Assembly: GCA_902537235.1 (NCBI GenBank)
Contig: CACBAO010000013.1
Span: 1-45,393, forward strand
From: an uncultured Alphaproteobacteria bacterium
Lineage (GTDB): Bacteria > Pseudomonadota > Alphaproteobacteria > Rhodobacterales > Rhodobacteraceae
Direction of reading: 5' to 3'
DNA: 45,393 nucleotides
Positions 1 through 45,393 of this stretch are shown piece by piece. A program made the translations under genes and the position numbers. Below the pieces are notes generated by a model. It had not been told where the DNA came from. It did no database searches and saw only the letters and a program-made list of their open reading frames with translations. Numbering within the stretch: the stretch's first letter is position 1; the number at the start of each line of letters is the position of its first letter.

Positions 1-775
1 TAAAAGTTAATTCTCGGTAAATAATAAAGCCAATGAGAGCTGCCCATACACCGGCAACTGCCGCAGACTCTGAGGGGGTCAGAAGCCCAGCATAAATTCC
101 TCCTAAAATAATAAATGGAGTTACTAATGCAGGTAATGCTTTAAAAAATGAGGTTAATTTTTCCCTTCTGGTAGCCTTTTTTAGTCTCTTAACATTTCGA
201 CATTTTATTAGAACTACTGCAATCATTAAAAAAAGAAGTATAATTCCGGGTATTATCCCTGCTGCGAAAGTTTGAGATACAGGTACATTAGTGAGAGCAC
301 TATAAAGTATGGCTGCGTTGGAAGGTGGGATTAATGCCTCTAAAAGAGCAGCCGAAGCTGCAAGTACTACCACGAAAGGTGTTGGGTATCCTTGCTCAAT
401 CATTTTTGGCATCATTATAGTTCCTACCGCCGTGATAGCTGCAAGTATGGACCCGCAGAATGCAGCAAAAAAACCCATCGCCACTACCATAGCTACACCA
501 AGTCCCCCAGGCCAATGCCCCACTAGAGCAGTGCAAAAGTTTACTAGCCTGGTAGCTGCACCACCCCTTAACATTACCATGCCAGCAAAAATGAATAGAG
601 GTACAGCTACTAATATATGTTTGGTTAAAGCGGCAAAAGAAATTTGTATCAATACAGACCAAGGAAGATTTAACCCCCATATAGCTGCAATTGAAGATCC
701 TAACCCAAATACTATAAATATAGGGACAGCCAAAAGTAACAGAATAAATGATAGAGACATTGACAGAGAGAACAT
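1..775 (-). CDS. dctM: TRAP transporter large permease DctM, C-terminus cut by window edge
   Basis: Large membrane subunit of a tripartite ATP-independent periplasmic transporter, which carries out sodium-driven solute uptake with DctQ and DctP. The reading frame starts at the ATG at 775-773, four bases after the dctQ stop, and is still open at position 1, so about 258 of the roughly 425 residues usual for the family are visible. The translation is a run of hydrophobic helices with family-typical stretches such as AVPLFIFAGMVM, FFAAFCGSILAAI and ALIPPSN. It is the last visible gene of a dctP-dctQ-dctM operon. The substrate cannot be told from the sequence. The family is certain; the C-terminus lies outside the window. 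Confidence 0.93.
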   Translation of the reverse strand, partial: MFSLSMSLSFILLLLAVPIFIVFGLGSSIAAIWGLNLPWSVLIQISFAALTKHILVAVPLFIFAGMVMLRGGAATRLVNFCTALVGHWPGGLGVAMVVAMGFFAAFCGSILAAITAVGTIMMPKMIEQGYPTPFVVVLAASAALLEALIPPSNAAILYSALTNVPVSQTFAAGIIPGIILLFLMIAVVLIKCRNVKRLKKATRREKLTSFFKALPALVTPFIILGGIYAGLLTPSESAAVAGVWAALIGFIIYRELTF

Positions 776-779
776 AAGG

Positions 780-1289
780 CTAGTCAGCTTTGCTTTTTAG
801 GTTTTTGAGGTTCAGAATTTCCTCTAAAAACATTTGCGTTGAAAATAGTATAAGGATTAAAAATCCAGTCGGAAAGGCTAAGTACATCCACCAAATTGGC
901 ACGTCAATTTCTAGCTCCATTTTTTGACCGAGTTTATAATAAAGGACGGTTGCATCTATACCCGCTTTGCAAAAAATTAGACCAGCCATTAAAGCAACGA
1001 AAGCAACGAACATTCTTAAAATAATTTTACTTTTATCAGAAAGAATACTTGTTATAAAATCAACTTTTATATGTTTGCCTTGAACTAGAAGTGGACCTAG
1101 CAATGGAAAAACCAACCAGCTTGTCAATACTGGGGGTAACTCAATAAACCAATCGTAACCAATACCTGAAACATACCGAGTTAAAGCGCTAAGTGAAAGG
1201 GCTAGAACCATTAAAGCTACAATAATTGTTGCCAGCCATAAAATTACTTTATTAAGAATATTATTTATGGCTAGCAAAACGTATAGCAT
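780..1289 (-). CDS. dctQ: TRAP transporter small permease DctQ
   Basis: Small membrane subunit of the TRAP transporter. It is 169 residues with four predicted membrane helices (roughly 15-36, 50-70, 88-110 and 133-155), the normal size and topology of DctQ. The motif LVFPLLGPLLVQGKHIKVD matches the family's conserved region around helix 2. It begins 7 bases after dctP and ends 4 bases before dctM, so translation of the three genes is probably coupled. The family assignment rests on topology, this motif and position between DctP and DctM. Confidence 0.92.
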   Translation of the reverse strand: MLYVLLAINNILNKVILWLATIIVALMVLALSLSALTRYVSGIGYDWFIELPPVLTSWLVFPLLGPLLVQGKHIKVDFITSILSDKSKIILRMFVAFVALMAGLIFCKAGIDATVLYYKLGQKMELEIDVPIWWMYLAFPTGFLILILFSTQMFLEEILNLKNLKSKAD

Positions 1290-1296
1290 AATAGCG

Positions 1297-2316
1297 CTAA
1301 TTCAGTGATGCCACATAGTCTTCCGCGGCTTTTAATGCTTTAGCGTCAATCATATCAGCCATCGCAGGGATAACTTTTTCATTCATTAACTTATCAAACT
1401 TTGCCTTCTCTGCCCCAGACAAAATGGTAATAATACCTCCCTTTTCCTGAAACTGTTTAAGGGTATCTTCTCCCGCATCCATAATTCCATTAGTTGATAA
1501 GTCGCCTACTTCTTTACCTACTTCTAAAATTATTTTTTGTAATTCTGGTGATAGCGAGTCAAACCATTGAGCATTAGCCATCACAAATGCGTCGGCATAA
1601 TACTGATATGGCTTCTGAGCGTATTTTAAAAATTCCCACCAACTATAGGCTCCAATGCTTTGAGGAGGACTATTTATTGTGTCGATCATGCCGGTTTGTA
1701 ATGCAGTGTATACTTCACCTGTGGGCAAGGAAATTCTTTTCGACCCAAATGCATCCCACATTGGTTCCTCACTTTTTAATAACCTTCTAGCCTTCAAACC
1801 TTTCATGGCATCGACACCTGTAAGTTCTCTCTTGCTGCTGAAAGTCATTACTGGGCCTACGGGGTTATACATAATCAACTTTGAATTTGTTTTTGTGGTA
1901 ATTTCATCCCAGATCTTCCTTCCTTCGGGCGAATCTTGAAAAAAGTTTCGCTGATCATCATATGACCGGAACAAACCGGGGTAAGAAGCAATATTAAAAT
2001 TTTTGTTTATAGGAGGAAAGCTAACAACGCCAACTATCCCTCCAAGCTCTACTGCCCCTGATGTGACAGCTCCCATTACTTCTCTGATCCCAAAAAGCTG
2101 TTTTGACGGATAAACTTCTATTTTTAATTTACCCTTTGCTCGCTCATTTACCCTATCTGCAAAAATCTGTGCGTGCTTAGCGCAGTGGTGTTTAGCACTC
2201 CAATGTACTGATAATCGTGCAACTTGTTCGGCTGAACTAAAATTTACCGTTAAAAGCAAAAGAGTTATCGCTGGAATAAAAATTTTCCTAACTTTTCCTA
2301 AAAATTGTACTCTCAT
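1297..2316 (-). CDS. dctP: TRAP transporter periplasmic substrate-binding protein DctP
   Basis: Solute-binding protein of the TRAP system, 339 residues, which is the usual size. A Sec signal peptide spans about residues 1-29 (hydrophobic core AITLLLLTV, cleavage after SSA). The mature protein shows DctP-family features: IFADRVNERAKGKLKIEVYP near the N-terminus, GAVELGGIVG, and GLKARRL with the arginine region that usually contacts the substrate carboxylate. The ATG follows a strong GGGAGGG ribosome-binding site and a good promoter match at 2352-2381. As first gene of the operon it is normally made in excess over the permeases. Ligand unknown; organic acids are the usual TRAP substrates. Confidence 0.94.
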   Translation of the reverse strand: MRVQFLGKVRKIFIPAITLLLLTVNFSSAEQVARLSVHWSAKHHCAKHAQIFADRVNERAKGKLKIEVYPSKQLFGIREVMGAVTSGAVELGGIVGVVSFPPINKNFNIASYPGLFRSYDDQRNFFQDSPEGRKIWDEITTKTNSKLIMYNPVGPVMTFSSKRELTGVDAMKGLKARRLLKSEEPMWDAFGSKRISLPTGEVYTALQTGMIDTINSPPQSIGAYSWWEFLKYAQKPYQYYADAFVMANAQWFDSLSPELQKIILEVGKEVGDLSTNGIMDAGEDTLKQFQEKGGIITILSGAEKAKFDKLMNEKVIPAMADMIDAKALKAAEDYVASLN

Positions 2317-2351
2317 TTTTCCCTCCCAAAAAAAATTGAATTCATATTCCC

Positions 2352-2381
2352 ATTATAGGGACTAATTTATAAGAATCGTAA
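2352..2381 (-). promoter_or_regulatory. Putative sigma-70 promoter of the dctPQM operon
   Basis: On the minus strand a perfect -10 hexamer TATAAT (2357-2352) lies 18 bases after a weak -35 TTACGA (2381-2376), about 35 bases upstream of the dctP start and its GGGAGGG ribosome-binding site. The position is right for the operon promoter; the -35 is poor, so this remains a pattern match. Confidence 0.45.
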
Positions 2382-2384
2382 CAA

Positions 2385-2552
2385 TTATTTTTTTAATAAA
2401 GTTTTAAATGCAGCTTCAAATCGTGCTTTGTCAAGTTGTCTCGACAACCGCAAGTTTGTTACTTTATCCCGAGTTGAATTTGTTTCTTTAGACAGAATCT
2501 CATTTAAGAGATGTTTTTTGTGTAACTTTTTCTTATCTTCGCCATTTTTCAA
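2385..2552 (-). CDS. Possible small basic protein (55 aa) downstream of hsp20
   Basis: An open frame of 55 residues with a TTG start at 2552-2550, preceded nine bases upstream by AAAGG. It begins 25 bases after the hsp20 stop and could be co-transcribed with it. The product is hydrophilic and lysine-rich, with a helical C-terminal half (RLSRQLDKARFEAAFKTLL). I do not recognise a family. The non-ATG start and short length make this uncertain, but the frame fills most of an otherwise empty 260-base gap. Confidence 0.35.
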   Translation of the reverse strand: MKNGEDKKKLHKKHLLNEILSKETNSTRDKVTNLRLSRQLDKARFEAAFKTLLKK

Positions 2553-2577
2553 CTGTTCATGCCTTTGAATTATAGTT

Positions 2578-2988
2578 TTATGATTTTATAGGGATCTTGC
2601 GAGGAGTTTCTTTTTTTGGTTCTTCCTTATAAAGATGAATAGATAATAACCCATCCTTAAACTCAGCTCCGGTGACGCTTACATTGTCAGCTAATCTAAA
2701 GGTTTTAGTAAACGCGCGTTTAGCTATTCCCTTATGTATATATTCATGTTGTGTATCTTTATCACCATTGCCACTAACCACCAATTCACTTGATGTTGTC
2801 TCTATAATAAGATCGTTGGTACTGAAGCCAGCGAGTGCCAAAACAATTATAAAACTGTTATTTGAAAGCTTTTTAATATCATAGGCGGGATAGGTGGACT
2901 GTTTCACAGAAGACATGCGTTCAATTTCATCAAAAAGACTGTCGAAGCCCACAAAAGAACTCATATATGGTGATGACAAAAAACTCAT
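2578..2988 (-). CDS. Small heat shock protein, Hsp20/alpha-crystallin family
   Basis: ATP-independent holdase chaperone that binds unfolding proteins in the cytoplasm. I place the start at the internal ATG (2988), which follows a GGGAGAG ribosome-binding site and gives 136 residues. A longer TTG-started frame to 3045 exists but lacks such a site. The N-terminus has the IbpA-like VGFDSLFDEIERM. The alpha-crystallin domain spans about 30-120 with VLALAGFSTNDLIIETTSSEL and the closing FKDGLLSIHLYKEEP. A C-terminal I-x-I motif (IPI, in RKIPIKS) that caps oligomers is present. It sits between the thi operon and the TRAP operon with no visible functional link to either. Confidence 0.9.
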   Translation of the reverse strand: MSFLSSPYMSSFVGFDSLFDEIERMSSVKQSTYPAYDIKKLSNNSFIIVLALAGFSTNDLIIETTSSELVVSGNGDKDTQHEYIHKGIAKRAFTKTFRLADNVSVTGAEFKDGLLSIHLYKEEPKKETPRKIPIKS

Positions 2989-3120
2989 GATTTCTGTACT
3001 CTCCCTTTTTTTTATTTTAATAAGCTGATCAAAATAAGAAATCAATATAGAAATGGAAAACTGATCACATTTACGGTTGAAACAATGCGGTTAATAACAG
3101 TTTTTTATCCTCAGCTGACA

Positions 3121-3864
3121 CTATGCTTTCAAGTACTTAGATAGAGAAATCTGTAATAAGTAGCTTATTAAGCCGAATAAAGAAATCGATAAAATTCCCA
3201 GTGTAAAAAGGCTGGCAAACATAAGGTCAGTTTTTACCCGACCATTTGCTAAAATCATAAGATATCCCAAGCCTTGTGATGACCCAACCCATTCTCCTAT
3301 TACTGCTCCGATTGGTGCATAGACGCTAGCTAGCTTTATTCCGGAGCATAAAGAAGGAATACTATGTGGAATTTTTAAATATAATAGGTTTCTCCGGTTC
3401 GTTCCTCTCATTGTCTTTGCAAGGTCAAGATATTGTTTTGGGGTTTGAGAAAGACCATCATGAAATGCTGAAGTAACGGGAAAATAAATAATCAAGATTG
3501 CCATAACGACTTTTGACAAAATACCGTAACCAAGCCATAAAGTGAGTAATGGAGCAATTGCAAATACCGGAATAGATTGGCTAAATATCAACAGTGGTCT
3601 AAGTATCAAGCGTGCAGTGACGAATATTTCAAGTGTTAACGCAGTAATCATGCCCAATATGATTCCTATAGTGAGCCCAATTAAAATTTCTACAATTGTC
3701 ACAAGTGAATGTTCATAAATAAGCATAGAGTTTTCTTTAAACGAGACTAATACAGAGTGAGGTGTTGGAAGTATATAGGGTGGAGGGTTCGCTAACCTTA
3801 CCGCTAATTCCCAAAAAAAGAAAATTGATAAAAAAGTACAGACTATATAAATGATAGCTTTCAT
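3121..3864 (-). CDS. thiX: ABC transporter permease, probable thiamine-precursor importer ThiX
   Basis: Inner-membrane permease of the NitT/TauT/ThiX type, 247 residues with about six helices. The cytoplasmic EAA-like loop (DLAKTMRGTNRRNLLYLKIP, about 143-162) that contacts the ATPase is visible, followed by GAVIGEWVGSSQGLGYLM typical of this permease family. It is the last gene of the riboswitch-controlled thi operon; its start overlaps the thiZ stop by four bases. The family alone does not give the substrate. The pyrimidine precursor assignment comes from linkage to thiY, tenA, thiD, thiE and thiM. Confidence 0.87.
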   Translation of the reverse strand: MKAIIYIVCTFLSIFFFWELAVRLANPPPYILPTPHSVLVSFKENSMLIYEHSLVTIVEILIGLTIGIILGMITALTLEIFVTARLILRPLLIFSQSIPVFAIAPLLTLWLGYGILSKVVMAILIIYFPVTSAFHDGLSQTPKQYLDLAKTMRGTNRRNLLYLKIPHSIPSLCSGIKLASVYAPIGAVIGEWVGSSQGLGYLMILANGRVKTDLMFASLFTLGILSISLFGLISYLLQISLSKYLKA

Positions 3865-4595
3865 GAACGGTTGCTTTTTATTTTTTCTAGTAACGAATAT
3901 TGCAGATCGAAAACCAATTTGTCGGAATATGTTTTAGGAAATGGTGGCTTGAGACAATTATTGCTTGCTGTCTTTTGCCGGCCTAGTATGTAGATACTTT
4001 CACATAGTCTTGCAGCTTCATGGGGATCATGAGTTACAAACAAAACGGTTTTTCCTTTAAGACTCTCAAATGTTAGATCGATCATCTCCTCTCTGGTATT
4101 TGAGTCCAATGAACCAAATGGCTCATCTAATAAAACTATAGGTGTATTTTCCATTAACGTTCTTGCGAGAGCAGCTCGTTGACGCTGTCCCCCAGAAAGC
4201 TGAAAGGGATATTTTTTTTTATGATCCATCAAACCAACTTTTTCAATAATTTTCAGTTTTTTTTCTGATGAGAACTTTTCTCCTCGTAATTTATTACCCA
4301 AAGAAACATTGTCGCTTATTGTTGCCCATGGAATTAATAAATCATTCTGGGCCATGTATGAAACACGATTTGAGATAGGTAAGTGATCATTACTTTTTAT
4401 GCTCCCGTCAAGTTTTACATGGGTTGGCAACCCAGCAATTAATCGAAGAATAGTCGATTTGCCAATCCCTGATGAACCAAGAAGGCAAGTCCACTGATTA
4501 GCCTTTACTGCAAGCTGTAGATCTCCAAACAAAACCTCACTTTCTGATCTTACACTTCCGACCAATTCTATTGAAGGGGAGGTAGAAGACATCAT
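3861..4595 (-). CDS. thiZ: ABC transporter ATP-binding protein, probable ThiZ
   Basis: Cytoplasmic ATPase of the thiamine-precursor importer, 244 residues. Walker A GSSGIGKST (about 39-47), Q-loop region YMAQNDLLIPW, signature LSGGQRQRAALARTL (about 132-146), Walker B IVLLDEP and the H-loop VTHDPHEA are all intact. Its start overlaps the tenA stop and its end overlaps thiX, in each case by four bases (ATGA type). Sequence places it with the NitT/TauT ATPases; its role as ThiZ is inferred from the operon. Confidence 0.88.
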   Translation of the reverse strand: MMSSTSPSIELVGSVRSESEVLFGDLQLAVKANQWTCLLGSSGIGKSTILRLIAGLPTHVKLDGSIKSNDHLPISNRVSYMAQNDLLIPWATISDNVSLGNKLRGEKFSSEKKLKIIEKVGLMDHKKKYPFQLSGGQRQRAALARTLMENTPIVLLDEPFGSLDSNTREEMIDLTFESLKGKTVLFVTHDPHEAARLCESIYILGRQKTASNNCLKPPFPKTYSDKLVFDLQYSLLEKIKSNRS

Positions 4596-5260
4596 ATATT
4601 ATTCATTTCCCAAAAATTCTTTTCGAGAAGTGTAGCTATTTTAAATTTTCGAGAAAGCTCACGAAATTTACCTAAAGATGTGTAGTTGCCACCTAGTCTT
4701 ATGATAACAGCATTATCAATTAAGGTTCCTACTTCCACACATAAACTTTGATAATCCTTTCCTGCATATGTAGTTATCCACTTTTCATAGACTGAACTAT
4801 ATTGGGACGCTCCTAAGCGTTTACCTATTTCCCCATAGCCAAGCACACATGGTGCGAGTGCTGCCATAAGGTCTAAAAAATCCCCTGAAAATCCCGCATC
4901 CAGAACAAACCTTGTATAAGCTAAATTCTGATGCATTTCATTTGTCTTTTCAAGTTCATTAATTGAGATGCCTTCACTGTTACAAAATTCAATATGCAAT
5001 TTTATTTCCTCGTCTAAAAGTGCGTGAACCACCTTGGAACAAGTATGCATCTCAGTTATGTTATCGGACTTTGCAATTGCAAGACCCCAAGCTCTAGAAA
5101 AATGTTTTAGAAAGATATAGTCTTGTCTCAGATAGTTTAGAAAGGCGCTTTTTGGTAAAGTTCCATCTCCTATTCTTTCTACAAATGGATGCCTCGTATA
5201 AGAAGTCCACTCAGTCTTATACAAATCTCTCCAAGTTGAAAAAACGTCGCTGTAGTTCAT
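4592..5260 (-). CDS. tenA: TenA family aminopyrimidine aminohydrolase / thiaminase II
   Basis: TenA enzymes hydrolyse aminomethyl-pyrimidine from degraded thiamine to hydroxymethyl-pyrimidine (HMP), the substrate of ThiD; some also cleave thiamine. The protein is 222 residues, a standard all-helical TenA. Recognisable stretches are HPFVERIGDGTLP (about 24-36), FLNYLRQDYIFLKHFSRAWG and the catalytic-cysteine region ALAPCVLGYGEIG (about 135-147). It lies between thiY and thiZ, directly abutting thiY. The pairing of TenA with a ThiXYZ importer is the arrangement known for salvage of formylamino-pyrimidine in Bacillus halodurans; use of that same compound here is inference. Confidence 0.9.
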   Translation of the reverse strand: MNYSDVFSTWRDLYKTEWTSYTRHPFVERIGDGTLPKSAFLNYLRQDYIFLKHFSRAWGLAIAKSDNITEMHTCSKVVHALLDEEIKLHIEFCNSEGISINELEKTNEMHQNLAYTRFVLDAGFSGDFLDLMAALAPCVLGYGEIGKRLGASQYSSVYEKWITTYAGKDYQSLCVEVGTLIDNAVIIRLGGNYTSLGKFRELSRKFKIATLLEKNFWEMNNI

Positions 5261-6199
5261 CTAATTACTCGTTACATCTATAGCTATTCTAGAAATCGGA
5301 AAAGCTTTATTTATTAACTTATTTTGAAGAAGAAAATCTTGGAATTCTAGATATCTTCCGGCATCAAGCGCAGGAGGTCTCAAAGCAAAACGAGGTATAG
5401 TATCCGCCCATGCCATTTTATTTAATTGATCATCTAGCTCTTTAGACGTCGATGCAAATATTTTCCAGCTTTCCTCGGGATTATTTATAATAAATTGGGT
5501 TGCTAACTCCGTTGCTTTAAGAAATTTACGAATTTTTTCTTTATCAATATTCTTTGAATTAGCAACATAAATAAGCTCGTCGTAAGGAGGAACTCCTTCT
5601 TCCTCTAGGAAGAAACATTTTCCGGGCACGTTCTCAATCTTCATTTGATTTAATTCGAAGTTTCTGAAAGCACCAATAACAGCATCAACTTGACCAGACA
5701 TCAAAGAAGGTGAAAGAGAAAAGTTTACATTTACAAGTTCTACATCCTCTAACTTTACACCATACTTTTCTAAAATTGCAGATAGTAGAATTTCTTCAAC
5801 ACCTGCAACAGAGAAACCGATCTTCTTTCCAGACAAACTCTGCGGACTTTTTATTGGACCGTTCTCCAAAACTAAAAGACAATTAAGTGGGGTTGCCACA
5901 AGGGTCCCAACACGAATAAGCGGCAATCCTTGAGTAAGTTGCAAATGTAATTGTGGTTGATAGCTTACGGCTAAGTCAGCTTGACCGGCAGCAACAAGCT
6001 TTGGTGGAGCTGATGGGTCAGCAGGAGCGATTATTTCAATTTCTAGGTTTTGATCAGCAAAATAGCCCTTTTCTTTAGCAATTATTATTGGACCATGATC
6101 GGGATTTATAAACCAGTCCAACAAAAGGGTCATTTTATCTTTTGCAACTAAATTATTTGCCGTGAGAAGCAAAAATAAGATTGTAAGTCTTAAAATCAT
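5261..6199 (-). CDS. thiY: Pyrimidine-precursor-binding protein ThiY (NMT1/THI5-like)
   Basis: Periplasmic binding protein of the importer, 312 residues. Residues 1-19 form a signal peptide (core LTILFLLLTANNLVA). The mature start MTLLLDWFINPDHGPIIIA is the hallmark of the NMT1/THI5-like family, whose ligands are pyrimidine moieties of thiamine. GYFADQNLEIEII, AAGQADLAVSYQ and the hinge LSGKKIGFSVAGVEEILL follow the family pattern. It abuts tenA directly and is 21 bases from thiD. Ligand could be HMP or formylaminopyrimidine; the sequence does not decide. Confidence 0.88.
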   Translation of the reverse strand: MILRLTILFLLLTANNLVAKDKMTLLLDWFINPDHGPIIIAKEKGYFADQNLEIEIIAPADPSAPPKLVAAGQADLAVSYQPQLHLQLTQGLPLIRVGTLVATPLNCLLVLENGPIKSPQSLSGKKIGFSVAGVEEILLSAILEKYGVKLEDVELVNVNFSLSPSLMSGQVDAVIGAFRNFELNQMKIENVPGKCFFLEEEGVPPYDELIYVANSKNIDKEKIRKFLKATELATQFIINNPEESWKIFASTSKELDDQLNKMAWADTIPRFALRPPALDAGRYLEFQDFLLQNKLINKAFPISRIAIDVTSN

Positions 6200-6220
6200 T
6201 ATCGGGTACCTTGAATTTTG

Positions 6221-7033
6221 TTAAAAAATTTTTAATGCATGAAAGTGGTTGGTTGGTCCATGGCCATTTCCGACTGATAGTTTTTTTGAGTCTCTAATAG
6301 CTCCAGTAACAAACTCCTTTGACTTAGAAACTGCCTCCTCTATTGAGTAGTTTTTAGCTAAAAAACTTGCGATAGAGGAGGATAAAGTACATCCTGTTCC
6401 ATGTGTATTTTTTGTATTTATTCTTTTCTCATTGAACCAGACATGATCTTTTTCAGTTACTAGTAGATCGTTACTTGTTCTGCCTCCTGAGTGTCCACCT
6501 TTTATCAAAACCGACTTTGATCCAAAACTTAATAGAGCTTTGCCTTGATTAACCATGTCCTCTTTAGATTTTGCAACAGAAGTACCCAACAGAACTGCTG
6601 CTTCAGGTAAATTAGGTGTTATGATTGTTGCGATTGGTAACAGATGGTCTTTAACAGATTGGATTGCTTTTTTATCTAACAATTGTGATCCACCTTTTGC
6701 CACCATAACTGGGTCAATTACTAAAAACACTTTTTTATATTTTGCCAATGTAGTCCCCACTTCTCTGGCAATTTCTGCGTTAGCGACCATTCCAACCTTA
6801 ACTGAACTTACACATATATCACGAAAAATAGCATTAATTTGGGACGCAACGAATTTTTTTGATATCAAATGAATTCCTTCCACTCCCATAGTATTTTGTA
6901 CTGTTAAGGCAGTAACTGCTGCCATGCCATATACACCATTTGCAGCAAATGTTTTTAAATCAGCTTGTATTCCTGCACCTCCCGATGGATCAGACCCAGC
7001 TATAGACAGAACATTTTTCACTCGATTTGACAT
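6221..7033 (-). CDS. thiD: Hydroxymethylpyrimidine/phosphomethylpyrimidine kinase ThiD
   Basis: Phosphorylates HMP to HMP-P and then to HMP-PP, the pyrimidine donor for ThiE. It is 270 residues, normal length. The N-terminal signature [20 protein letters not shown] (about 9-28) binds the pyrimidine, [11 protein letters not shown] lies mid-protein, and [18 protein letters not shown] (about 207-224) forms the anion hole with the reactive cysteine. It lies two bases after thiE and upstream of thiY. A complete, ordinary enzyme. Confidence 0.95.
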
Positions 7034-7035
7034 TT

Positions 7036-7692
7036 TTAGTTCACCGGTTTGTTATCTTCAAATACTCGTCGAATTTCATCATGCAATAATTTTGTTTCCA
7101 TGTAAGGATCATCTTTACCACAGATCGCCGATACTACCGCCATCCCTTGGCAGCCAGTGCCAAATATCTTTCCACAGTGTTCTCTTTTAAGTCCACCGAT
7201 AGCTACTGATGGTAGAGATGTTGCATTTGCGATATCGCTTATACCGTTTAACCCGATATACGCATTGAAATCTGATTTTGTTGGTGTTGGAAATACTGGA
7301 CTTATACCTATATAGTCCACTAAAGCTGGGTCTGCAGCTTTTGCATCTTCAATTGTTTCACATGATAATCCGACGATTTTATCTTTCCCAACTTTACCTC
7401 TTATCTCAACGGTGCTTTTATCATTTTGTCCTATGTGTATACCATCTGCATCTATCGCTAAAGCCGCTTCAACGTCATCATTTATTATCAATGGGATCTC
7501 AGTATCCTTTAATATTTTCTGTAGCTCTTTTCCAACACCGATCCTATCGTTTGTCGATGCTTCTTTATCTCTAAGTTGAACCATAGTAATCCCGCCTTTC
7601 ACTGCAGCATTAACTGTATTCAATAACCCAAAAGTTGCACAGAGATAAGGGTCAGTTACTAGATAGAGTTTTAATTTAGCGGCATCAAACAC
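7036..7692 (-). CDS. thiE: Thiamine-phosphate synthase ThiE
   Basis: Couples HMP-PP with thiazole phosphate to give thiamine phosphate. It is 218 residues with a TIM-barrel fold. Visible motifs are LYLVTDP at strand 1, VQLRDKEAS (about 38-46), [23 protein letters not shown] (metal and diphosphate binding) and the C-terminal [11 protein letters not shown]. The start overlaps the thiM stop by eight bases. With ThiM and ThiD it completes thiamine phosphate from salvaged halves. Confidence 0.94.
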
Positions 7693-8461
7693 TGTCAGCC
7701 CACTTTAATTTTGAAAAATTATGAGGATTCACATGGGAAAGTTGATCTATAAAATGCATTCTAAATGAACCTGGGCCATTAGCACTTAATTTTGCTTTAT
7801 GTCCTGCTTCAGCAAACAGAGTAGCAGCACTAACGCTAGCAGTGTAGGGATCCGTGATCGCTGAGAAGGCGCCAACTAGACATGTTAAAGAACATCCAAT
7901 AGCTGTAACATTCGACATAAAAGATGATCCACCTGATACTCGAGTAACCCTTACACCATCTGTGATTATGTCAGTTTCTCCAGTCACGAAAATTGTACAA
8001 TTATGCTTTTTTGCAAGTTTCTTACTAGCATTTAAGGCTGTTTCAACTCCTTCTTGAGAGTCTACACCCTTTGCTTCAGTCTCTTCGCCTTGTAAGGCTA
8101 AAATTTCAGACGCATTCCCTCTAACAACTGAGGGTTCTAAGGATATCAATTTTGCTATTGAGGTTTGACGGTATGGTGTCGCAAAGTGTGCTACGGGATC
8201 CAATACCCAAGGGACTTTGGCTCTATTAGCCGCCTCAATTGCTTTCTCCATGCCTTCAAGCCAATTTGGTGAAATAGTACCGATATTTACAGTTAGTGCA
8301 CCCGCTACTGGAGAAAAATCCCCACTCTCTTCTGGAGTATGTATCATTGCTGGAGACGCTCCAACTGCCAAAAGCGTATTAGCCGCTATATCCATGGAAA
8401 CATAATTAGTTATACAATGCACGAGAGGATTTTTTGCTTTTAATTCTTCAAGACTATTCAT
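7685..8461 (-). CDS. thiM: Hydroxyethylthiazole kinase ThiM
   Basis: Phosphorylates the thiazole moiety HET for use by ThiE. I choose the ATG at 8461 because GGAG lies six bases upstream and the protein (258 residues) then starts close before the conserved PLVHCITNYVSMDIAAN. An ATG at 8503 would add 14 residues and would use AAGGAG inside the riboswitch stem, so it cannot be excluded. Other motifs are GASPAMIHTPEE, VLDPVA, VRGNASEI and FVTGETD. The active-site region reads TAIGCSL rather than the more usual GTGC; the cysteine is kept. First gene of the riboswitch-controlled operon. Confidence 0.93.
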   Translation of the reverse strand: MNSLEELKAKNPLVHCITNYVSMDIAANTLLAVGASPAMIHTPEESGDFSPVAGALTVNIGTISPNWLEGMEKAIEAANRAKVPWVLDPVAHFATPYRQTSIAKLISLEPSVVRGNASEILALQGEETEAKGVDSQEGVETALNASKKLAKKHNCTIFVTGETDIITDGVRVTRVSGGSSFMSNVTAIGCSLTCLVGAFSAITDPYTASVSAATLFAEAGHKAKLSANGPGSFRMHFIDQLSHVNPHNFSKLKWADSV

Positions 8462-8507
8462 TGAGATCTCCAATGATTTGTGGCTGATGTGAGGAATGAG
8501 CATATCA

Positions 8508-8592
8508 AGTGACTCCTTACGCCAGCATTACCCGGTTCAAGTTTGAGGGTTATTCTCAGCCTCATAAAACAACGAGGCACCCCTGTCAAGGC
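8508..8592 (-). promoter_or_regulatory. TPP riboswitch (THI element)
   Basis: Reading the minus strand from 8592, the conserved THI-box elements appear in order: GGGGTGCC, GGCTGAGA, ACCCTC, GAACC and GGGTAATGCTGGCGTAAGGAG. These form the pyrimidine- and diphosphate-sensing arms of a thiamine pyrophosphate riboswitch. It lies about 45 bases before thiM. CCTT at the 5' edge can pair with AAGG at the 3' edge (stem P1). High thiamine pyrophosphate should shut off the thi salvage operon; I see no strong intrinsic terminator, so control may be translational. Confidence 0.95.
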
Positions 8593-8594
8593 AC

Positions 8595-8624
8595 TAGAAC
8601 ATCCTAATTAATATTAAAAGTCAA
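8595..8624 (-). promoter_or_regulatory. Candidate promoter of the thi operon
   Basis: TTGACT (8624-8619) and GTTCTA (8600-8595) on the minus strand are separated by 18 bases and lie immediately upstream of the riboswitch, as required for a transcript that begins with the aptamer. The -10 is a poor match, so the assignment relies mainly on position. Confidence 0.35.
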
Positions 8625-8828
8625 GAGAAAGAATTTCTAGGCGTATATTTAAAAAAAGAAGGTGAGATAATTTTCCTAAATAAATAGGTGATGGGGTATC
8701 TATATTTTCTTTAATTTGTAATAGGTTAATTAAAAAAACAAAATGCCTTGGTATTTCTTAGACTTTTATTTTAATATTTTTAGGATACTAAGATCATTAC
8801 GATTAATTGTACTATAAAAACTACGAAA

Positions 8829-9590
8829 ATGAATAATGTGAAATTCACAAAGAATAACGGTGTCGGGATATTAATACTGGACTCCCCCAAGCGAAAAAAC
8901 GCGCTTAATTCAGAAGATATGTTGTTACTAAGAGACATACTTTCTAGAGAGACGCAATCTGATATTTATGCACTTATTATCTCAGGAAGCGGTAACGTTT
9001 TTTGCTCAGGAGCTGACCTTTCTGAGATTATTTCAATAATTGGAAAAAATAAAAAAGATCAAGAATTACAATCAAACGATATGTCAAAATTATGTGATGC
9101 TATTCAAAGCTTTCCTCTCCCAACAGTGTGTGCTTTAAATGGGAACGCTTATGGTGGAGGTGTAGAAATAGCTTGTGCCTGCGATTTTAGAATTGCTGTT
9201 TCAAATGTTGAAATTATGGTGCCTCCAGCCAAGATTGGAATTCATTATCACCCAGCTGGAATAAAAAGATTTTTAAATATTTTCGGAGCAAGTGCGACTA
9301 AGAGATTATTACTTACAGCAACAAAAATGTCAGAAAAAGAACTCAAAAATGTTGGATTTTTTGATGAGATAATAAACGAAGGCGAGAATATCATTGAAAG
9401 AGCACAAGATTTTATTAAGCAATGTAAAGAGTTATCGCCTGAAGCTGTAAGAGGCATGAAACTCTCTATAAATGACCTGGTGATGGATAGTGTGAACATC
9501 CAAAGGCTCAATTCGCGTATTAAGAATACGCTTGAGTCTCAGTACTTAGAACGCCAGCTGAAATCGATAAAAGAAAAAAACTCTAAGTAG
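8829..9590 (+). CDS. Enoyl-CoA hydratase/isomerase (crotonase) family protein
   Basis: Crotonase-fold protein of 253 residues. The N-terminal SPKRKNALN, the oxyanion-hole segment FCSGADL (about 58-64) and the second oxyanion segment GNAYGGGVEIACACDFRIA (about 104-122) are present. Where a classical enoyl-CoA hydratase has its two catalytic glutamates, this protein reads VPPAKIGIHYHPAGIKRF and ATKRLLLT, so both seem to be missing. It may act as an isomerase, hydrolase or lyase rather than a hydratase. It is transcribed towards the valine operon and ends 15 bases from the nitronate monooxygenase stop. The 8625-8828 stretch upstream holds only AT-rich sequence. Confidence 0.85.
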   Translation: MNNVKFTKNNGVGILILDSPKRKNALNSEDMLLLRDILSRETQSDIYALIISGSGNVFCSGADLSEIISIIGKNKKDQELQSNDMSKLCDAIQSFPLPTVCALNGNAYGGGVEIACACDFRIAVSNVEIMVPPAKIGIHYHPAGIKRFLNIFGASATKRLLLTATKMSEKELKNVGFFDEIINEGENIIERAQDFIKQCKELSPEAVRGMKLSINDLVMDSVNIQRLNSRIKNTLESQYLERQLKSIKEKNSK

Positions 9591-9605
9591 ATAAGTAAAA
9601 AGTTT

Positions 9606-10583
9606 TTATGCAGAAAGCATACCTTCAAGTCTTTTTGTTATTAGGCTGTCAGCTTCACTCATTATTCCATCTATCAGTTCTTTACAGCTGGGTATGTCAT
9701 TAATAAGACCAACTACCATTCCGCATGACCATGCCCCTGCTTCCATTTCTCCATCAAGCATTACTTTAGGATATACACCTGCCACTTCATCCATAATGTC
9801 TTCAAATTTAATATTAGAACCTAGCTCTTTTTCTTTTTCTAATAATTTTTCTACTGCAGAATTATTTAATACTCTTTCTGTATTTCTCAGTGGACGCATA
9901 ACAAGTCTCGTATCTAATTCTGTGGCATTAATTATCGCCTCTTTTACTCTTTCGTGACATGGAGCTTCCTTAGTAGCCATAAATCTTGTCCCCATATTCA
10001 TTCCATCAGCTCCCATAGCAAGCGAGGCAACTAAGCTTCGTGCATCTGCCATTCCTCCCGAAGCGACAAATGGGATTTTCAATTCCTCAGCCGCTCTGGG
10101 AAGCAAAATCATATTTGGCATATCGTCCTCACCGGGATGCCCTCCGCATTCAAATCCATCTACGGACACAGCATCACATCCTATAGCTTCAGCTTTGAGT
10201 GAGTGCCTAACAGAGGTACATTTGTGAATAACTTTTATGTCTGCTTTTTTTAATTGTTCCATATAAGGTTGGGGATTTCGTCCTGCGGTCTCTACAATCT
10301 TAATTCCCCCGTCTATAATTGCATCAATATATCCTGGATAGTCGGGTGCCGCTACCGTCGGAAGAAATGTTAAATTCACTCCAAAGGGCTTATCTGTCAT
10401 TTCGTGGCATCTAGCTATCTCTTTTGCAAGATCGTTTGGGGTCTTCTGGGTAAGTCCAGTTATTATGCCTAATCCACCAGCGTTTGAAACAGCTGATGCA
10501 AGTTCAGCAAATCCTACATAGTGCATTCCACCCTGAATTATGGGGTGTTGTATGTTGAATAATTCTGTTATCCGAGTTTTCAT
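9606..10583 (-). CDS. Nitronate monooxygenase (2-nitropropane dioxygenase family)
   Basis: FMN-dependent TIM-barrel enzyme, 325 residues, that oxidises toxic alkyl nitronates; some relatives act as enoyl reductases. Characteristic segments are IQGGMHYVGFAELASAVSNAGGLGIITG at the N-terminus, PFGVNLTFLP, VDGFECGGHPGEDD (about 141-154, with the catalytic-region histidine) and VASGGMADARSLVASLAMGADGMNMGTRF. It follows mmsB by 52 bases with its own ribosome-binding site (AGGGAT), so it may be the last gene of the valine operon or separately expressed. Its physiological substrate is unknown. Confidence 0.88.
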   Translation of the reverse strand: MKTRITELFNIQHPIIQGGMHYVGFAELASAVSNAGGLGIITGLTQKTPNDLAKEIARCHEMTDKPFGVNLTFLPTVAAPDYPGYIDAIIDGGIKIVETAGRNPQPYMEQLKKADIKVIHKCTSVRHSLKAEAIGCDAVSVDGFECGGHPGEDDMPNMILLPRAAEELKIPFVASGGMADARSLVASLAMGADGMNMGTRFMATKEAPCHERVKEAIINATELDTRLVMRPLRNTERVLNNSAVEKLLEKEKELGSNIKFEDIMDEVAGVYPKVMLDGEMEAGAWSCGMVVGLINDIPSCKELIDGIMSEADSLITKRLEGMLSA

Positions 10584-10635
10584 TTTTTATCCCTATTTTT
10601 CTTTAATGCTATGATATTCAAGTTCAAATATAAAA

Positions 10636-11493
10636 CTATTTTTTCGCTAAATAAGGTAAAATGGCTGAAAAATCCATTCCTTTGCCACCCTTAGAAATGA
10701 AAGTTTCGTATATTTCAGTTGCGTGCTTACCTAATTCAGTAGGAGCTGATACTGCTTTAGCAGCCTCTTGAGAAAGTTTTAGGTCCTTCAACATCAAATC
10801 AGCTGCGAAACCAGGCTTATAATCTCTATCAGCAGGGCTTTCAGGCCCTACAGCAGGAGCTGGACAATATGTATTTACAGACCAGCAAGATCCTGATGAT
10901 GTTGATACAACATCAAATAATCGATCCCAATTTAAATTAAGTTTTTGAGCCAAATTAAATGCTTCGCATACTCCAATCATTGAAATTCCTAAAATCATAT
11001 TATTACAAATTTTTGCAGACTGACCAGCACCAGGTCCACCGCAAAGTACAGATTTCTGTCCCATTATTGAGAAAAATGGTTCTATTTTGGAATAGGCATC
11101 TTTTTCTCCCCCAACCATAAATGTCAACGTTCCATTTTCCGCGCCTACAACGCCACCAGATACCGGTGCGTCCAATACCACTATTGAGTTTTTTTCAGCC
11201 TCTTTTGATACGTGCAAAGCACTTTCAACATCTACGGTTGAACAATCGATAAGGATTGTTTTAGGGCTACATAGGGGAATGAGTTCTTCATATACATTTC
11301 TCAGAATATTTCCATCAGGCAACATAGAAAAAATAATTCTGCATTCCTCTGCTATTTTATTAATGGTGTCTTGGGTAATATCTTCGACATTCGTTGGAGC
11401 AATATCGAAACCTAATAAATCATGACCAGATTTTATTAGATTTCTTGCCATGGGTGCACCCATGTTTCCAAGTCCTATAAATCCTATTTTCAT
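10636..11493 (-). CDS. mmsB: 3-hydroxyisobutyrate dehydrogenase
   Basis: Oxidises 3-hydroxyisobutyrate to methylmalonate semialdehyde with NAD in valine breakdown. It is 285 residues, the normal length. The Rossmann motif FIGLGNMGAPMARNL is at residues 5-19, the substrate-binding DAPVSGGVVGAENGTL at about 108-123, and the catalytic lysine is K161 in GAGQSAKICNNMIL. Family membership includes related beta-hydroxyacid dehydrogenases, but the flanking acyl-CoA dehydrogenase, hydrolase and mmsA make the valine role very likely. It lies 18 bases after the hydrolase gene. Confidence 0.94.
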   Translation of the reverse strand: MKIGFIGLGNMGAPMARNLIKSGHDLLGFDIAPTNVEDITQDTINKIAEECRIIFSMLPDGNILRNVYEELIPLCSPKTILIDCSTVDVESALHVSKEAEKNSIVVLDAPVSGGVVGAENGTLTFMVGGEKDAYSKIEPFFSIMGQKSVLCGGPGAGQSAKICNNMILGISMIGVCEAFNLAQKLNLNWDRLFDVVSTSSGSCWSVNTYCPAPAVGPESPADRDYKPGFAADLMLKDLKLSQEAAKAVSAPTELGKHATEIYETFISKGGKGMDFSAILPYLAKK

Positions 11494-11511
11494 GTATTTG
11501 CACTCCTTAGT

Positions 11512-12522
11512 TTAACGGTTAATAGTCTGAAAAAATGGCTGAAGGTCCTCCTCTGAAACGTCAGCCAGACTTTTATGTTTCCATGAAGGGTTCCTGTCCT
11601 TATCGATAACAGCGGCTCTTATTCCTTCTTGAAAGTCTCCAAATTCTTGTGATTGAGCAGTGAAGTTATATTCAGCATCAAGGGCATCTGAGATATTATT
11701 TCGAACCTTTTCCATCTTCAGCATCATTATTGTATAAGCAACCGAAATAGGGGAGTTAAATCTCAATGCACTTAAGTCCTTTTCAAAAAATGGGTGTTTT
11801 AATCTCGACTCTATATTTTTGGACGAGATATCAACCATAGCCTCCGAAATTTGTGAAAAAGAGTTTTCTATTACCGAGATCTCTATACGTTCATGAAACT
11901 TTTTTACCCAATCAATGTTTCCAGTTTCAATTAGTTTTTTCTTTAAATCCTTCCACTTTGTTTCTGGTATGAAGTAATCAGCGAACCCACAATAAATTGC
12001 ATCACTAGCTTTCATTCTTTTACCCGTAACGCCCAAAAAGATGCCTACATTTCCGGGTAGCTTTGCAAGAAGATAAGAGCCACCAACGTCCGGAACTAGA
12101 CCAATACTGCATTCTGGCATCGCTATCTTGCTTGTTTCCCCTACAATCCTATGGCTACCGTGGCATGAGACACCAACGCCTCCACCCATCGTGAAGCCCT
12201 GCATGAATGAAACAAATGGCTTTTTATAATAAGCGATTCTCTCATTTAGGCGATACTCATCAGCCCAGAACTTTTTGCCATAAGCAAAGTTTTTCTTATA
12301 CCCATTTTCATATAATATCTGGATGTCGCCACCTGCACAAAAGGCTCTGTCACCTTTAGCATCAATAATTATCAAGGCTATATTTTCGTCCATTTCCCAT
12401 TCAATCAATGCTTTTTCTATACGGAGTATCATTGAATAGGTTAGTGAATTTAAGACGTCGGGACGATTTAAAGTTATATGGCCGATGTAGCCTGATTTTC
12501 GTATAAAAATATCCTCAGACAT
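11512..12522 (-). CDS. 3-hydroxyisobutyryl-CoA hydrolase / enoyl-CoA hydratase family
   Basis: Crotonase-superfamily thioesterase of 336 residues, longer than an ordinary hydratase (about 260) as expected for the HIBCH group. It releases CoA from 3-hydroxyisobutyryl-CoA in valine degradation. Seen are LNRPDVLNSLTYSM, FCAGGDI, MQGFTMGGGVGVSCHGSHRI and the HIBCH-type MPECSIGLVPDVGGSYLLA, where the acidic catalytic residues lie, plus a C-terminal extension ending FQEGIRAAVIDKDRNPSW. It sits two bases from the acyl-CoA dehydrogenase gene. No separate methacrylyl-CoA hydratase gene is seen in this operon. Confidence 0.92.
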   Translation of the reverse strand: MSEDIFIRKSGYIGHITLNRPDVLNSLTYSMILRIEKALIEWEMDENIALIIIDAKGDRAFCAGGDIQILYENGYKKNFAYGKKFWADEYRLNERIAYYKKPFVSFMQGFTMGGGVGVSCHGSHRIVGETSKIAMPECSIGLVPDVGGSYLLAKLPGNVGIFLGVTGKRMKASDAIYCGFADYFIPETKWKDLKKKLIETGNIDWVKKFHERIEISVIENSFSQISEAMVDISSKNIESRLKHPFFEKDLSALRFNSPISVAYTIMMLKMEKVRNNISDALDAEYNFTAQSQEFGDFQEGIRAAVIDKDRNPSWKHKSLADVSEEDLQPFFQTINR

Positions 12523-12524
12523 TT

Positions 12525-13664
12525 TTATTCGGATAAAATAGCTCTTGCTATAATTACTCTCATGATTTCATTTGTACCCTCTAGAATTTGATGAACACGA
12601 AGATCACGTACTATTTTTTCTATTCCGTACTCTTCAAGATAACCATAGCCACCAAGTATTTGTAGAGCAGTATTTGATACCTCAAAGGATACGTCAGTAA
12701 CTAATCGCTTAGCCATTGCTACTGAAACGGTTGCATCAGGTTTTGAGTTATCTAACTTCCAAGCCGCACTTCTTAAAAAAAGTCTTGCAGACTCGAGTTG
12801 TGTAGCCATATCTGCTAATTTAAACTCTATAGATTGAAACTTGCTTATCGGTTTCCCAAAAGCTGATCTCTCTTTTGAATATGCTTTTGCAATATCGTAG
12901 GACTTTTGTGCACCGCCTAATGAGGCAGCAGCAATATTGAGTCGACCTCCATCTAACCCTTCCATAGCATATTTGAAGCCAGCGCCTTCTTCTCCTACAA
13001 GGTTTGCAGCAGGAATTGAGCAGTTATCAAATTGTACAATTGCGGTTGGTTGTGATTTCCATCCCATCTTTTGCTCTTTTTTTCCAAAGCTAAGACCATT
13101 TTGCCCGTCTTCAACCAAAACCATCGATATACCACCAGGTGTTTGATCTCCAGTTCTACACAGCACTACATATAAATCTGAAAAACCTCCACCAGATATA
13201 AATGATTTTGAACCGTTAAGACTATAACCCTCATTTGTTATTGTTGCCTTTGTTTTTAGCGCAGCGGCATCAGACCCTGATCCTGGTTCCGTTAAACAAT
13301 ATGAACAGACGTCATCTAAACTTACAATATTCTTTAAAAATCTATCTTTTAATTTTTTGTCACCTCTCTTTGAGATTACCCAAGCAGACATATTGTGAAT
13401 AGAAATAAAAGAAGAGACAGAGGGACAGGACATTGCAAGAGCTTCAAATACTAGCGTTCCGTCTAAGCGTGACATGCCAGAACCACCATCTTCCTCAGAG
13501 ACAATCATTCCTCCAAGACCCAAGTTTCCAGCCTCTTTCAGAAGCTCTCTAGGGATCTCCTCGTTTTTTTCCCACTCTAACGCATTTGGCGCAATAGTTT
13601 CTTCGCCAAACTCCCTAGCGGTATTGTAAAGAATGTTTTGTTCTTCTGATAGAGCAAAATCCAC
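12525..13664 (-). CDS. Acyl-CoA dehydrogenase, probable isobutyryl-CoA dehydrogenase
   Basis: FAD enzyme of 379 residues that converts isobutyryl-CoA to methacrylyl-CoA, passing electrons to ETF. The signatures CLTEPGSGSDAAALKTKA (about 116-133) and ILGGYGYLEEYGIEKIVRD near the C-terminus are standard. The catalytic base is predicted to be E362 in ILEGTNEI, the position used by isobutyryl- and short-chain enzymes. The family assignment is certain; isobutyryl specificity is inferred from the operon. It starts three bases after the mmsA stop. Confidence 0.92.
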   Translation of the reverse strand: MDFALSEEQNILYNTAREFGEETIAPNALEWEKNEEIPRELLKEAGNLGLGGMIVSEEDGGSGMSRLDGTLVFEALAMSCPSVSSFISIHNMSAWVISKRGDKKLKDRFLKNIVSLDDVCSYCLTEPGSGSDAAALKTKATITNEGYSLNGSKSFISGGGFSDLYVVLCRTGDQTPGGISMVLVEDGQNGLSFGKKEQKMGWKSQPTAIVQFDNCSIPAANLVGEEGAGFKYAMEGLDGGRLNIAAASLGGAQKSYDIAKAYSKERSAFGKPISKFQSIEFKLADMATQLESARLFLRSAAWKLDNSKPDATVSVAMAKRLVTDVSFEVSNTALQILGGYGYLEEYGIEKIVRDLRVHQILEGTNEIMRVIIARAILSE

Positions 13665-13667
13665 TAT

Positions 13668-15167
13668 TTACTCCATCGTTGGAATAGAAAAACTCGCACC
13701 TTCTTTTATACCCGTAGGCCATCGAGACGTTACTGTCTTTGTTTTTGTATAAAAACGAAACGCGTCTGGCCCGTGCTGGTTGAGATCCCCGAAAGCAGAT
13801 TTTTTCCAACCACCAAATGTGTGGTAAGCAAGCGGAACGGGTATAGGTACGTTTACTCCCACCATGCCGACGTTGACTTTATTTGCGAAATCTCGCGCTG
13901 TGTCACCATCTCGAGTGAAAATCGCGGTTCCATTCCCATATTGATTAGTTTTTACCAGATCAATAGCTTCTTCGTAGTTTTTAGTTCGAACGGTAGAAAG
14001 AACAGGCCCAAAAATTTCTTGTTTATATATTTCCATATCTTTTGTGACATTGTCAAAAAGACAAGCGCCTACAAAAAAGCCATTTTCGTACCCTTGCATT
14101 TTAAAATTTCTACCGTCTACTTTTAACGACGCTCCTTGCTCTACTCCTTTGTTAACAAGTCCTAAAATTTTATTCTGCGCTTCTTTTGTTACAACGGGAC
14201 CAAAATCAATATCCTTCCCAGCAGTATAAGGACCTATTTTTAGAGACTCGATCTTAGGTATAAGTTTTTCGACTAGTTTGTCGGCAGTTTTCTCGCCAAC
14301 TGGCACGGCTACAGATATAGCCATACACCTCTCGCCAGCAGCTCCATACCCAGCTCCTACCAAGGCATCAGCTGCTTGGTCCATGTCTGCATCAGGCATA
14401 ATCAACATGTGATTTTTTGCTCCTGCGAAACATTGTACTCTCTTGCCATTGGCGCAACCTTTTGTGTAAATGTATTCGGCAATTGGTGTGCTGCCCACAA
14501 AGCCAACAGCTTGTATTGTTTCATTATCCAAGATAGCATCTACAACTTCTTTATCGCCATTTACCACTTGCAAAATGCCTTCTGGTAACCCTGCTTCTAA
14601 CATTAGCTCTGCTAAAGCCATAGGCACTGAAGGATCTCTTTCAGAGGGCTTTAGAATAAAGGCGTTACCCGCCACGATTGCAGGACAAAATTTCCACATG
14701 GGTATCATGGCTGGGAAGTTAAATGGAGTAATGCCAGCAACTACGCCAAGTGGCTGTCGCATTGAATACATATCAATTCCAGGCCCCGCACTATCAGTAA
14801 ATTCTCCCTTCAATAGGTGTGGCGCTCCTATACAAAACTCAGCCACTTCTAGTCCTCTTATTATGTCACCCTCTGCATCGGGTAAGGTCTTACCATGTTC
14901 AGATGACAATAGCGTCGACAATTTATCCATATCTCTATGAAGTAATTCAACAAACTTCATTATAACTCTCGCACGCTTTTGCGGGTTAACCTCTGCCCAT
15001 TTCGGTTGCGCTATACTAGCTAATTCAACGGCTTCGTTTAGCTCGTCGCGTGTTGCATATGCCACCTCGGCTTGCACCTCCCCAGTAGCAGGGTTGAACA
15101 CTTGCCCGCTTTTGTTTAATTTTCCAGGTACTTCTTTGCCGTTAATAAAATGGCCGATTGCTTTCAT
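13668..15167 (-). CDS. mmsA: Methylmalonate-semialdehyde dehydrogenase (CoA-acylating)
   Basis: Converts methylmalonate semialdehyde to propionyl-CoA with NAD and CoA, the last step of valine catabolism. It is 499 residues. Visible features are FNPATGEVQAEVAYA near the N-terminus, ITPFNFPAMIPMWKFCPAIV (about 142-161), the cofactor region ILKPSERDPS and the catalytic cysteine C281 in GAAGERCMAIS. FGDLNQHGPDAFRFYTKTKT near the C-terminus is typical of MmsA rather than other aldehyde dehydrogenases. First gene of the operon, with a clear GGAGGA ribosome-binding site six bases before the ATG. Confidence 0.96.
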   Translation of the reverse strand: MKAIGHFINGKEVPGKLNKSGQVFNPATGEVQAEVAYATRDELNEAVELASIAQPKWAEVNPQKRARVIMKFVELLHRDMDKLSTLLSSEHGKTLPDAEGDIIRGLEVAEFCIGAPHLLKGEFTDSAGPGIDMYSMRQPLGVVAGITPFNFPAMIPMWKFCPAIVAGNAFILKPSERDPSVPMALAELMLEAGLPEGILQVVNGDKEVVDAILDNETIQAVGFVGSTPIAEYIYTKGCANGKRVQCFAGAKNHMLIMPDADMDQAADALVGAGYGAAGERCMAISVAVPVGEKTADKLVEKLIPKIESLKIGPYTAGKDIDFGPVVTKEAQNKILGLVNKGVEQGASLKVDGRNFKMQGYENGFFVGACLFDNVTKDMEIYKQEIFGPVLSTVRTKNYEEAIDLVKTNQYGNGTAIFTRDGDTARDFANKVNVGMVGVNVPIPVPLAYHTFGGWKKSAFGDLNQHGPDAFRFYTKTKTVTSRWPTGIKEGASFSIPTME

Positions 15168-15245
15168 TTAATCCTCCGATTATGTCTCTCAAAGTATAGT
15201 CTACCAAATAAGTACAAAAGTTAATAAAAAAGTTTTTTTAGGCTC

Positions 15246-15275
15246 AAAAAGCCCTCACCTTTCAAGGACGAGGGC
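15246..15275 (-). terminator. Intrinsic terminator after the 27-residue lipoprotein gene
   Basis: On the minus strand GCCCTC (15275-15270) pairs with GAGGGC (15256-15251), with inner CCTT/AAGG pairing, and is followed by TTTTT (15250-15246). Flanking CTCAAA/TTTGAG can lengthen the stem, which would also allow some function on the other strand. It lies ten bases after the lipoprotein stop and insulates mmsA from upstream transcription. Confidence 0.75.
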
Positions 15276-15284
15276 GGTTTGAGT

Positions 15285-15368
15285 TTAGATAAACGGTATT
15301 AGCGGTACGTCGAAAGATGAGCACGCGGATAACAACACCAAAGAACCAATTAAAATAATTTTTTTCAT
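15285..15368 (-). CDS. Very small lipoprotein (27 aa)
   Basis: A 27-residue frame with a well-placed GGGAGA ribosome-binding site seven bases before the ATG. The product has a charged start (MKK), a hydrophobic core (IILIGSLVLL) and a lipobox LSAC with the lipidation cysteine at residue 16, so only about 12 residues (CSSFDVPLIPFI) would remain after processing. It lies between gpx and mmsA and ends at a terminator. No known function; in form it resembles entericidin-type or other tiny bacterial lipoproteins. Start signal, lipobox and terminator together make it credible. Confidence 0.65.
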   Translation of the reverse strand: MKKIILIGSLVLLSACSSFDVPLIPFI

Positions 15369-15398
15369 CTGTATATCTCCCATTTATACTTCAGATGA

Positions 15399-15929
15399 TT
15401 AAGGTTGTTTTAGTATTTCGTCAACCACTTTAATTATACTAGGCGAATAAGGCTTTACTAACGAGTTGAAACTGCTATGGAATTGCCCATTTTTGTCCAA
15501 TAAAACTTTGTAGAAGTTCCATTTTGGTTGAAAGTTATGTTCTTTTTTAAGCCAACGGTAAAATGGGTGTGAACGTTTGCCTCTAATGGAAGTAATTTCT
15601 GTCATGGGTAGCGTTAAGTCAAATGATACGGAACAAAACTCTTTTACTTTTGAGTCGCTTGATAGCTCTTGGTTAAAATCGTTGGATGGTACGGCAATCA
15701 CGACTAGACCTTTGTTTTTGTAAGCTCTGTGTAATTTTTCCAGATCTGAATATTGTTTTGTAAACCCGCATCTTGAAGCTGTGTTAGTAACCAATACAGC
15801 TTTGCCTTTATATTTCTTAAAATCTAAATACCCTCCGTCTATACTTTTAAATGAGTACTCAGTGGCATCCGTAAGTGCGGGAACGACGGTTGAAAAAAAC
15901 AATATTATTACCTTTAAAACTAGTTTCAT
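15399..15929 (-). CDS. Glutathione peroxidase family protein, exported
   Basis: Thiol peroxidase of the glutathione peroxidase family, 176 residues, predicted to act in the periplasm because residues 1-22 form a signal peptide (VLKVIILFFSTVVPALTDA). The catalytic tetrad appears complete: C54 in NTASRCGFT, Q87 in NDFNQEL, and W and N in PKWNF (about 138-139). The usual FPCNQF stretch is altered to VPSNDF. Bacterial members often use thioredoxin rather than glutathione. It reads towards the tiny lipoprotein gene, 30 bases away, and may be co-transcribed with it. Confidence 0.9.
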   Translation of the reverse strand: MKLVLKVIILFFSTVVPALTDATEYSFKSIDGGYLDFKKYKGKAVLVTNTASRCGFTKQYSDLEKLHRAYKNKGLVVIAVPSNDFNQELSSDSKVKEFCSVSFDLTLPMTEITSIRGKRSHPFYRWLKKEHNFQPKWNFYKVLLDKNGQFHSSFNSLVKPYSPSIIKVVDEILKQP

Positions 15930-15983
15930 TTTTGTACCTGAGAAAGTACAAATAGATTTAATTTTTTAAAAGTAAAGAAAAAG

Positions 15984-16088
15984 TTATTCGTTGTCTTTCC
16001 TGTGAGACTCCAAAGCCAAAATCAACGCAACAATAGCCAGACAAATAATAAACACGAAAACAAACATTGCGCCAAGACTACCTTCCAT
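15984..16088 (-). CDS. Small single-pass membrane protein (34 aa)
   Basis: A 34-residue frame with GAGGG eight bases before the ATG. It encodes one long hydrophobic helix (about residues 7-26, AMFVFVFIICLAIVALILAL) followed by a charged tail ESHRKDNE, the layout of a regulatory or assembly micro-protein. It fills the gap between the PsiE-like gene and gpx on the same strand. I recognise no family. Confidence 0.55.
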   Translation of the reverse strand: MEGSLGAMFVFVFIICLAIVALILALESHRKDNE

Positions 16089-16122
16089 TTCTAATACCCT
16101 CTTTAGTTTGAATTATTATATC

Positions 16123-16515
16123 TTAATTACTTTTTTCACTATTAAAATCGAAATCTTCTGCCTGAGATACATTTTTATGTGTTACGATAAAACAGGCTAC
16201 AGAGAGAAGGAGAACCGCACCAGCCTCGTATAAGAGATTTTGAGGGTCTGAGCCTTTACCTTGCAAAATTATCATACGACTAAGAGCGGTTATCGCAATG
16301 AATAAAGGTAAAAGTATCGGTATTCGGCGACTTTTGTAAAAAATTGCTACCATTCCAAGAACTTCGGTGTAGATAAAAAGTAGCAATAGATCCGCTAGTT
16401 GAACTCTCTGTTGTAAGATAAGAGAATAAATTTCTTGACCGGTGGCAAAGACAGTTGCTATTCCAATTAAAGTTAAGAGTACCTTTTCCGTAATTTTTAT
16501 GGCTTCCTCTATCAT
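16123..16515 (-). CDS. PsiE family membrane protein
   Basis: Integral membrane protein of 130 residues with four helices (about 9-29, 39-59, 65-84 and 92-112). The stretch LLLLFIYTEVLGMVAIFY followed by PILLPLFIAITALSRMII is characteristic of the phosphate-starvation-inducible PsiE family, whose biochemical role is unknown. The start overlaps the hisE stop by four bases, so it is probably translated with the his genes. No pho box was noticed. Confidence 0.82.
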   Translation of the reverse strand: MIEEAIKITEKVLLTLIGIATVFATGQEIYSLILQQRVQLADLLLLFIYTEVLGMVAIFYKSRRIPILLPLFIAITALSRMIILQGKGSDPQNLLYEAGAVLLLSVACFIVTHKNVSQAEDFDFNSEKSN

Positions 16516-16832
16516 TTCAAATCCCTTTTTCTTTTCTCTTCAATTCCTGACGTACCTTCTCTAGACGATAACTCTGACAATACATCGTCTATAGATATAT
16601 TTTTTGATCTCAACAAAACACACATATGATATAAAGCATCAGCAGCTTCGCTTATAACATCTTTTTTTTTCTTTTTAACACTAGCAACGATAAGTTCTAT
16701 TGCCTCTTCACCAAATTTTTCTGCACATTTTTCTGGTCCCTTTTTTACAAGCTTTGCAGTATAAGAGTTTTTTGAAGACTCTTTAATTCTTTCTTTAATG
16801 ATTGCGTCTAGTTTATCCAAAACTTTATTCAT
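16512..16832 (-). CDS. hisE: Phosphoribosyl-ATP pyrophosphatase HisE
   Basis: Hydrolyses phosphoribosyl-ATP to phosphoribosyl-AMP, step 2 of histidine synthesis. It is 106 residues, an all-helical MazG-like fold, with the metal-binding [17 protein letters not shown] (about 34-50) and [13 protein letters not shown] (about 61-73). The start overlaps the hisF stop by four bases. It is a stand-alone HisE, not fused to HisI, as is common in alphaproteobacteria. Confidence 0.95.
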
Positions 16833-17593
16833 GTCATCCTCATCGGTATATTTGATTTGCTTAGAAACTCCTTTACCTCTGCTATGGTTATTTCATTAAA
16901 ATGAAAAACAGAGGCAGCGAGTAAAGCTGACGCTCCGCCATATCTTACAGCATCTAAAAAATGTTCGACCTTACCAGCACCCCCCGATGCTATTACTGGA
17001 ATGCTTACGATTGATGTTATAGCTTTCAGAAGCTTTAAATCGTAGCCATCCTTAACTCCGTCTTTATCCATAGAGGTTAATAAGATCTCCCCAGCACCAT
17101 TATCTTCCATAGTCTTGGCAAATTCCGTTGCTTTAATTCCAGTAGACTTTGTTCCACCATGCGTAAAAACCTCCCAATCATTTATACTTACACTAAATTT
17201 TGCGTCTATAGCTACTACTATGCATTGACTACCAAACTTATCAGCGGCCAAAGATATCAACTTAGGATTAGATACGGCTGCACTATTGAAGCTTACCTTA
17301 TCGGCTCCATGATTAAGTAATGTTTCTACTTCAGAAACTTGTCGGACCCCACCTCCAACTGTCAAAGGCATAAAGCATTTTTCAGCTGTATTTTTTACAA
17401 TGTCATAAGTTGTGTTTCTATTTTCTTGGGATGCTGAAATATCTAAAAAACATAATTCATCAGCACCTTCATCATTATAAATTTTTGCAATTTCCACTGG
17501 GTCCCCAGCATCCCGCAAGTTGATAAAGTTTGTTCCCTTAACTACTCTACCATCTTTCACATCTAAGCAAGGTATTATCCGCGTCTTTAACAT
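16829..17593 (-). CDS. hisF: Imidazole glycerol phosphate synthase subunit HisF
   Basis: Cyclase subunit that uses ammonia from HisH to form IGP and AICAR. It is 254 residues, a (beta/alpha)8 barrel. The conserved [20 protein letters not shown] with catalytic D11 opens the protein; [17 protein letters not shown] (second catalytic aspartate, about 130) and [12 protein letters not shown] follow. One base separates it from hisA. Confidence 0.97.
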
Positions 17594-17594
17594 T

Positions 17595-18314
17595 TCATTG
17601 CTTTAAAATTCTCAATGCGTCTCTAACATTAAGAGCACCAGTGTATAGCGCTTTGCCAGCAATAACGCCTTCAAGGTTTGGAATAGATTTTTTAACGCTT
17701 TCAAGGTTTTCTAGGCCATTTATGCCTCCAGATCCTATAACTGGGACGCTGACATATTCCGCTAAATTTTTTGTATCACTAGAATTCAATCCTTCCATAA
17801 GGCCATCTCTAGCTATATCTGTGAATACAATTGCATCCACCCCACAATCTTCGAAGCTTTTTGCAAGATCTAATGTGTTTATGTTTGATGTATTTTTCCA
17901 GCCTGAAGTGGCGACTTTATTTGCTCTAGAGTCTAAAGCAATCAATATACCATCAAACATTCTGCAGGCCTCTCTAACAATGGTAGGATTGGAAACTGCC
18001 AAAGTGCCCAAAATTACTCTGTCTATACCTCTAGATTTCCAGAATTCTATCTGGTCCAAACTCCTTATGCCGCCTCCAACTTGAATCTTCAAAGAAGTAG
18101 AACTTCTAATATCTTCAATGGTCTTGATATTCTCTTTGCTTCTCGAAACAGCTGCATCTAGATCTACCACGTGCACCCACTCACAGCCCTCTTTTTGGAA
18201 CAACTTTGCTTGTGCGATAGGATCGTCATTGTAAATAACCGCGGTGGTCAAATCTCCACGCTCTAATCTAACACATTGACCCCCTTTTAGGTCTATAGCA
18301 GGATAAAAATTCAA
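17595..18314 (-). CDS. hisA: Phosphoribosylformimino-AICAR-P isomerase HisA
   Basis: Isomerase of histidine step 4, 239 residues, a barrel related to His[16 protein letters not shown] with catalytic D8, [26 protein letters not shown] (second catalytic aspartate) and [13 protein letters not shown] are all in place. The start codon appears to be TTG, with no strong ribosome-binding site. A DUF2147 gene on the opposite strand separates hisA from hisH, so hisA must be read through that gene or have its own promoter. Confidence 0.96.
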
Positions 18315-18419
18315 CTTAACTTTCTCGGTCTTTGTTTTTGTAATACACTCTGTATGTAAAATTAATACACTGTAAATAATATGTTAACAAGGTTTAAAGA
18401 AATTCTGGAGGAGCGAATA

Positions 18420-18827
18420 ATGAGGAAGATAATTGCAACCGTAATCATGTTTTTTATAGTCAGTGCTAGTGTTTCTGCCCAGCCGTTTTCAGGTGTATAC
18501 AAAACCATGCCAAGTAAAACGACTGGAGGATGGGCCCTTGTAAAATTTGGGGCTTGCAAAGAAAATAACAACTTCACATGTGGTACTTTGATAAAGGCCT
18601 TTTCCAGGGACGGGAAGGCCATAAAAAACTACGAGCATAAGGGTAAATATGTTGTTTGGGACATGAGAAAAGAGGGAGATAAAAATTTTTCTGGAGGGAA
18701 AATAAAAGATTATAGTGATGGAAAGGTATATAATTCAAAAATGGAAATACTGTCTAAGAACAAAATTGGAGTCTCTGGATGTGTTTTGTTTATCTGTCAA
18801 GCACAAGAATGGAGCAAGGTAAATTAG
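18420..18827 (+). CDS. DUF2147 family exported protein
   Basis: Secreted protein of 135 residues. The start is set by GGAGGAG six bases before the ATG at 18420. Residues 1-20 are a signal peptide (core IATVIMFFIVSASVSA). The mature part shows the DUF2147 pattern: SGVYKTMPSKTTGGWALVKFG, a cysteine pair region, GGKIKDYSDGKVYNSKMEI and a terminal GVSGCVLFICQAQEWSKV. Function of the family is unknown; a calycin-like lipid-binding fold is a fair guess only. It lies antisense inside the his operon and converges on hisH with two bases between the stops. Confidence 0.83.
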   Translation: MRKIIATVIMFFIVSASVSAQPFSGVYKTMPSKTTGGWALVKFGACKENNNFTCGTLIKAFSRDGKAIKNYEHKGKYVVWDMRKEGDKNFSGGKIKDYSDGKVYNSKMEILSKNKIGVSGCVLFICQAQEWSKVN

Positions 18828-18829
18828 TG

Positions 18830-19477
18830 TCATATCATTTTAGGGTTCCAATCAATAAAGTTCCTTATAATTTTTAGTCCTGGGATTTGACTTTTTTCAG
18901 GATGAAATTGCAAGCCCACGATATTGTCTTTAGCAATGCCTGAAACTATTTTCTTGCCATGATTTGTAGTTGCGATAACTTCTTCTTTCGAGCGGACGTT
19001 AAATTCATAGGAATGAACGAAATAAAAGTGATCATTTATATGAATGCCTTTAAACAGTGGATGAAATTTATTGAAATGTAGACTGTTCCAGCCCATGTGG
19101 GGTATTTTAAAGCTTTTCTTGACTCCAATTTTTTTTACTTCTCCTGAAATCCAGTTAAGACCTGTGTTATTTTTTTGCCCCTCATGTCCCTTTGTCGCTA
19201 GAAGCTGCATTCCTACACAAATTCCGAGAAATGGTTTTTTCTTCTCAATTACCAGCTCAAAAAGAGCTTTATAAACATCTGTATTCTCTAATAATTTCGA
19301 CTTGCAAAAGGAAAACGACCCAACTCCTGGTAAAACAAGTCTATCTGCGGCTAAGATTTCTTTGTGACATGAGGTTATTTTAACACTAACATTTTTAAAT
19401 TCAGATGCAGCAACTTGAAAGCTTTTCAGAGCTGAATGGAGGTTGCCACTTCTATAATCGATAATGGCAATTTTCAT
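18830..19477 (-). CDS. hisH: Imidazole glycerol phosphate synthase subunit HisH
   Basis: Class I glutamine amidotransferase that feeds ammonia to HisF. It is 215 residues. The oxyanion region LPGVGSF (about 49-55), nucleophile C87 in FLGICVGMQLL, and the H192/E194 pair in LQFHPEKS form a complete catalytic triad. It starts two bases after hisB. It is separated from its partner hisF by hisA and by the antisense DUF2147 gene. Confidence 0.96.
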   Translation of the reverse strand: MKIAIIDYRSGNLHSALKSFQVAASEFKNVSVKITSCHKEILAADRLVLPGVGSFSFCKSKLLENTDVYKALFELVIEKKKPFLGICVGMQLLATKGHEGQKNNTGLNWISGEVKKIGVKKSFKIPHMGWNSLHFNKFHPLFKGIHINDHFYFVHSYEFNVRSKEEVIATTNHGKKIVSGIAKDNIVGLQFHPEKSQIPGLKIIRNFIDWNPKMI

Positions 19478-19479
19478 TT

Positions 19480-20064
19480 TTACAACCTTCCTTTAGTAGA
19501 GGGTATGGACTCTATAGTTTTATTTTTCAATACAGCCATTTTTATCGCTCTTCCTATTCCCTTGAAAATTGCTTCTGAGATGTGGTGTGAATTAAATCCA
19601 TCAAGCAACTCTACGTGAAGTGTAGCGCCTGAGTGCATACCGAATGCATTGAAAAACTCCCGCACTAGTTCTAGATCAAAAGTGCCAACTCTGTTTGTTG
19701 GAAATCTTACTTTCCAATTGAGAAATGATCTGCCAGAAAAGTCTAAAGCAACTCGGACCAAAGCATCATCCATTGGAAGCAAAAAAAAGCCGTATCTGCT
19801 TATTCCTTTTTTATTACCCATAGCTTCTAAAAATGCTTTTCCTAGACAAATCCCGCAATCCTCAACAGTATGGTGGAAATCAATTCCGATATCTCCTTGT
19901 GCATCCAGTTCAAGGTCAATTGAAGAATGAAATACAAGTTGGTCTAGCATATGATCAAAGAAGGGTATATTTGTCCCTATTTTAGATTTGCCTGTGCCGT
20001 CTAGATTTAACTCTAAATTAATTGTAGTCTCGTTAGTAGATCTTTCTATTTTAGCAATTCTCAT
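19480..20064 (-). CDS. hisB: Imidazoleglycerol-phosphate dehydratase HisB
   Basis: Manganese enzyme of histidine step 6, 194 residues, monofunctional (no phosphatase domain). Metal-binding signatures FFDHMLDQLVFHS (about 34-46), DFHHTVEDCGICLG (about 64-77), GRSFLNW and FNSHHISEAIFKGIGRA (about 163-179) are intact. First gene of the his cluster; the earlier hisGDC genes are not here. Confidence 0.96.
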   Translation of the reverse strand: MRIAKIERSTNETTINLELNLDGTGKSKIGTNIPFFDHMLDQLVFHSSIDLELDAQGDIGIDFHHTVEDCGICLGKAFLEAMGNKKGISRYGFFLLPMDDALVRVALDFSGRSFLNWKVRFPTNRVGTFDLELVREFFNAFGMHSGATLHVELLDGFNSHHISEAIFKGIGRAIKMAVLKNKTIESIPSTKGRL

Positions 20065-20167
20065 TATCTTTTTAGACTTTAATTTCGTTTTATTTTGGGT
20101 TAAAGGTGATATGATTTATTAATTAGATGTATCTTTACCATCAAATTTATTTCATTACGAGAGAAAA

Positions 20168-21247
20168 ATGGTCTCAAAAAATTCTAGAACGAACTGGACA
20201 ATTTTGTTGATTATAGGAGCTATATTCTTTGCTGTTACACTCCATTCCAGCCAAATTATAGCTGCGTTGATAAAGTCAGAGCTACTTTCAATTAATATCG
20301 AGAAAATAAGTAAAGAGGGTGGTACAAAAAACACAAGAATAGTAGCTGATCAACAACTTGAAAGGGTTACTTCTAGTCTAGAAAATACTGAAAGGATGTT
20401 GACAAGCAGCAATCGAGAATTGGCTGCATTAGAGTTGGCAAGAAAGAATTTACAAGATGAAAAAGGAAAGCTTACTGCAAGCATCGAAAAACTAAAATTT
20501 GAATTAGTTGACCAACAAAACAAAAAAAAATTACTTGAAAGTAATAAAGGAAAAATTGAATCGGAGCTGGAGATACTTAAAGCAGAGAATGATCAATTAA
20601 AGAATAAGTTGAGCTCTTTGGATAAGGTTGCTTTGGAAAAAGATAAATTAGAAAAATCGTTTAAAACATTAGAAGAAAAAAATAGAATCCTAACCGATCA
20701 ACTAGAAAGCGTACCTGATAACGAAAAATTGTTGGAGAGATCACAGGAGTTAAAACAAAAAATAATTTCTCTCAATGAACAGCTTACCACTCAAAAAATG
20801 CTTATTGAAGGTTATGAATCAAACCAAAAGATCCAATTGAATAGTGCAGGCAATTCTGGAATCGGTAGCAACGAAGATTATAAGAAATTGATATTGGATT
20901 TGAAAAAGGAACATAGAAATGAGATTGCAAGGTTAAAAAATGAGATAGTTAGAACAGATAAATTTAAGGGTAACTTTGATGAGTTAAATGGCATCAAAGT
21001 CGTATTTTCAGGTTTTATGGGTTATGACCTAGATCGTAAAGAGATTATTTTCATGACTCGAGAGGGACAAAAAATTATGATGGTACAAGATAATTTCACC
21101 GGAACCTTAGTTGGAGAGTGCGGGTTACCTGTTATCTCTAGTGAAAATGAAACTAGATGTGCAGCTACCATAATAGCTAGACTACTTTTTCATAAAAATG
21201 GTCCAATCATGAAAGGTCTGGAAATTGTGGAAGTAAGAAAAAAATAA
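20168..21247 (+). CDS. Membrane-anchored coiled-coil protein of unknown function
   Basis: A 359-residue protein with one N-terminal membrane helix (about 10-31, WTILLIIGAIFFAVTLHSSQ), then a long coiled coil from about 60 to 210 rich in Glu, Lys and Leu heptads, and a compact C-terminal region (about 275-355) with beta-like segments such as GIKVVFSGFMGYDLDRKEIIFM. Ribosome-binding site GAGAG precedes the ATG. I do not recognise a family. It is 40 bases upstream of the transglycosylase gene, and the sigma-54 promoter of that gene lies just after its stop, so it is probably a separate unit. An envelope or motility role is a guess from position. Confidence 0.75.
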   Translation: MVSKNSRTNWTILLIIGAIFFAVTLHSSQIIAALIKSELLSINIEKISKEGGTKNTRIVADQQLERVTSSLENTERMLTSSNRELAALELARKNLQDEKGKLTASIEKLKFELVDQQNKKKLLESNKGKIESELEILKAENDQLKNKLSSLDKVALEKDKLEKSFKTLEEKNRILTDQLESVPDNEKLLERSQELKQKIISLNEQLTTQKMLIEGYESNQKIQLNSAGNSGIGSNEDYKKLILDLKKEHRNEIARLKNEIVRTDKFKGNFDELNGIKVVFSGFMGYDLDRKEIIFMTREGQKIMMVQDNFTGTLVGECGLPVISSENETRCAATIIARLLFHKNGPIMKGLEIVEVRKK

Positions 21248-21260
21248 AATCAAGCGCTAT

Positions 21261-21276
21261 TGGCATGTTCATTGCA
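21261..21276 (+). promoter_or_regulatory. Sigma-54 promoter (-24/-12) of the transglycosylase / K+ channel operon
   Basis: TGGCATGTTCATTGCA has GG and GC separated by exactly ten bases, with the conserved TGGCA and TTGCA ends. It lies in the gap after the coiled-coil gene. Transcription would start near 21287, which coincides with the first ATG of the next gene. The mRNA could be leaderless, or translation may begin slightly downstream. Confidence 0.72.
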
Positions 21277-21286
21277 GTTTTTTTGC

Positions 21287-22210
21287 ATGATCATGACCAA
21301 TAACCGAGTAAGCGAGTATAAAGTCTTTTTTTTATTTTTAATGTTGTCCCTTCTGTTGAATATTAGTGGCGTATACTCTCAATCTTTAAATTCTTATCAG
21401 GATACACTAAAGTGTGAGTACCTCGCAAAAGATGCGGAGAAAAAATATGGATTACCAGAAAATATTCTGCTGAGTATTTCAAGAGTAGAGTCTGGTTATC
21501 AAAAAGTAGATGGAATTACCAGAGCATGGCCGTGGACTTTGAATGCCGGTGGGGATAGTGCTTACTTTCAAACAAAAAAAGCAGCTTTGGGTTCTTTGAA
21601 AGACAGAATTAAAATAGGTGTTACAAATATCGACATTGGTTGTATGCAGCTTAATTACCGTTGGCATAAAAAATTTTTTAAAAGTTTAAGCGATATGATC
21701 AATCCAATACAAAATGTCGATTATGGAGCAAGGTTTTTAAAAAAACTGCATCAGCGACACGGTTCATGGGAAAAAGCGGTAAAGTACTATCACTCTTCAA
21801 AAAGTAAATTTAATGTTAAGTACTATAGAAAAGTGAAAGCAGTATGGAAAAGAGAAAATAATCAAAGTTCATTGGAACCAAAATTAGTAGCCACTGTTCT
21901 AAAACCTGAAAGTAAAAAAATCAATATTTTAAAGAATAAAGACAGGGCAGTACCTTTGATCAAAATAAATAAGACTGATAAAAGTGTATATGTTAAAGAG
22001 CCACCAGCCAGTAAGTCGGCATCAGAAGAAAACAAATCTATAGTTATCAGTACAGCGAATTTCACGAAATTGGTCGATACCGGAAACGAATTTGATTTTA
22101 CTAGTTTTGTAAAAAACGTAAGTCGCAAAAACAATGCGCTACCTAAATATATTCGTGATAACTGGACAATTGTGTTATCAATAAGGAATCAATTCGAAAA
22201 CGACAAGTGA
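21287..22210 (+). CDS. Exported lytic transglycosylase (SLT domain), candidate flagellar muramidase
   Basis: Peptidoglycan-cleaving enzyme of about 307 residues from the ATG at 21287. A signal peptide (about 1-31, core VFFLFLMLSLLLNISG) leads to the SLT domain (about 40-190). E68 in ISRVESGYQ is the catalytic acid, and NIDIGCMQLNYRWH and QNVDYGARFLKKLHQRHGSWEKAVKYYHS are classic SLT motifs. The C-terminal 110 residues are lysine-rich and unassigned. It heads an operon with the 78-residue protein and the K+ channel under a sigma-54 promoter. In Rhodobacter sphaeroides a separate transglycosylase (SltF) opens the wall for the flagellar rod; this could be its counterpart, by inference. Confidence 0.86.
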   Translation: MIMTNNRVSEYKVFFLFLMLSLLLNISGVYSQSLNSYQDTLKCEYLAKDAEKKYGLPENILLSISRVESGYQKVDGITRAWPWTLNAGGDSAYFQTKKAALGSLKDRIKIGVTNIDIGCMQLNYRWHKKFFKSLSDMINPIQNVDYGARFLKKLHQRHGSWEKAVKYYHSSKSKFNVKYYRKVKAVWKRENNQSSLEPKLVATVLKPESKKINILKNKDRAVPLIKINKTDKSVYVKEPPASKSASEENKSIVISTANFTKLVDTGNEFDFTSFVKNVSRKNNALPKYIRDNWTIVLSIRNQFENDK

Positions 22211-22443
22211 ACAGCAATCTCATGAATGACGCAGAAAAAAAACTATTAGATGACATATCACTGGTGTTGAAAAAACACCCAGATTTTGATTCCCCCTTTT
22301 TTAGGGCCGACGGCGATTTGGTTATACCCCTTAACAGTACACTTAAGAAAAATAGGGAAGCCCATAAAAGATTTGCTAATGCATTTAGCCAGATGATGAA
22401 AAACGATGCCAGTAAGAGACGAAAAAATAAAGCTTGGGTTTAA
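22207..22443 (+). CDS. Small soluble protein of unknown function (78 aa)
   Basis: A 78-residue hydrophilic frame starting at a GTG that overlaps the transglycosylase stop (GTGA), which suggests translational coupling; an ATG at 22222 is an alternative. The middle reads HPDFDSPFFRADGDLVIPLN, and the C-terminus is basic and helical (KKNREAHKRFANAFSQMMK...RRKNK). No family recognised. It lies between the transglycosylase and the channel gene, with the channel frame starting at its end. Confidence 0.65.
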   Translation: MNSNLMNDAEKKLLDDISLVLKKHPDFDSPFFRADGDLVIPLNSTLKKNREAHKRFANAFSQMMKNDASKRRKNKAWV

Positions 22444-22463
22444 ATTTAATCACTGTTTTAGAT

Positions 22464-23366
22464 ATGATCACAAAAGAACGTCTTCTTGAAATTCTGGACA
22501 AAAGTAAGCCGGAAGATAAGGTAAGTTACTATACGGAGATAGCTTTATCTTTATTAATAATGTTAAACCTCATAGCTGTATCATTGGAGTCAGTGCCAAG
22601 TCTAAGTGAGAAATTTTCGAATATCTTTCTTTACTTTGAGATTTTTTCTGTAGTTATATTTAGCCTGGAATACATTGCTCGTATATGGGCAAGTGCGGCA
22701 AAAAAAGATACACAATATAATTCGGCATTTGGGAAAAGGTTAAGCTATATTTTCAGCTTTACCGGTGTCATTGATTTTTTAGCGATTGTACCCAGTATCT
22801 TAGCTATTTTTATTTCTAGTGTAGACTTAAGATGGCTAAGGGTCTTACGTTTACTTCGATTACTGAAGATCTCTCACTACTCTACAGCGCTAGAAGATCT
22901 TTGGTCAGCGATAAGGCACGAAAGAAGTTCGTTCATAGCTGCTCTTTATCTATTTGCGATTGCACTCTTCTTTTCATCCGCAATGATGTATGTTGCTGAG
23001 AATACTGCTCAACCCGATAAATTTAGATCAATTCCTGAAACAATGTGGTGGTCTTTAATTACTTTGACAACAGTCGGTTATGGTGATGTGTCGCCTCTGA
23101 CGCCCTTGGGAAAAATTATAGGAGCGGTAACTGCTATAATGGGTGTTTGTGTGGTAGCTCTTTTAACAGGTATTGTAGCTAACGCATTTGCTAACCAAGT
23201 GGCTAGAAGAAAAGCAATATTGGAGGCAGAGGTAGCCAATGCTTTACTGGATGGCGAAATATCAGATCAGGAGCAGGAAAAGATTGAGTCACTAAGAAAA
23301 AGATTCGATTTGAGCGAGGATCATGTGGAAGCGATCATTGAGGTTTTTAAAGATACTAAAAAGTAG
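22464..23366 (+). CDS. Voltage-gated potassium channel (Kv-type, six helices)
   Basis: Ion channel of about 300 residues. Helices S1-S3 lie between about 20 and 120, the voltage sensor S4 is the arginine-rich RWLRVLRLLRLLK (about 123-135), and the pore helix plus selectivity filter LTTVGYGDVSP (about 200-210) is a perfect K+ filter, followed by S6. A short cytoplasmic tail ends in a helix (SDQEQEKIESLRKRFDLSEDHVEAIIEVF). I use the ATG at 22464; a TTG at 22434 overlaps the previous gene. It appears to be third in a sigma-54 operon next to rpoN and motAB, an unusual setting for a K+ channel. Confidence 0.9.
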   Translation: MITKERLLEILDKSKPEDKVSYYTEIALSLLIMLNLIAVSLESVPSLSEKFSNIFLYFEIFSVVIFSLEYIARIWASAAKKDTQYNSAFGKRLSYIFSFTGVIDFLAIVPSILAIFISSVDLRWLRVLRLLRLLKISHYSTALEDLWSAIRHERSSFIAALYLFAIALFFSSAMMYVAENTAQPDKFRSIPETMWWSLITLTTVGYGDVSPLTPLGKIIGAVTAIMGVCVVALLTGIVANAFANQVARRKAILEAEVANALLDGEISDQEQEKIESLRKRFDLSEDHVEAIIEVFKDTKK

Positions 23367-23383
23367 ACGTTTAAGTGTTAGCT

Positions 23384-23399
23384 TGGCATGTATTATGCA
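23384..23399 (+). promoter_or_regulatory. Sigma-54 promoter (-24/-12) of the 54-residue gene
   Basis: TGGCATGTATTATGCA shows GG-N10-GC with exact spacing. Transcription would begin near 23410, just before GGAGG at 23416 and the ATG at 23425. The promoter, ribosome-binding site and start codon are ideally placed relative to each other, which strengthens both the promoter and the small gene. Confidence 0.75.
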
Positions 23400-23424
23400 C
23401 TCTTTAAAGTAAATGGAGGAATAT

Positions 23425-23589
23425 ATGATCAACCGTTCACACGAAATACAAAGAGAACCTAAAAATTTAGAGGAAGATTTTGATTTGGCTTTCAAGCTAG
23501 TTTTCTTTGATGAAAATGACAGAGAAGTAGAACCAGCTCAGTATAAGCCGTTAAGCACTTTTAGGGTTGAAAAAGACATTGCAGTTTAA
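23425..23589 (+). CDS. Small acidic protein under sigma-54 control (54 aa)
   Basis: A 54-residue frame with GGAGG five bases before the ATG and a well-spaced sigma-54 promoter upstream. The product is soluble and acidic (EPKNLEEDFDLAFKLVFFDENDREVEPAQYKP) with no signal peptide or membrane helix. It faces the 3' end of rpoN across a hairpin. No family recognised. In context it could be a flagellar chaperone, an anti-activator or a feedback regulator; nothing in the sequence chooses between these. Confidence 0.68.
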   Translation: MINRSHEIQREPKNLEEDFDLAFKLVFFDENDREVEPAQYKPLSTFRVEKDIAV

Positions 23590-23604
23590 TAACTATTTTC
23601 ACGT

Positions 23605-23635
23605 TTTTCTAAAGTAATTAGAAAAGTTTTCTTCT
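23605..23635 (+). terminator. Candidate bidirectional terminator between the 54-residue gene and rpoN
   Basis: TTTTCTAA (23605-23612) and TTAGAAAA (23618-23625) form an eight-pair AT-rich hairpin with a five-base loop, followed on the plus strand by GTTTTCTTCTT. On the minus strand the hairpin is followed by a short A/T run. It lies between two convergent genes. The stem is weak in GC. Confidence 0.45.
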
Positions 23636-23637
23636 TG

Positions 23638-25125
23638 CTATGCAGTCATAGCGTCTAATTTTGCTCTCCTTTTTCTCTCTGATGAAGAAGGAATATTGAG
23701 CATCTCTCTATATTTTGCTACTGTTCTTCTAGCTAGCTTCACACCATTTTTACTTACAATTTTTGCTATTAGATCGTCACTAAGAGGTTTATCACCTCTT
23801 TCTTCCTTAAGAATTTTCTTTATCATGTTTCTCACTGCAGCTGCTGACTTACTATTTTCTTTGTCATTAGTTTCAATAGTCACGCTAAAAAGTGATTTTA
23901 ATGGAAATGTTCCTTTAGGCGTGGCAATCAGTAACCCGTTGGTCACTCTACTTACGGTGCTCTCATGCATTTTTACTGCCATTGCAATATCTTTCAACGA
24001 TAAGGGCATAAGAAAATCCATTCCTTTTTCAAGAAAGCCTCTTTGCCTTTTAATTATTTCCGCTGTGATCTTTAATGTAGTTATATTTCTTTGCTCTAAT
24101 GCTCTCTTTAACCATCTTGCAGATGAAAGAGCTTGGTTTGCATAATCATCAATTTTTGTATTTTTACTACCCCTTGGCGATAATTTTTTGGCGTAGTCTT
24201 CATTTATATTGATTGATGGTAGTGTTGAACGATTAAGGTCGACTATCCAATCCTCACTACTCTTTCTTACCAAAAGATCTGGCTTGTGCACATTTGAATT
24301 TTCTGTGGAGAATGAAGATCCGGGCTTTGGGTCTAAACTTCTTATTATTGCCAAAAAGCCTTTAACTTTGGTTTCATCACATCCAATTTTCTTGATTAAG
24401 CCCTTTAAATCACCTCTGCCGAGCAAGGGGAGGTTTTCTAAAAGGTTAGAAAGTTCGCTACACATTAAGCCTTTGTCCAATATTTGAAGTCTTAAACATT
24501 CAGACAAGTTCCTGGAGAAAAGTCCTGTAGGTTCTGCACCTTGTAACTTTATCAAAACATTTTTAAGTTCGTCATAATCCACTCTGGTCTCAAGGTGAAT
24601 TTCATCAAGCGATTTTCCTAACCAACCTGAAGGTTCCAACGCTTCTAAGAAATATCGTGCAATTAAGTGCTCTCTTGAGTTTTCCAATAAATAAGGTAGT
24701 TGTTCCTCGATGTGTGCGATTAATGATTTTTCATGATTGGGCACAGTGGATGCAATCATATCCCAATCTTCACCGTTACTTGAGTTAGCACTATTTCCTG
24801 TCCCATAGTCAATGATTGTATTATCAAATCGATTGTCATAGTCTTCATTATTGGTCGGATCATCAGAAAAACTTGTGGTTTCTTTTGCTAAAACTTCTTC
24901 ACTGTTATGATCATTTTTCTCCGATGAGCCGTTTTCTGTATCCTTGTTGTCAGATGCTTGGGGTTCTTCTTCTACATTGATAAAAGGGTTATCAAAAGTT
25001 TGTTCCTCTAAAAACTGTTTAAGCTCAAGGTTTGTTAATTGAAGTAGTTTAATAGCTTGTTGTAGCTGTGGCGTCATCACTAATGATTGCTTTTGTTTTA
25101 TGTTTAAAGACTGTGATAATTGCAT
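23638..25125 (-). CDS. rpoN: RNA polymerase sigma-54 factor RpoN
   Basis: Alternative sigma factor for -24/-12 promoters, 495 residues from the ATG at 25125 (AGGAG eight bases upstream; a TTG six bases earlier is less likely). Region I is the Gln/Leu-rich N-terminus LSQSLNIKQKQSLVMTPQLQ that contacts activators, region II is acidic (about 50-125), and the core-binding and helix-turn-helix parts follow. The DNA-binding RpoN box ARRTVAKYRE is at about 465-474. The usual neighbours of housekeeping rpoN (lptB and hpf/raiA) are absent; it sits instead beside motility genes that carry sigma-54 promoters, suggesting a flagellum-dedicated copy. Confidence 0.96.
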   Translation of the reverse strand: MQLSQSLNIKQKQSLVMTPQLQQAIKLLQLTNLELKQFLEEQTFDNPFINVEEEPQASDNKDTENGSSEKNDHNSEEVLAKETTSFSDDPTNNEDYDNRFDNTIIDYGTGNSANSSNGEDWDMIASTVPNHEKSLIAHIEEQLPYLLENSREHLIARYFLEALEPSGWLGKSLDEIHLETRVDYDELKNVLIKLQGAEPTGLFSRNLSECLRLQILDKGLMCSELSNLLENLPLLGRGDLKGLIKKIGCDETKVKGFLAIIRSLDPKPGSSFSTENSNVHKPDLLVRKSSEDWIVDLNRSTLPSININEDYAKKLSPRGSKNTKIDDYANQALSSARWLKRALEQRNITTLKITAEIIKRQRGFLEKGMDFLMPLSLKDIAMAVKMHESTVSRVTNGLLIATPKGTFPLKSLFSVTIETNDKENSKSAAAVRNMIKKILKEERGDKPLSDDLIAKIVSKNGVKLARRTVAKYREMLNIPSSSERKRRAKLDAMTA

Positions 25126-25331
25126 GTTCAAATCTCCTTATAAGACTATGAAATCAGTTTTTATTCTTAAATCAAAAAAACAATTTGACAGACCGTAATG
25201 TCGATTTTTTGAAATAATTGTTTCATAAAAACAATACCTTATGATATGACTTCAAAAAGCTAACAATTTGTATGTCAAAAAAAAACTATCAATACTTGGA
25301 CGTGTGAGCTAATTTAAAGCGGAGACTAGAA

Positions 25332-25574
25332 ATGTTTAGAATAAAACAAAAAAATGTACCAGAGGGTCCATGCTATACCTGTAGGTTGATAAGATCTTTT
25401 ATAATGGCAACAGTGATGTTGATTATTTTAGGACTAGTAGCAAGTGATAAGCTTTATTTGTTGACATTCATTTCTACGGATTTGGTTGCAATGATTATTT
25501 TGGTGTCAGGGCTAATTTTATTTCTGTTCAAATTCTGGCAGTGGAAAACCAGTGGAACCAAAAAAAATATGTAA
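25332..25574 (+). CDS. Small two-helix membrane protein (80 aa)
   Basis: An 80-residue protein with CGGAG seven bases before the ATG. A cytoplasmic-type N-terminus carries a C-x-x-C pair (C14, C17 in GPCYTCRL), followed by two membrane helices (about 24-41 and 47-68) and a basic tail. It is divergent from rpoN with about 200 bases between. No family recognised; the CxxC could bind metal or be redox active. Confidence 0.6.
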   Translation: MFRIKQKNVPEGPCYTCRLIRSFIMATVMLIILGLVASDKLYLLTFISTDLVAMIILVSGLILFLFKFWQWKTSGTKKNM

Positions 25575-25585
25575 TTGTGTCAACT

Positions 25586-26065
25586 CTATCTATCTCGTAC
25601 TAACCTGACTGCTAGTTCTTTAATCGGAGAAAATCTGTTAAAAGAGAAACCGGTATGGAAGTTCACGCTTACGTAGAATCTGTTATTAAAGATACTCCGA
25701 TCACCTGTCCAGTAAGGCGCATTATCTGTGTTGGGGAAAATATTTTTATCTATTTTCGGAGAGGGGCACTCTTTACAAACTATTGACTTTAGCTCTGCTT
25801 TTGAGGGCAATCGCCATTCCCCACCTAATTGATTGTTAGCGATTTCAAGAGCTTTTGGAACCATGTCTAAAGAAAGGTTAACTATATTTCCTGAGCATTC
25901 ATTGCCATTCCACTGTTGGCCAACCGAACACCTTAACCACTCTACTTTACGTTCCAGGTCGACGACGATGTGCTCTTTGGTAACAAATCTACTTTCACTG
26001 GCGTGTAAGTTAGAGCAGCTAATAGTTAATATTAATAATACCAGTATAAGTCGTAAAATTGCCAT
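25586..26065 (-). CDS. DUF1566 (Lcl C-terminal-like) exported protein
   Basis: An exported protein of 159 residues. A signal peptide covers about 1-23 (LRLILVLLILTISCSNLHA); a cysteine at 17 does not fit a good lipobox. The rest matches the DUF1566 pattern: WLRCSVGQQWNGNECSG, ALEIANNQLGGEWRLPSKAELKSIV, FPNTDNAPYWTGD and the closing VRLVRDR. The family occurs in surface proteins of unknown role. It converges with the 80-residue membrane protein gene and is divergent from motA. Confidence 0.8.
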   Translation of the reverse strand: MAILRLILVLLILTISCSNLHASESRFVTKEHIVVDLERKVEWLRCSVGQQWNGNECSGNIVNLSLDMVPKALEIANNQLGGEWRLPSKAELKSIVCKECPSPKIDKNIFPNTDNAPYWTGDRSIFNNRFYVSVNFHTGFSFNRFSPIKELAVRLVRDR

Positions 26066-26166
26066 TATATCCGTTCTCTTGTATTTGTTTGCAACTCTAT
26101 TATATTGATAAACAAGTTTGATGCCAAAAAATTTACTTTATTATTTAAATCAAACAGCGGAATTTT

Positions 26167-26182
26167 TGGTATTAAAATTGCA
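26167..26182 (+). promoter_or_regulatory. Sigma-54 promoter (-24/-12) of motAB
   Basis: TGGTATTAAAATTGCA has GG and GC ten bases apart and the consensus TTGCA; the usual C after GG is T. Transcription would begin near 26194, leaving a leader of about 40 bases with AAGGA before the motA ATG. Confidence 0.65.
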
Positions 26183-26233
26183 GTGATCATTCATTGCAGG
26201 TAAAAAAAACATAATGAGCATAAAGGAAAAACT

Positions 26234-26998
26234 ATGGATATAGCTTCTCTTCTAGGACTAATTGGAGCGCTTGGATTCATCATATACGCAATGGTTTCGG
26301 GTGGCGGTATTGGCCCTTTTATAGACGTCCCTTCATTAGCTATTGTTTTTGGAGGAACTTTTTTTTGTGTAATGTATACCTGCCCCTTGCCTACATTCCT
26401 AGGGTCGTTTGGCGTTATGGCCAAGGCTTTCTTCCCACCCGTGAAACCTCAAGATGAATTAGTTACAAAGATGGTTGAGTTGGCAGGAATCGCAAGAAAG
26501 GACGGCATGATGGCACTAGAGGGCCAGGATGTCCCAGATAAGTTTTTCTCAAAGGGCTTGCAGATGCTAGTTGATGGAGCAGACGAGGCAAAGCTTACAA
26601 CTCAATTAAATCAAGAAATCAAAGCTATGAAAGCCCGTCATGAATCTAATCAAAATGTGGTGAAGGCATGGATAGACATTGCCCCGGCTATGGGTATGAT
26701 CGGAACACTTGTTGGGCTAGTTTTGATGTTGGGGAATATGGCGGATCCAAAGGCTATCGGGCCAGCTATGGCAGTTGCTCTTTTGACGACCTTATATGGA
26801 GCGTTCATAGCAAATGTTTTATTTTTGCCTATGATAACATCTCTAGAGGGCTACACTGCATATGAGGTAACTTACAGAGAGATGGTCGTTATGGGACTAA
26901 GGAACATAGCAAGAGGAGAGTCTCCTAGGAACATACAGGATCAGATGGTCGCTAACTTACCTCCAGCCGTTCAACAAAAACTTGAAGCCGCCGCATAA
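26234..26998 (+). CDS. motA: Flagellar motor stator protein MotA (PomA-like)
   Basis: Ion-conducting stator subunit, 254 residues, four membrane helices (about 4-24, 30-50, 146-168 and 178-200). The large cytoplasmic loop (about 55-145), which contacts FliG, carries charged residues. The signature DIAPAMGMIGTLVGLVLMLGNM at helix 3 is closer to the PomA/MotC type than to enterobacterial MotA (295 residues), as is the short length. Sodium use is possible but not proven. It is followed by motB after 24 bases and preceded by a sigma-54 promoter. Confidence 0.95.
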   Translation: MDIASLLGLIGALGFIIYAMVSGGGIGPFIDVPSLAIVFGGTFFCVMYTCPLPTFLGSFGVMAKAFFPPVKPQDELVTKMVELAGIARKDGMMALEGQDVPDKFFSKGLQMLVDGADEAKLTTQLNQEIKAMKARHESNQNVVKAWIDIAPAMGMIGTLVGLVLMLGNMADPKAIGPAMAVALLTTLYGAFIANVLFLPMITSLEGYTAYEVTYREMVVMGLRNIARGESPRNIQDQMVANLPPAVQQKLEAAA

Positions 26999-27022
26999 TA
27001 GTAGTTTTGAGGATATAAAATA

Positions 27023-28183
27023 GTGGCGGAAGAAGTAGAACCAGAAATAGAAGAAGAAGAGGAAGAATGTCCTAAGTGTCCTCCTGTTGGAGCTCCGGCA
27101 TGGATGGCGACATTTGCAGATATGGCTACACTTCTTATGGCTTTTTTCGTGTTAATTCTTTCCTTTGCAGAATTTAACGTACCCAAGTTCAAGCAAATAT
27201 CAGGTTCACTGAAAAACGCATTTGGAGTCCAGCGATTAGTCCCTGTTGTTGAACAACCTAAGGGTACAACAGTATTATCTTTAAATTTTAGTCCTTCTCC
27301 TAGCCCTTCGGTGACAAAGCAGATGACACAGCAAACAACCAACCTAGAGAAGAAGGAGCTTGAAGTCAAAACTGAAGAAGATGAAGGAGGAGAGCAAGAC
27401 AAAAGCGCCAAGGAACTGGTGGAAGCGCTTCAAGACGCTGTTGATAAGGGTGAAATAAAGGTTGAAGCAATCGGTGAAGCTGTAAAAGTAGAAATTGGTG
27501 ACGAAGAAACATTGGCAAAGGATCTGCCAAAGTTAATAGAAGAAACGTTACAAGCCATTGAAGAGGCAAAAAACAAAACAGGAAATACTGATCAAGAAGT
27601 ACTTTTTGGTGGTATTGAAGAAAAGCTAAAGGAGTTAGCCTCTCTTGCTCAAACAGAGGCCGACGGTGTAACAAAAGGCTCATCAAAAGCTTCTGGCACA
27701 GGTGAAGATGATAATGAGAAATCTGCACAAGAGGCCTCTGTGAACGAAGCAGCTAATGAACTCGAGATAGCCTTGAAAAGTGAAATTGATAAGGGTTTAG
27801 TTAGTGTAGAACGAAAAGATGGGAAAGTATTTGTGACTGTTGGCTCCGGAGGAGCATTTGCTTCAGGGTCAGCAGAATTGACATCTCAAGCGAGGCAGAT
27901 AATGTCTAAAATTGCTAACAAGGGGGTAGGGGAAACCGGAATTGTGACAGTTTCCGGTCATACAGATAATGTTCCTTTGATGTTTGGTGGAAATTTTAGA
28001 GATAATTGGGATCTCGCTGCTGCCAGAGCATCAAGTGTTGTACAGGAACTTGAAAAAGCTGGTAATATTAGTACCGATAGAATGAAGGCTGTTAGTTTTG
28101 GCGAGTCAAAGCCAATAGACTCAAACGAGACTGCTGCCGGAAGAGAAAAGAATAGACGAATTGAAATCGAAATAAATTTTTAA
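27023..28183 (+). CDS. motB: Flagellar motor protein MotB, with an unusual acidic linker
   Basis: Peptidoglycan-anchored stator subunit, 386 residues with a GTG start. The N-terminus is very acidic (six consecutive Glu) and contains CPKC (16-19). The single membrane helix (about 27-48) holds the ion-binding aspartate D33 in ATFADMATLLMAFF. A long Glu/Lys/Ala-rich linker (about 95-240) precedes the OmpA-like domain (about 270-385) with VSGHTDNVPL and NRRIEIEI. The linker copy ELVEALQDAVDKGEIKVEA (about 131-149) resembles ELEIALKSEIDKGLVSVER (about 247-265) at the start of the periplasmic domain, an internal duplication. It is longer than typical MotB/PomB (about 300-320). Confidence 0.95.
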   Translation: MAEEVEPEIEEEEEECPKCPPVGAPAWMATFADMATLLMAFFVLILSFAEFNVPKFKQISGSLKNAFGVQRLVPVVEQPKGTTVLSLNFSPSPSPSVTKQMTQQTTNLEKKELEVKTEEDEGGEQDKSAKELVEALQDAVDKGEIKVEAIGEAVKVEIGDEETLAKDLPKLIEETLQAIEEAKNKTGNTDQEVLFGGIEEKLKELASLAQTEADGVTKGSSKASGTGEDDNEKSAQEASVNEAANELEIALKSEIDKGLVSVERKDGKVFVTVGSGGAFASGSAELTSQARQIMSKIANKGVGETGIVTVSGHTDNVPLMFGGNFRDNWDLAAARASSVVQELEKAGNISTDRMKAVSFGESKPIDSNETAAGREKNRRIEIEINF

Positions 28184-28284
28184 TTGCATATTTCAGGGAT
28201 CTCAACAAAACCGGAGCGATTAGAACTCACATAGTCAATCGAAATACCAAAAATATTTTCTAAGAGCAAATTAGTTGAGAAAAA

Positions 28285-29412
28285 ATGAGTATTGATGCCA
28301 CAAAAACAACTTTCAATTTTATGTTTTCAAATTTTGATATGGCGTCTAAAGAAATGCCGTCTAACTTCAAAAGTCTAAACTGGGATGCTTTCCCCAATGG
28401 ATTCTCAGACCTTATAAAAAAGGAAGAGATTTGGCCGAACATGCTTAGAAATGCTCTAACAATTGGATTTAATGATGCTTTGCAGTCCTTTTCGAATAAG
28501 AGGTTTAAACCAGGAAATAGTGATTTGTGGAAAGAAATGAAGCAAGGAGATTTTTCTGCTCTCATTAAAGAAGAGAATGATAAAAACTTATTTAAGTCCA
28601 TACCCGAAAAGGTTAAAGCGCTTATTAACTCAACAGATATCGAGTACGTAGCTTCTAACTGTATCGGTGAAGTTGGCAATCCAGTTGTCTATGAAATGAA
28701 TATAAAGGTTAATTATTCAAAAAGCTATAAAGTAAGATACAACGTACATGATCATGATGATATTTATCATTCATGGTTCATCGTAAATCAATTAAACTAT
28801 TTAGAGCAAGAGCATCCAATTATATGCGAAATAGGATCTGGTTACGGTGGCTTGGCTACAAAGATTAAAAACAATTTTAAAAAATCTAAAATAATTATTT
28901 TTGATCTTCCTGAAATTAATGCCGTCCAGAGCTACTTCCTTATAAATACTTTTCCTCAGCTTAAGGTTTTTGGCTACAATGATTTTCTTAAATACGGCTC
29001 AGAAATTCTTGATCAAGACTTCGATTTTCTCATCATGCCAGGATGGACCGCAGGCGATCTCTTGAAAAAAAGACAGGTAGATGCGTTTATTAATGTAAGA
29101 TCGATGATGGAAATGAGTAGGGCGGTAATAAAGGATTATTTTGGAGTTGTACAGTCTAACTTAAGAGAGAATGGACTTTTTGCTTGTATCAATAGATATA
29201 CAAAATCAGTTGTTACTCATTCAAATAATAGCGAGATTAACCGAATTGCAGAGTATCCTTTTGACGAATACTGGACGCCTCTTTATTCCTTCCCGTCAGA
29301 GATCCAGCCACATATACATCTACTTATTGCAAAAAGAGAAAGAGTGAAACCGAAGTATCCATTTAAGGAACTACTAAAGACTGTAAGACCAAATTTTTAT
29401 CAAAAAGTGTAA
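28285..29412 (+). CDS. Putative sugar O-methyltransferase-like protein
   Basis: A 375-residue protein with a Rossmann-type SAM-binding core in its middle: PIICEIGSGYGGLATKI (about 177-193, glycine-rich motif I) and KIIIFDLPEINAVQSYFL (about 202-219), a layout seen in the putative sugar O-methyltransferase family. The first 150 residues are not recognised. It lies about 100 bases after motB and converges with the PDZ-like gene. Methylation of a flagellin glycan or surface polysaccharide would fit the location but is inference. No sigma-54 site is seen in the 28184-28284 gap. Confidence 0.7.
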   Translation: MSIDATKTTFNFMFSNFDMASKEMPSNFKSLNWDAFPNGFSDLIKKEEIWPNMLRNALTIGFNDALQSFSNKRFKPGNSDLWKEMKQGDFSALIKEENDKNLFKSIPEKVKALINSTDIEYVASNCIGEVGNPVVYEMNIKVNYSKSYKVRYNVHDHDDIYHSWFIVNQLNYLEQEHPIICEIGSGYGGLATKIKNNFKKSKIIIFDLPEINAVQSYFLINTFPQLKVFGYNDFLKYGSEILDQDFDFLIMPGWTAGDLLKKRQVDAFINVRSMMEMSRAVIKDYFGVVQSNLRENGLFACINRYTKSVVTHSNNSEINRIAEYPFDEYWTPLYSFPSEIQPHIHLLIAKRERVKPKYPFKELLKTVRPNFYQKV

Positions 29413-29431
29413 TGGATACTTTTGAAGTTCG

Positions 29432-30301
29432 CTACGTATACTGTGTTATAGCTTTAGGTACGTTACCAGATTTTTTCTTTTTTCGAGGTTTGGAAACTTC
29501 TTTCCTGTATGGTTTTACGAGAGCGTTAACAAAGTTCACCTTTTCATCTATATTGCGGCACATCTCTTGAGCTTCTAAGTCTGATCTTGCTGCTAATATA
29601 GCCCATACCTGCCTGTCCTGAAACATTCCATAACTTCTTCTTAGCGTAACTTGGCCCTTCCTGAAGTATAGACCTACTAGAACGGCTGCTAAAATGAAAA
29701 GAAATATATTTACGCTGAATGTTATTAGATAGACACAAAGTATGGCCAGCAGAGGTTCCCACATTTTCTGTTGTAATAACCAAACTGGAGGTAAAATAAC
29801 CGCCACTTGACTATGCGAAGTGTCGTATACATCCACAACGCGTGTTACGTCTCTTAGCGCTTCAAATATACGATATTCATCTTTTTGACCCATTTCTCTT
29901 TTTTGAAATAAATCCGTGATCATTTGAGACTCTTCAGGACGGGTGAACTCAAAAATACCACCCAAAGGACCTCTGGTAAATATCTCAAAAAACTTGCCAT
30001 TTCTCCAGATCGTAAGAAGCCACATATCACCTTCTTCTCCACTAGAAAGAAGGTCTACCATATTATCTATAGTATCGTGATAACTGACGCCATCTATTGC
30101 TACTACTATGTCATTCTCTTTCAGTCTTAAAGCTCTTGTTCGGGATGAATTGCCGTGTTCTTTGAGCTTAAGGAAAGTTTGTAATTGACTATCTTCAGAG
30201 TTACTTTCTCTCATTTCATTAAAATTTTCACTCGGCATCATCTCTAAATCTTGAGAGTTATCAGTGTTAATTGGAGATTCTTTATTATCTAAATCTTGCA
30301 T
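29432..30301 (-). CDS. PDZ-like membrane protein of unknown function
   Basis: A 289-residue protein. After an acidic, disordered N-terminus (about 1-45), residues about 53-115 look like a PDZ-type domain: RALRLKENDIVVAIDGVSYHD followed by LLSSGEEGDMWLLTIWRNGK. A hydrophobic pair of helices follows (about 179-212), and the C-terminus is cytoplasmic and basic, ending KPRKKKKSG. It is the last of four uncharacterised genes downstream of flhB on the same strand, 19 bases after the coiled-coil gene. Role unknown; assembly or stator scaffolding is a guess. Confidence 0.7.
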   Translation of the reverse strand: MQDLDNKESPINTDNSQDLEMMPSENFNEMRESNSEDSQLQTFLKLKEHGNSSRTRALRLKENDIVVAIDGVSYHDTIDNMVDLLSSGEEGDMWLLTIWRNGKFFEIFTRGPLGGIFEFTRPEESQMITDLFQKREMGQKDEYRIFEALRDVTRVVDVYDTSHSQVAVILPPVWLLQQKMWEPLLAILCVYLITFSVNIFLFILAAVLVGLYFRKGQVTLRRSYGMFQDRQVWAILAARSDLEAQEMCRNIDEKVNFVNALVKPYRKEVSKPRKKKKSGNVPKAITQYT

Positions 30302-30320
30302 CGCCGGTTACTTCTAAAGT

Positions 30321-31070
30321 TTAAGGAAACTTAATTAATCCATCCGAACTCTTTATTTTACTGAATATTTCTTCATTCTTTTTATATAGAGATCTAATTT
30401 CTTTTGTTAATTGACTTTGTGATCTTGATATCTCTTCCATCACCATGTTATCTGAGCCAGAAGAATGCATGTCTTCTAACGAGGCCAGAAGTTGTTTTTG
30501 ATATTCTTCTATACCTTTACTCAGTTCACCTAGTCTCTTTTCAAATGATTGCGCAATTTTCTCAGCAAATATATTAACAGCCTGCTCGGTGTTTTTGGTC
30601 ATAACTTCCTGTAGACCTTTGTTTTGCTCTAGAACCCTACTTGCAAGAGCATTTGTTGCAACGGCAATTTCTTTCCTTAAAGAAGATAGCTCTTCAACTA
30701 ATTTTGCGTTCTGTTTTTCTAAAGCTACCTGGCTTTCCATCGCTACTGATAGGGCTTTTACATTGTCTTTAAGATCATCCACATTTTCTGCAAAAATCAC
30801 TAGAGCTTCTCTGTTAGTGGTTGTCATTACACCAAGATCTGACATAGAGCGAAAATATAGAACTGATGAAAATATCATCGCCACTATAGCTGCAATCATA
30901 GAGCTCCCAAAAATTATAGTCGTATAACGATGTATTTGCTTCACTTGTGTCTCCAATTTTTTATGCTCTCTTTTAACTTTATTATACTCAGAGGTTACGT
31001 CAGTCGCTGCATCTGCAGCATCTAATGCGATTTTTATACTTTCTTCTATTGTACTTAGATCTGAACTCAT
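30321..31070 (-). CDS. Transmembrane coiled-coil protein of unknown function
   Basis: A 249-residue protein with a helical cytoplasmic N-terminus (about 1-48), one membrane helix (about 51-72, IIFGSSMIAAIVAMIFSSVLYF), and a long helical region with coiled-coil character (about 90-240) resembling chemoreceptor or MotE-like helices, but without an identifiable signalling hairpin. Its ATG shares a base with the stop of the preceding Cys-rich gene (TAATG), so translation is coupled. No family recognised. It belongs to the four-gene block after flhB. Confidence 0.7.
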   Translation of the reverse strand: MSSDLSTIEESIKIALDAADAATDVTSEYNKVKREHKKLETQVKQIHRYTTIIFGSSMIAAIVAMIFSSVLYFRSMSDLGVMTTTNREALVIFAENVDDLKDNVKALSVAMESQVALEKQNAKLVEELSSLRKEIAVATNALASRVLEQNKGLQEVMTKNTEQAVNIFAEKIAQSFEKRLGELSKGIEEYQKQLLASLEDMHSSGSDNMVMEEISRSQSQLTKEIRSLYKKNEEIFSKIKSSDGLIKFP

Positions 31071-31264
31071 TAACGTGACCTCCTACGAGATTCGATTTTC
31101 TTTTCTAGTTTTTTCTTAAGATAATAAGCACATTTCGTGCCAGTTGTTGCCATAACTTCCTGGTAAGGAATTTTTGATGACTTAAAACCAAATTTCCTAC
31201 ATCCCCATCGTCTTTTTGGATCGTGAGTAATATACAAATAGATACACTGATTACATGTAATCAT
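31070..31264 (-). CDS. Small cysteine-rich protein (64 aa), probable metal-binding knuckle
   Basis: A 64-residue protein with cysteines at 4, 7, 22 and 45 (CNQC ... WGCRKFGFKSS ... TGTKCAYY), spaced like a zinc- or iron-binding site, and a very basic tail (KKKLEKKIESRRRSR). I have the impression that short proteins with the same C-x2-C / GC-x-x-F-G-F-K-S / TG-x-x-C pattern occur in other proteobacteria, without known function. It overlaps the 75-residue gene by four bases and the coiled-coil gene by one, so it is translated as part of the post-flhB block. Confidence 0.7.
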   Translation of the reverse strand: MITCNQCIYLYITHDPKRRWGCRKFGFKSSKIPYQEVMATTGTKCAYYLKKKLEKKIESRRRSR

Positions 31265-31488
31265 AGCTTTTTATTCTTCTTTTCTGCGATAGAATCAAAA
31301 AGCCTGGCAATAGAATATCTGAAGAGGGCTAGGCATAATAGAAAACAAACAAACCATATCGATATAGCTCTTAACATATTTCCAGCATAAAAAGCTTCGA
31401 GACCGTTCAATAGAGAAATAAAAGCTACTCCCCCAAAGCATGCTGAGCTTATGTAGTCTCCAAGAGACTCATGGCTTCGTCTGGGCAT
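31261..31488 (-). CDS. Small two-helix membrane protein (75 aa) downstream of flhB
   Basis: A 75-residue protein with basic ends and two predicted membrane helices (about 13-33 and 39-59; segments ACFGGVAFISLLNGLEAFYAG and ISIWFVCFLLCLALF). It starts one base after the flhB stop and overlaps the Cys-rich gene by four bases, so it is tightly coupled to the flagellar export operon. No family recognised. Confidence 0.68.
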   Translation of the reverse strand: MPRRSHESLGDYISSACFGGVAFISLLNGLEAFYAGNMLRAISIWFVCFLLCLALFRYSIARLFDSIAEKKNKKL

Positions 31489-31489
31489 T

Positions 31490-32644
31490 TTAATTCTCCT
31501 TCAAAATAGTTCCGTTTTCATTGAACCTTAAATCTTCTGGAACATCAATATCTGGGGCATCTATATCTTCCCCTCTATCTAATTTATATACATATGCTAG
31601 TGCTATAGCCACAGCATTGTAAAGCTTTTCAGAGATTTCTTCTCCAATTTCACCAGTGAAAAATAGTGCTCTTGCAAGTAGAGGGCTTCTAAAGCTTGTT
31701 ATATTTTTTTCAACTCCTATCTCCATGATCCTTTTCGCAATCAGTCCTTTACCCATAGCTATAATTTTTGGAGCTCCTAATTGTCCAACTTCGTATCTAA
31801 GTGCTATCGCAAAATGAGTTGGGTTTGTAATAATTGCTGTTGCACTCCCCATATTTTCGAGTGCTTCATGTTGCTTTGCAGACTTTGTGGCGCTCTCCAT
31901 TTGAAGGCGTCTTATTTTCGCTCTTACTTCGGGTGATCCTTCTGTTTGTTTATATTCGTCCTTTACTTCTTGCTTAGTCATCCTTAGAGACTTGATGTGC
32001 TCGTACCTTTGATAGAAGTAGTCCAATGCAGCTATTATCATAAGGCAAACCAATAAAGCTCCGATCAAAAGAGGGAATGAAGACTTGGTTAGTTCTAATC
32101 CGGACTTTAAGGTTCCATCAGTTATTCGCAATATTTGTGGGAGCAGATAGTAAATTACCCCTATAGCGCTTGCAAATAATAAACCAACTTTCAATAAAGC
32201 TTTACCGAGCTCAACTAAGCTCTTTAAAGAAAACATTCTTTTTAACCCACTGAGAGGGTTTATTCTATTTGCTTTAAAAGCGATTGCTTTTGGGGCAAAA
32301 TTTATTCCACCAACTGCAAATTGTGTTGCCAAAACGATGATCAACATCGGAATACCAATAAGAAGTGTGATTTTAAGTATAAAAAATAGAGCCTCTAACG
32401 ATTTTGTTGAGGGTAAATCTTCAAGCTTATCATTTCCAGAAAATACAAAAAGGTTCCCCCACTCAAATAAAAGCGCTTTGAAGCTAAAGGAAAACGCATA
32501 CATAAGCACTAATGCACCAAAAATCCCAGTAAATACGAACATTTCTTTGGAAGTCAGAACTTTACCGTCTTCTTTATGCTTATCAATTTTACGTTGGGAA
32601 GGTTCTTCGGTTTTCTCCTGCCCATCTTGGTTTTCTTCAGCCAT
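31490..32644 (-). CDS. flhB: Flagellar type III export protein FlhB
   Basis: Export-gate protein that switches substrate specificity from hook to filament. It is 384 residues with four membrane helices in the N-terminal half (about 36-56, 85-110, 145-168 and 188-210). The cytoplasmic domain carries the autocleavage site NPTH at 274-277, followed by FAIALRYE. The C-terminus is full length, ending near DVPEDLRF. Its start overlaps the fliR stop by eight bases. flhA, which usually follows in gamma-type clusters, is not present; four uncharacterised genes follow instead. Confidence 0.96.
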   Translation of the reverse strand: MAEENQDGQEKTEEPSQRKIDKHKEDGKVLTSKEMFVFTGIFGALVLMYAFSFSFKALLFEWGNLFVFSGNDKLEDLPSTKSLEALFFILKITLLIGIPMLIIVLATQFAVGGINFAPKAIAFKANRINPLSGLKRMFSLKSLVELGKALLKVGLLFASAIGVIYYLLPQILRITDGTLKSGLELTKSSFPLLIGALLVCLMIIAALDYFYQRYEHIKSLRMTKQEVKDEYKQTEGSPEVRAKIRRLQMESATKSAKQHEALENMGSATAIITNPTHFAIALRYEVGQLGAPKIIAMGKGLIAKRIMEIGVEKNITSFRSPLLARALFFTGEIGEEISEKLYNAVAIALAYVYKLDRGEDIDAPDIDVPEDLRFNENGTILKEN

Positions 32645-33452
32645 TTTTTAGACTTTCCATTGTTGTCATCAGATGATCCAGAGAAGAGTTAATCAAGTCC
32701 GAAAAAGCAAATCCCAAGTTACCGATTGAAAGATATAAAACAACAAAAGTACCAAGCATTGTGATTGGAAAACCAAATGAAAACAAATTGAGTTGTGGAG
32801 CTGATCGCGTGATAATTCCAATTGCTACATTTATTAACAGCACAACTAACACCACAGGTAGCATGATTATTGATGCATTTAAGAACATAGAACCAGAAGC
32901 CGCCATTCCCCCGTCAATTAAAGCTGACGGTACTGGAAGTGTACCTATTGGTATTAGATTATAGCTCTCTATTATAATTCTAAGTGCTATGAGATGACCG
33001 TCAACTGTCAAGAAAATCATTATTAAGAATAGGTATAAAATTTGGCTTACTACCGGGGTTTGCACTCCTGAAACTGGATCTACTTGGGCAGCATAGCTTA
33101 AACCGGCACTGGTTGCTATTTTTTCTCCTGCTAAAGAGGCTGCGGAAAACATTATAGAGAGTATTAGACCAGCTGTTACCCCAATCGCTATCTCTTTAAA
33201 AATAATAGCAATACCATAGGCAGACGTTAGTATTTTCGTTTCAAGCTCTAGTGGGTGAACTGAAAAAACTATTATCGAGATTACAAAGGCTATAATAATT
33301 CTGACCCTGAGCATAATGAAACGAGCACTAAAAAAAGGAGAGGCAATGATAAATGCGCTAAGTCTGATACTGGTTAAGAAAAATGTTAATAATATTTCTA
33401 TTATGTTCTGAAGTCCTAAGCCTGGGATAATGTCATTAAGTGATTGTTCCAT
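32637..33452 (-). CDS. fliR: Flagellar export protein FliR
   Basis: Membrane component of the flagellar export gate, 271 residues with about six to eight hydrophobic helices. The motif AGLSYAAQVDPVSGVQTPVVSQ (about 110-131) is the conserved FliR/SctT segment. It lies three bases after fliQ and overlaps flhB. Ordinary length and order. Confidence 0.94.
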   Translation of the reverse strand: MEQSLNDIIPGLGLQNIIEILLTFFLTSIRLSAFIIASPFFSARFIMLRVRIIIAFVISIIVFSVHPLELETKILTSAYGIAIIFKEIAIGVTAGLILSIMFSAASLAGEKIATSAGLSYAAQVDPVSGVQTPVVSQILYLFLIMIFLTVDGHLIALRIIIESYNLIPIGTLPVPSALIDGGMAASGSMFLNASIIMLPVVLVVLLINVAIGIITRSAPQLNLFSFGFPITMLGTFVVLYLSIGNLGFAFSDLINSSLDHLMTTMESLKNG

Positions 33453-33455
33453 CTA

Positions 33456-33728
33456 CTATGCTTGACCAATCGAAGCTATTTGATCGAAGATGAATGCAAA
33501 ATAATCGGCTAATCCAGTCAACATAAAGTTAGCGATTAGTGCTAATGTCAAAAGAACGAGCACCAATTTTGGAACAAAGCTCAAGGTCATTTCATTGATA
33601 GAAGTTGCTGCTTGAATTATACCAATTAAAAGACCGATGCCTAAAGCTACTATCAGTACTGGCCCAGCAGATATTATAATTTGCCAAAATGCATCCTCTA
33701 AATAATTGACGTTAGTATCGAATTCCAT
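33456..33728 (-). CDS. fliQ: Flagellar export protein FliQ
   Basis: A 90-residue gate component with two helices (about 16-38 and 50-73). GLLIGIIQAATSINEMTLSFVPK is the family signature. It lies between fliP (15 bases) and fliR (3 bases). Confidence 0.94.
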   Translation of the reverse strand: MEFDTNVNYLEDAFWQIIISAGPVLIVALGIGLLIGIIQAATSINEMTLSFVPKLVLVLLTLALIANFMLTGLADYFAFIFDQIASIGQA

Positions 33729-33743
33729 GTGAGAACTCCTCGA

Positions 33744-34523
33744 TTAGTTTGATACATAAGTTGCTACAAGTGATCCTACCGTCATTGCCCAACCATCAAC
33801 CAAAACAAATAATAGAAGCTTAAATGGTAGAGCAACTAACATTGGACTAAGCATCATCATTCCTAGAGACATTAATATTGAAGCAATCACCATGTCTATA
33901 ACTAGAAAAGGAAGAAAAAGAAGAAAGCCTATTTGAAAAGCAGTCTTAAGCTCAGATGTAATAAAAGCTGGTAGTATTACCGTCAATGGTATATCTCTAA
34001 AGTCCTCATATCCTTTATCACCAATTAAATCGGTAAACATAGATAAATCATTTTCTCTGGTATTTTTTACTAAAAACTCCTTCAAAGTATTTGAACCTCT
34101 TGATAATGCAGGCTTGGCAGCCAATTTCCCCTCAAGGTAAGGGTCGAGCGCAGTTTTATTTATTTCCGTAAGGGTAGGGGTCATTATAAAAAAGGTTAGG
34201 AAAAGCGCTATAGCAATTAAAACCTGGTTTGGCGGTGTTTGTTGAGTTCCCATTGCTTGTCTAAGGATGGAGAGGACGATTATTATTCTTGTGAAGGAAG
34301 TGGCACCAAGCACTATCGATGGCAGTAAAGTTAGTCCTGTCATTAAAGCCAGTATCTGAAGTGATAATGAGTAAGTTGTTTCATTCTCACTATTGCTTTC
34401 AATTTTCAAAGCAGGAAGCCCCTCGGCAAAACTCGATACGCTATCCTGCGCAAAGACTATATCAGTCGAAAGAGACATAATTACGGTTGAAAATATTATT
34501 AATATATTTTTTACTTGCATCAT
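33744..34523 (-). CDS. fliP: Flagellar export protein FliP
   Basis: Core protein of the export gate, 259 residues including a cleavable signal sequence (about 1-25, ILIIFSTVIMSLSTDIVFA). Recognisable are LTLLPSIVLGATSFTRIIIVLSILRQAMG (about 60-88), QTPPNQVLIAIALFLTFFIM and the C-terminal IDMVIASILMSLGMMMLSP. Its start overlaps the fliO stop by four bases. Confidence 0.96.
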   Translation of the reverse strand: MMQVKNILIIFSTVIMSLSTDIVFAQDSVSSFAEGLPALKIESNSENETTYSLSLQILALMTGLTLLPSIVLGATSFTRIIIVLSILRQAMGTQQTPPNQVLIAIALFLTFFIMTPTLTEINKTALDPYLEGKLAAKPALSRGSNTLKEFLVKNTRENDLSMFTDLIGDKGYEDFRDIPLTVILPAFITSELKTAFQIGFLLFLPFLVIDMVIASILMSLGMMMLSPMLVALPFKLLLFVLVDGWAMTVGSLVATYVSN

Positions 34524-34942
34524 TTTTTGAACCCAAGTTTTGGGTTCATCTTCCGCGCATTCGATATTGCATCTGACAATATATTGGATTTACCCTTAGA
34601 TTGTTCTTTGTTGCGTGGCGTATCATTTGAGCTGCCTTTAAGTTTTTGTAGTTCTGCAGTTCTGTTGCTGATTGATACAGCCTTTCCTTCATGAGGTATA
34701 ATTGTAGGAGAAGATCCTTTAGAAGAGAAATAAAGGTATTCTTTGTCATCAACTCTGATTAGTCTAATTCGCTCAGAGTTACTAAGTCCAAATTCATCAA
34801 TAAACCTTATTCTCTTCTTTTTATTCAAATGACTTTGAAAGCTGAATTTATTATTTTTCAGCAACTGTTGTAAAACGATTAGGCCTCCTAAAAAGAGTAA
34901 AACAACAATAATCTGAGTTAAGCTTATATCTTGCACTTGCAT
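34520..34942 (-). CDS. fliO: Flagellar protein FliO
   Basis: Small bitopic protein that helps FliP assemble. It is 140 residues: one N-terminal membrane helix (about 9-26, QIIVVLLFLGGLIVLQQLL) and a cytoplasmic domain with SERIRLIRVDDKEYLYFSS, the typical FliO pattern. A GGAGG ribosome-binding site precedes the ATG, and a sigma-54 promoter lies 25 bases upstream. It is first gene of a fliO-P-Q-R-flhB transcript that probably includes the four genes after flhB. Confidence 0.88.
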   Translation of the reverse strand: MQVQDISLTQIIVVLLFLGGLIVLQQLLKNNKFSFQSHLNKKKRIRFIDEFGLSNSERIRLIRVDDKEYLYFSSKGSSPTIIPHEGKAVSISNRTAELQKLKGSSNDTPRNKEQSKGKSNILSDAISNARKMNPKLGFKK

Positions 34943-34966
34943 ACTTGCCTCCTTCTTTGATAGAAG

Positions 34967-34982
34967 GCAAATACCATGCCAA
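34967..34982 (-). promoter_or_regulatory. Sigma-54 promoter (-24/-12) upstream of fliO
   Basis: On the minus strand TTGGCATGGTATTTGC has GG (34980-34979) and GC (34968-34967) ten bases apart, with the conserved TGGCA and TTGC. Transcription would start near 34955, with AAGGAGG next and the fliO ATG at 34942. The placement in the only sizeable gap (34943-35061) of the flagellar operon supports it. Confidence 0.75.
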
Positions 34983-35042
34983 AAAATTTATTTCGTTATT
35001 GTGTTGTTTTTATATGGGGAAAGAAGAATTTTTTCATTACAA

Positions 35043-35058
35043 AGTCAAAAAGTTGACT
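35043..35058 (-). terminator. Weak hairpin after fliN
   Basis: AGTCAA and TTGACT form a six-pair stem with a four-base loop four bases beyond the fliN stop; the minus-strand side is followed by only a short T-containing run (TTG). It could attenuate or end the fliK-L-M-N transcript just before the fliO promoter. The stem is weak and the call tentative. Confidence 0.3.
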
Positions 35059-35061
35059 AGA

Positions 35062-35403
35062 TTATTTGACACTCTCAATTCTTTTTTGAGGATCAACTAT
35101 TTCTACAAATCTTATTCCAAATCTTTCTCCAACCATTACTACTTCGCCCTTAGCGATCATTGTTCCGTTTATTAATATATCTAGTGGGTCTCCTGCAAGT
35201 CTGTCCAACTCTATAACCGAACCTTCATTTAATCTGAGTAATTCTTTTATTTTTAACTCAGCGCTTCCAACTTCCACTGTCAGTTTTACATCAATGTTTT
35301 CCAATACCCTAAGATTGTCTGCAGAAGCTGAACTTTGCTCTTGCTCCTCTGCATTGTTTGATTGTTCCTCAACTTGTTCCTCTATATTCTCTTCTTCACC
35401 CAT
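35062..35403 (-). CDS. fliN: Flagellar motor switch protein FliN
   Basis: C-ring protein, 113 residues. An acidic Glu/Gln-rich N-terminus (about 1-30) precedes the SpoA domain: VELTVEVGSAELKI-like strand, LLRLNEGSVIELDRLAGDPLDILINGTMIAKGEVV and the closing FGIRFVEIV. It lies 17 bases after fliM. Confidence 0.94.
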   Translation of the reverse strand: MGEEENIEEQVEEQSNNAEEQEQSSASADNLRVLENIDVKLTVEVGSAELKIKELLRLNEGSVIELDRLAGDPLDILINGTMIAKGEVVMVGERFGIRFVEIVDPQKRIESVK

Positions 35404-35420
35404 TGTTTCGGCCTCATTTA

Positions 35421-36398
35421 TTATTTACTTAATCTCTTCTTTAAATTTACTGCAGCTTGTCCAGAGAGTTCCCCAAGCTCACTTAGAAACACTAATTGAT
35501 CCTCAATTAAAACTTCAATTCCCTCACCAATGTATATAGGAAAAGTATCACCTGTCCTAGTCTGCAAAAGTTTATTCATTGGTACAGTCGGTTCACTCAA
35601 TCGACAACTGACATTTAAGGGAATTTCCATTACAACTCGTTCTAACTTTTCTTTCCATGTATAGTCGTCGTCAATAACTTCACTTTGCACTCTTGATCTA
35701 AGCTGTGAAGCTATGGGCTTGAGTGTTTGCAGTGGGTAGATAACATCAAAAGTAGCCGCATCGACGCCTGGTAATTGTACTACAAAAGAACATATGATTA
35801 CCATTTCTGCATTATCAACAAAGGAAGCAAATTGTGGATTGACCTCTCTGCTTTGCTCGGTAAGGGTTATGGGCATTAAATCGTACCATGCTTTTTCGAG
35901 CATTCTGTTAAGACCTTCCGATACAATTTCTATTAATCGCTCTTCAGTACTTGTAAACTCAGTCCTTTTCTCCTTTATAGCTTCTATCTGACCACCATAA
36001 TATGAATTTGTAAGTATCGATATAAAATTTGGATCCATAACTAGTAGCATGTTTCCTCTAAGTTCTTCTAATCTATTAGAGGTTAAACTCATAAAACTCT
36101 CTATCCCAGATGAGTATTCATCAAAGGTTTTTACTTCTGGTGGAAACGAAGATATTCGTGGCAGTATCCTCAGCATAGGTAGGAAGACGCTTCTAGCTTG
36201 CCGAGCGAATCTTTCGTTAACTAGTCTCAGGGCATAATAGTCTCCTAGTAACGACAATTCATCAGAACCAAACTTGTATGGCCGGACATTAGCAGCTTCT
36301 GAAATATCAGAGGATAACGCATTGCCATCGTCATCAGACTGCAAACCTTCTATTAGTGCATCAACTTCTTCACTAGATAATTTTCTTGAAGATACCAC
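35421..36398 (-). CDS. fliM: Flagellar motor switch protein FliM
   Basis: C-ring protein that binds CheY-P and controls rotation direction. It is 325 residues with a GTG start. The N-terminal LSSEEVDALIEGL (about 7-19) corresponds to the CheY-binding/start motif. The CheC-like middle domain and the C-terminal SpoA domain (about 255-315) follow; the conserved GGRG-like core motif is not obvious in the middle domain. It lies 17 bases after fliL. Confidence 0.92.
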   Translation of the reverse strand: MVSSRKLSSEEVDALIEGLQSDDDGNALSSDISEAANVRPYKFGSDELSLLGDYYALRLVNERFARQARSVFLPMLRILPRISSFPPEVKTFDEYSSGIESFMSLTSNRLEELRGNMLLVMDPNFISILTNSYYGGQIEAIKEKRTEFTSTEERLIEIVSEGLNRMLEKAWYDLMPITLTEQSREVNPQFASFVDNAEMVIICSFVVQLPGVDAATFDVIYPLQTLKPIASQLRSRVQSEVIDDDYTWKEKLERVVMEIPLNVSCRLSEPTVPMNKLLQTRTGDTFPIYIGEGIEVLIEDQLVFLSELGELSGQAAVNLKKRLSK

Positions 36399-36415
36399 TT
36401 AAATATCGGCCTTTC

Positions 36416-36991
36416 TTATTGAAGCATAAAGGAAGTGAAATGAACGTTTTCGATTCCCCCAAATCCTTCTAGCTCTTCCAACCTTGTGTTTAATTCTGCA
36501 GCTATAGCTTTTGCAAGAGCGTCTCTTCCTGATTTTCCTTCTATATCCTGCTCAGAAAACTCGCTCATTACAGCTAGAATGCTTGATCTTAGTGATAATT
36601 GATGATCCTCTACGTTTGTTATAACATTATCATCATATTGTGTTGAAACTCCAATCCCTGCTTGTAGAAATTTTCTAGAGCCCCTTAGATTTGTCGTAAA
36701 GTTACCAGGAAACTCATAATAAGTCGTTATAAACTTCTCTACTTCTGGGGCCTCTTTCTTTTGAGGCCCAGCATTTGCGGCTTCCTCTGCAGCTTTTGCT
36801 TCTTCAGCTTCTTTCATTTTTCTTTCAATTATTTCTTCTATCTCTGCGGATGGATCAGCTGGTTTTCCCCCAAATAGAAAATATCCTACTCCTATACCTA
36901 TTCCGATTAAAGCGATAACTCCCAAAGCCATAATTATGATTTTCATCGAACCGCCTTTTTTAGGCTCTTCTTCTTTTTCTTCTTCTGCCAT
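36416..36991 (-). CDS. fliL: Flagellar basal body-associated protein FliL
   Basis: Stator-supporting protein, 191 residues. A charged N-terminus, one membrane helix (about 16-42, MKIIIMALGVIALIGIGIGV), a Glu/Ala-rich linker (about 50-85) and a periplasmic stomatin-like domain with YYEFPGNFTTNLRGSRKFLQAGIGVS are seen. The C-terminus ends VHFTSFMLQ as in the family. It lies between fliK and fliM, 17 bases from each. Confidence 0.93.
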   Translation of the reverse strand: MAEEEKEEEPKKGGSMKIIIMALGVIALIGIGIGVGYFLFGGKPADPSAEIEEIIERKMKEAEEAKAAEEAANAGPQKKEAPEVEKFITTYYEFPGNFTTNLRGSRKFLQAGIGVSTQYDDNVITNVEDHQLSLRSSILAVMSEFSEQDIEGKSGRDALAKAIAAELNTRLEELEGFGGIENVHFTSFMLQ

Positions 36992-37008
36992 TTCGCCTGT
37001 CCTTTTAT

Positions 37009-38427
37009 TTAAGCTATAACGTTTAGGCCTTCGCCTTCGCTATCTGTTTTACCAATCGGTTTTGATGACTTTGAATTGTCCTCGATACTACTCTCTTTAA
37101 TTTGTGAAGCAAGTTTTTGGTTTTGCTCTTTTCCTTTTTGATTGTTTCCAAATTGTTGGTTTTGTGTTTGAAGTGACGCTAGCTTAAGCCCAGAAGCTTC
37201 CATCATTTGTGAAAGTTTGTGTTCTGCTTCACTTAGAAGAGTGGCCGCACCAGCGCTTTCAGCTATTATATTAATTTTGGCAACTGTATCGTGTATATTA
37301 ATAGTAACGTTTAGCCTTCCTAAACTTTTTGGTGTTAGTGAAATTTCTAGTTTCTCAATCCCATCAACAATAGATTTCTCTATTTTTTCAATTAACTTAT
37401 TTCCCCATGTCTTTGAAAGCATATTTAAAGTTTGGAGTAACTTATCATTGGCTTCTTGACCAAAAGTCAAAGGTTTCTGTACATTGGCTGAGTCCAAATT
37501 AGCTGCTGTATCTAACTTGCTAGTGGGAGTTATAGGTTGTCTTACAGGCGAAGGCTCTAAGCTTGATTCTTTTAATAATGCTTCATTTATAGGATTTTGA
37601 TTTGATGTGGCAATACTTTTCTCAACGTTACTTTTTGCAGCACCCTGAATTTGAGATATTTTTTTTTCTAAATGCTGAGATATATTTAAACCCTTGTGTT
37701 TTGTTGAAATTTTATTGTTAGCTTCGGCTTTGAGCTCGGCGTTTTTCAAGTGAACAAAGTCAATTTTTCTTGTTTGAATATCTCTCAATTCTTTTGAGTT
37801 TTTATCTATTACACTTAAGACATCTTTTCCAAAAGAGCTCTGATTTCCACGCCCAGTGGCGTCTATTTGGTCATGAGCTTTAACTTTAATGATATTCTTT
37901 TCAAAATTTTCAGCATCTTTTGTCGTTAGGTTAGTTTTAATTTGTTCGTTTAATTTTGTTCTTACCTTGTCCAAGGTTAAGTCAAGTTCTTGGCTTATCT
38001 TTTTTTCTTGCGCTCGGTTGATGATCAAACTCTTTAATTCCTCCAAGAATTTCATGAGGTGCAAAAAATTTTTGTTGCCAAAGTTGCTTGCTTGTTCTGA
38101 GTGAAGATTTTCTTGCGCTTCAAAATTGAGTTCTAACTTTTTAAACAGGCCTATTAAATTTTTTTTTATATCGTTTAATGTATCCTTAGTTAAATTCAAT
38201 TTACTTTCTTGCAACAAACTCAGTATTTGCAAAACATTACCCTCAGCGATCCTATCATCATTTTCAAATGCTTCGTAATCGTGCAAATCATCGTCATTAT
38301 TAGCATCTACATTGCTTAATAAAGAATTAAAAAAACTGTTGCTCTTAGAGATACCCCTGCCACCATTTCCGGTTTCTAGCAGGTCAAACTTCATATTATT
38401 ATTATTATTTTGCACTATTTCAGTCAT
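37009..38427 (-). CDS. fliK: Flagellar hook-length control protein FliK
   Basis: Molecular ruler, 472 residues. The first 320 are low-complexity, Asn/Lys/Ser-rich and probably disordered. The conserved Flg_hook domain is at about 335-420: LEISLTPKSLGRLNVTINIH and AATLLSEAEHKLSQMMEASGLKLASL. Family members vary widely in the N-terminal part, so identification rests on the C-terminal domain and on position between fliJ and fliL. It is preceded by a near-perfect sigma-54 promoter and starts a new transcript. Confidence 0.88.
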   Translation of the reverse strand: MTEIVQNNNNNMKFDLLETGNGGRGISKSNSFFNSLLSNVDANNDDDLHDYEAFENDDRIAEGNVLQILSLLQESKLNLTKDTLNDIKKNLIGLFKKLELNFEAQENLHSEQASNFGNKNFLHLMKFLEELKSLIINRAQEKKISQELDLTLDKVRTKLNEQIKTNLTTKDAENFEKNIIKVKAHDQIDATGRGNQSSFGKDVLSVIDKNSKELRDIQTRKIDFVHLKNAELKAEANNKISTKHKGLNISQHLEKKISQIQGAAKSNVEKSIATSNQNPINEALLKESSLEPSPVRQPITPTSKLDTAANLDSANVQKPLTFGQEANDKLLQTLNMLSKTWGNKLIEKIEKSIVDGIEKLEISLTPKSLGRLNVTINIHDTVAKINIIAESAGAATLLSEAEHKLSQMMEASGLKLASLQTQNQQFGNNQKGKEQNQKLASQIKESSIEDNSKSSKPIGKTDSEGEGLNVIA

Positions 38428-38455
38428 CTAACCATCTTCCTTGACTTTCTCTTTT

Positions 38456-38471
38456 GCAAAATAGGTGCCAA
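38456..38471 (-). promoter_or_regulatory. Sigma-54 promoter (-24/-12) upstream of fliK
   Basis: On the minus strand TTGGCACCTATTTTGC, followed by A, matches the sigma-54 consensus TGGCAC-N5-TTGCA at every conserved base, with GG-N10-GC spacing. It lies in the 56-base gap between fliJ and fliK; transcription would start near 38444, 17 bases before the fliK start. Confidence 0.82.
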
Positions 38472-38483
38472 TACAATAATAAG

Positions 38484-38897
38484 TTAAAGTTTATTTATCT
38501 TTGGGGACATGAGCTCTCTCTTATTTTCAAGAGAAATAGCTTCTTTTTTTCTAGATTCATTAGCTTTTTTTAAGGCTTTTGTCATATTTTGGTGCTCAAC
38601 AGCTATTTTTTGTTGTAAATCCTTGAGCTCTTTTTCTATAAACCTTTGTTTTGTTACTTTTTGATCAAGCTCTTCCGTCAATTTTTGAGAATACCAATTT
38701 TGAGATTTGAGTAAATATGCAGACCGAAATTCTTTATCAATCTTATTTCTGTTATTTTGCAAATCTTTTATTTGTTCAATTAACTGAATGTTCTTTTCAG
38801 ACTCTAAAAATAATTGATCAGATAGTTTATTCTTACTGTTAAGAGATATTTTTTTCTTAAGCGAAAGTCGATCAAATATATTTTTTTTTAACTTCAT
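38484..38897 (-). CDS. fliJ: FliJ-like flagellar export chaperone
   Basis: A 137-residue, Lys/Glu-rich, almost wholly helical protein with an extended coiled coil (about 20-125), matching the size and shape of FliJ, the central stalk that activates FliI. Sequence similarity in this family is low; the call depends on location directly downstream of fliI and upstream of fliK, the standard order. Confidence 0.75.
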   Translation of the reverse strand: MKLKKNIFDRLSLKKKISLNSKNKLSDQLFLESEKNIQLIEQIKDLQNNRNKIDKEFRSAYLLKSQNWYSQKLTEELDQKVTKQRFIEKELKDLQQKIAVEHQNMTKALKKANESRKKEAISLENKRELMSPKINKL

Positions 38898-38900
38898 AAA

Positions 38901-40226
38901 TTAGCCCTTAAGTAGCTTCAATAGGGCCTCTTTGCTATCTTGGAAGCTCGATGGTGTTCCCTCTAATTGACGAATATGTGCTGTTAGATTTGGCCAAAGA
39001 GATACGGCGAGATCCAGGTCAGGATCCTTGCCTTGAGTGTAGCCGCCCATGAGGATTAGGTCTCGATTTTCCAAATAAAGAGTGATAAGTTTTCTAAAAA
39101 CACGTGCATACTCTATATGCGCTTCATCAATTATTTCATTCATTACACGACTTACAGAACTGGAGATATCGATAGCTGGATAAATTCCCAGTTGGGCTTG
39201 CTGTCTAGATAAAATAATATGTCCGTCAAGTATTGCTCTGGCGGTATCTACAACGGGATCATTTTCATCGTCGCCATCTGCTAAAACGGTATAGAATGCT
39301 GTAATCGATCCTTCCTGATCAATTCCAGGCCCTGATCTTTCTATCAATTTTGGTATAAGTGATACTACTGAAGGAGGGTACCCTTTGGCTGTAGGTTGTT
39401 CACCAAGAGCTAGTCCAATTTCTCTTCGAGCATGCGCGACCCTAGTCAAAGAGTCCATGATAAGTAAAACGTTCTTTCCCTTCGATCTAAAATATTCTGC
39501 GATAGCGGTTGCTCTGTTGGCTCCCCGGATTCTCAACAAAGGAGACCTGTCAGCAGGGACAGCAACTACTACCGTTTTAGTTTTTGCATCTCCTGATAGT
39601 ATGTTCTTTACGAAGCTTCCTACTTCCCTTCCTCTTTCACCAATAAGCCCTACAACGACTATTTCAGCTTCAGTATATTTACACATCATTCCAAGAAGAA
39701 CGGATTTTCCTACTCCAGATCCTGCAATAATTCCTACTCTTTGACCTTTTCCCACTGTCAAAAGGCTGTTAATAGCTCTTACACCGACATCTAGAGGTTT
39801 TTTTACTGGGTTTCTGGCTAAGGGATTTGAAAACTTCCCATTCAAGGGCCAAACTTCGGGCAGTAATCCTATTGGCTTCCCATCAAGTGGGGTTCCCATT
39901 GCATCAACAACTCTTCCTAGTAATGAGTTTCCAACCTTAACACCATGACCTTCATCAATAACTGAAACCTTAGCTCCTGATTGAATTTTGGTATCACTTT
40001 CAAACATTGATAGAATGTTATTACCCTTCTTAAATCCAATTATTTCAGCGAGTGTCTCGGCTCCGTCTGAGGTTGCTACCGAGCAAATAGAACCAAGGTT
40101 TGCTGGGAAGCCATCACACTCCAAAAAATGACCATCATACTTATTAACTCTGCCTGAGCTGGTGAACTTGCCGGATAAGCCTATGTTTTGTATAGTCTTA
40201 TTCAGGGAAAATGAACTACTCTCCAT
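38901..40226 (-). CDS. fliI: Flagellum-specific ATPase FliI
   Basis: Export ATPase, homologous to F1 beta. The ATG at 40226 is preferred because AAGGA is seven bases upstream; an ATG six bases earlier is too close. This gives 441 residues. Walker A GIIAGSGVGKSVLLGMM is at about 160-176, GERGREVGSF follows, Walker B is VLLIMDSLTRVAHARREIG, and the catalytic region EQPTAKGYPPSVVSLIPKLIERSG is intact. It overlaps the end of fliH. Confidence 0.97.
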   Translation of the reverse strand: MESSSFSLNKTIQNIGLSGKFTSSGRVNKYDGHFLECDGFPANLGSICSVATSDGAETLAEIIGFKKGNNILSMFESDTKIQSGAKVSVIDEGHGVKVGNSLLGRVVDAMGTPLDGKPIGLLPEVWPLNGKFSNPLARNPVKKPLDVGVRAINSLLTVGKGQRVGIIAGSGVGKSVLLGMMCKYTEAEIVVVGLIGERGREVGSFVKNILSGDAKTKTVVVAVPADRSPLLRIRGANRATAIAEYFRSKGKNVLLIMDSLTRVAHARREIGLALGEQPTAKGYPPSVVSLIPKLIERSGPGIDQEGSITAFYTVLADGDDENDPVVDTARAILDGHIILSRQQAQLGIYPAIDISSSVSRVMNEIIDEAHIEYARVFRKLITLYLENRDLILMGGYTQGKDPDLDLAVSLWPNLTAHIRQLEGTPSSFQDSKEALLKLLKG

Positions 40227-41358
40227 TTTCATTTCCTTCTGGTTCGTTTTTATTTTTATTCTCAGTTATTTTTTTTGGAGGGCCCGGATCGATTTTTTTG
40301 TCAGGTTCTTTGTCGGTATCTACTGAGATTTTGGTATTATCCATGGTTGATTCGTTATTCTCTTCACTAATTGATATTTGCTCTGAAATCAGGTCACCTA
40401 TCTCTATTGATCCCATTTGTAGAATTAAATCTCCTCGAAATAATTCTGAGTTTTCTCTTATTTCAATTTCCTTATTACTTAAACTTTTAACTAAACTTTT
40501 CTCGATAAGATTTGCGTCTCTTGGATTTAAATTGAGTATAAGTTTTTTTGATTCTTGCTCTATTTTCTCAACGAAAGAAATTATTCTGTTTTTAAAAGGC
40601 TCTGGATTATCTTCTATTATTATGCCTGCTCTTTCACTCGCTAGCCTAGTGATCGTTTTTAATATTGATTGTGTGAGATTGGTTTTATCGACTACCTCCT
40701 TGTTTTGAATGTTATTTATTATTAATTGAAAAGTCTCAATTATGCGTTGCTGCTCATTTTCAAGGTCGGTAAGTGCAATTTTTTTCCCAATTTCTATTCC
40801 TTCTCTCTTAGCTTCTTCTAAATTTTTAGCATCACTTTCATCGGAATTAGTAGTCGGTTTTTCAGCAGGCGTCATTTCAACTGGATTAACTTCATCTACC
40901 GCTACTTTAGATTCTTGACTTTCTGTATTCTCTTCCGCATTTACTGTTTCTGGCTGGGGTGGTTCATCAGGAATATCTGAGCTAATTTTCGATAAGCCCT
41001 CTAAAGACTTGGCAATTTCATTTGGTTCTTCGTCATTATTGAGGCTTGACTCAACCTCTTCGTAATTTTGGTTATCGGCATCTTTCGAAGGTTCATTCTC
41101 CGGACTTCGTTTGATTTGAATTTGGTCCTCTGTTTTCTTCATTTCTGAGGATTTATTAGCTTCCAATCCTGACTTAGCCTCTGCTTTTTGATCAGAGGAT
41201 GCTACGATTTGCATTATAGATGTAGGTGTGAAATCAACTAAATTTCGTTCTGGTATCTTTTCTTGCTTTTTGTAACCAACTTCTCTTGAAACCTTTATAA
41301 GTCGTGTAATTTCGGCATCTTCTAATGGTGAGCTATCTTTTTCTTCTAACGGTTGCAT
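40216..41358 (-). CDS. fliH: FliH-like flagellar assembly protein with long acidic extension
   Basis: FliH holds FliI in an inactive complex and delivers it to the export gate. This protein is 380 residues, well above the usual 200-270. About 1-185 is acidic, disordered sequence rich in Glu, Ser, Asn and Pro. A FliH-type helical core starts with the repeated AKREGIEIGKKIALTDLENE pattern (about 187-206) and the C-terminal domain runs to about 325 (FRGDLILQMGSIEIGDLI). Another acidic tail of about 50 residues follows. Identification is from the core and from position between fliG and fliI. Confidence 0.8.
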   Translation of the reverse strand: MQPLEEKDSSPLEDAEITRLIKVSREVGYKKQEKIPERNLVDFTPTSIMQIVASSDQKAEAKSGLEANKSSEMKKTEDQIQIKRSPENEPSKDADNQNYEEVESSLNNDEEPNEIAKSLEGLSKISSDIPDEPPQPETVNAEENTESQESKVAVDEVNPVEMTPAEKPTTNSDESDAKNLEEAKREGIEIGKKIALTDLENEQQRIIETFQLIINNIQNKEVVDKTNLTQSILKTITRLASERAGIIIEDNPEPFKNRIISFVEKIEQESKKLILNLNPRDANLIEKSLVKSLSNKEIEIRENSELFRGDLILQMGSIEIGDLISEQISISEENNESTMDNTKISVDTDKEPDKKIDPGPPKKITENKNKNEPEGNENGE

Positions 41359-41375
41359 CTTATTTTCTATATTTT

Positions 41376-42410
41376 CTAAACATAATCGTCTCCGCCACGG
41401 CCCGCTAACACAATAGATCCTTCATCGGATAGTCTTCTTGCAGTATTAATTATCCGTTTTTGCGCTTCCTGAACTTCACTAAGTCTGACTGGTCCTAGAG
41501 CATCCATTTCATCTTCTATATTTGCTGCAGCTCTTTGTGACATACAATTGAACATTTTCTCTTTAAGGTCTTCATCGGCGCCTTTCATTGCTAAAACTAA
41601 ATCCTCAGTCTCGACACTTCTGATAATAACTTGCATCGACTTATCATCGGATTTAATAAGATTATCAAAAACAAACATAGCTTCCTGAATATCAGTCATT
41701 AAGTTCTTGCTGAACTTAGCTACCTCTTTAAATATTTTTTGTTCATCTTCACCTTTCATGAAATTCATTATTGAGGCTGCAGCTTTCACACCACCTACTT
41801 GGGAGGCCCTAAGTGATGTGTTCGCAGCGAATTTCTTTTGCATCACCAATTCCAAGTTTTTAAGTGCATCCGGCTGAACTGTTTGAATAGTTGCAATCCG
41901 TTTTATTATTTCTGGTTGCAAATTTTCATCTAACATTACTAAAACATCAGATGCTTGTGCTGGGTCTAAGTATGAAATTATAAGAGCAATTATCTGTGGA
42001 TGCTCGTCGGAAATCAATTCGGCTATAGCTCTAGAGTCCATCCACTCGAGAATTTCTATTGCATTACTACTTTCGCTCGGTGTTATTCGCCCTAAAATCG
42101 ATTGCGCTCTATCTGTTCCCAAGGCTTTATTTAACACATTTTGAATATAGTCGCCCGCACCGAGGCCAAGGCTTGTTTGTTCTTTTATAATTGCAAGAAA
42201 TTCATCAAGCACTTTGTTTACCGTATCCTGATCAAGCCCCTCTACAGAGTACATTGCGGTCCCAATATGTTGAACTTCTTTCGGTGTTAAGTTCTTAAGA
42301 ATCTCTGAAGCCTCATCTTCACCTAAAAGCATCATTAAAATTGCTGACTTTTGTGTTCCATTGAGTTTATCGAAAACTTTACTTTTATCTTCCCTTTCTT
42401 GTTCAGCCAT
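41376..42410 (-). CDS. fliG: Flagellar motor switch protein FliG
   Basis: C-ring protein that contacts MotA, 344 residues. The N-terminal domain shows LNGTQKSAILMMLLGEDEASEIL (about 14-36), the middle domain carries EHPQIIALIISYLDPAQASDVL (about 135-156, with the EHPQ motif), and the C-terminal torque helix is FVFDNLIKSDDKSMQVIIRSVETEDLVLAMKGA with the alternating charges needed for torque. Complete and ordinary. It lies between fliF and fliH. Confidence 0.97.
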   Translation of the reverse strand: MAEQEREDKSKVFDKLNGTQKSAILMMLLGEDEASEILKNLTPKEVQHIGTAMYSVEGLDQDTVNKVLDEFLAIIKEQTSLGLGAGDYIQNVLNKALGTDRAQSILGRITPSESSNAIEILEWMDSRAIAELISDEHPQIIALIISYLDPAQASDVLVMLDENLQPEIIKRIATIQTVQPDALKNLELVMQKKFAANTSLRASQVGGVKAAASIMNFMKGEDEQKIFKEVAKFSKNLMTDIQEAMFVFDNLIKSDDKSMQVIIRSVETEDLVLAMKGADEDLKEKMFNCMSQRAAANIEDEMDALGPVRLSEVQEAQKRIINTARRLSDEGSIVLAGRGGDDYV

Positions 42411-42463
42411 ACTTATTTCCTAATGATTATCTAATTGATTATCTTATTATATTAATATTCCTC

Positions 42464-44182
42464 TTAATTCATATCTCTTTGTATCATGTTTTTGAAAACA
42501 TTTGATACTCTACCAGCCTCATCCTGAACTATCATCCTTATTACAGCGACTTTATCGTCATAAGTATTTGCCGTATCAAGCATTTCGGCAGAAATAGCTT
42601 GCTTTTTCGGTTTCAGCTTGGCTTTTATGTCTTCCAAGCTCTCGCCTTCTTGTACTTCAATCGTATCCAAATCTATATCATCATCCATGCCTGACACAAC
42701 CTCACCTGCAACTCCTGCTCCTACTGGAACGAGCATTCTGCTCAATAGTGGTCTTATTACTCCAAGTGCTACAATTGCTAATATTGAAATTGTTATGAGT
42801 TGTTTTATGAGGTTTTTTATCAGAGGGATTTCATGCCATGTAACCTCTACTCCTTCAAGAGTTGATATAAAAGGAGCGCTGCTAACTGTAAGTGTATCGC
42901 CTCGCTCATCGTCGATACCAACTGCGCTAGTAATTAACTGTTTAATTTCCTCAATTTTAGCATCAGCTAATGGCTGAGAAACCTCTAACCCAGTTTCAGG
43001 ATCAATAACTTTAGGACTTCTCAAAAGTACAGCTGCATTAATTTTAATTATTTTTGTTGAAGGAGCCATTGTGGTAGCTATTCGTTTACTCACCTCATAA
43101 TTTTTGATATCGCTGGATGATCTATTTCTTATTTGTCCCTGTGAGTCCCCCGCTACAGGCGCTTGGCTTAATTCTGCCTCTGTGGGAGCAGTATTTGACA
43201 CCGCACCAGGAATTCCTTTTGCTGGTAAATCCGTAGTTAAATCTAAAGTGCTTTGCTCACTTCTAAGCGCTGTACCATCTGGGTCAACTATCTCTTCGGT
43301 GATCTCACTCTTTGTGAAGTCAATATCAATATTGACTTGAGTGCTCACATTTCCTGGTCCAACAATTGGGGTCACTAGGGATGTAATGCGGCTTCTGTAA
43401 ATATTTTCGAGTTTCACTCTGTGTTCCAATTGTGCATCGTTTAGCATACTATCTGGGTCATCTAAAGATTTTGATAAAAGTTGACCATTTTGATCAATGA
43501 CAGTCACATCTTCCTTTGTCATATTTGGAATTGACGATGATACTAGGTGAATAATAGCATTTACTTGCCCACTCGCCATTGATCTACCGTTTGGTAGCTG
43601 TACAAATACCGATGCGGTAGGAGGTAATTGATTTCTTACAAAGACCGATTTTTCGGGAAGTGCTAAATGAACTCGCGCTGATATAACCCCTTCTATTTCT
43701 CGGATTGATTTTGCCAGTTCAATTTCTTGGGTTTGTTTAAGCCTCATAAGCTCTACGGACCGACTGGAGCCCATTGGTAAGTCAGTTAAAGTTGAATAAC
43801 CATCAGGCGCACTACTAGGTAGCCCTTGAGCTGCTAAACTTATCCTAGACCTATGGTAATCTTCAACAGGCACTAGTATCTCTCCTGTAGTGGGGTCTAG
43901 ACTAACGTCGACACCCATATTCTTTAAGGCGTCTTGTACTTTTGATTTTTCTGAATCTGGCAAAGAAGCATATAGTGTTGTTCTCTCAGGTTGCTGTAAA
44001 AGTGAGTAGACAAATAGTCCAAGTACTAAAACAACAACAGCAACTACAGCAGGTAATGATCTTTGAACACTAGGTTGGTTAGCTATCTGTTGAACATTAG
44101 ATAGAAATTGACCAGCTTGTGGGATTAAACCAGTTCCTTGCTGTGTTTGCTGAGTACCTGTGAATTCTGTTGTATCTGCCAT
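42464..44182 (-). CDS. fliF: Flagellar MS-ring protein FliF
   Basis: Forms the MS ring in the inner membrane, the base on which the flagellum assembles. It is 572 residues. Two membrane helices (about 43-63 and 450-472) flank the large periplasmic part with YLLDPTTGEILVP-like start, LAKSIREIEGVISARVHLALPEKSVF (ring-building motif) and GNVSTQVNIDIDFTKSE. The cytoplasmic C-terminus (about 495-572) ends in the FliG-binding region AVIRMIVQDEAGRVSNVFKNMI. It follows fliE by 21 bases. Confidence 0.97.
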   Translation of the reverse strand: MADTTEFTGTQQTQQGTGLIPQAGQFLSNVQQIANQPSVQRSLPAVVAVVVLVLGLFVYSLLQQPERTTLYASLPDSEKSKVQDALKNMGVDVSLDPTTGEILVPVEDYHRSRISLAAQGLPSSAPDGYSTLTDLPMGSSRSVELMRLKQTQEIELAKSIREIEGVISARVHLALPEKSVFVRNQLPPTASVFVQLPNGRSMASGQVNAIIHLVSSSIPNMTKEDVTVIDQNGQLLSKSLDDPDSMLNDAQLEHRVKLENIYRSRITSLVTPIVGPGNVSTQVNIDIDFTKSEITEEIVDPDGTALRSEQSTLDLTTDLPAKGIPGAVSNTAPTEAELSQAPVAGDSQGQIRNRSSSDIKNYEVSKRIATTMAPSTKIIKINAAVLLRSPKVIDPETGLEVSQPLADAKIEEIKQLITSAVGIDDERGDTLTVSSAPFISTLEGVEVTWHEIPLIKNLIKQLITISILAIVALGVIRPLLSRMLVPVGAGVAGEVVSGMDDDIDLDTIEVQEGESLEDIKAKLKPKKQAISAEMLDTANTYDDKVAVIRMIVQDEAGRVSNVFKNMIQRDMN

Positions 44183-44203
44183 AATTTATACCTTTAAATT
44201 TGA

Positions 44204-44518
44204 TTATACCGGCATGCTCATAATATCTTTATAAGCTGAAAGCACTTTGTTTCTCGTATTAAGCGTCAATTGAAAACCTAATGAAGATATCTGTTGATTT
44301 ATCATTACCTTTGTTAAGTCATTCTCTATGCCAAGCTCAAAGTTCTTTGTTGTATCAGCAGCAATTTTCTGTGCGTCTGCGACGGAGTCGAGAGCTTTCT
44401 CCATTTTAGAACCAAAATTCCCAATACTGTTATCATTACCTAGTGTGCTGTTTGCGCTTTCGATAATCTGCTTGTGGGTGGATAATACTTTATTTGTTAT
44501 GGATCCTATCTGGGACAT
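44204..44518 (-). CDS. fliE: Flagellar hook-basal body protein FliE
   Basis: Links the MS ring to the rod and is an early export substrate. I place the start at the ATG 44518, with GAGG six bases upstream, giving 104 residues, the usual size; a TTG at 44530 is less likely. The C-terminal LGIENDLTKVMINQQISSLGFQLTLNTRNKVLSAYKDIMSM pattern is diagnostic. Its ribosome-binding site overlaps the stop of the activator gene, so the two are probably co-transcribed. Confidence 0.93.
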   Translation of the reverse strand: MSQIGSITNKVLSTHKQIIESANSTLGNDNSIGNFGSKMEKALDSVADAQKIAADTTKNFELGIENDLTKVMINQQISSLGFQLTLNTRNKVLSAYKDIMSMPV

Positions 44519-44526
44519 TTGAAACC

Positions 44527-45393
44527 TCAAATTGCTAGCTGTTGTGTATTTTCGTCTGTTAGAGAGTGCGTTGAAACGTTTAAAGGATTGTTGTCGATAA
44601 CAATATCATTTGAGCAAATTTCTTTTTCTGAGCAAAGAACCAGAGCCCTTTGCACGATATTTTCCAATTCTCTAACATTTCCTGGCCAATTATGAGCTAA
44701 AAGCGTTTCTAATGCAGATGAATTAAGCCAAGGAAGTTCATCAACTGATTTACAATGTCTATACAAGAGTGCTGTTGTCAGGGGAATAATATCACTTTTC
44801 CTGTTAACTAGGTGTGATGTAGCAAGCGGAAAAACATTCAATCTGTAATAGAGGTCTTCTCTAAAAGTCCCCTTTTTTATTTCTTCAAGCATATTTCTGT
44901 TAGTAGTAGCTATCACTCTGACATCCACGGGCAAATCTTTTTGTGAACCAATGGGGGTCACTATTTTTTCTTGCAAAACTCTTAATATTTTCGCTTGCAG
45001 GCTAAGTGGCATTTCACTTATTTCATCTAGTAGCAATGTTCCACCATCTGCAGCCCTGAAAATCCCTTTATTCGGATTAGAAGCGCCTGTAAATGCTCCC
45101 TTTTCATGGCCAAATAGTATTGCCTCAAGCATATTTTCAGGTATTGCTGCGCAGTTTATTCCTACAAATGGACTATCGATCCTTGAAGAATTATTATGGA
45201 TAAACTTTGACAGTACCTCTTTACCAGTACCAGTCGGTCCATTTATAAAAACTGTAACTTCGGTCTTTGCTACCTTCTCAGCAAGTTTAACCAATTTTTT
45301 TGTGGACTCGTCTCCAGCAATAAATTGATTATTCCTTACTACCAACGTTGCAATTATCTGAAAACCGTACTCATTTGAGATGTCTTCGGCTTC
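44527..45393 (-). CDS. Sigma-54-dependent activator lacking a C-terminal HTH (FleT/FleQ-like), N-terminus cut
   Basis: AAA+ enhancer-binding protein; 288 residues are visible and the frame is open at the right edge. Walker A GPTGTGKE, the sigma-54 contact loop GAFTGA, Walker B GGTLLLDEISEMP, arginine-finger region FREDLYYRLNVFPLA and WPGNVRELENIVQRAL are all intact. After that only about 40 residues remain (ending DENTQQLAI) and no Fis-type helix-turn-helix is present. Such activators act without DNA binding or with a partner, as FleT does with FleQ in Rhodobacter sphaeroides. It is directly upstream of fliE, overlapping its ribosome-binding site. A dedicated flagellar activator role is inferred. 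Confidence 0.9.
   Translation of the reverse strand, partial: EAEDISNEYGFQIIATLVVRNNQFIAGDESTKKLVKLAEKVAKTEVTVFINGPTGTGKEVLSKFIHNNSSRIDSPFVGINCAAIPENMLEAILFGHEKGAFTGASNPNKGIFRAADGGTLLLDEISEMPLSLQAKILRVLQEKIVTPIGSQKDLPVDVRVIATTNRNMLEEIKKGTFREDLYYRLNVFPLATSHLVNRKSDIIPLTTALLYRHCKSVDELPWLNSSALETLLAHNWPGNVRELENIVQRALVLCSEKEICSNDIVIDNNPLNVSTHSLTDENTQQLAI

Follow-up and report, generated by a model that had tools for sequence, protein, structure and literature searches.

Gene content and organization of the island

The window, meaning the whole stretch of 45,393 nucleotides analysed here, carries a motility island of an uncultured member of the Rhodobacteraceae (Table 1). Its flagellar genes run in the order fleT-fliEFGHIJ, fliKLMN and fliOPQR-flhB, which is kept in relatives, and the island is also present in SAR116 genomes. 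The motF-like gene was assigned by eye from the description in the accessible part of PMC7277832, and its downstream neighbour adjoins it in relatives too. The sltF-like product matches, at 47% over 143 aa, that of the gene adjoining fleQ in a Cereibacter-like genome (G051). A second contig of the host assembly, C20, contains flhA, flhF, flhG, fliA, flg and flagellin genes (named by eye) and further sigma-54 sites, while two genes adjoining flhA received none of the names FlgO, FlgP and FlgT from NCBIfam.

Table 1. Features of the motility island, with one decoy match outside it; positions refer to the window
Feature	Position	Strand	Remarks
Decoy, exact match in hisA coding sequence	17938..17952	-	Not counted as promoter
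Candidate sigma-54 site before sltF, TGGCATGTTCATTGC	21261..21275	+	Upstream of the SLT gene in 10/10 loci, window included
sltF-like lytic transglycosylase gene	21287..22210	+	Pfam SLT, 8.8e-12
Candidate sigma-54 site before small ORF	23384..23398	+	Exact match; lowest matrix score of the five sites first described
Conserved 54-aa small protein	23425..23589	+	Convergent with rpoN; no known family
rpoN (sigma-54)	23638..25131	-	Sole copy found in genome
Candidate sigma-54 site before motAB	26167..26181	+	15/15 loci, window included
motA (PomA-like) and motB	26234..28183	+	
Gene 3' of motF-like gene	29432..30301	-	Weak PDZ-like match, E 0.0014, far below cut-off
motF-like gene	30321..31070	-	One TM helix at about residues 50-70; long C-terminus
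Conserved 64-aa cysteine ORF	31070-31264		3' end overlapped by site 31128
Candidate sigma-54 site before motF-like gene	31128..31142	-	12/12 loci, window included
fliO-fliP-fliQ-fliR-flhB	31490..34942	-	fliO by synteny, without Pfam hit
Candidate sigma-54 site before fliO	34967..34981	-	20/20 windows; 18/18 distinct ones without this window
fliK-fliL-fliM-fliN	35062..38427	-	FliN by Pfam; others read from sequence
Candidate sigma-54 site before fliK	38456..38470	-	17/21 loci
fliE-fliF-fliG-fliH-fliI-fliJ	38484..44530	-	Read from sequence; identical order in relatives
fleT, N-terminus lost at contig end	44527..45393	-	AAA+ with GAFTGA; no HTH

Lineage of rpoN and its neighbouring small protein

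As judged from the protein sequences, the rpoN inside the flagellar island belongs to the RpoN2 lineage. In a tree of RpoN proteins, 25 rows from FleT/FliF-bearing genomes form one group (89/89, a moderate support, with linkage to the island checked for part of the rows), which includes the in-island copy of G051 and excludes the other three copies of that four-rpoN genome; within it the window RpoN falls with SAR116-type and unnamed rows (100/100). Among genomes of the family, rpoN scored above the cut-off in 9/9 with a FleT orthologue (E<1e-100) as compared to 36/140 others, and in 8 of these 9 it lies on a single contig about 12-21 kb from fleT. When 299 genomes of the phylum were scanned for RpoN at E<=1e-100, the host genome alone came up; this threshold is too strict to speak to origin.

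The small protein encoded opposite rpoN appears to be newly recognised and undescribed: it ranges from 54 to 72 aa, occurs in 13 of 17 loci (12 of 16 besides the window), and in the window gave no Pfam hit at E<=1 and no NCBIfam hit at E<=0.01. All 12 other loci that carry it have an exact site match before it. A profile of the ORF run against 372 genomes gave 5 matches, the host genome included. Two of them, with weak E values of 0.0012 and 0.00997, are probably chance hits, and those in G384 and G474 are some 21 kb away from fleT. The latter are two of the eight other FleT genomes, not all of which need have been in the 372-genome draw. Structure prediction had no yield. It could be imagined, though we consider it rather unlikely, that the protein feeds back on the dedicated sigma-54, acting as an anti-sigma factor or as an assembly checkpoint, or that transcription of its gene into the rpoN 3' end damps sigma-54 after the flagellar cascade has fired.

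Candidate sigma-54 sites in the window and in relatives

The preliminary description had listed five -24/-12 sequences placed in gaps right upstream of genes. All five are exact and lie where it had put them. Site 23384 precedes the 54-aa ORF and no large gene; rpoN runs the opposite way, so that this site was rejected as a promoter for rpoN. A sigma-54 site before rpoN was likewise rejected, as none turned up within 200 bp ahead of that gene at any of 16 loci. The pattern TGGYAYN6TGC has seven exact matches in the window, namely these five, 31128 and one within hisA, and 50 matches with <=1 mismatch as compared to 21.1 +/- 4.3 (maximum 31) in 100 shuffles. By the gene list of the analysis, non-coding sequence makes up 7.3% of the window, and six of the seven exact matches fall there (binomial p 1e-6); this list omits the 64-aa cysteine ORF, whose 3' end site 31128 overlaps, so that the strict count is 5/7. 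In 1000 dinucleotide shuffles of the non-coding stretches, matches averaged 0.026 and never exceeded 2, as compared to 6 observed. Site 31128 is an exact match that was absent from the first list, and its codons ACT GGC ... TGT are identical in 12/12 loci by eye. The hisA match, located within coding sequence, recurs in the 6 relatives fetched with hisA and was rejected as a promoter.

The sites upstream of fliK, fliO, motA, the motF-like gene and sltF are found in 68 of 72 distinct upstream windows of relatives, as compared to 0 of 270 for the same rule at 15 other genes, whose control windows consist mostly of coding sequence from the gene before (the window itself left out and repeats removed; 74/78 and 0/289 with both included). 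The four fliK loci that escaped the rule (L093, L094, L095 and L178) have a site just upstream as well, the motA site is kept while its flanks diverge (by eye), and site 21261 ends 11 bp from the likely sltF ATG at 21287. Before fleT, the looser and uncontrolled rule of GG-N10-GC with <=2 mismatches found a site in 26/26 relatives with context (31 loci retrieved with full-length FleT as query, of which 4 lie too near an edge and 1 is without fleT).

How specific are such sites within the genome? A matrix trained on relatives, including orthologues of several window promoters, scored site 23384 at 10.89, the hisA decoy at 12.72 and the other five at 18.1-23.6. At the strict threshold it gave 7 hits in 302 kb of this genome. 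Six of them fall within the 79 kb of the flagellar contigs, and the other 224 kb hold a single one, placed 31 bp before a gene; at looser thresholds coding hits outside the island emerge, 12 at a score of 12. Exact matches number 61 genome-wide, as compared to 16 for the reversed pattern, and 9 of 13 lie outside ORFs on the flagellar contigs C13 and C20 (11 when 21261 and 31128 are counted) as compared to 7 of 48 elsewhere. In the genome as a whole, most matches are coding.

FleT, FleQ and the proposed cascade

The activator noted earlier at 44527 is indeed an AAA+ protein with GAFTGA, but it is a FleT lacking a DNA-binding domain. Its frame leaves the contig, so that it was rejected as a complete stand-alone regulator. 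FleT is about 396 aa long in relatives, and that of the window is 64% identical over 249 aa to FleT of G051. An HTH was absent in FleT and present in FleQ in 4/4 pairs tested. Of the 26 relatives with context, 23 carry a divergent fleQ adjoining fleT; in G045 and G051 fleQ is located away from fleT. In the host assembly, about 80% complete, fleQ was not found; judging by near relatives, it would be expected just past the contig end.

We consider it very probable from these sequence comparisons that this is a FleQ/FleT/RpoN2-type flagellar island of streamlined marine Rhodobacteraceae, with sigma-54 serving the flagellum. FleQ would bind DNA and, with sigma-54 polymerase, start the fleT-fliEFGHIJ operon, whereupon FleT, devoid of a DNA-binding domain, would join FleQ. 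Together with sigma-54 both would fire fliKLMN, fliOPQR-flhB, motAB, the motF-like gene and sltF, as well as the flg and flagellin genes on C20 and probably the small ORF. Gene order, positions and conservation of the sites, domain make-up, the single rpoN found and the absence of GAFTGA in both other AAA+ regulators found are direct observations, whereas we infer the order of FleQ before FleT, the activity of the promoters and that sigma-54 does nothing else in the cell.

Alternative readings

An ordinary RpoN, shared with nitrogen or other regulons so that the flagellum is one client, would fit the intact GAFTGA/GSFTGA of an NtrC-like regulator in five genomes that bear FleT but belong to other families (three to f9, one each to f19 and f104) and the 7/48 matches off the flagellar contigs that are intergenic. 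However, the three AAA+ activators found in the host assembly are FleT, NtrC and NtrX, and the latter two lack the loop, including the GAFTGA of a classical sigma-54-dependent NtrC; the accessible part of PMC10274813 reports the same of NtrC in Caulobacter and in Rhodobacterales. Moreover, the relatives G045, G384, G551 and G474 (listed as 100% complete) show the loop in FleQ and FleT only (G474 by position only), and G045, at a listed completeness of 100%, contains a single rpoN. Among 22 genomes scanned, the loop pattern coincides with fleQ/fleT apart from two hits in a glutathione transferase. The single rpoN found together with NtrC and NtrX devoid of GAFTGA makes sigma-54 look dedicated to the flagellum, and a shared RpoN is in our view improbable; as the assembly is about 80% complete, a second rpoN or further activator could be missing. 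The regulon may extend beyond motility, given that candidate sites on C19, C22, C24 and C31 precede genes with another function or none known. "Self-contained", the earlier term for this regulon, is too narrow since sites also lie on C20, although its sigma-54 is its own.

Control of the FlbD/CtrA type, in which FlbD would act at the sites as in Caulobacter, could draw on the accessible part of PMC12363192: most Rhodobacterales flagella, 77% of 284 clusters, belong there to the fla1 type, which is vertically inherited, and flagellar genes are under CtrA in both species tested. It was rejected as highly unlikely since no FlbD-like protein is among the three activators found, and the island sides with FleQ/FleT systems both in its gene order and in the trees of RpoN and FleT. 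That the motif matches reflect chance or coding constraint could be argued from the mostly coding position of the genome-wide matches, the recurrence of the hisA match and the low score of 23384; against the conservation in relatives (68/72 versus 0/270), the shuffles and the persistence of the motA site between diverging flanks, this reading has next to no probability.

Comparison with known systems

The FleQ/FleT/RpoN2-type module is the sole sigma-54 system found in this open-ocean lineage and is common to SAR116 genomes, so that nature here offers an example in which a global sigma factor seems to have been narrowed down to a single organelle. The module predicts that an rpoN mutant loses motility only and that the list of promoters is short. 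No treatment of such a system in SAR116 or streamlined Rhodobacteraceae was among the literature matches listed, its absence being unproven; RpoN, FleQ and SAR116 do not occur in the accessible part of PMC12363192 on Rhodobacterales flagella, nor do flagell- or motility terms in PMC8547437 on SAR116.

Helicobacter pylori shares an RpoN flagellar regulon with an activator lacking a DNA-binding domain, according to the part of PMC3930126 available. Its FlgR, however, is a phosphorylated response regulator acting without DNA binding, whereas FleT would be expected to need FleQ and has an N-terminal region without Pfam match. Pseudomonas, as covered in the same part of PMC3930126, has FleQ as RpoN-dependent master activator of polar flagella, and the likeness extends to flhF, flhG and fliA, named here by eye. 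In Pseudomonas a FleSR step occupies the place of FleT, and FleQ of the relatives (4 tested) has no N-terminal domain detected by Pfam.

For a laterally acquired flagellum with its own sigma-54, the studied example is Rhodobacter sphaeroides. The resemblance to RpoN2/FleQ/FleT noted in the preliminary description proved to be one of membership as well as logic, borne out by gene order, RpoN group, FleT identity and the divergent FleQ of relatives. With Fla1 of Cereibacter (Rhodobacter) sphaeroides, compared via G051 and the accessible parts of PMC7277832 and PMC11999139, the island shares fleT before fliE, an rpoN of its own, a FleT devoid of HTH, an sltF gene and, adjoining flhB, a motF-like gene, as well as the RpoN tree group. 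There are four rpoN in Cereibacter and one was found here. Furthermore, fleQ lies about 20 kb from fleT and adjoins sltF in Cereibacter Fla1 but is divergent beside fleT in near relatives of the window, motAB is outside the island in R. sphaeroides (PMC7277832, accessible part) and inside it here, and the conserved small ORF facing rpoN is present here, unlike in Cereibacter Fla1. RpoN and FleT of the window group with SAR116-type and not with Cereibacter-type rows.

Sigma-54 sites and their conservation

All five -24/-12 sites that the preliminary description had listed as sigma-54 promoters are present, at 21261, 23384 and 26167 on the plus strand and at 34967 and 38456 on the minus strand. 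The pattern TGGYAYN6TGC matches exactly seven times in the window, at these five positions, at a site absent from that list (31128, minus strand, before a motF-like gene) and at 17938 (minus strand) inside the hisA coding sequence. The window is 92.7% coding by the gene list and six of the seven matches fall into the non-coding remainder (binomial p 1e-6), where shuffling gives 0.026 matches on average and at most two in 1000 shuffles; the strict non-coding count is five, since 31128 sits inside a conserved cysteine-rich ORF of 64 aa, at its 3' end, which the gene list omits. On a weight matrix trained with 48 distinct sites found in relatives, 23384 scores 10.89, under the hisA match (12.72), and the remaining five sites score 18.1 to 23.6. 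An imperfect site, TGGCATCAAACTTGT, at 26112-26126 (minus strand) faces an Lcl_C-domain gene (25586-26065), divergent from motA, and by eye is also found in several near relatives.

FliF of the window retrieved 31 loci: 11 at 92–99% identity, all uncultured Alphaproteobacteria single-cell or MAG records, four at 71–73% (a Rhodobacteraceae MAG, a Paracoccaceae MAG and two uncultured), 11 at 58–61%, which belong to SAR116 (four named as such) or to other Alphaproteobacteria, four at 49–52% from Marinovum, Marivita and other Rhodobacteraceae, and one, a Methylomirabilis, at 29%. The 200 bp ahead of orthologous genes were read in up to 47 loci, the window being one of them. A site lies there for fliO (20/20), motA (15/15), the motF-like gene (12/12) and sltF (10/10), and for fliK in 17 of 21 cases, the other four carrying it just upstream, their gene start having been misplaced; 15 control genes have it in 0 of 289 upstream stretches, again with the window counted. 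Because locus L173 duplicates part of L094, the count was repeated with the window left out and identical upstream sequences merged, yielding 68/72 for promoter genes versus 0/270 for controls, a comparison limited by the many controls that fall in the preceding gene's coding sequence. A match can also persist for coding reasons, as the hisA match recurs in six relatives. In several relatives a site stands directly before a gene that by eye reads as FliD and, under a looser rule and with no control set, a GG-N10-GC site precedes fleT in 26 of 26 loci with context, in keeping with FleQ and sigma-54 switching on the fleT operon.

The home assembly comprises 1.92 Mb in 59 contigs, the window being all of contig C13, and contains the pattern 61 times versus 16 for its reverse. 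On the flagellar contigs C13 and C20, 9 of 13 exact matches lie outside ORFs, or 11 of 13 if 31128 and 21261, which lies ahead of the likely start codon of its gene, are included; on the other contigs 7 of 48 do. A matrix scan of coding against intergenic sequence had been proposed. In 302 kb of the genome, a sample neither independent nor unbiased since the training sites are orthologous to several promoters of the window and most non-flagellar contigs were picked for holding a pattern match, the strict threshold (fifth percentile of training scores) left seven matches, six on the flagellar contigs (31128 included) and one elsewhere, 31 bp upstream of a gene; coding matches emerge at looser thresholds. 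With 31128 treated as non-coding, score 14 gives nine non-coding and one coding match on the flagellar contigs and five and four elsewhere, and score 12 gives 12 and five, and eight and 12, respectively. Near flhA on C20, a gene at L036:12286-12714 matches the FimV/HubP polar landmark family with a score under the cut-off.

Intergenic sites off the flagellar contigs and small ORFs of the window
Feature	Position	Strand	Remarks
Intergenic site	C22:3066 (L045)		before 106-aa ORF
Intergenic site	C19:3330 (L039)		before 87-aa lipoprotein-like ORF
Intergenic site	C31:798 (L042)		before protein resembling, by eye, the window methyltransferase 28285-29412
Intergenic site	C24:9473 (L041)		281 bp before another gene
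Small protein, 54 aa	23425-23589	+	GGAGG; tail to tail with rpoN
Cysteine-rich ORF, 64 aa	31070-31264	-	CxxC, WGC, GFKS; between flhB and motF-like gene

Small ORFs at two of the sites

The candidate site at 23384 lies 26 bp ahead of the 54-aa ORF. Of the 17 loci inspected at rpoN, counting the window, 13 (12 of 16 others) show an ORF of 54–72 aa that follows an exact match, the site having guided the search so that the two are not independent; none was found at rpoN in L173, L174, L177 and L115. Residue F28 never varies in the alignment and V26 and D29 hardly do; six near relatives are 54–89% identical to the window protein and six distant ones 16–26%. Seven near sequences give a pN/pS of 0.42 and the pair L182/L183 one of about 0.18, and for the window against L175 the ratio points the opposite way, on few changes. 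Three members lack an NCBIfam match (E<=0.01) and two of the three a Pfam match at E<=1, the member from L184 having one below cut-off (E 0.045). The boldest reading, an improbable one, is that this protein exerts feedback on sigma-54.

At 31128 all 12 loci compared, even the divergent ones, share the codons ACT GGC ... TGT, in a count made by eye and with near relatives that are not independent, which suggests a promoter constraint added to the protein constraint. The cysteine-rich ORF is retained in distant relatives and matches neither a Pfam (E<=1) nor an NCBIfam (E<=0.01) family. The motF-like product has one membrane helix near residues 50–70 and a long C-terminus, and the genome G051, very likely a Cereibacter, encodes a protein of like build in the same position after flhB. 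Both fit MotF of C. sphaeroides, described as a 24 kDa protein with a helix at 54–74 (PMC7277832); the gene is named for its position and the build of its product, sequence similarity being low (30% over 46 aa, E 0.001), and the identities of sltF and motAB are clearer.

RpoN lineage and the use of sigma-54

How many rpoN copies the genome holds had been left to be counted, and one was found in the 80.55% complete assembly. Of 149 genomes in the family, 45 have an rpoN that exceeds the cut-off, 9/9 with a FleT orthologue (E<1e-100) versus 36/140 others. In eight of the nine it lies about 12–21 kb from fleT on the same contig, and in the ninth, G027, on a separate contig of a draft. G051, of the same family, has four copies. 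In a tree of 51 RpoN rows (49 different; a short row from a FleT genome, L069, a second G104 copy and copies not fetched as loci were left out) the 25 rows of genomes that carry FleT/FliF cluster together (89/89), and within this cluster the window and 16 other rows, streamlined, SAR116-type and others, form a subgroup (100/100); the three other copies of G051 fall outside the FleT/FliF-genome group. This RpoN lineage seems to travel with the flagellar island, its in-island position being confirmed for part of the rows.

Does sigma-54 serve the flagellum alone? Three AAA+ activators are recognisable in the home genome, FleT, NtrX and NtrC, and GAFTGA is absent from the latter two; loss of this loop from NtrC is reported for Caulobacter, R. 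capsulatus and other Rhodobacterales (PMC10274813). The DNA of 22 genomes, many of them incomplete, was scanned with a pattern for G[A/S/T/P]FTGA that misses AGY serine codons, with matches judged by position and translated in part. The pattern hit solely the divergent fleQ/fleT pair in 15, including the four single-cell genomes named SAR116, the pair and one glutathione transferase in two, two pairs in G162, two separate small contigs in G155, a single match in the home genome and G149, and nothing in G154. The pairs of G162 (G162:C28 and G162:C29) may reflect a duplicated island or mixed strains. Among ten further genomes, the loop-bearing activators of G045, G384, G551 and G474 are fleQ and fleT only (in G474 assigned by position, three further matches being non-activators), and the FleTs of the last three lie near SAR116 and UBA4588 rows in the FleT tree. 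An NtrC-like protein with the loop occurs besides fleQ/fleT in three genomes of another family (f9), in G322 and in G276, and G051 has several activators with the loop. By these surveys sigma-54 is shared in some FleT lineages, and looks dedicated to the flagellum in this lineage and in SAR116-type genomes.

FleT, FleQ and the comparison with C. sphaeroides

The activator noted at 44527 is FleT. Its frame, open as far as the contig end, has an AAA+ domain with GAFTGA and no HTH. FleT of relatives is some 396 aa long, and no Pfam family matches its first 130 residues (E<=1 for one sequence, E<=0.01 for three others). Directly upstream of fleT, 23 of 26 relatives with context, L110 and L111 among them, encode a divergent AAA+ protein of about 355–380 aa, with an HTH in four of four tested and no N-terminal domain by Pfam, which is, as judged from sequence, FleQ; the loci L084 and L108 stop short of this position, and the protein of G045 is encoded 32 kb away. 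FleT and FleQ split at 100/100 in the FleT tree, where the window stands apart from G051-type FleTs and joins SAR116 and other families with moderate support (80/93).

The observation of the five sites is correct, and the interpretation as an RpoN2/FleQ/FleT-like regulon holds as membership in that kind. New are the apparent dedication of the only rpoN found, an island common to SAR116 and the small protein. In C. sphaeroides, FleT is described as having no DNA-binding domain and as encoded in a FleQ-dependent operon with fliEFGHIJ, later flagellar genes being acted on by a FleQ/FleT complex (PMC7277832, PMC11999139); FleT of the window and the divergent FleT and FleQ of its relatives correspond to this pair.
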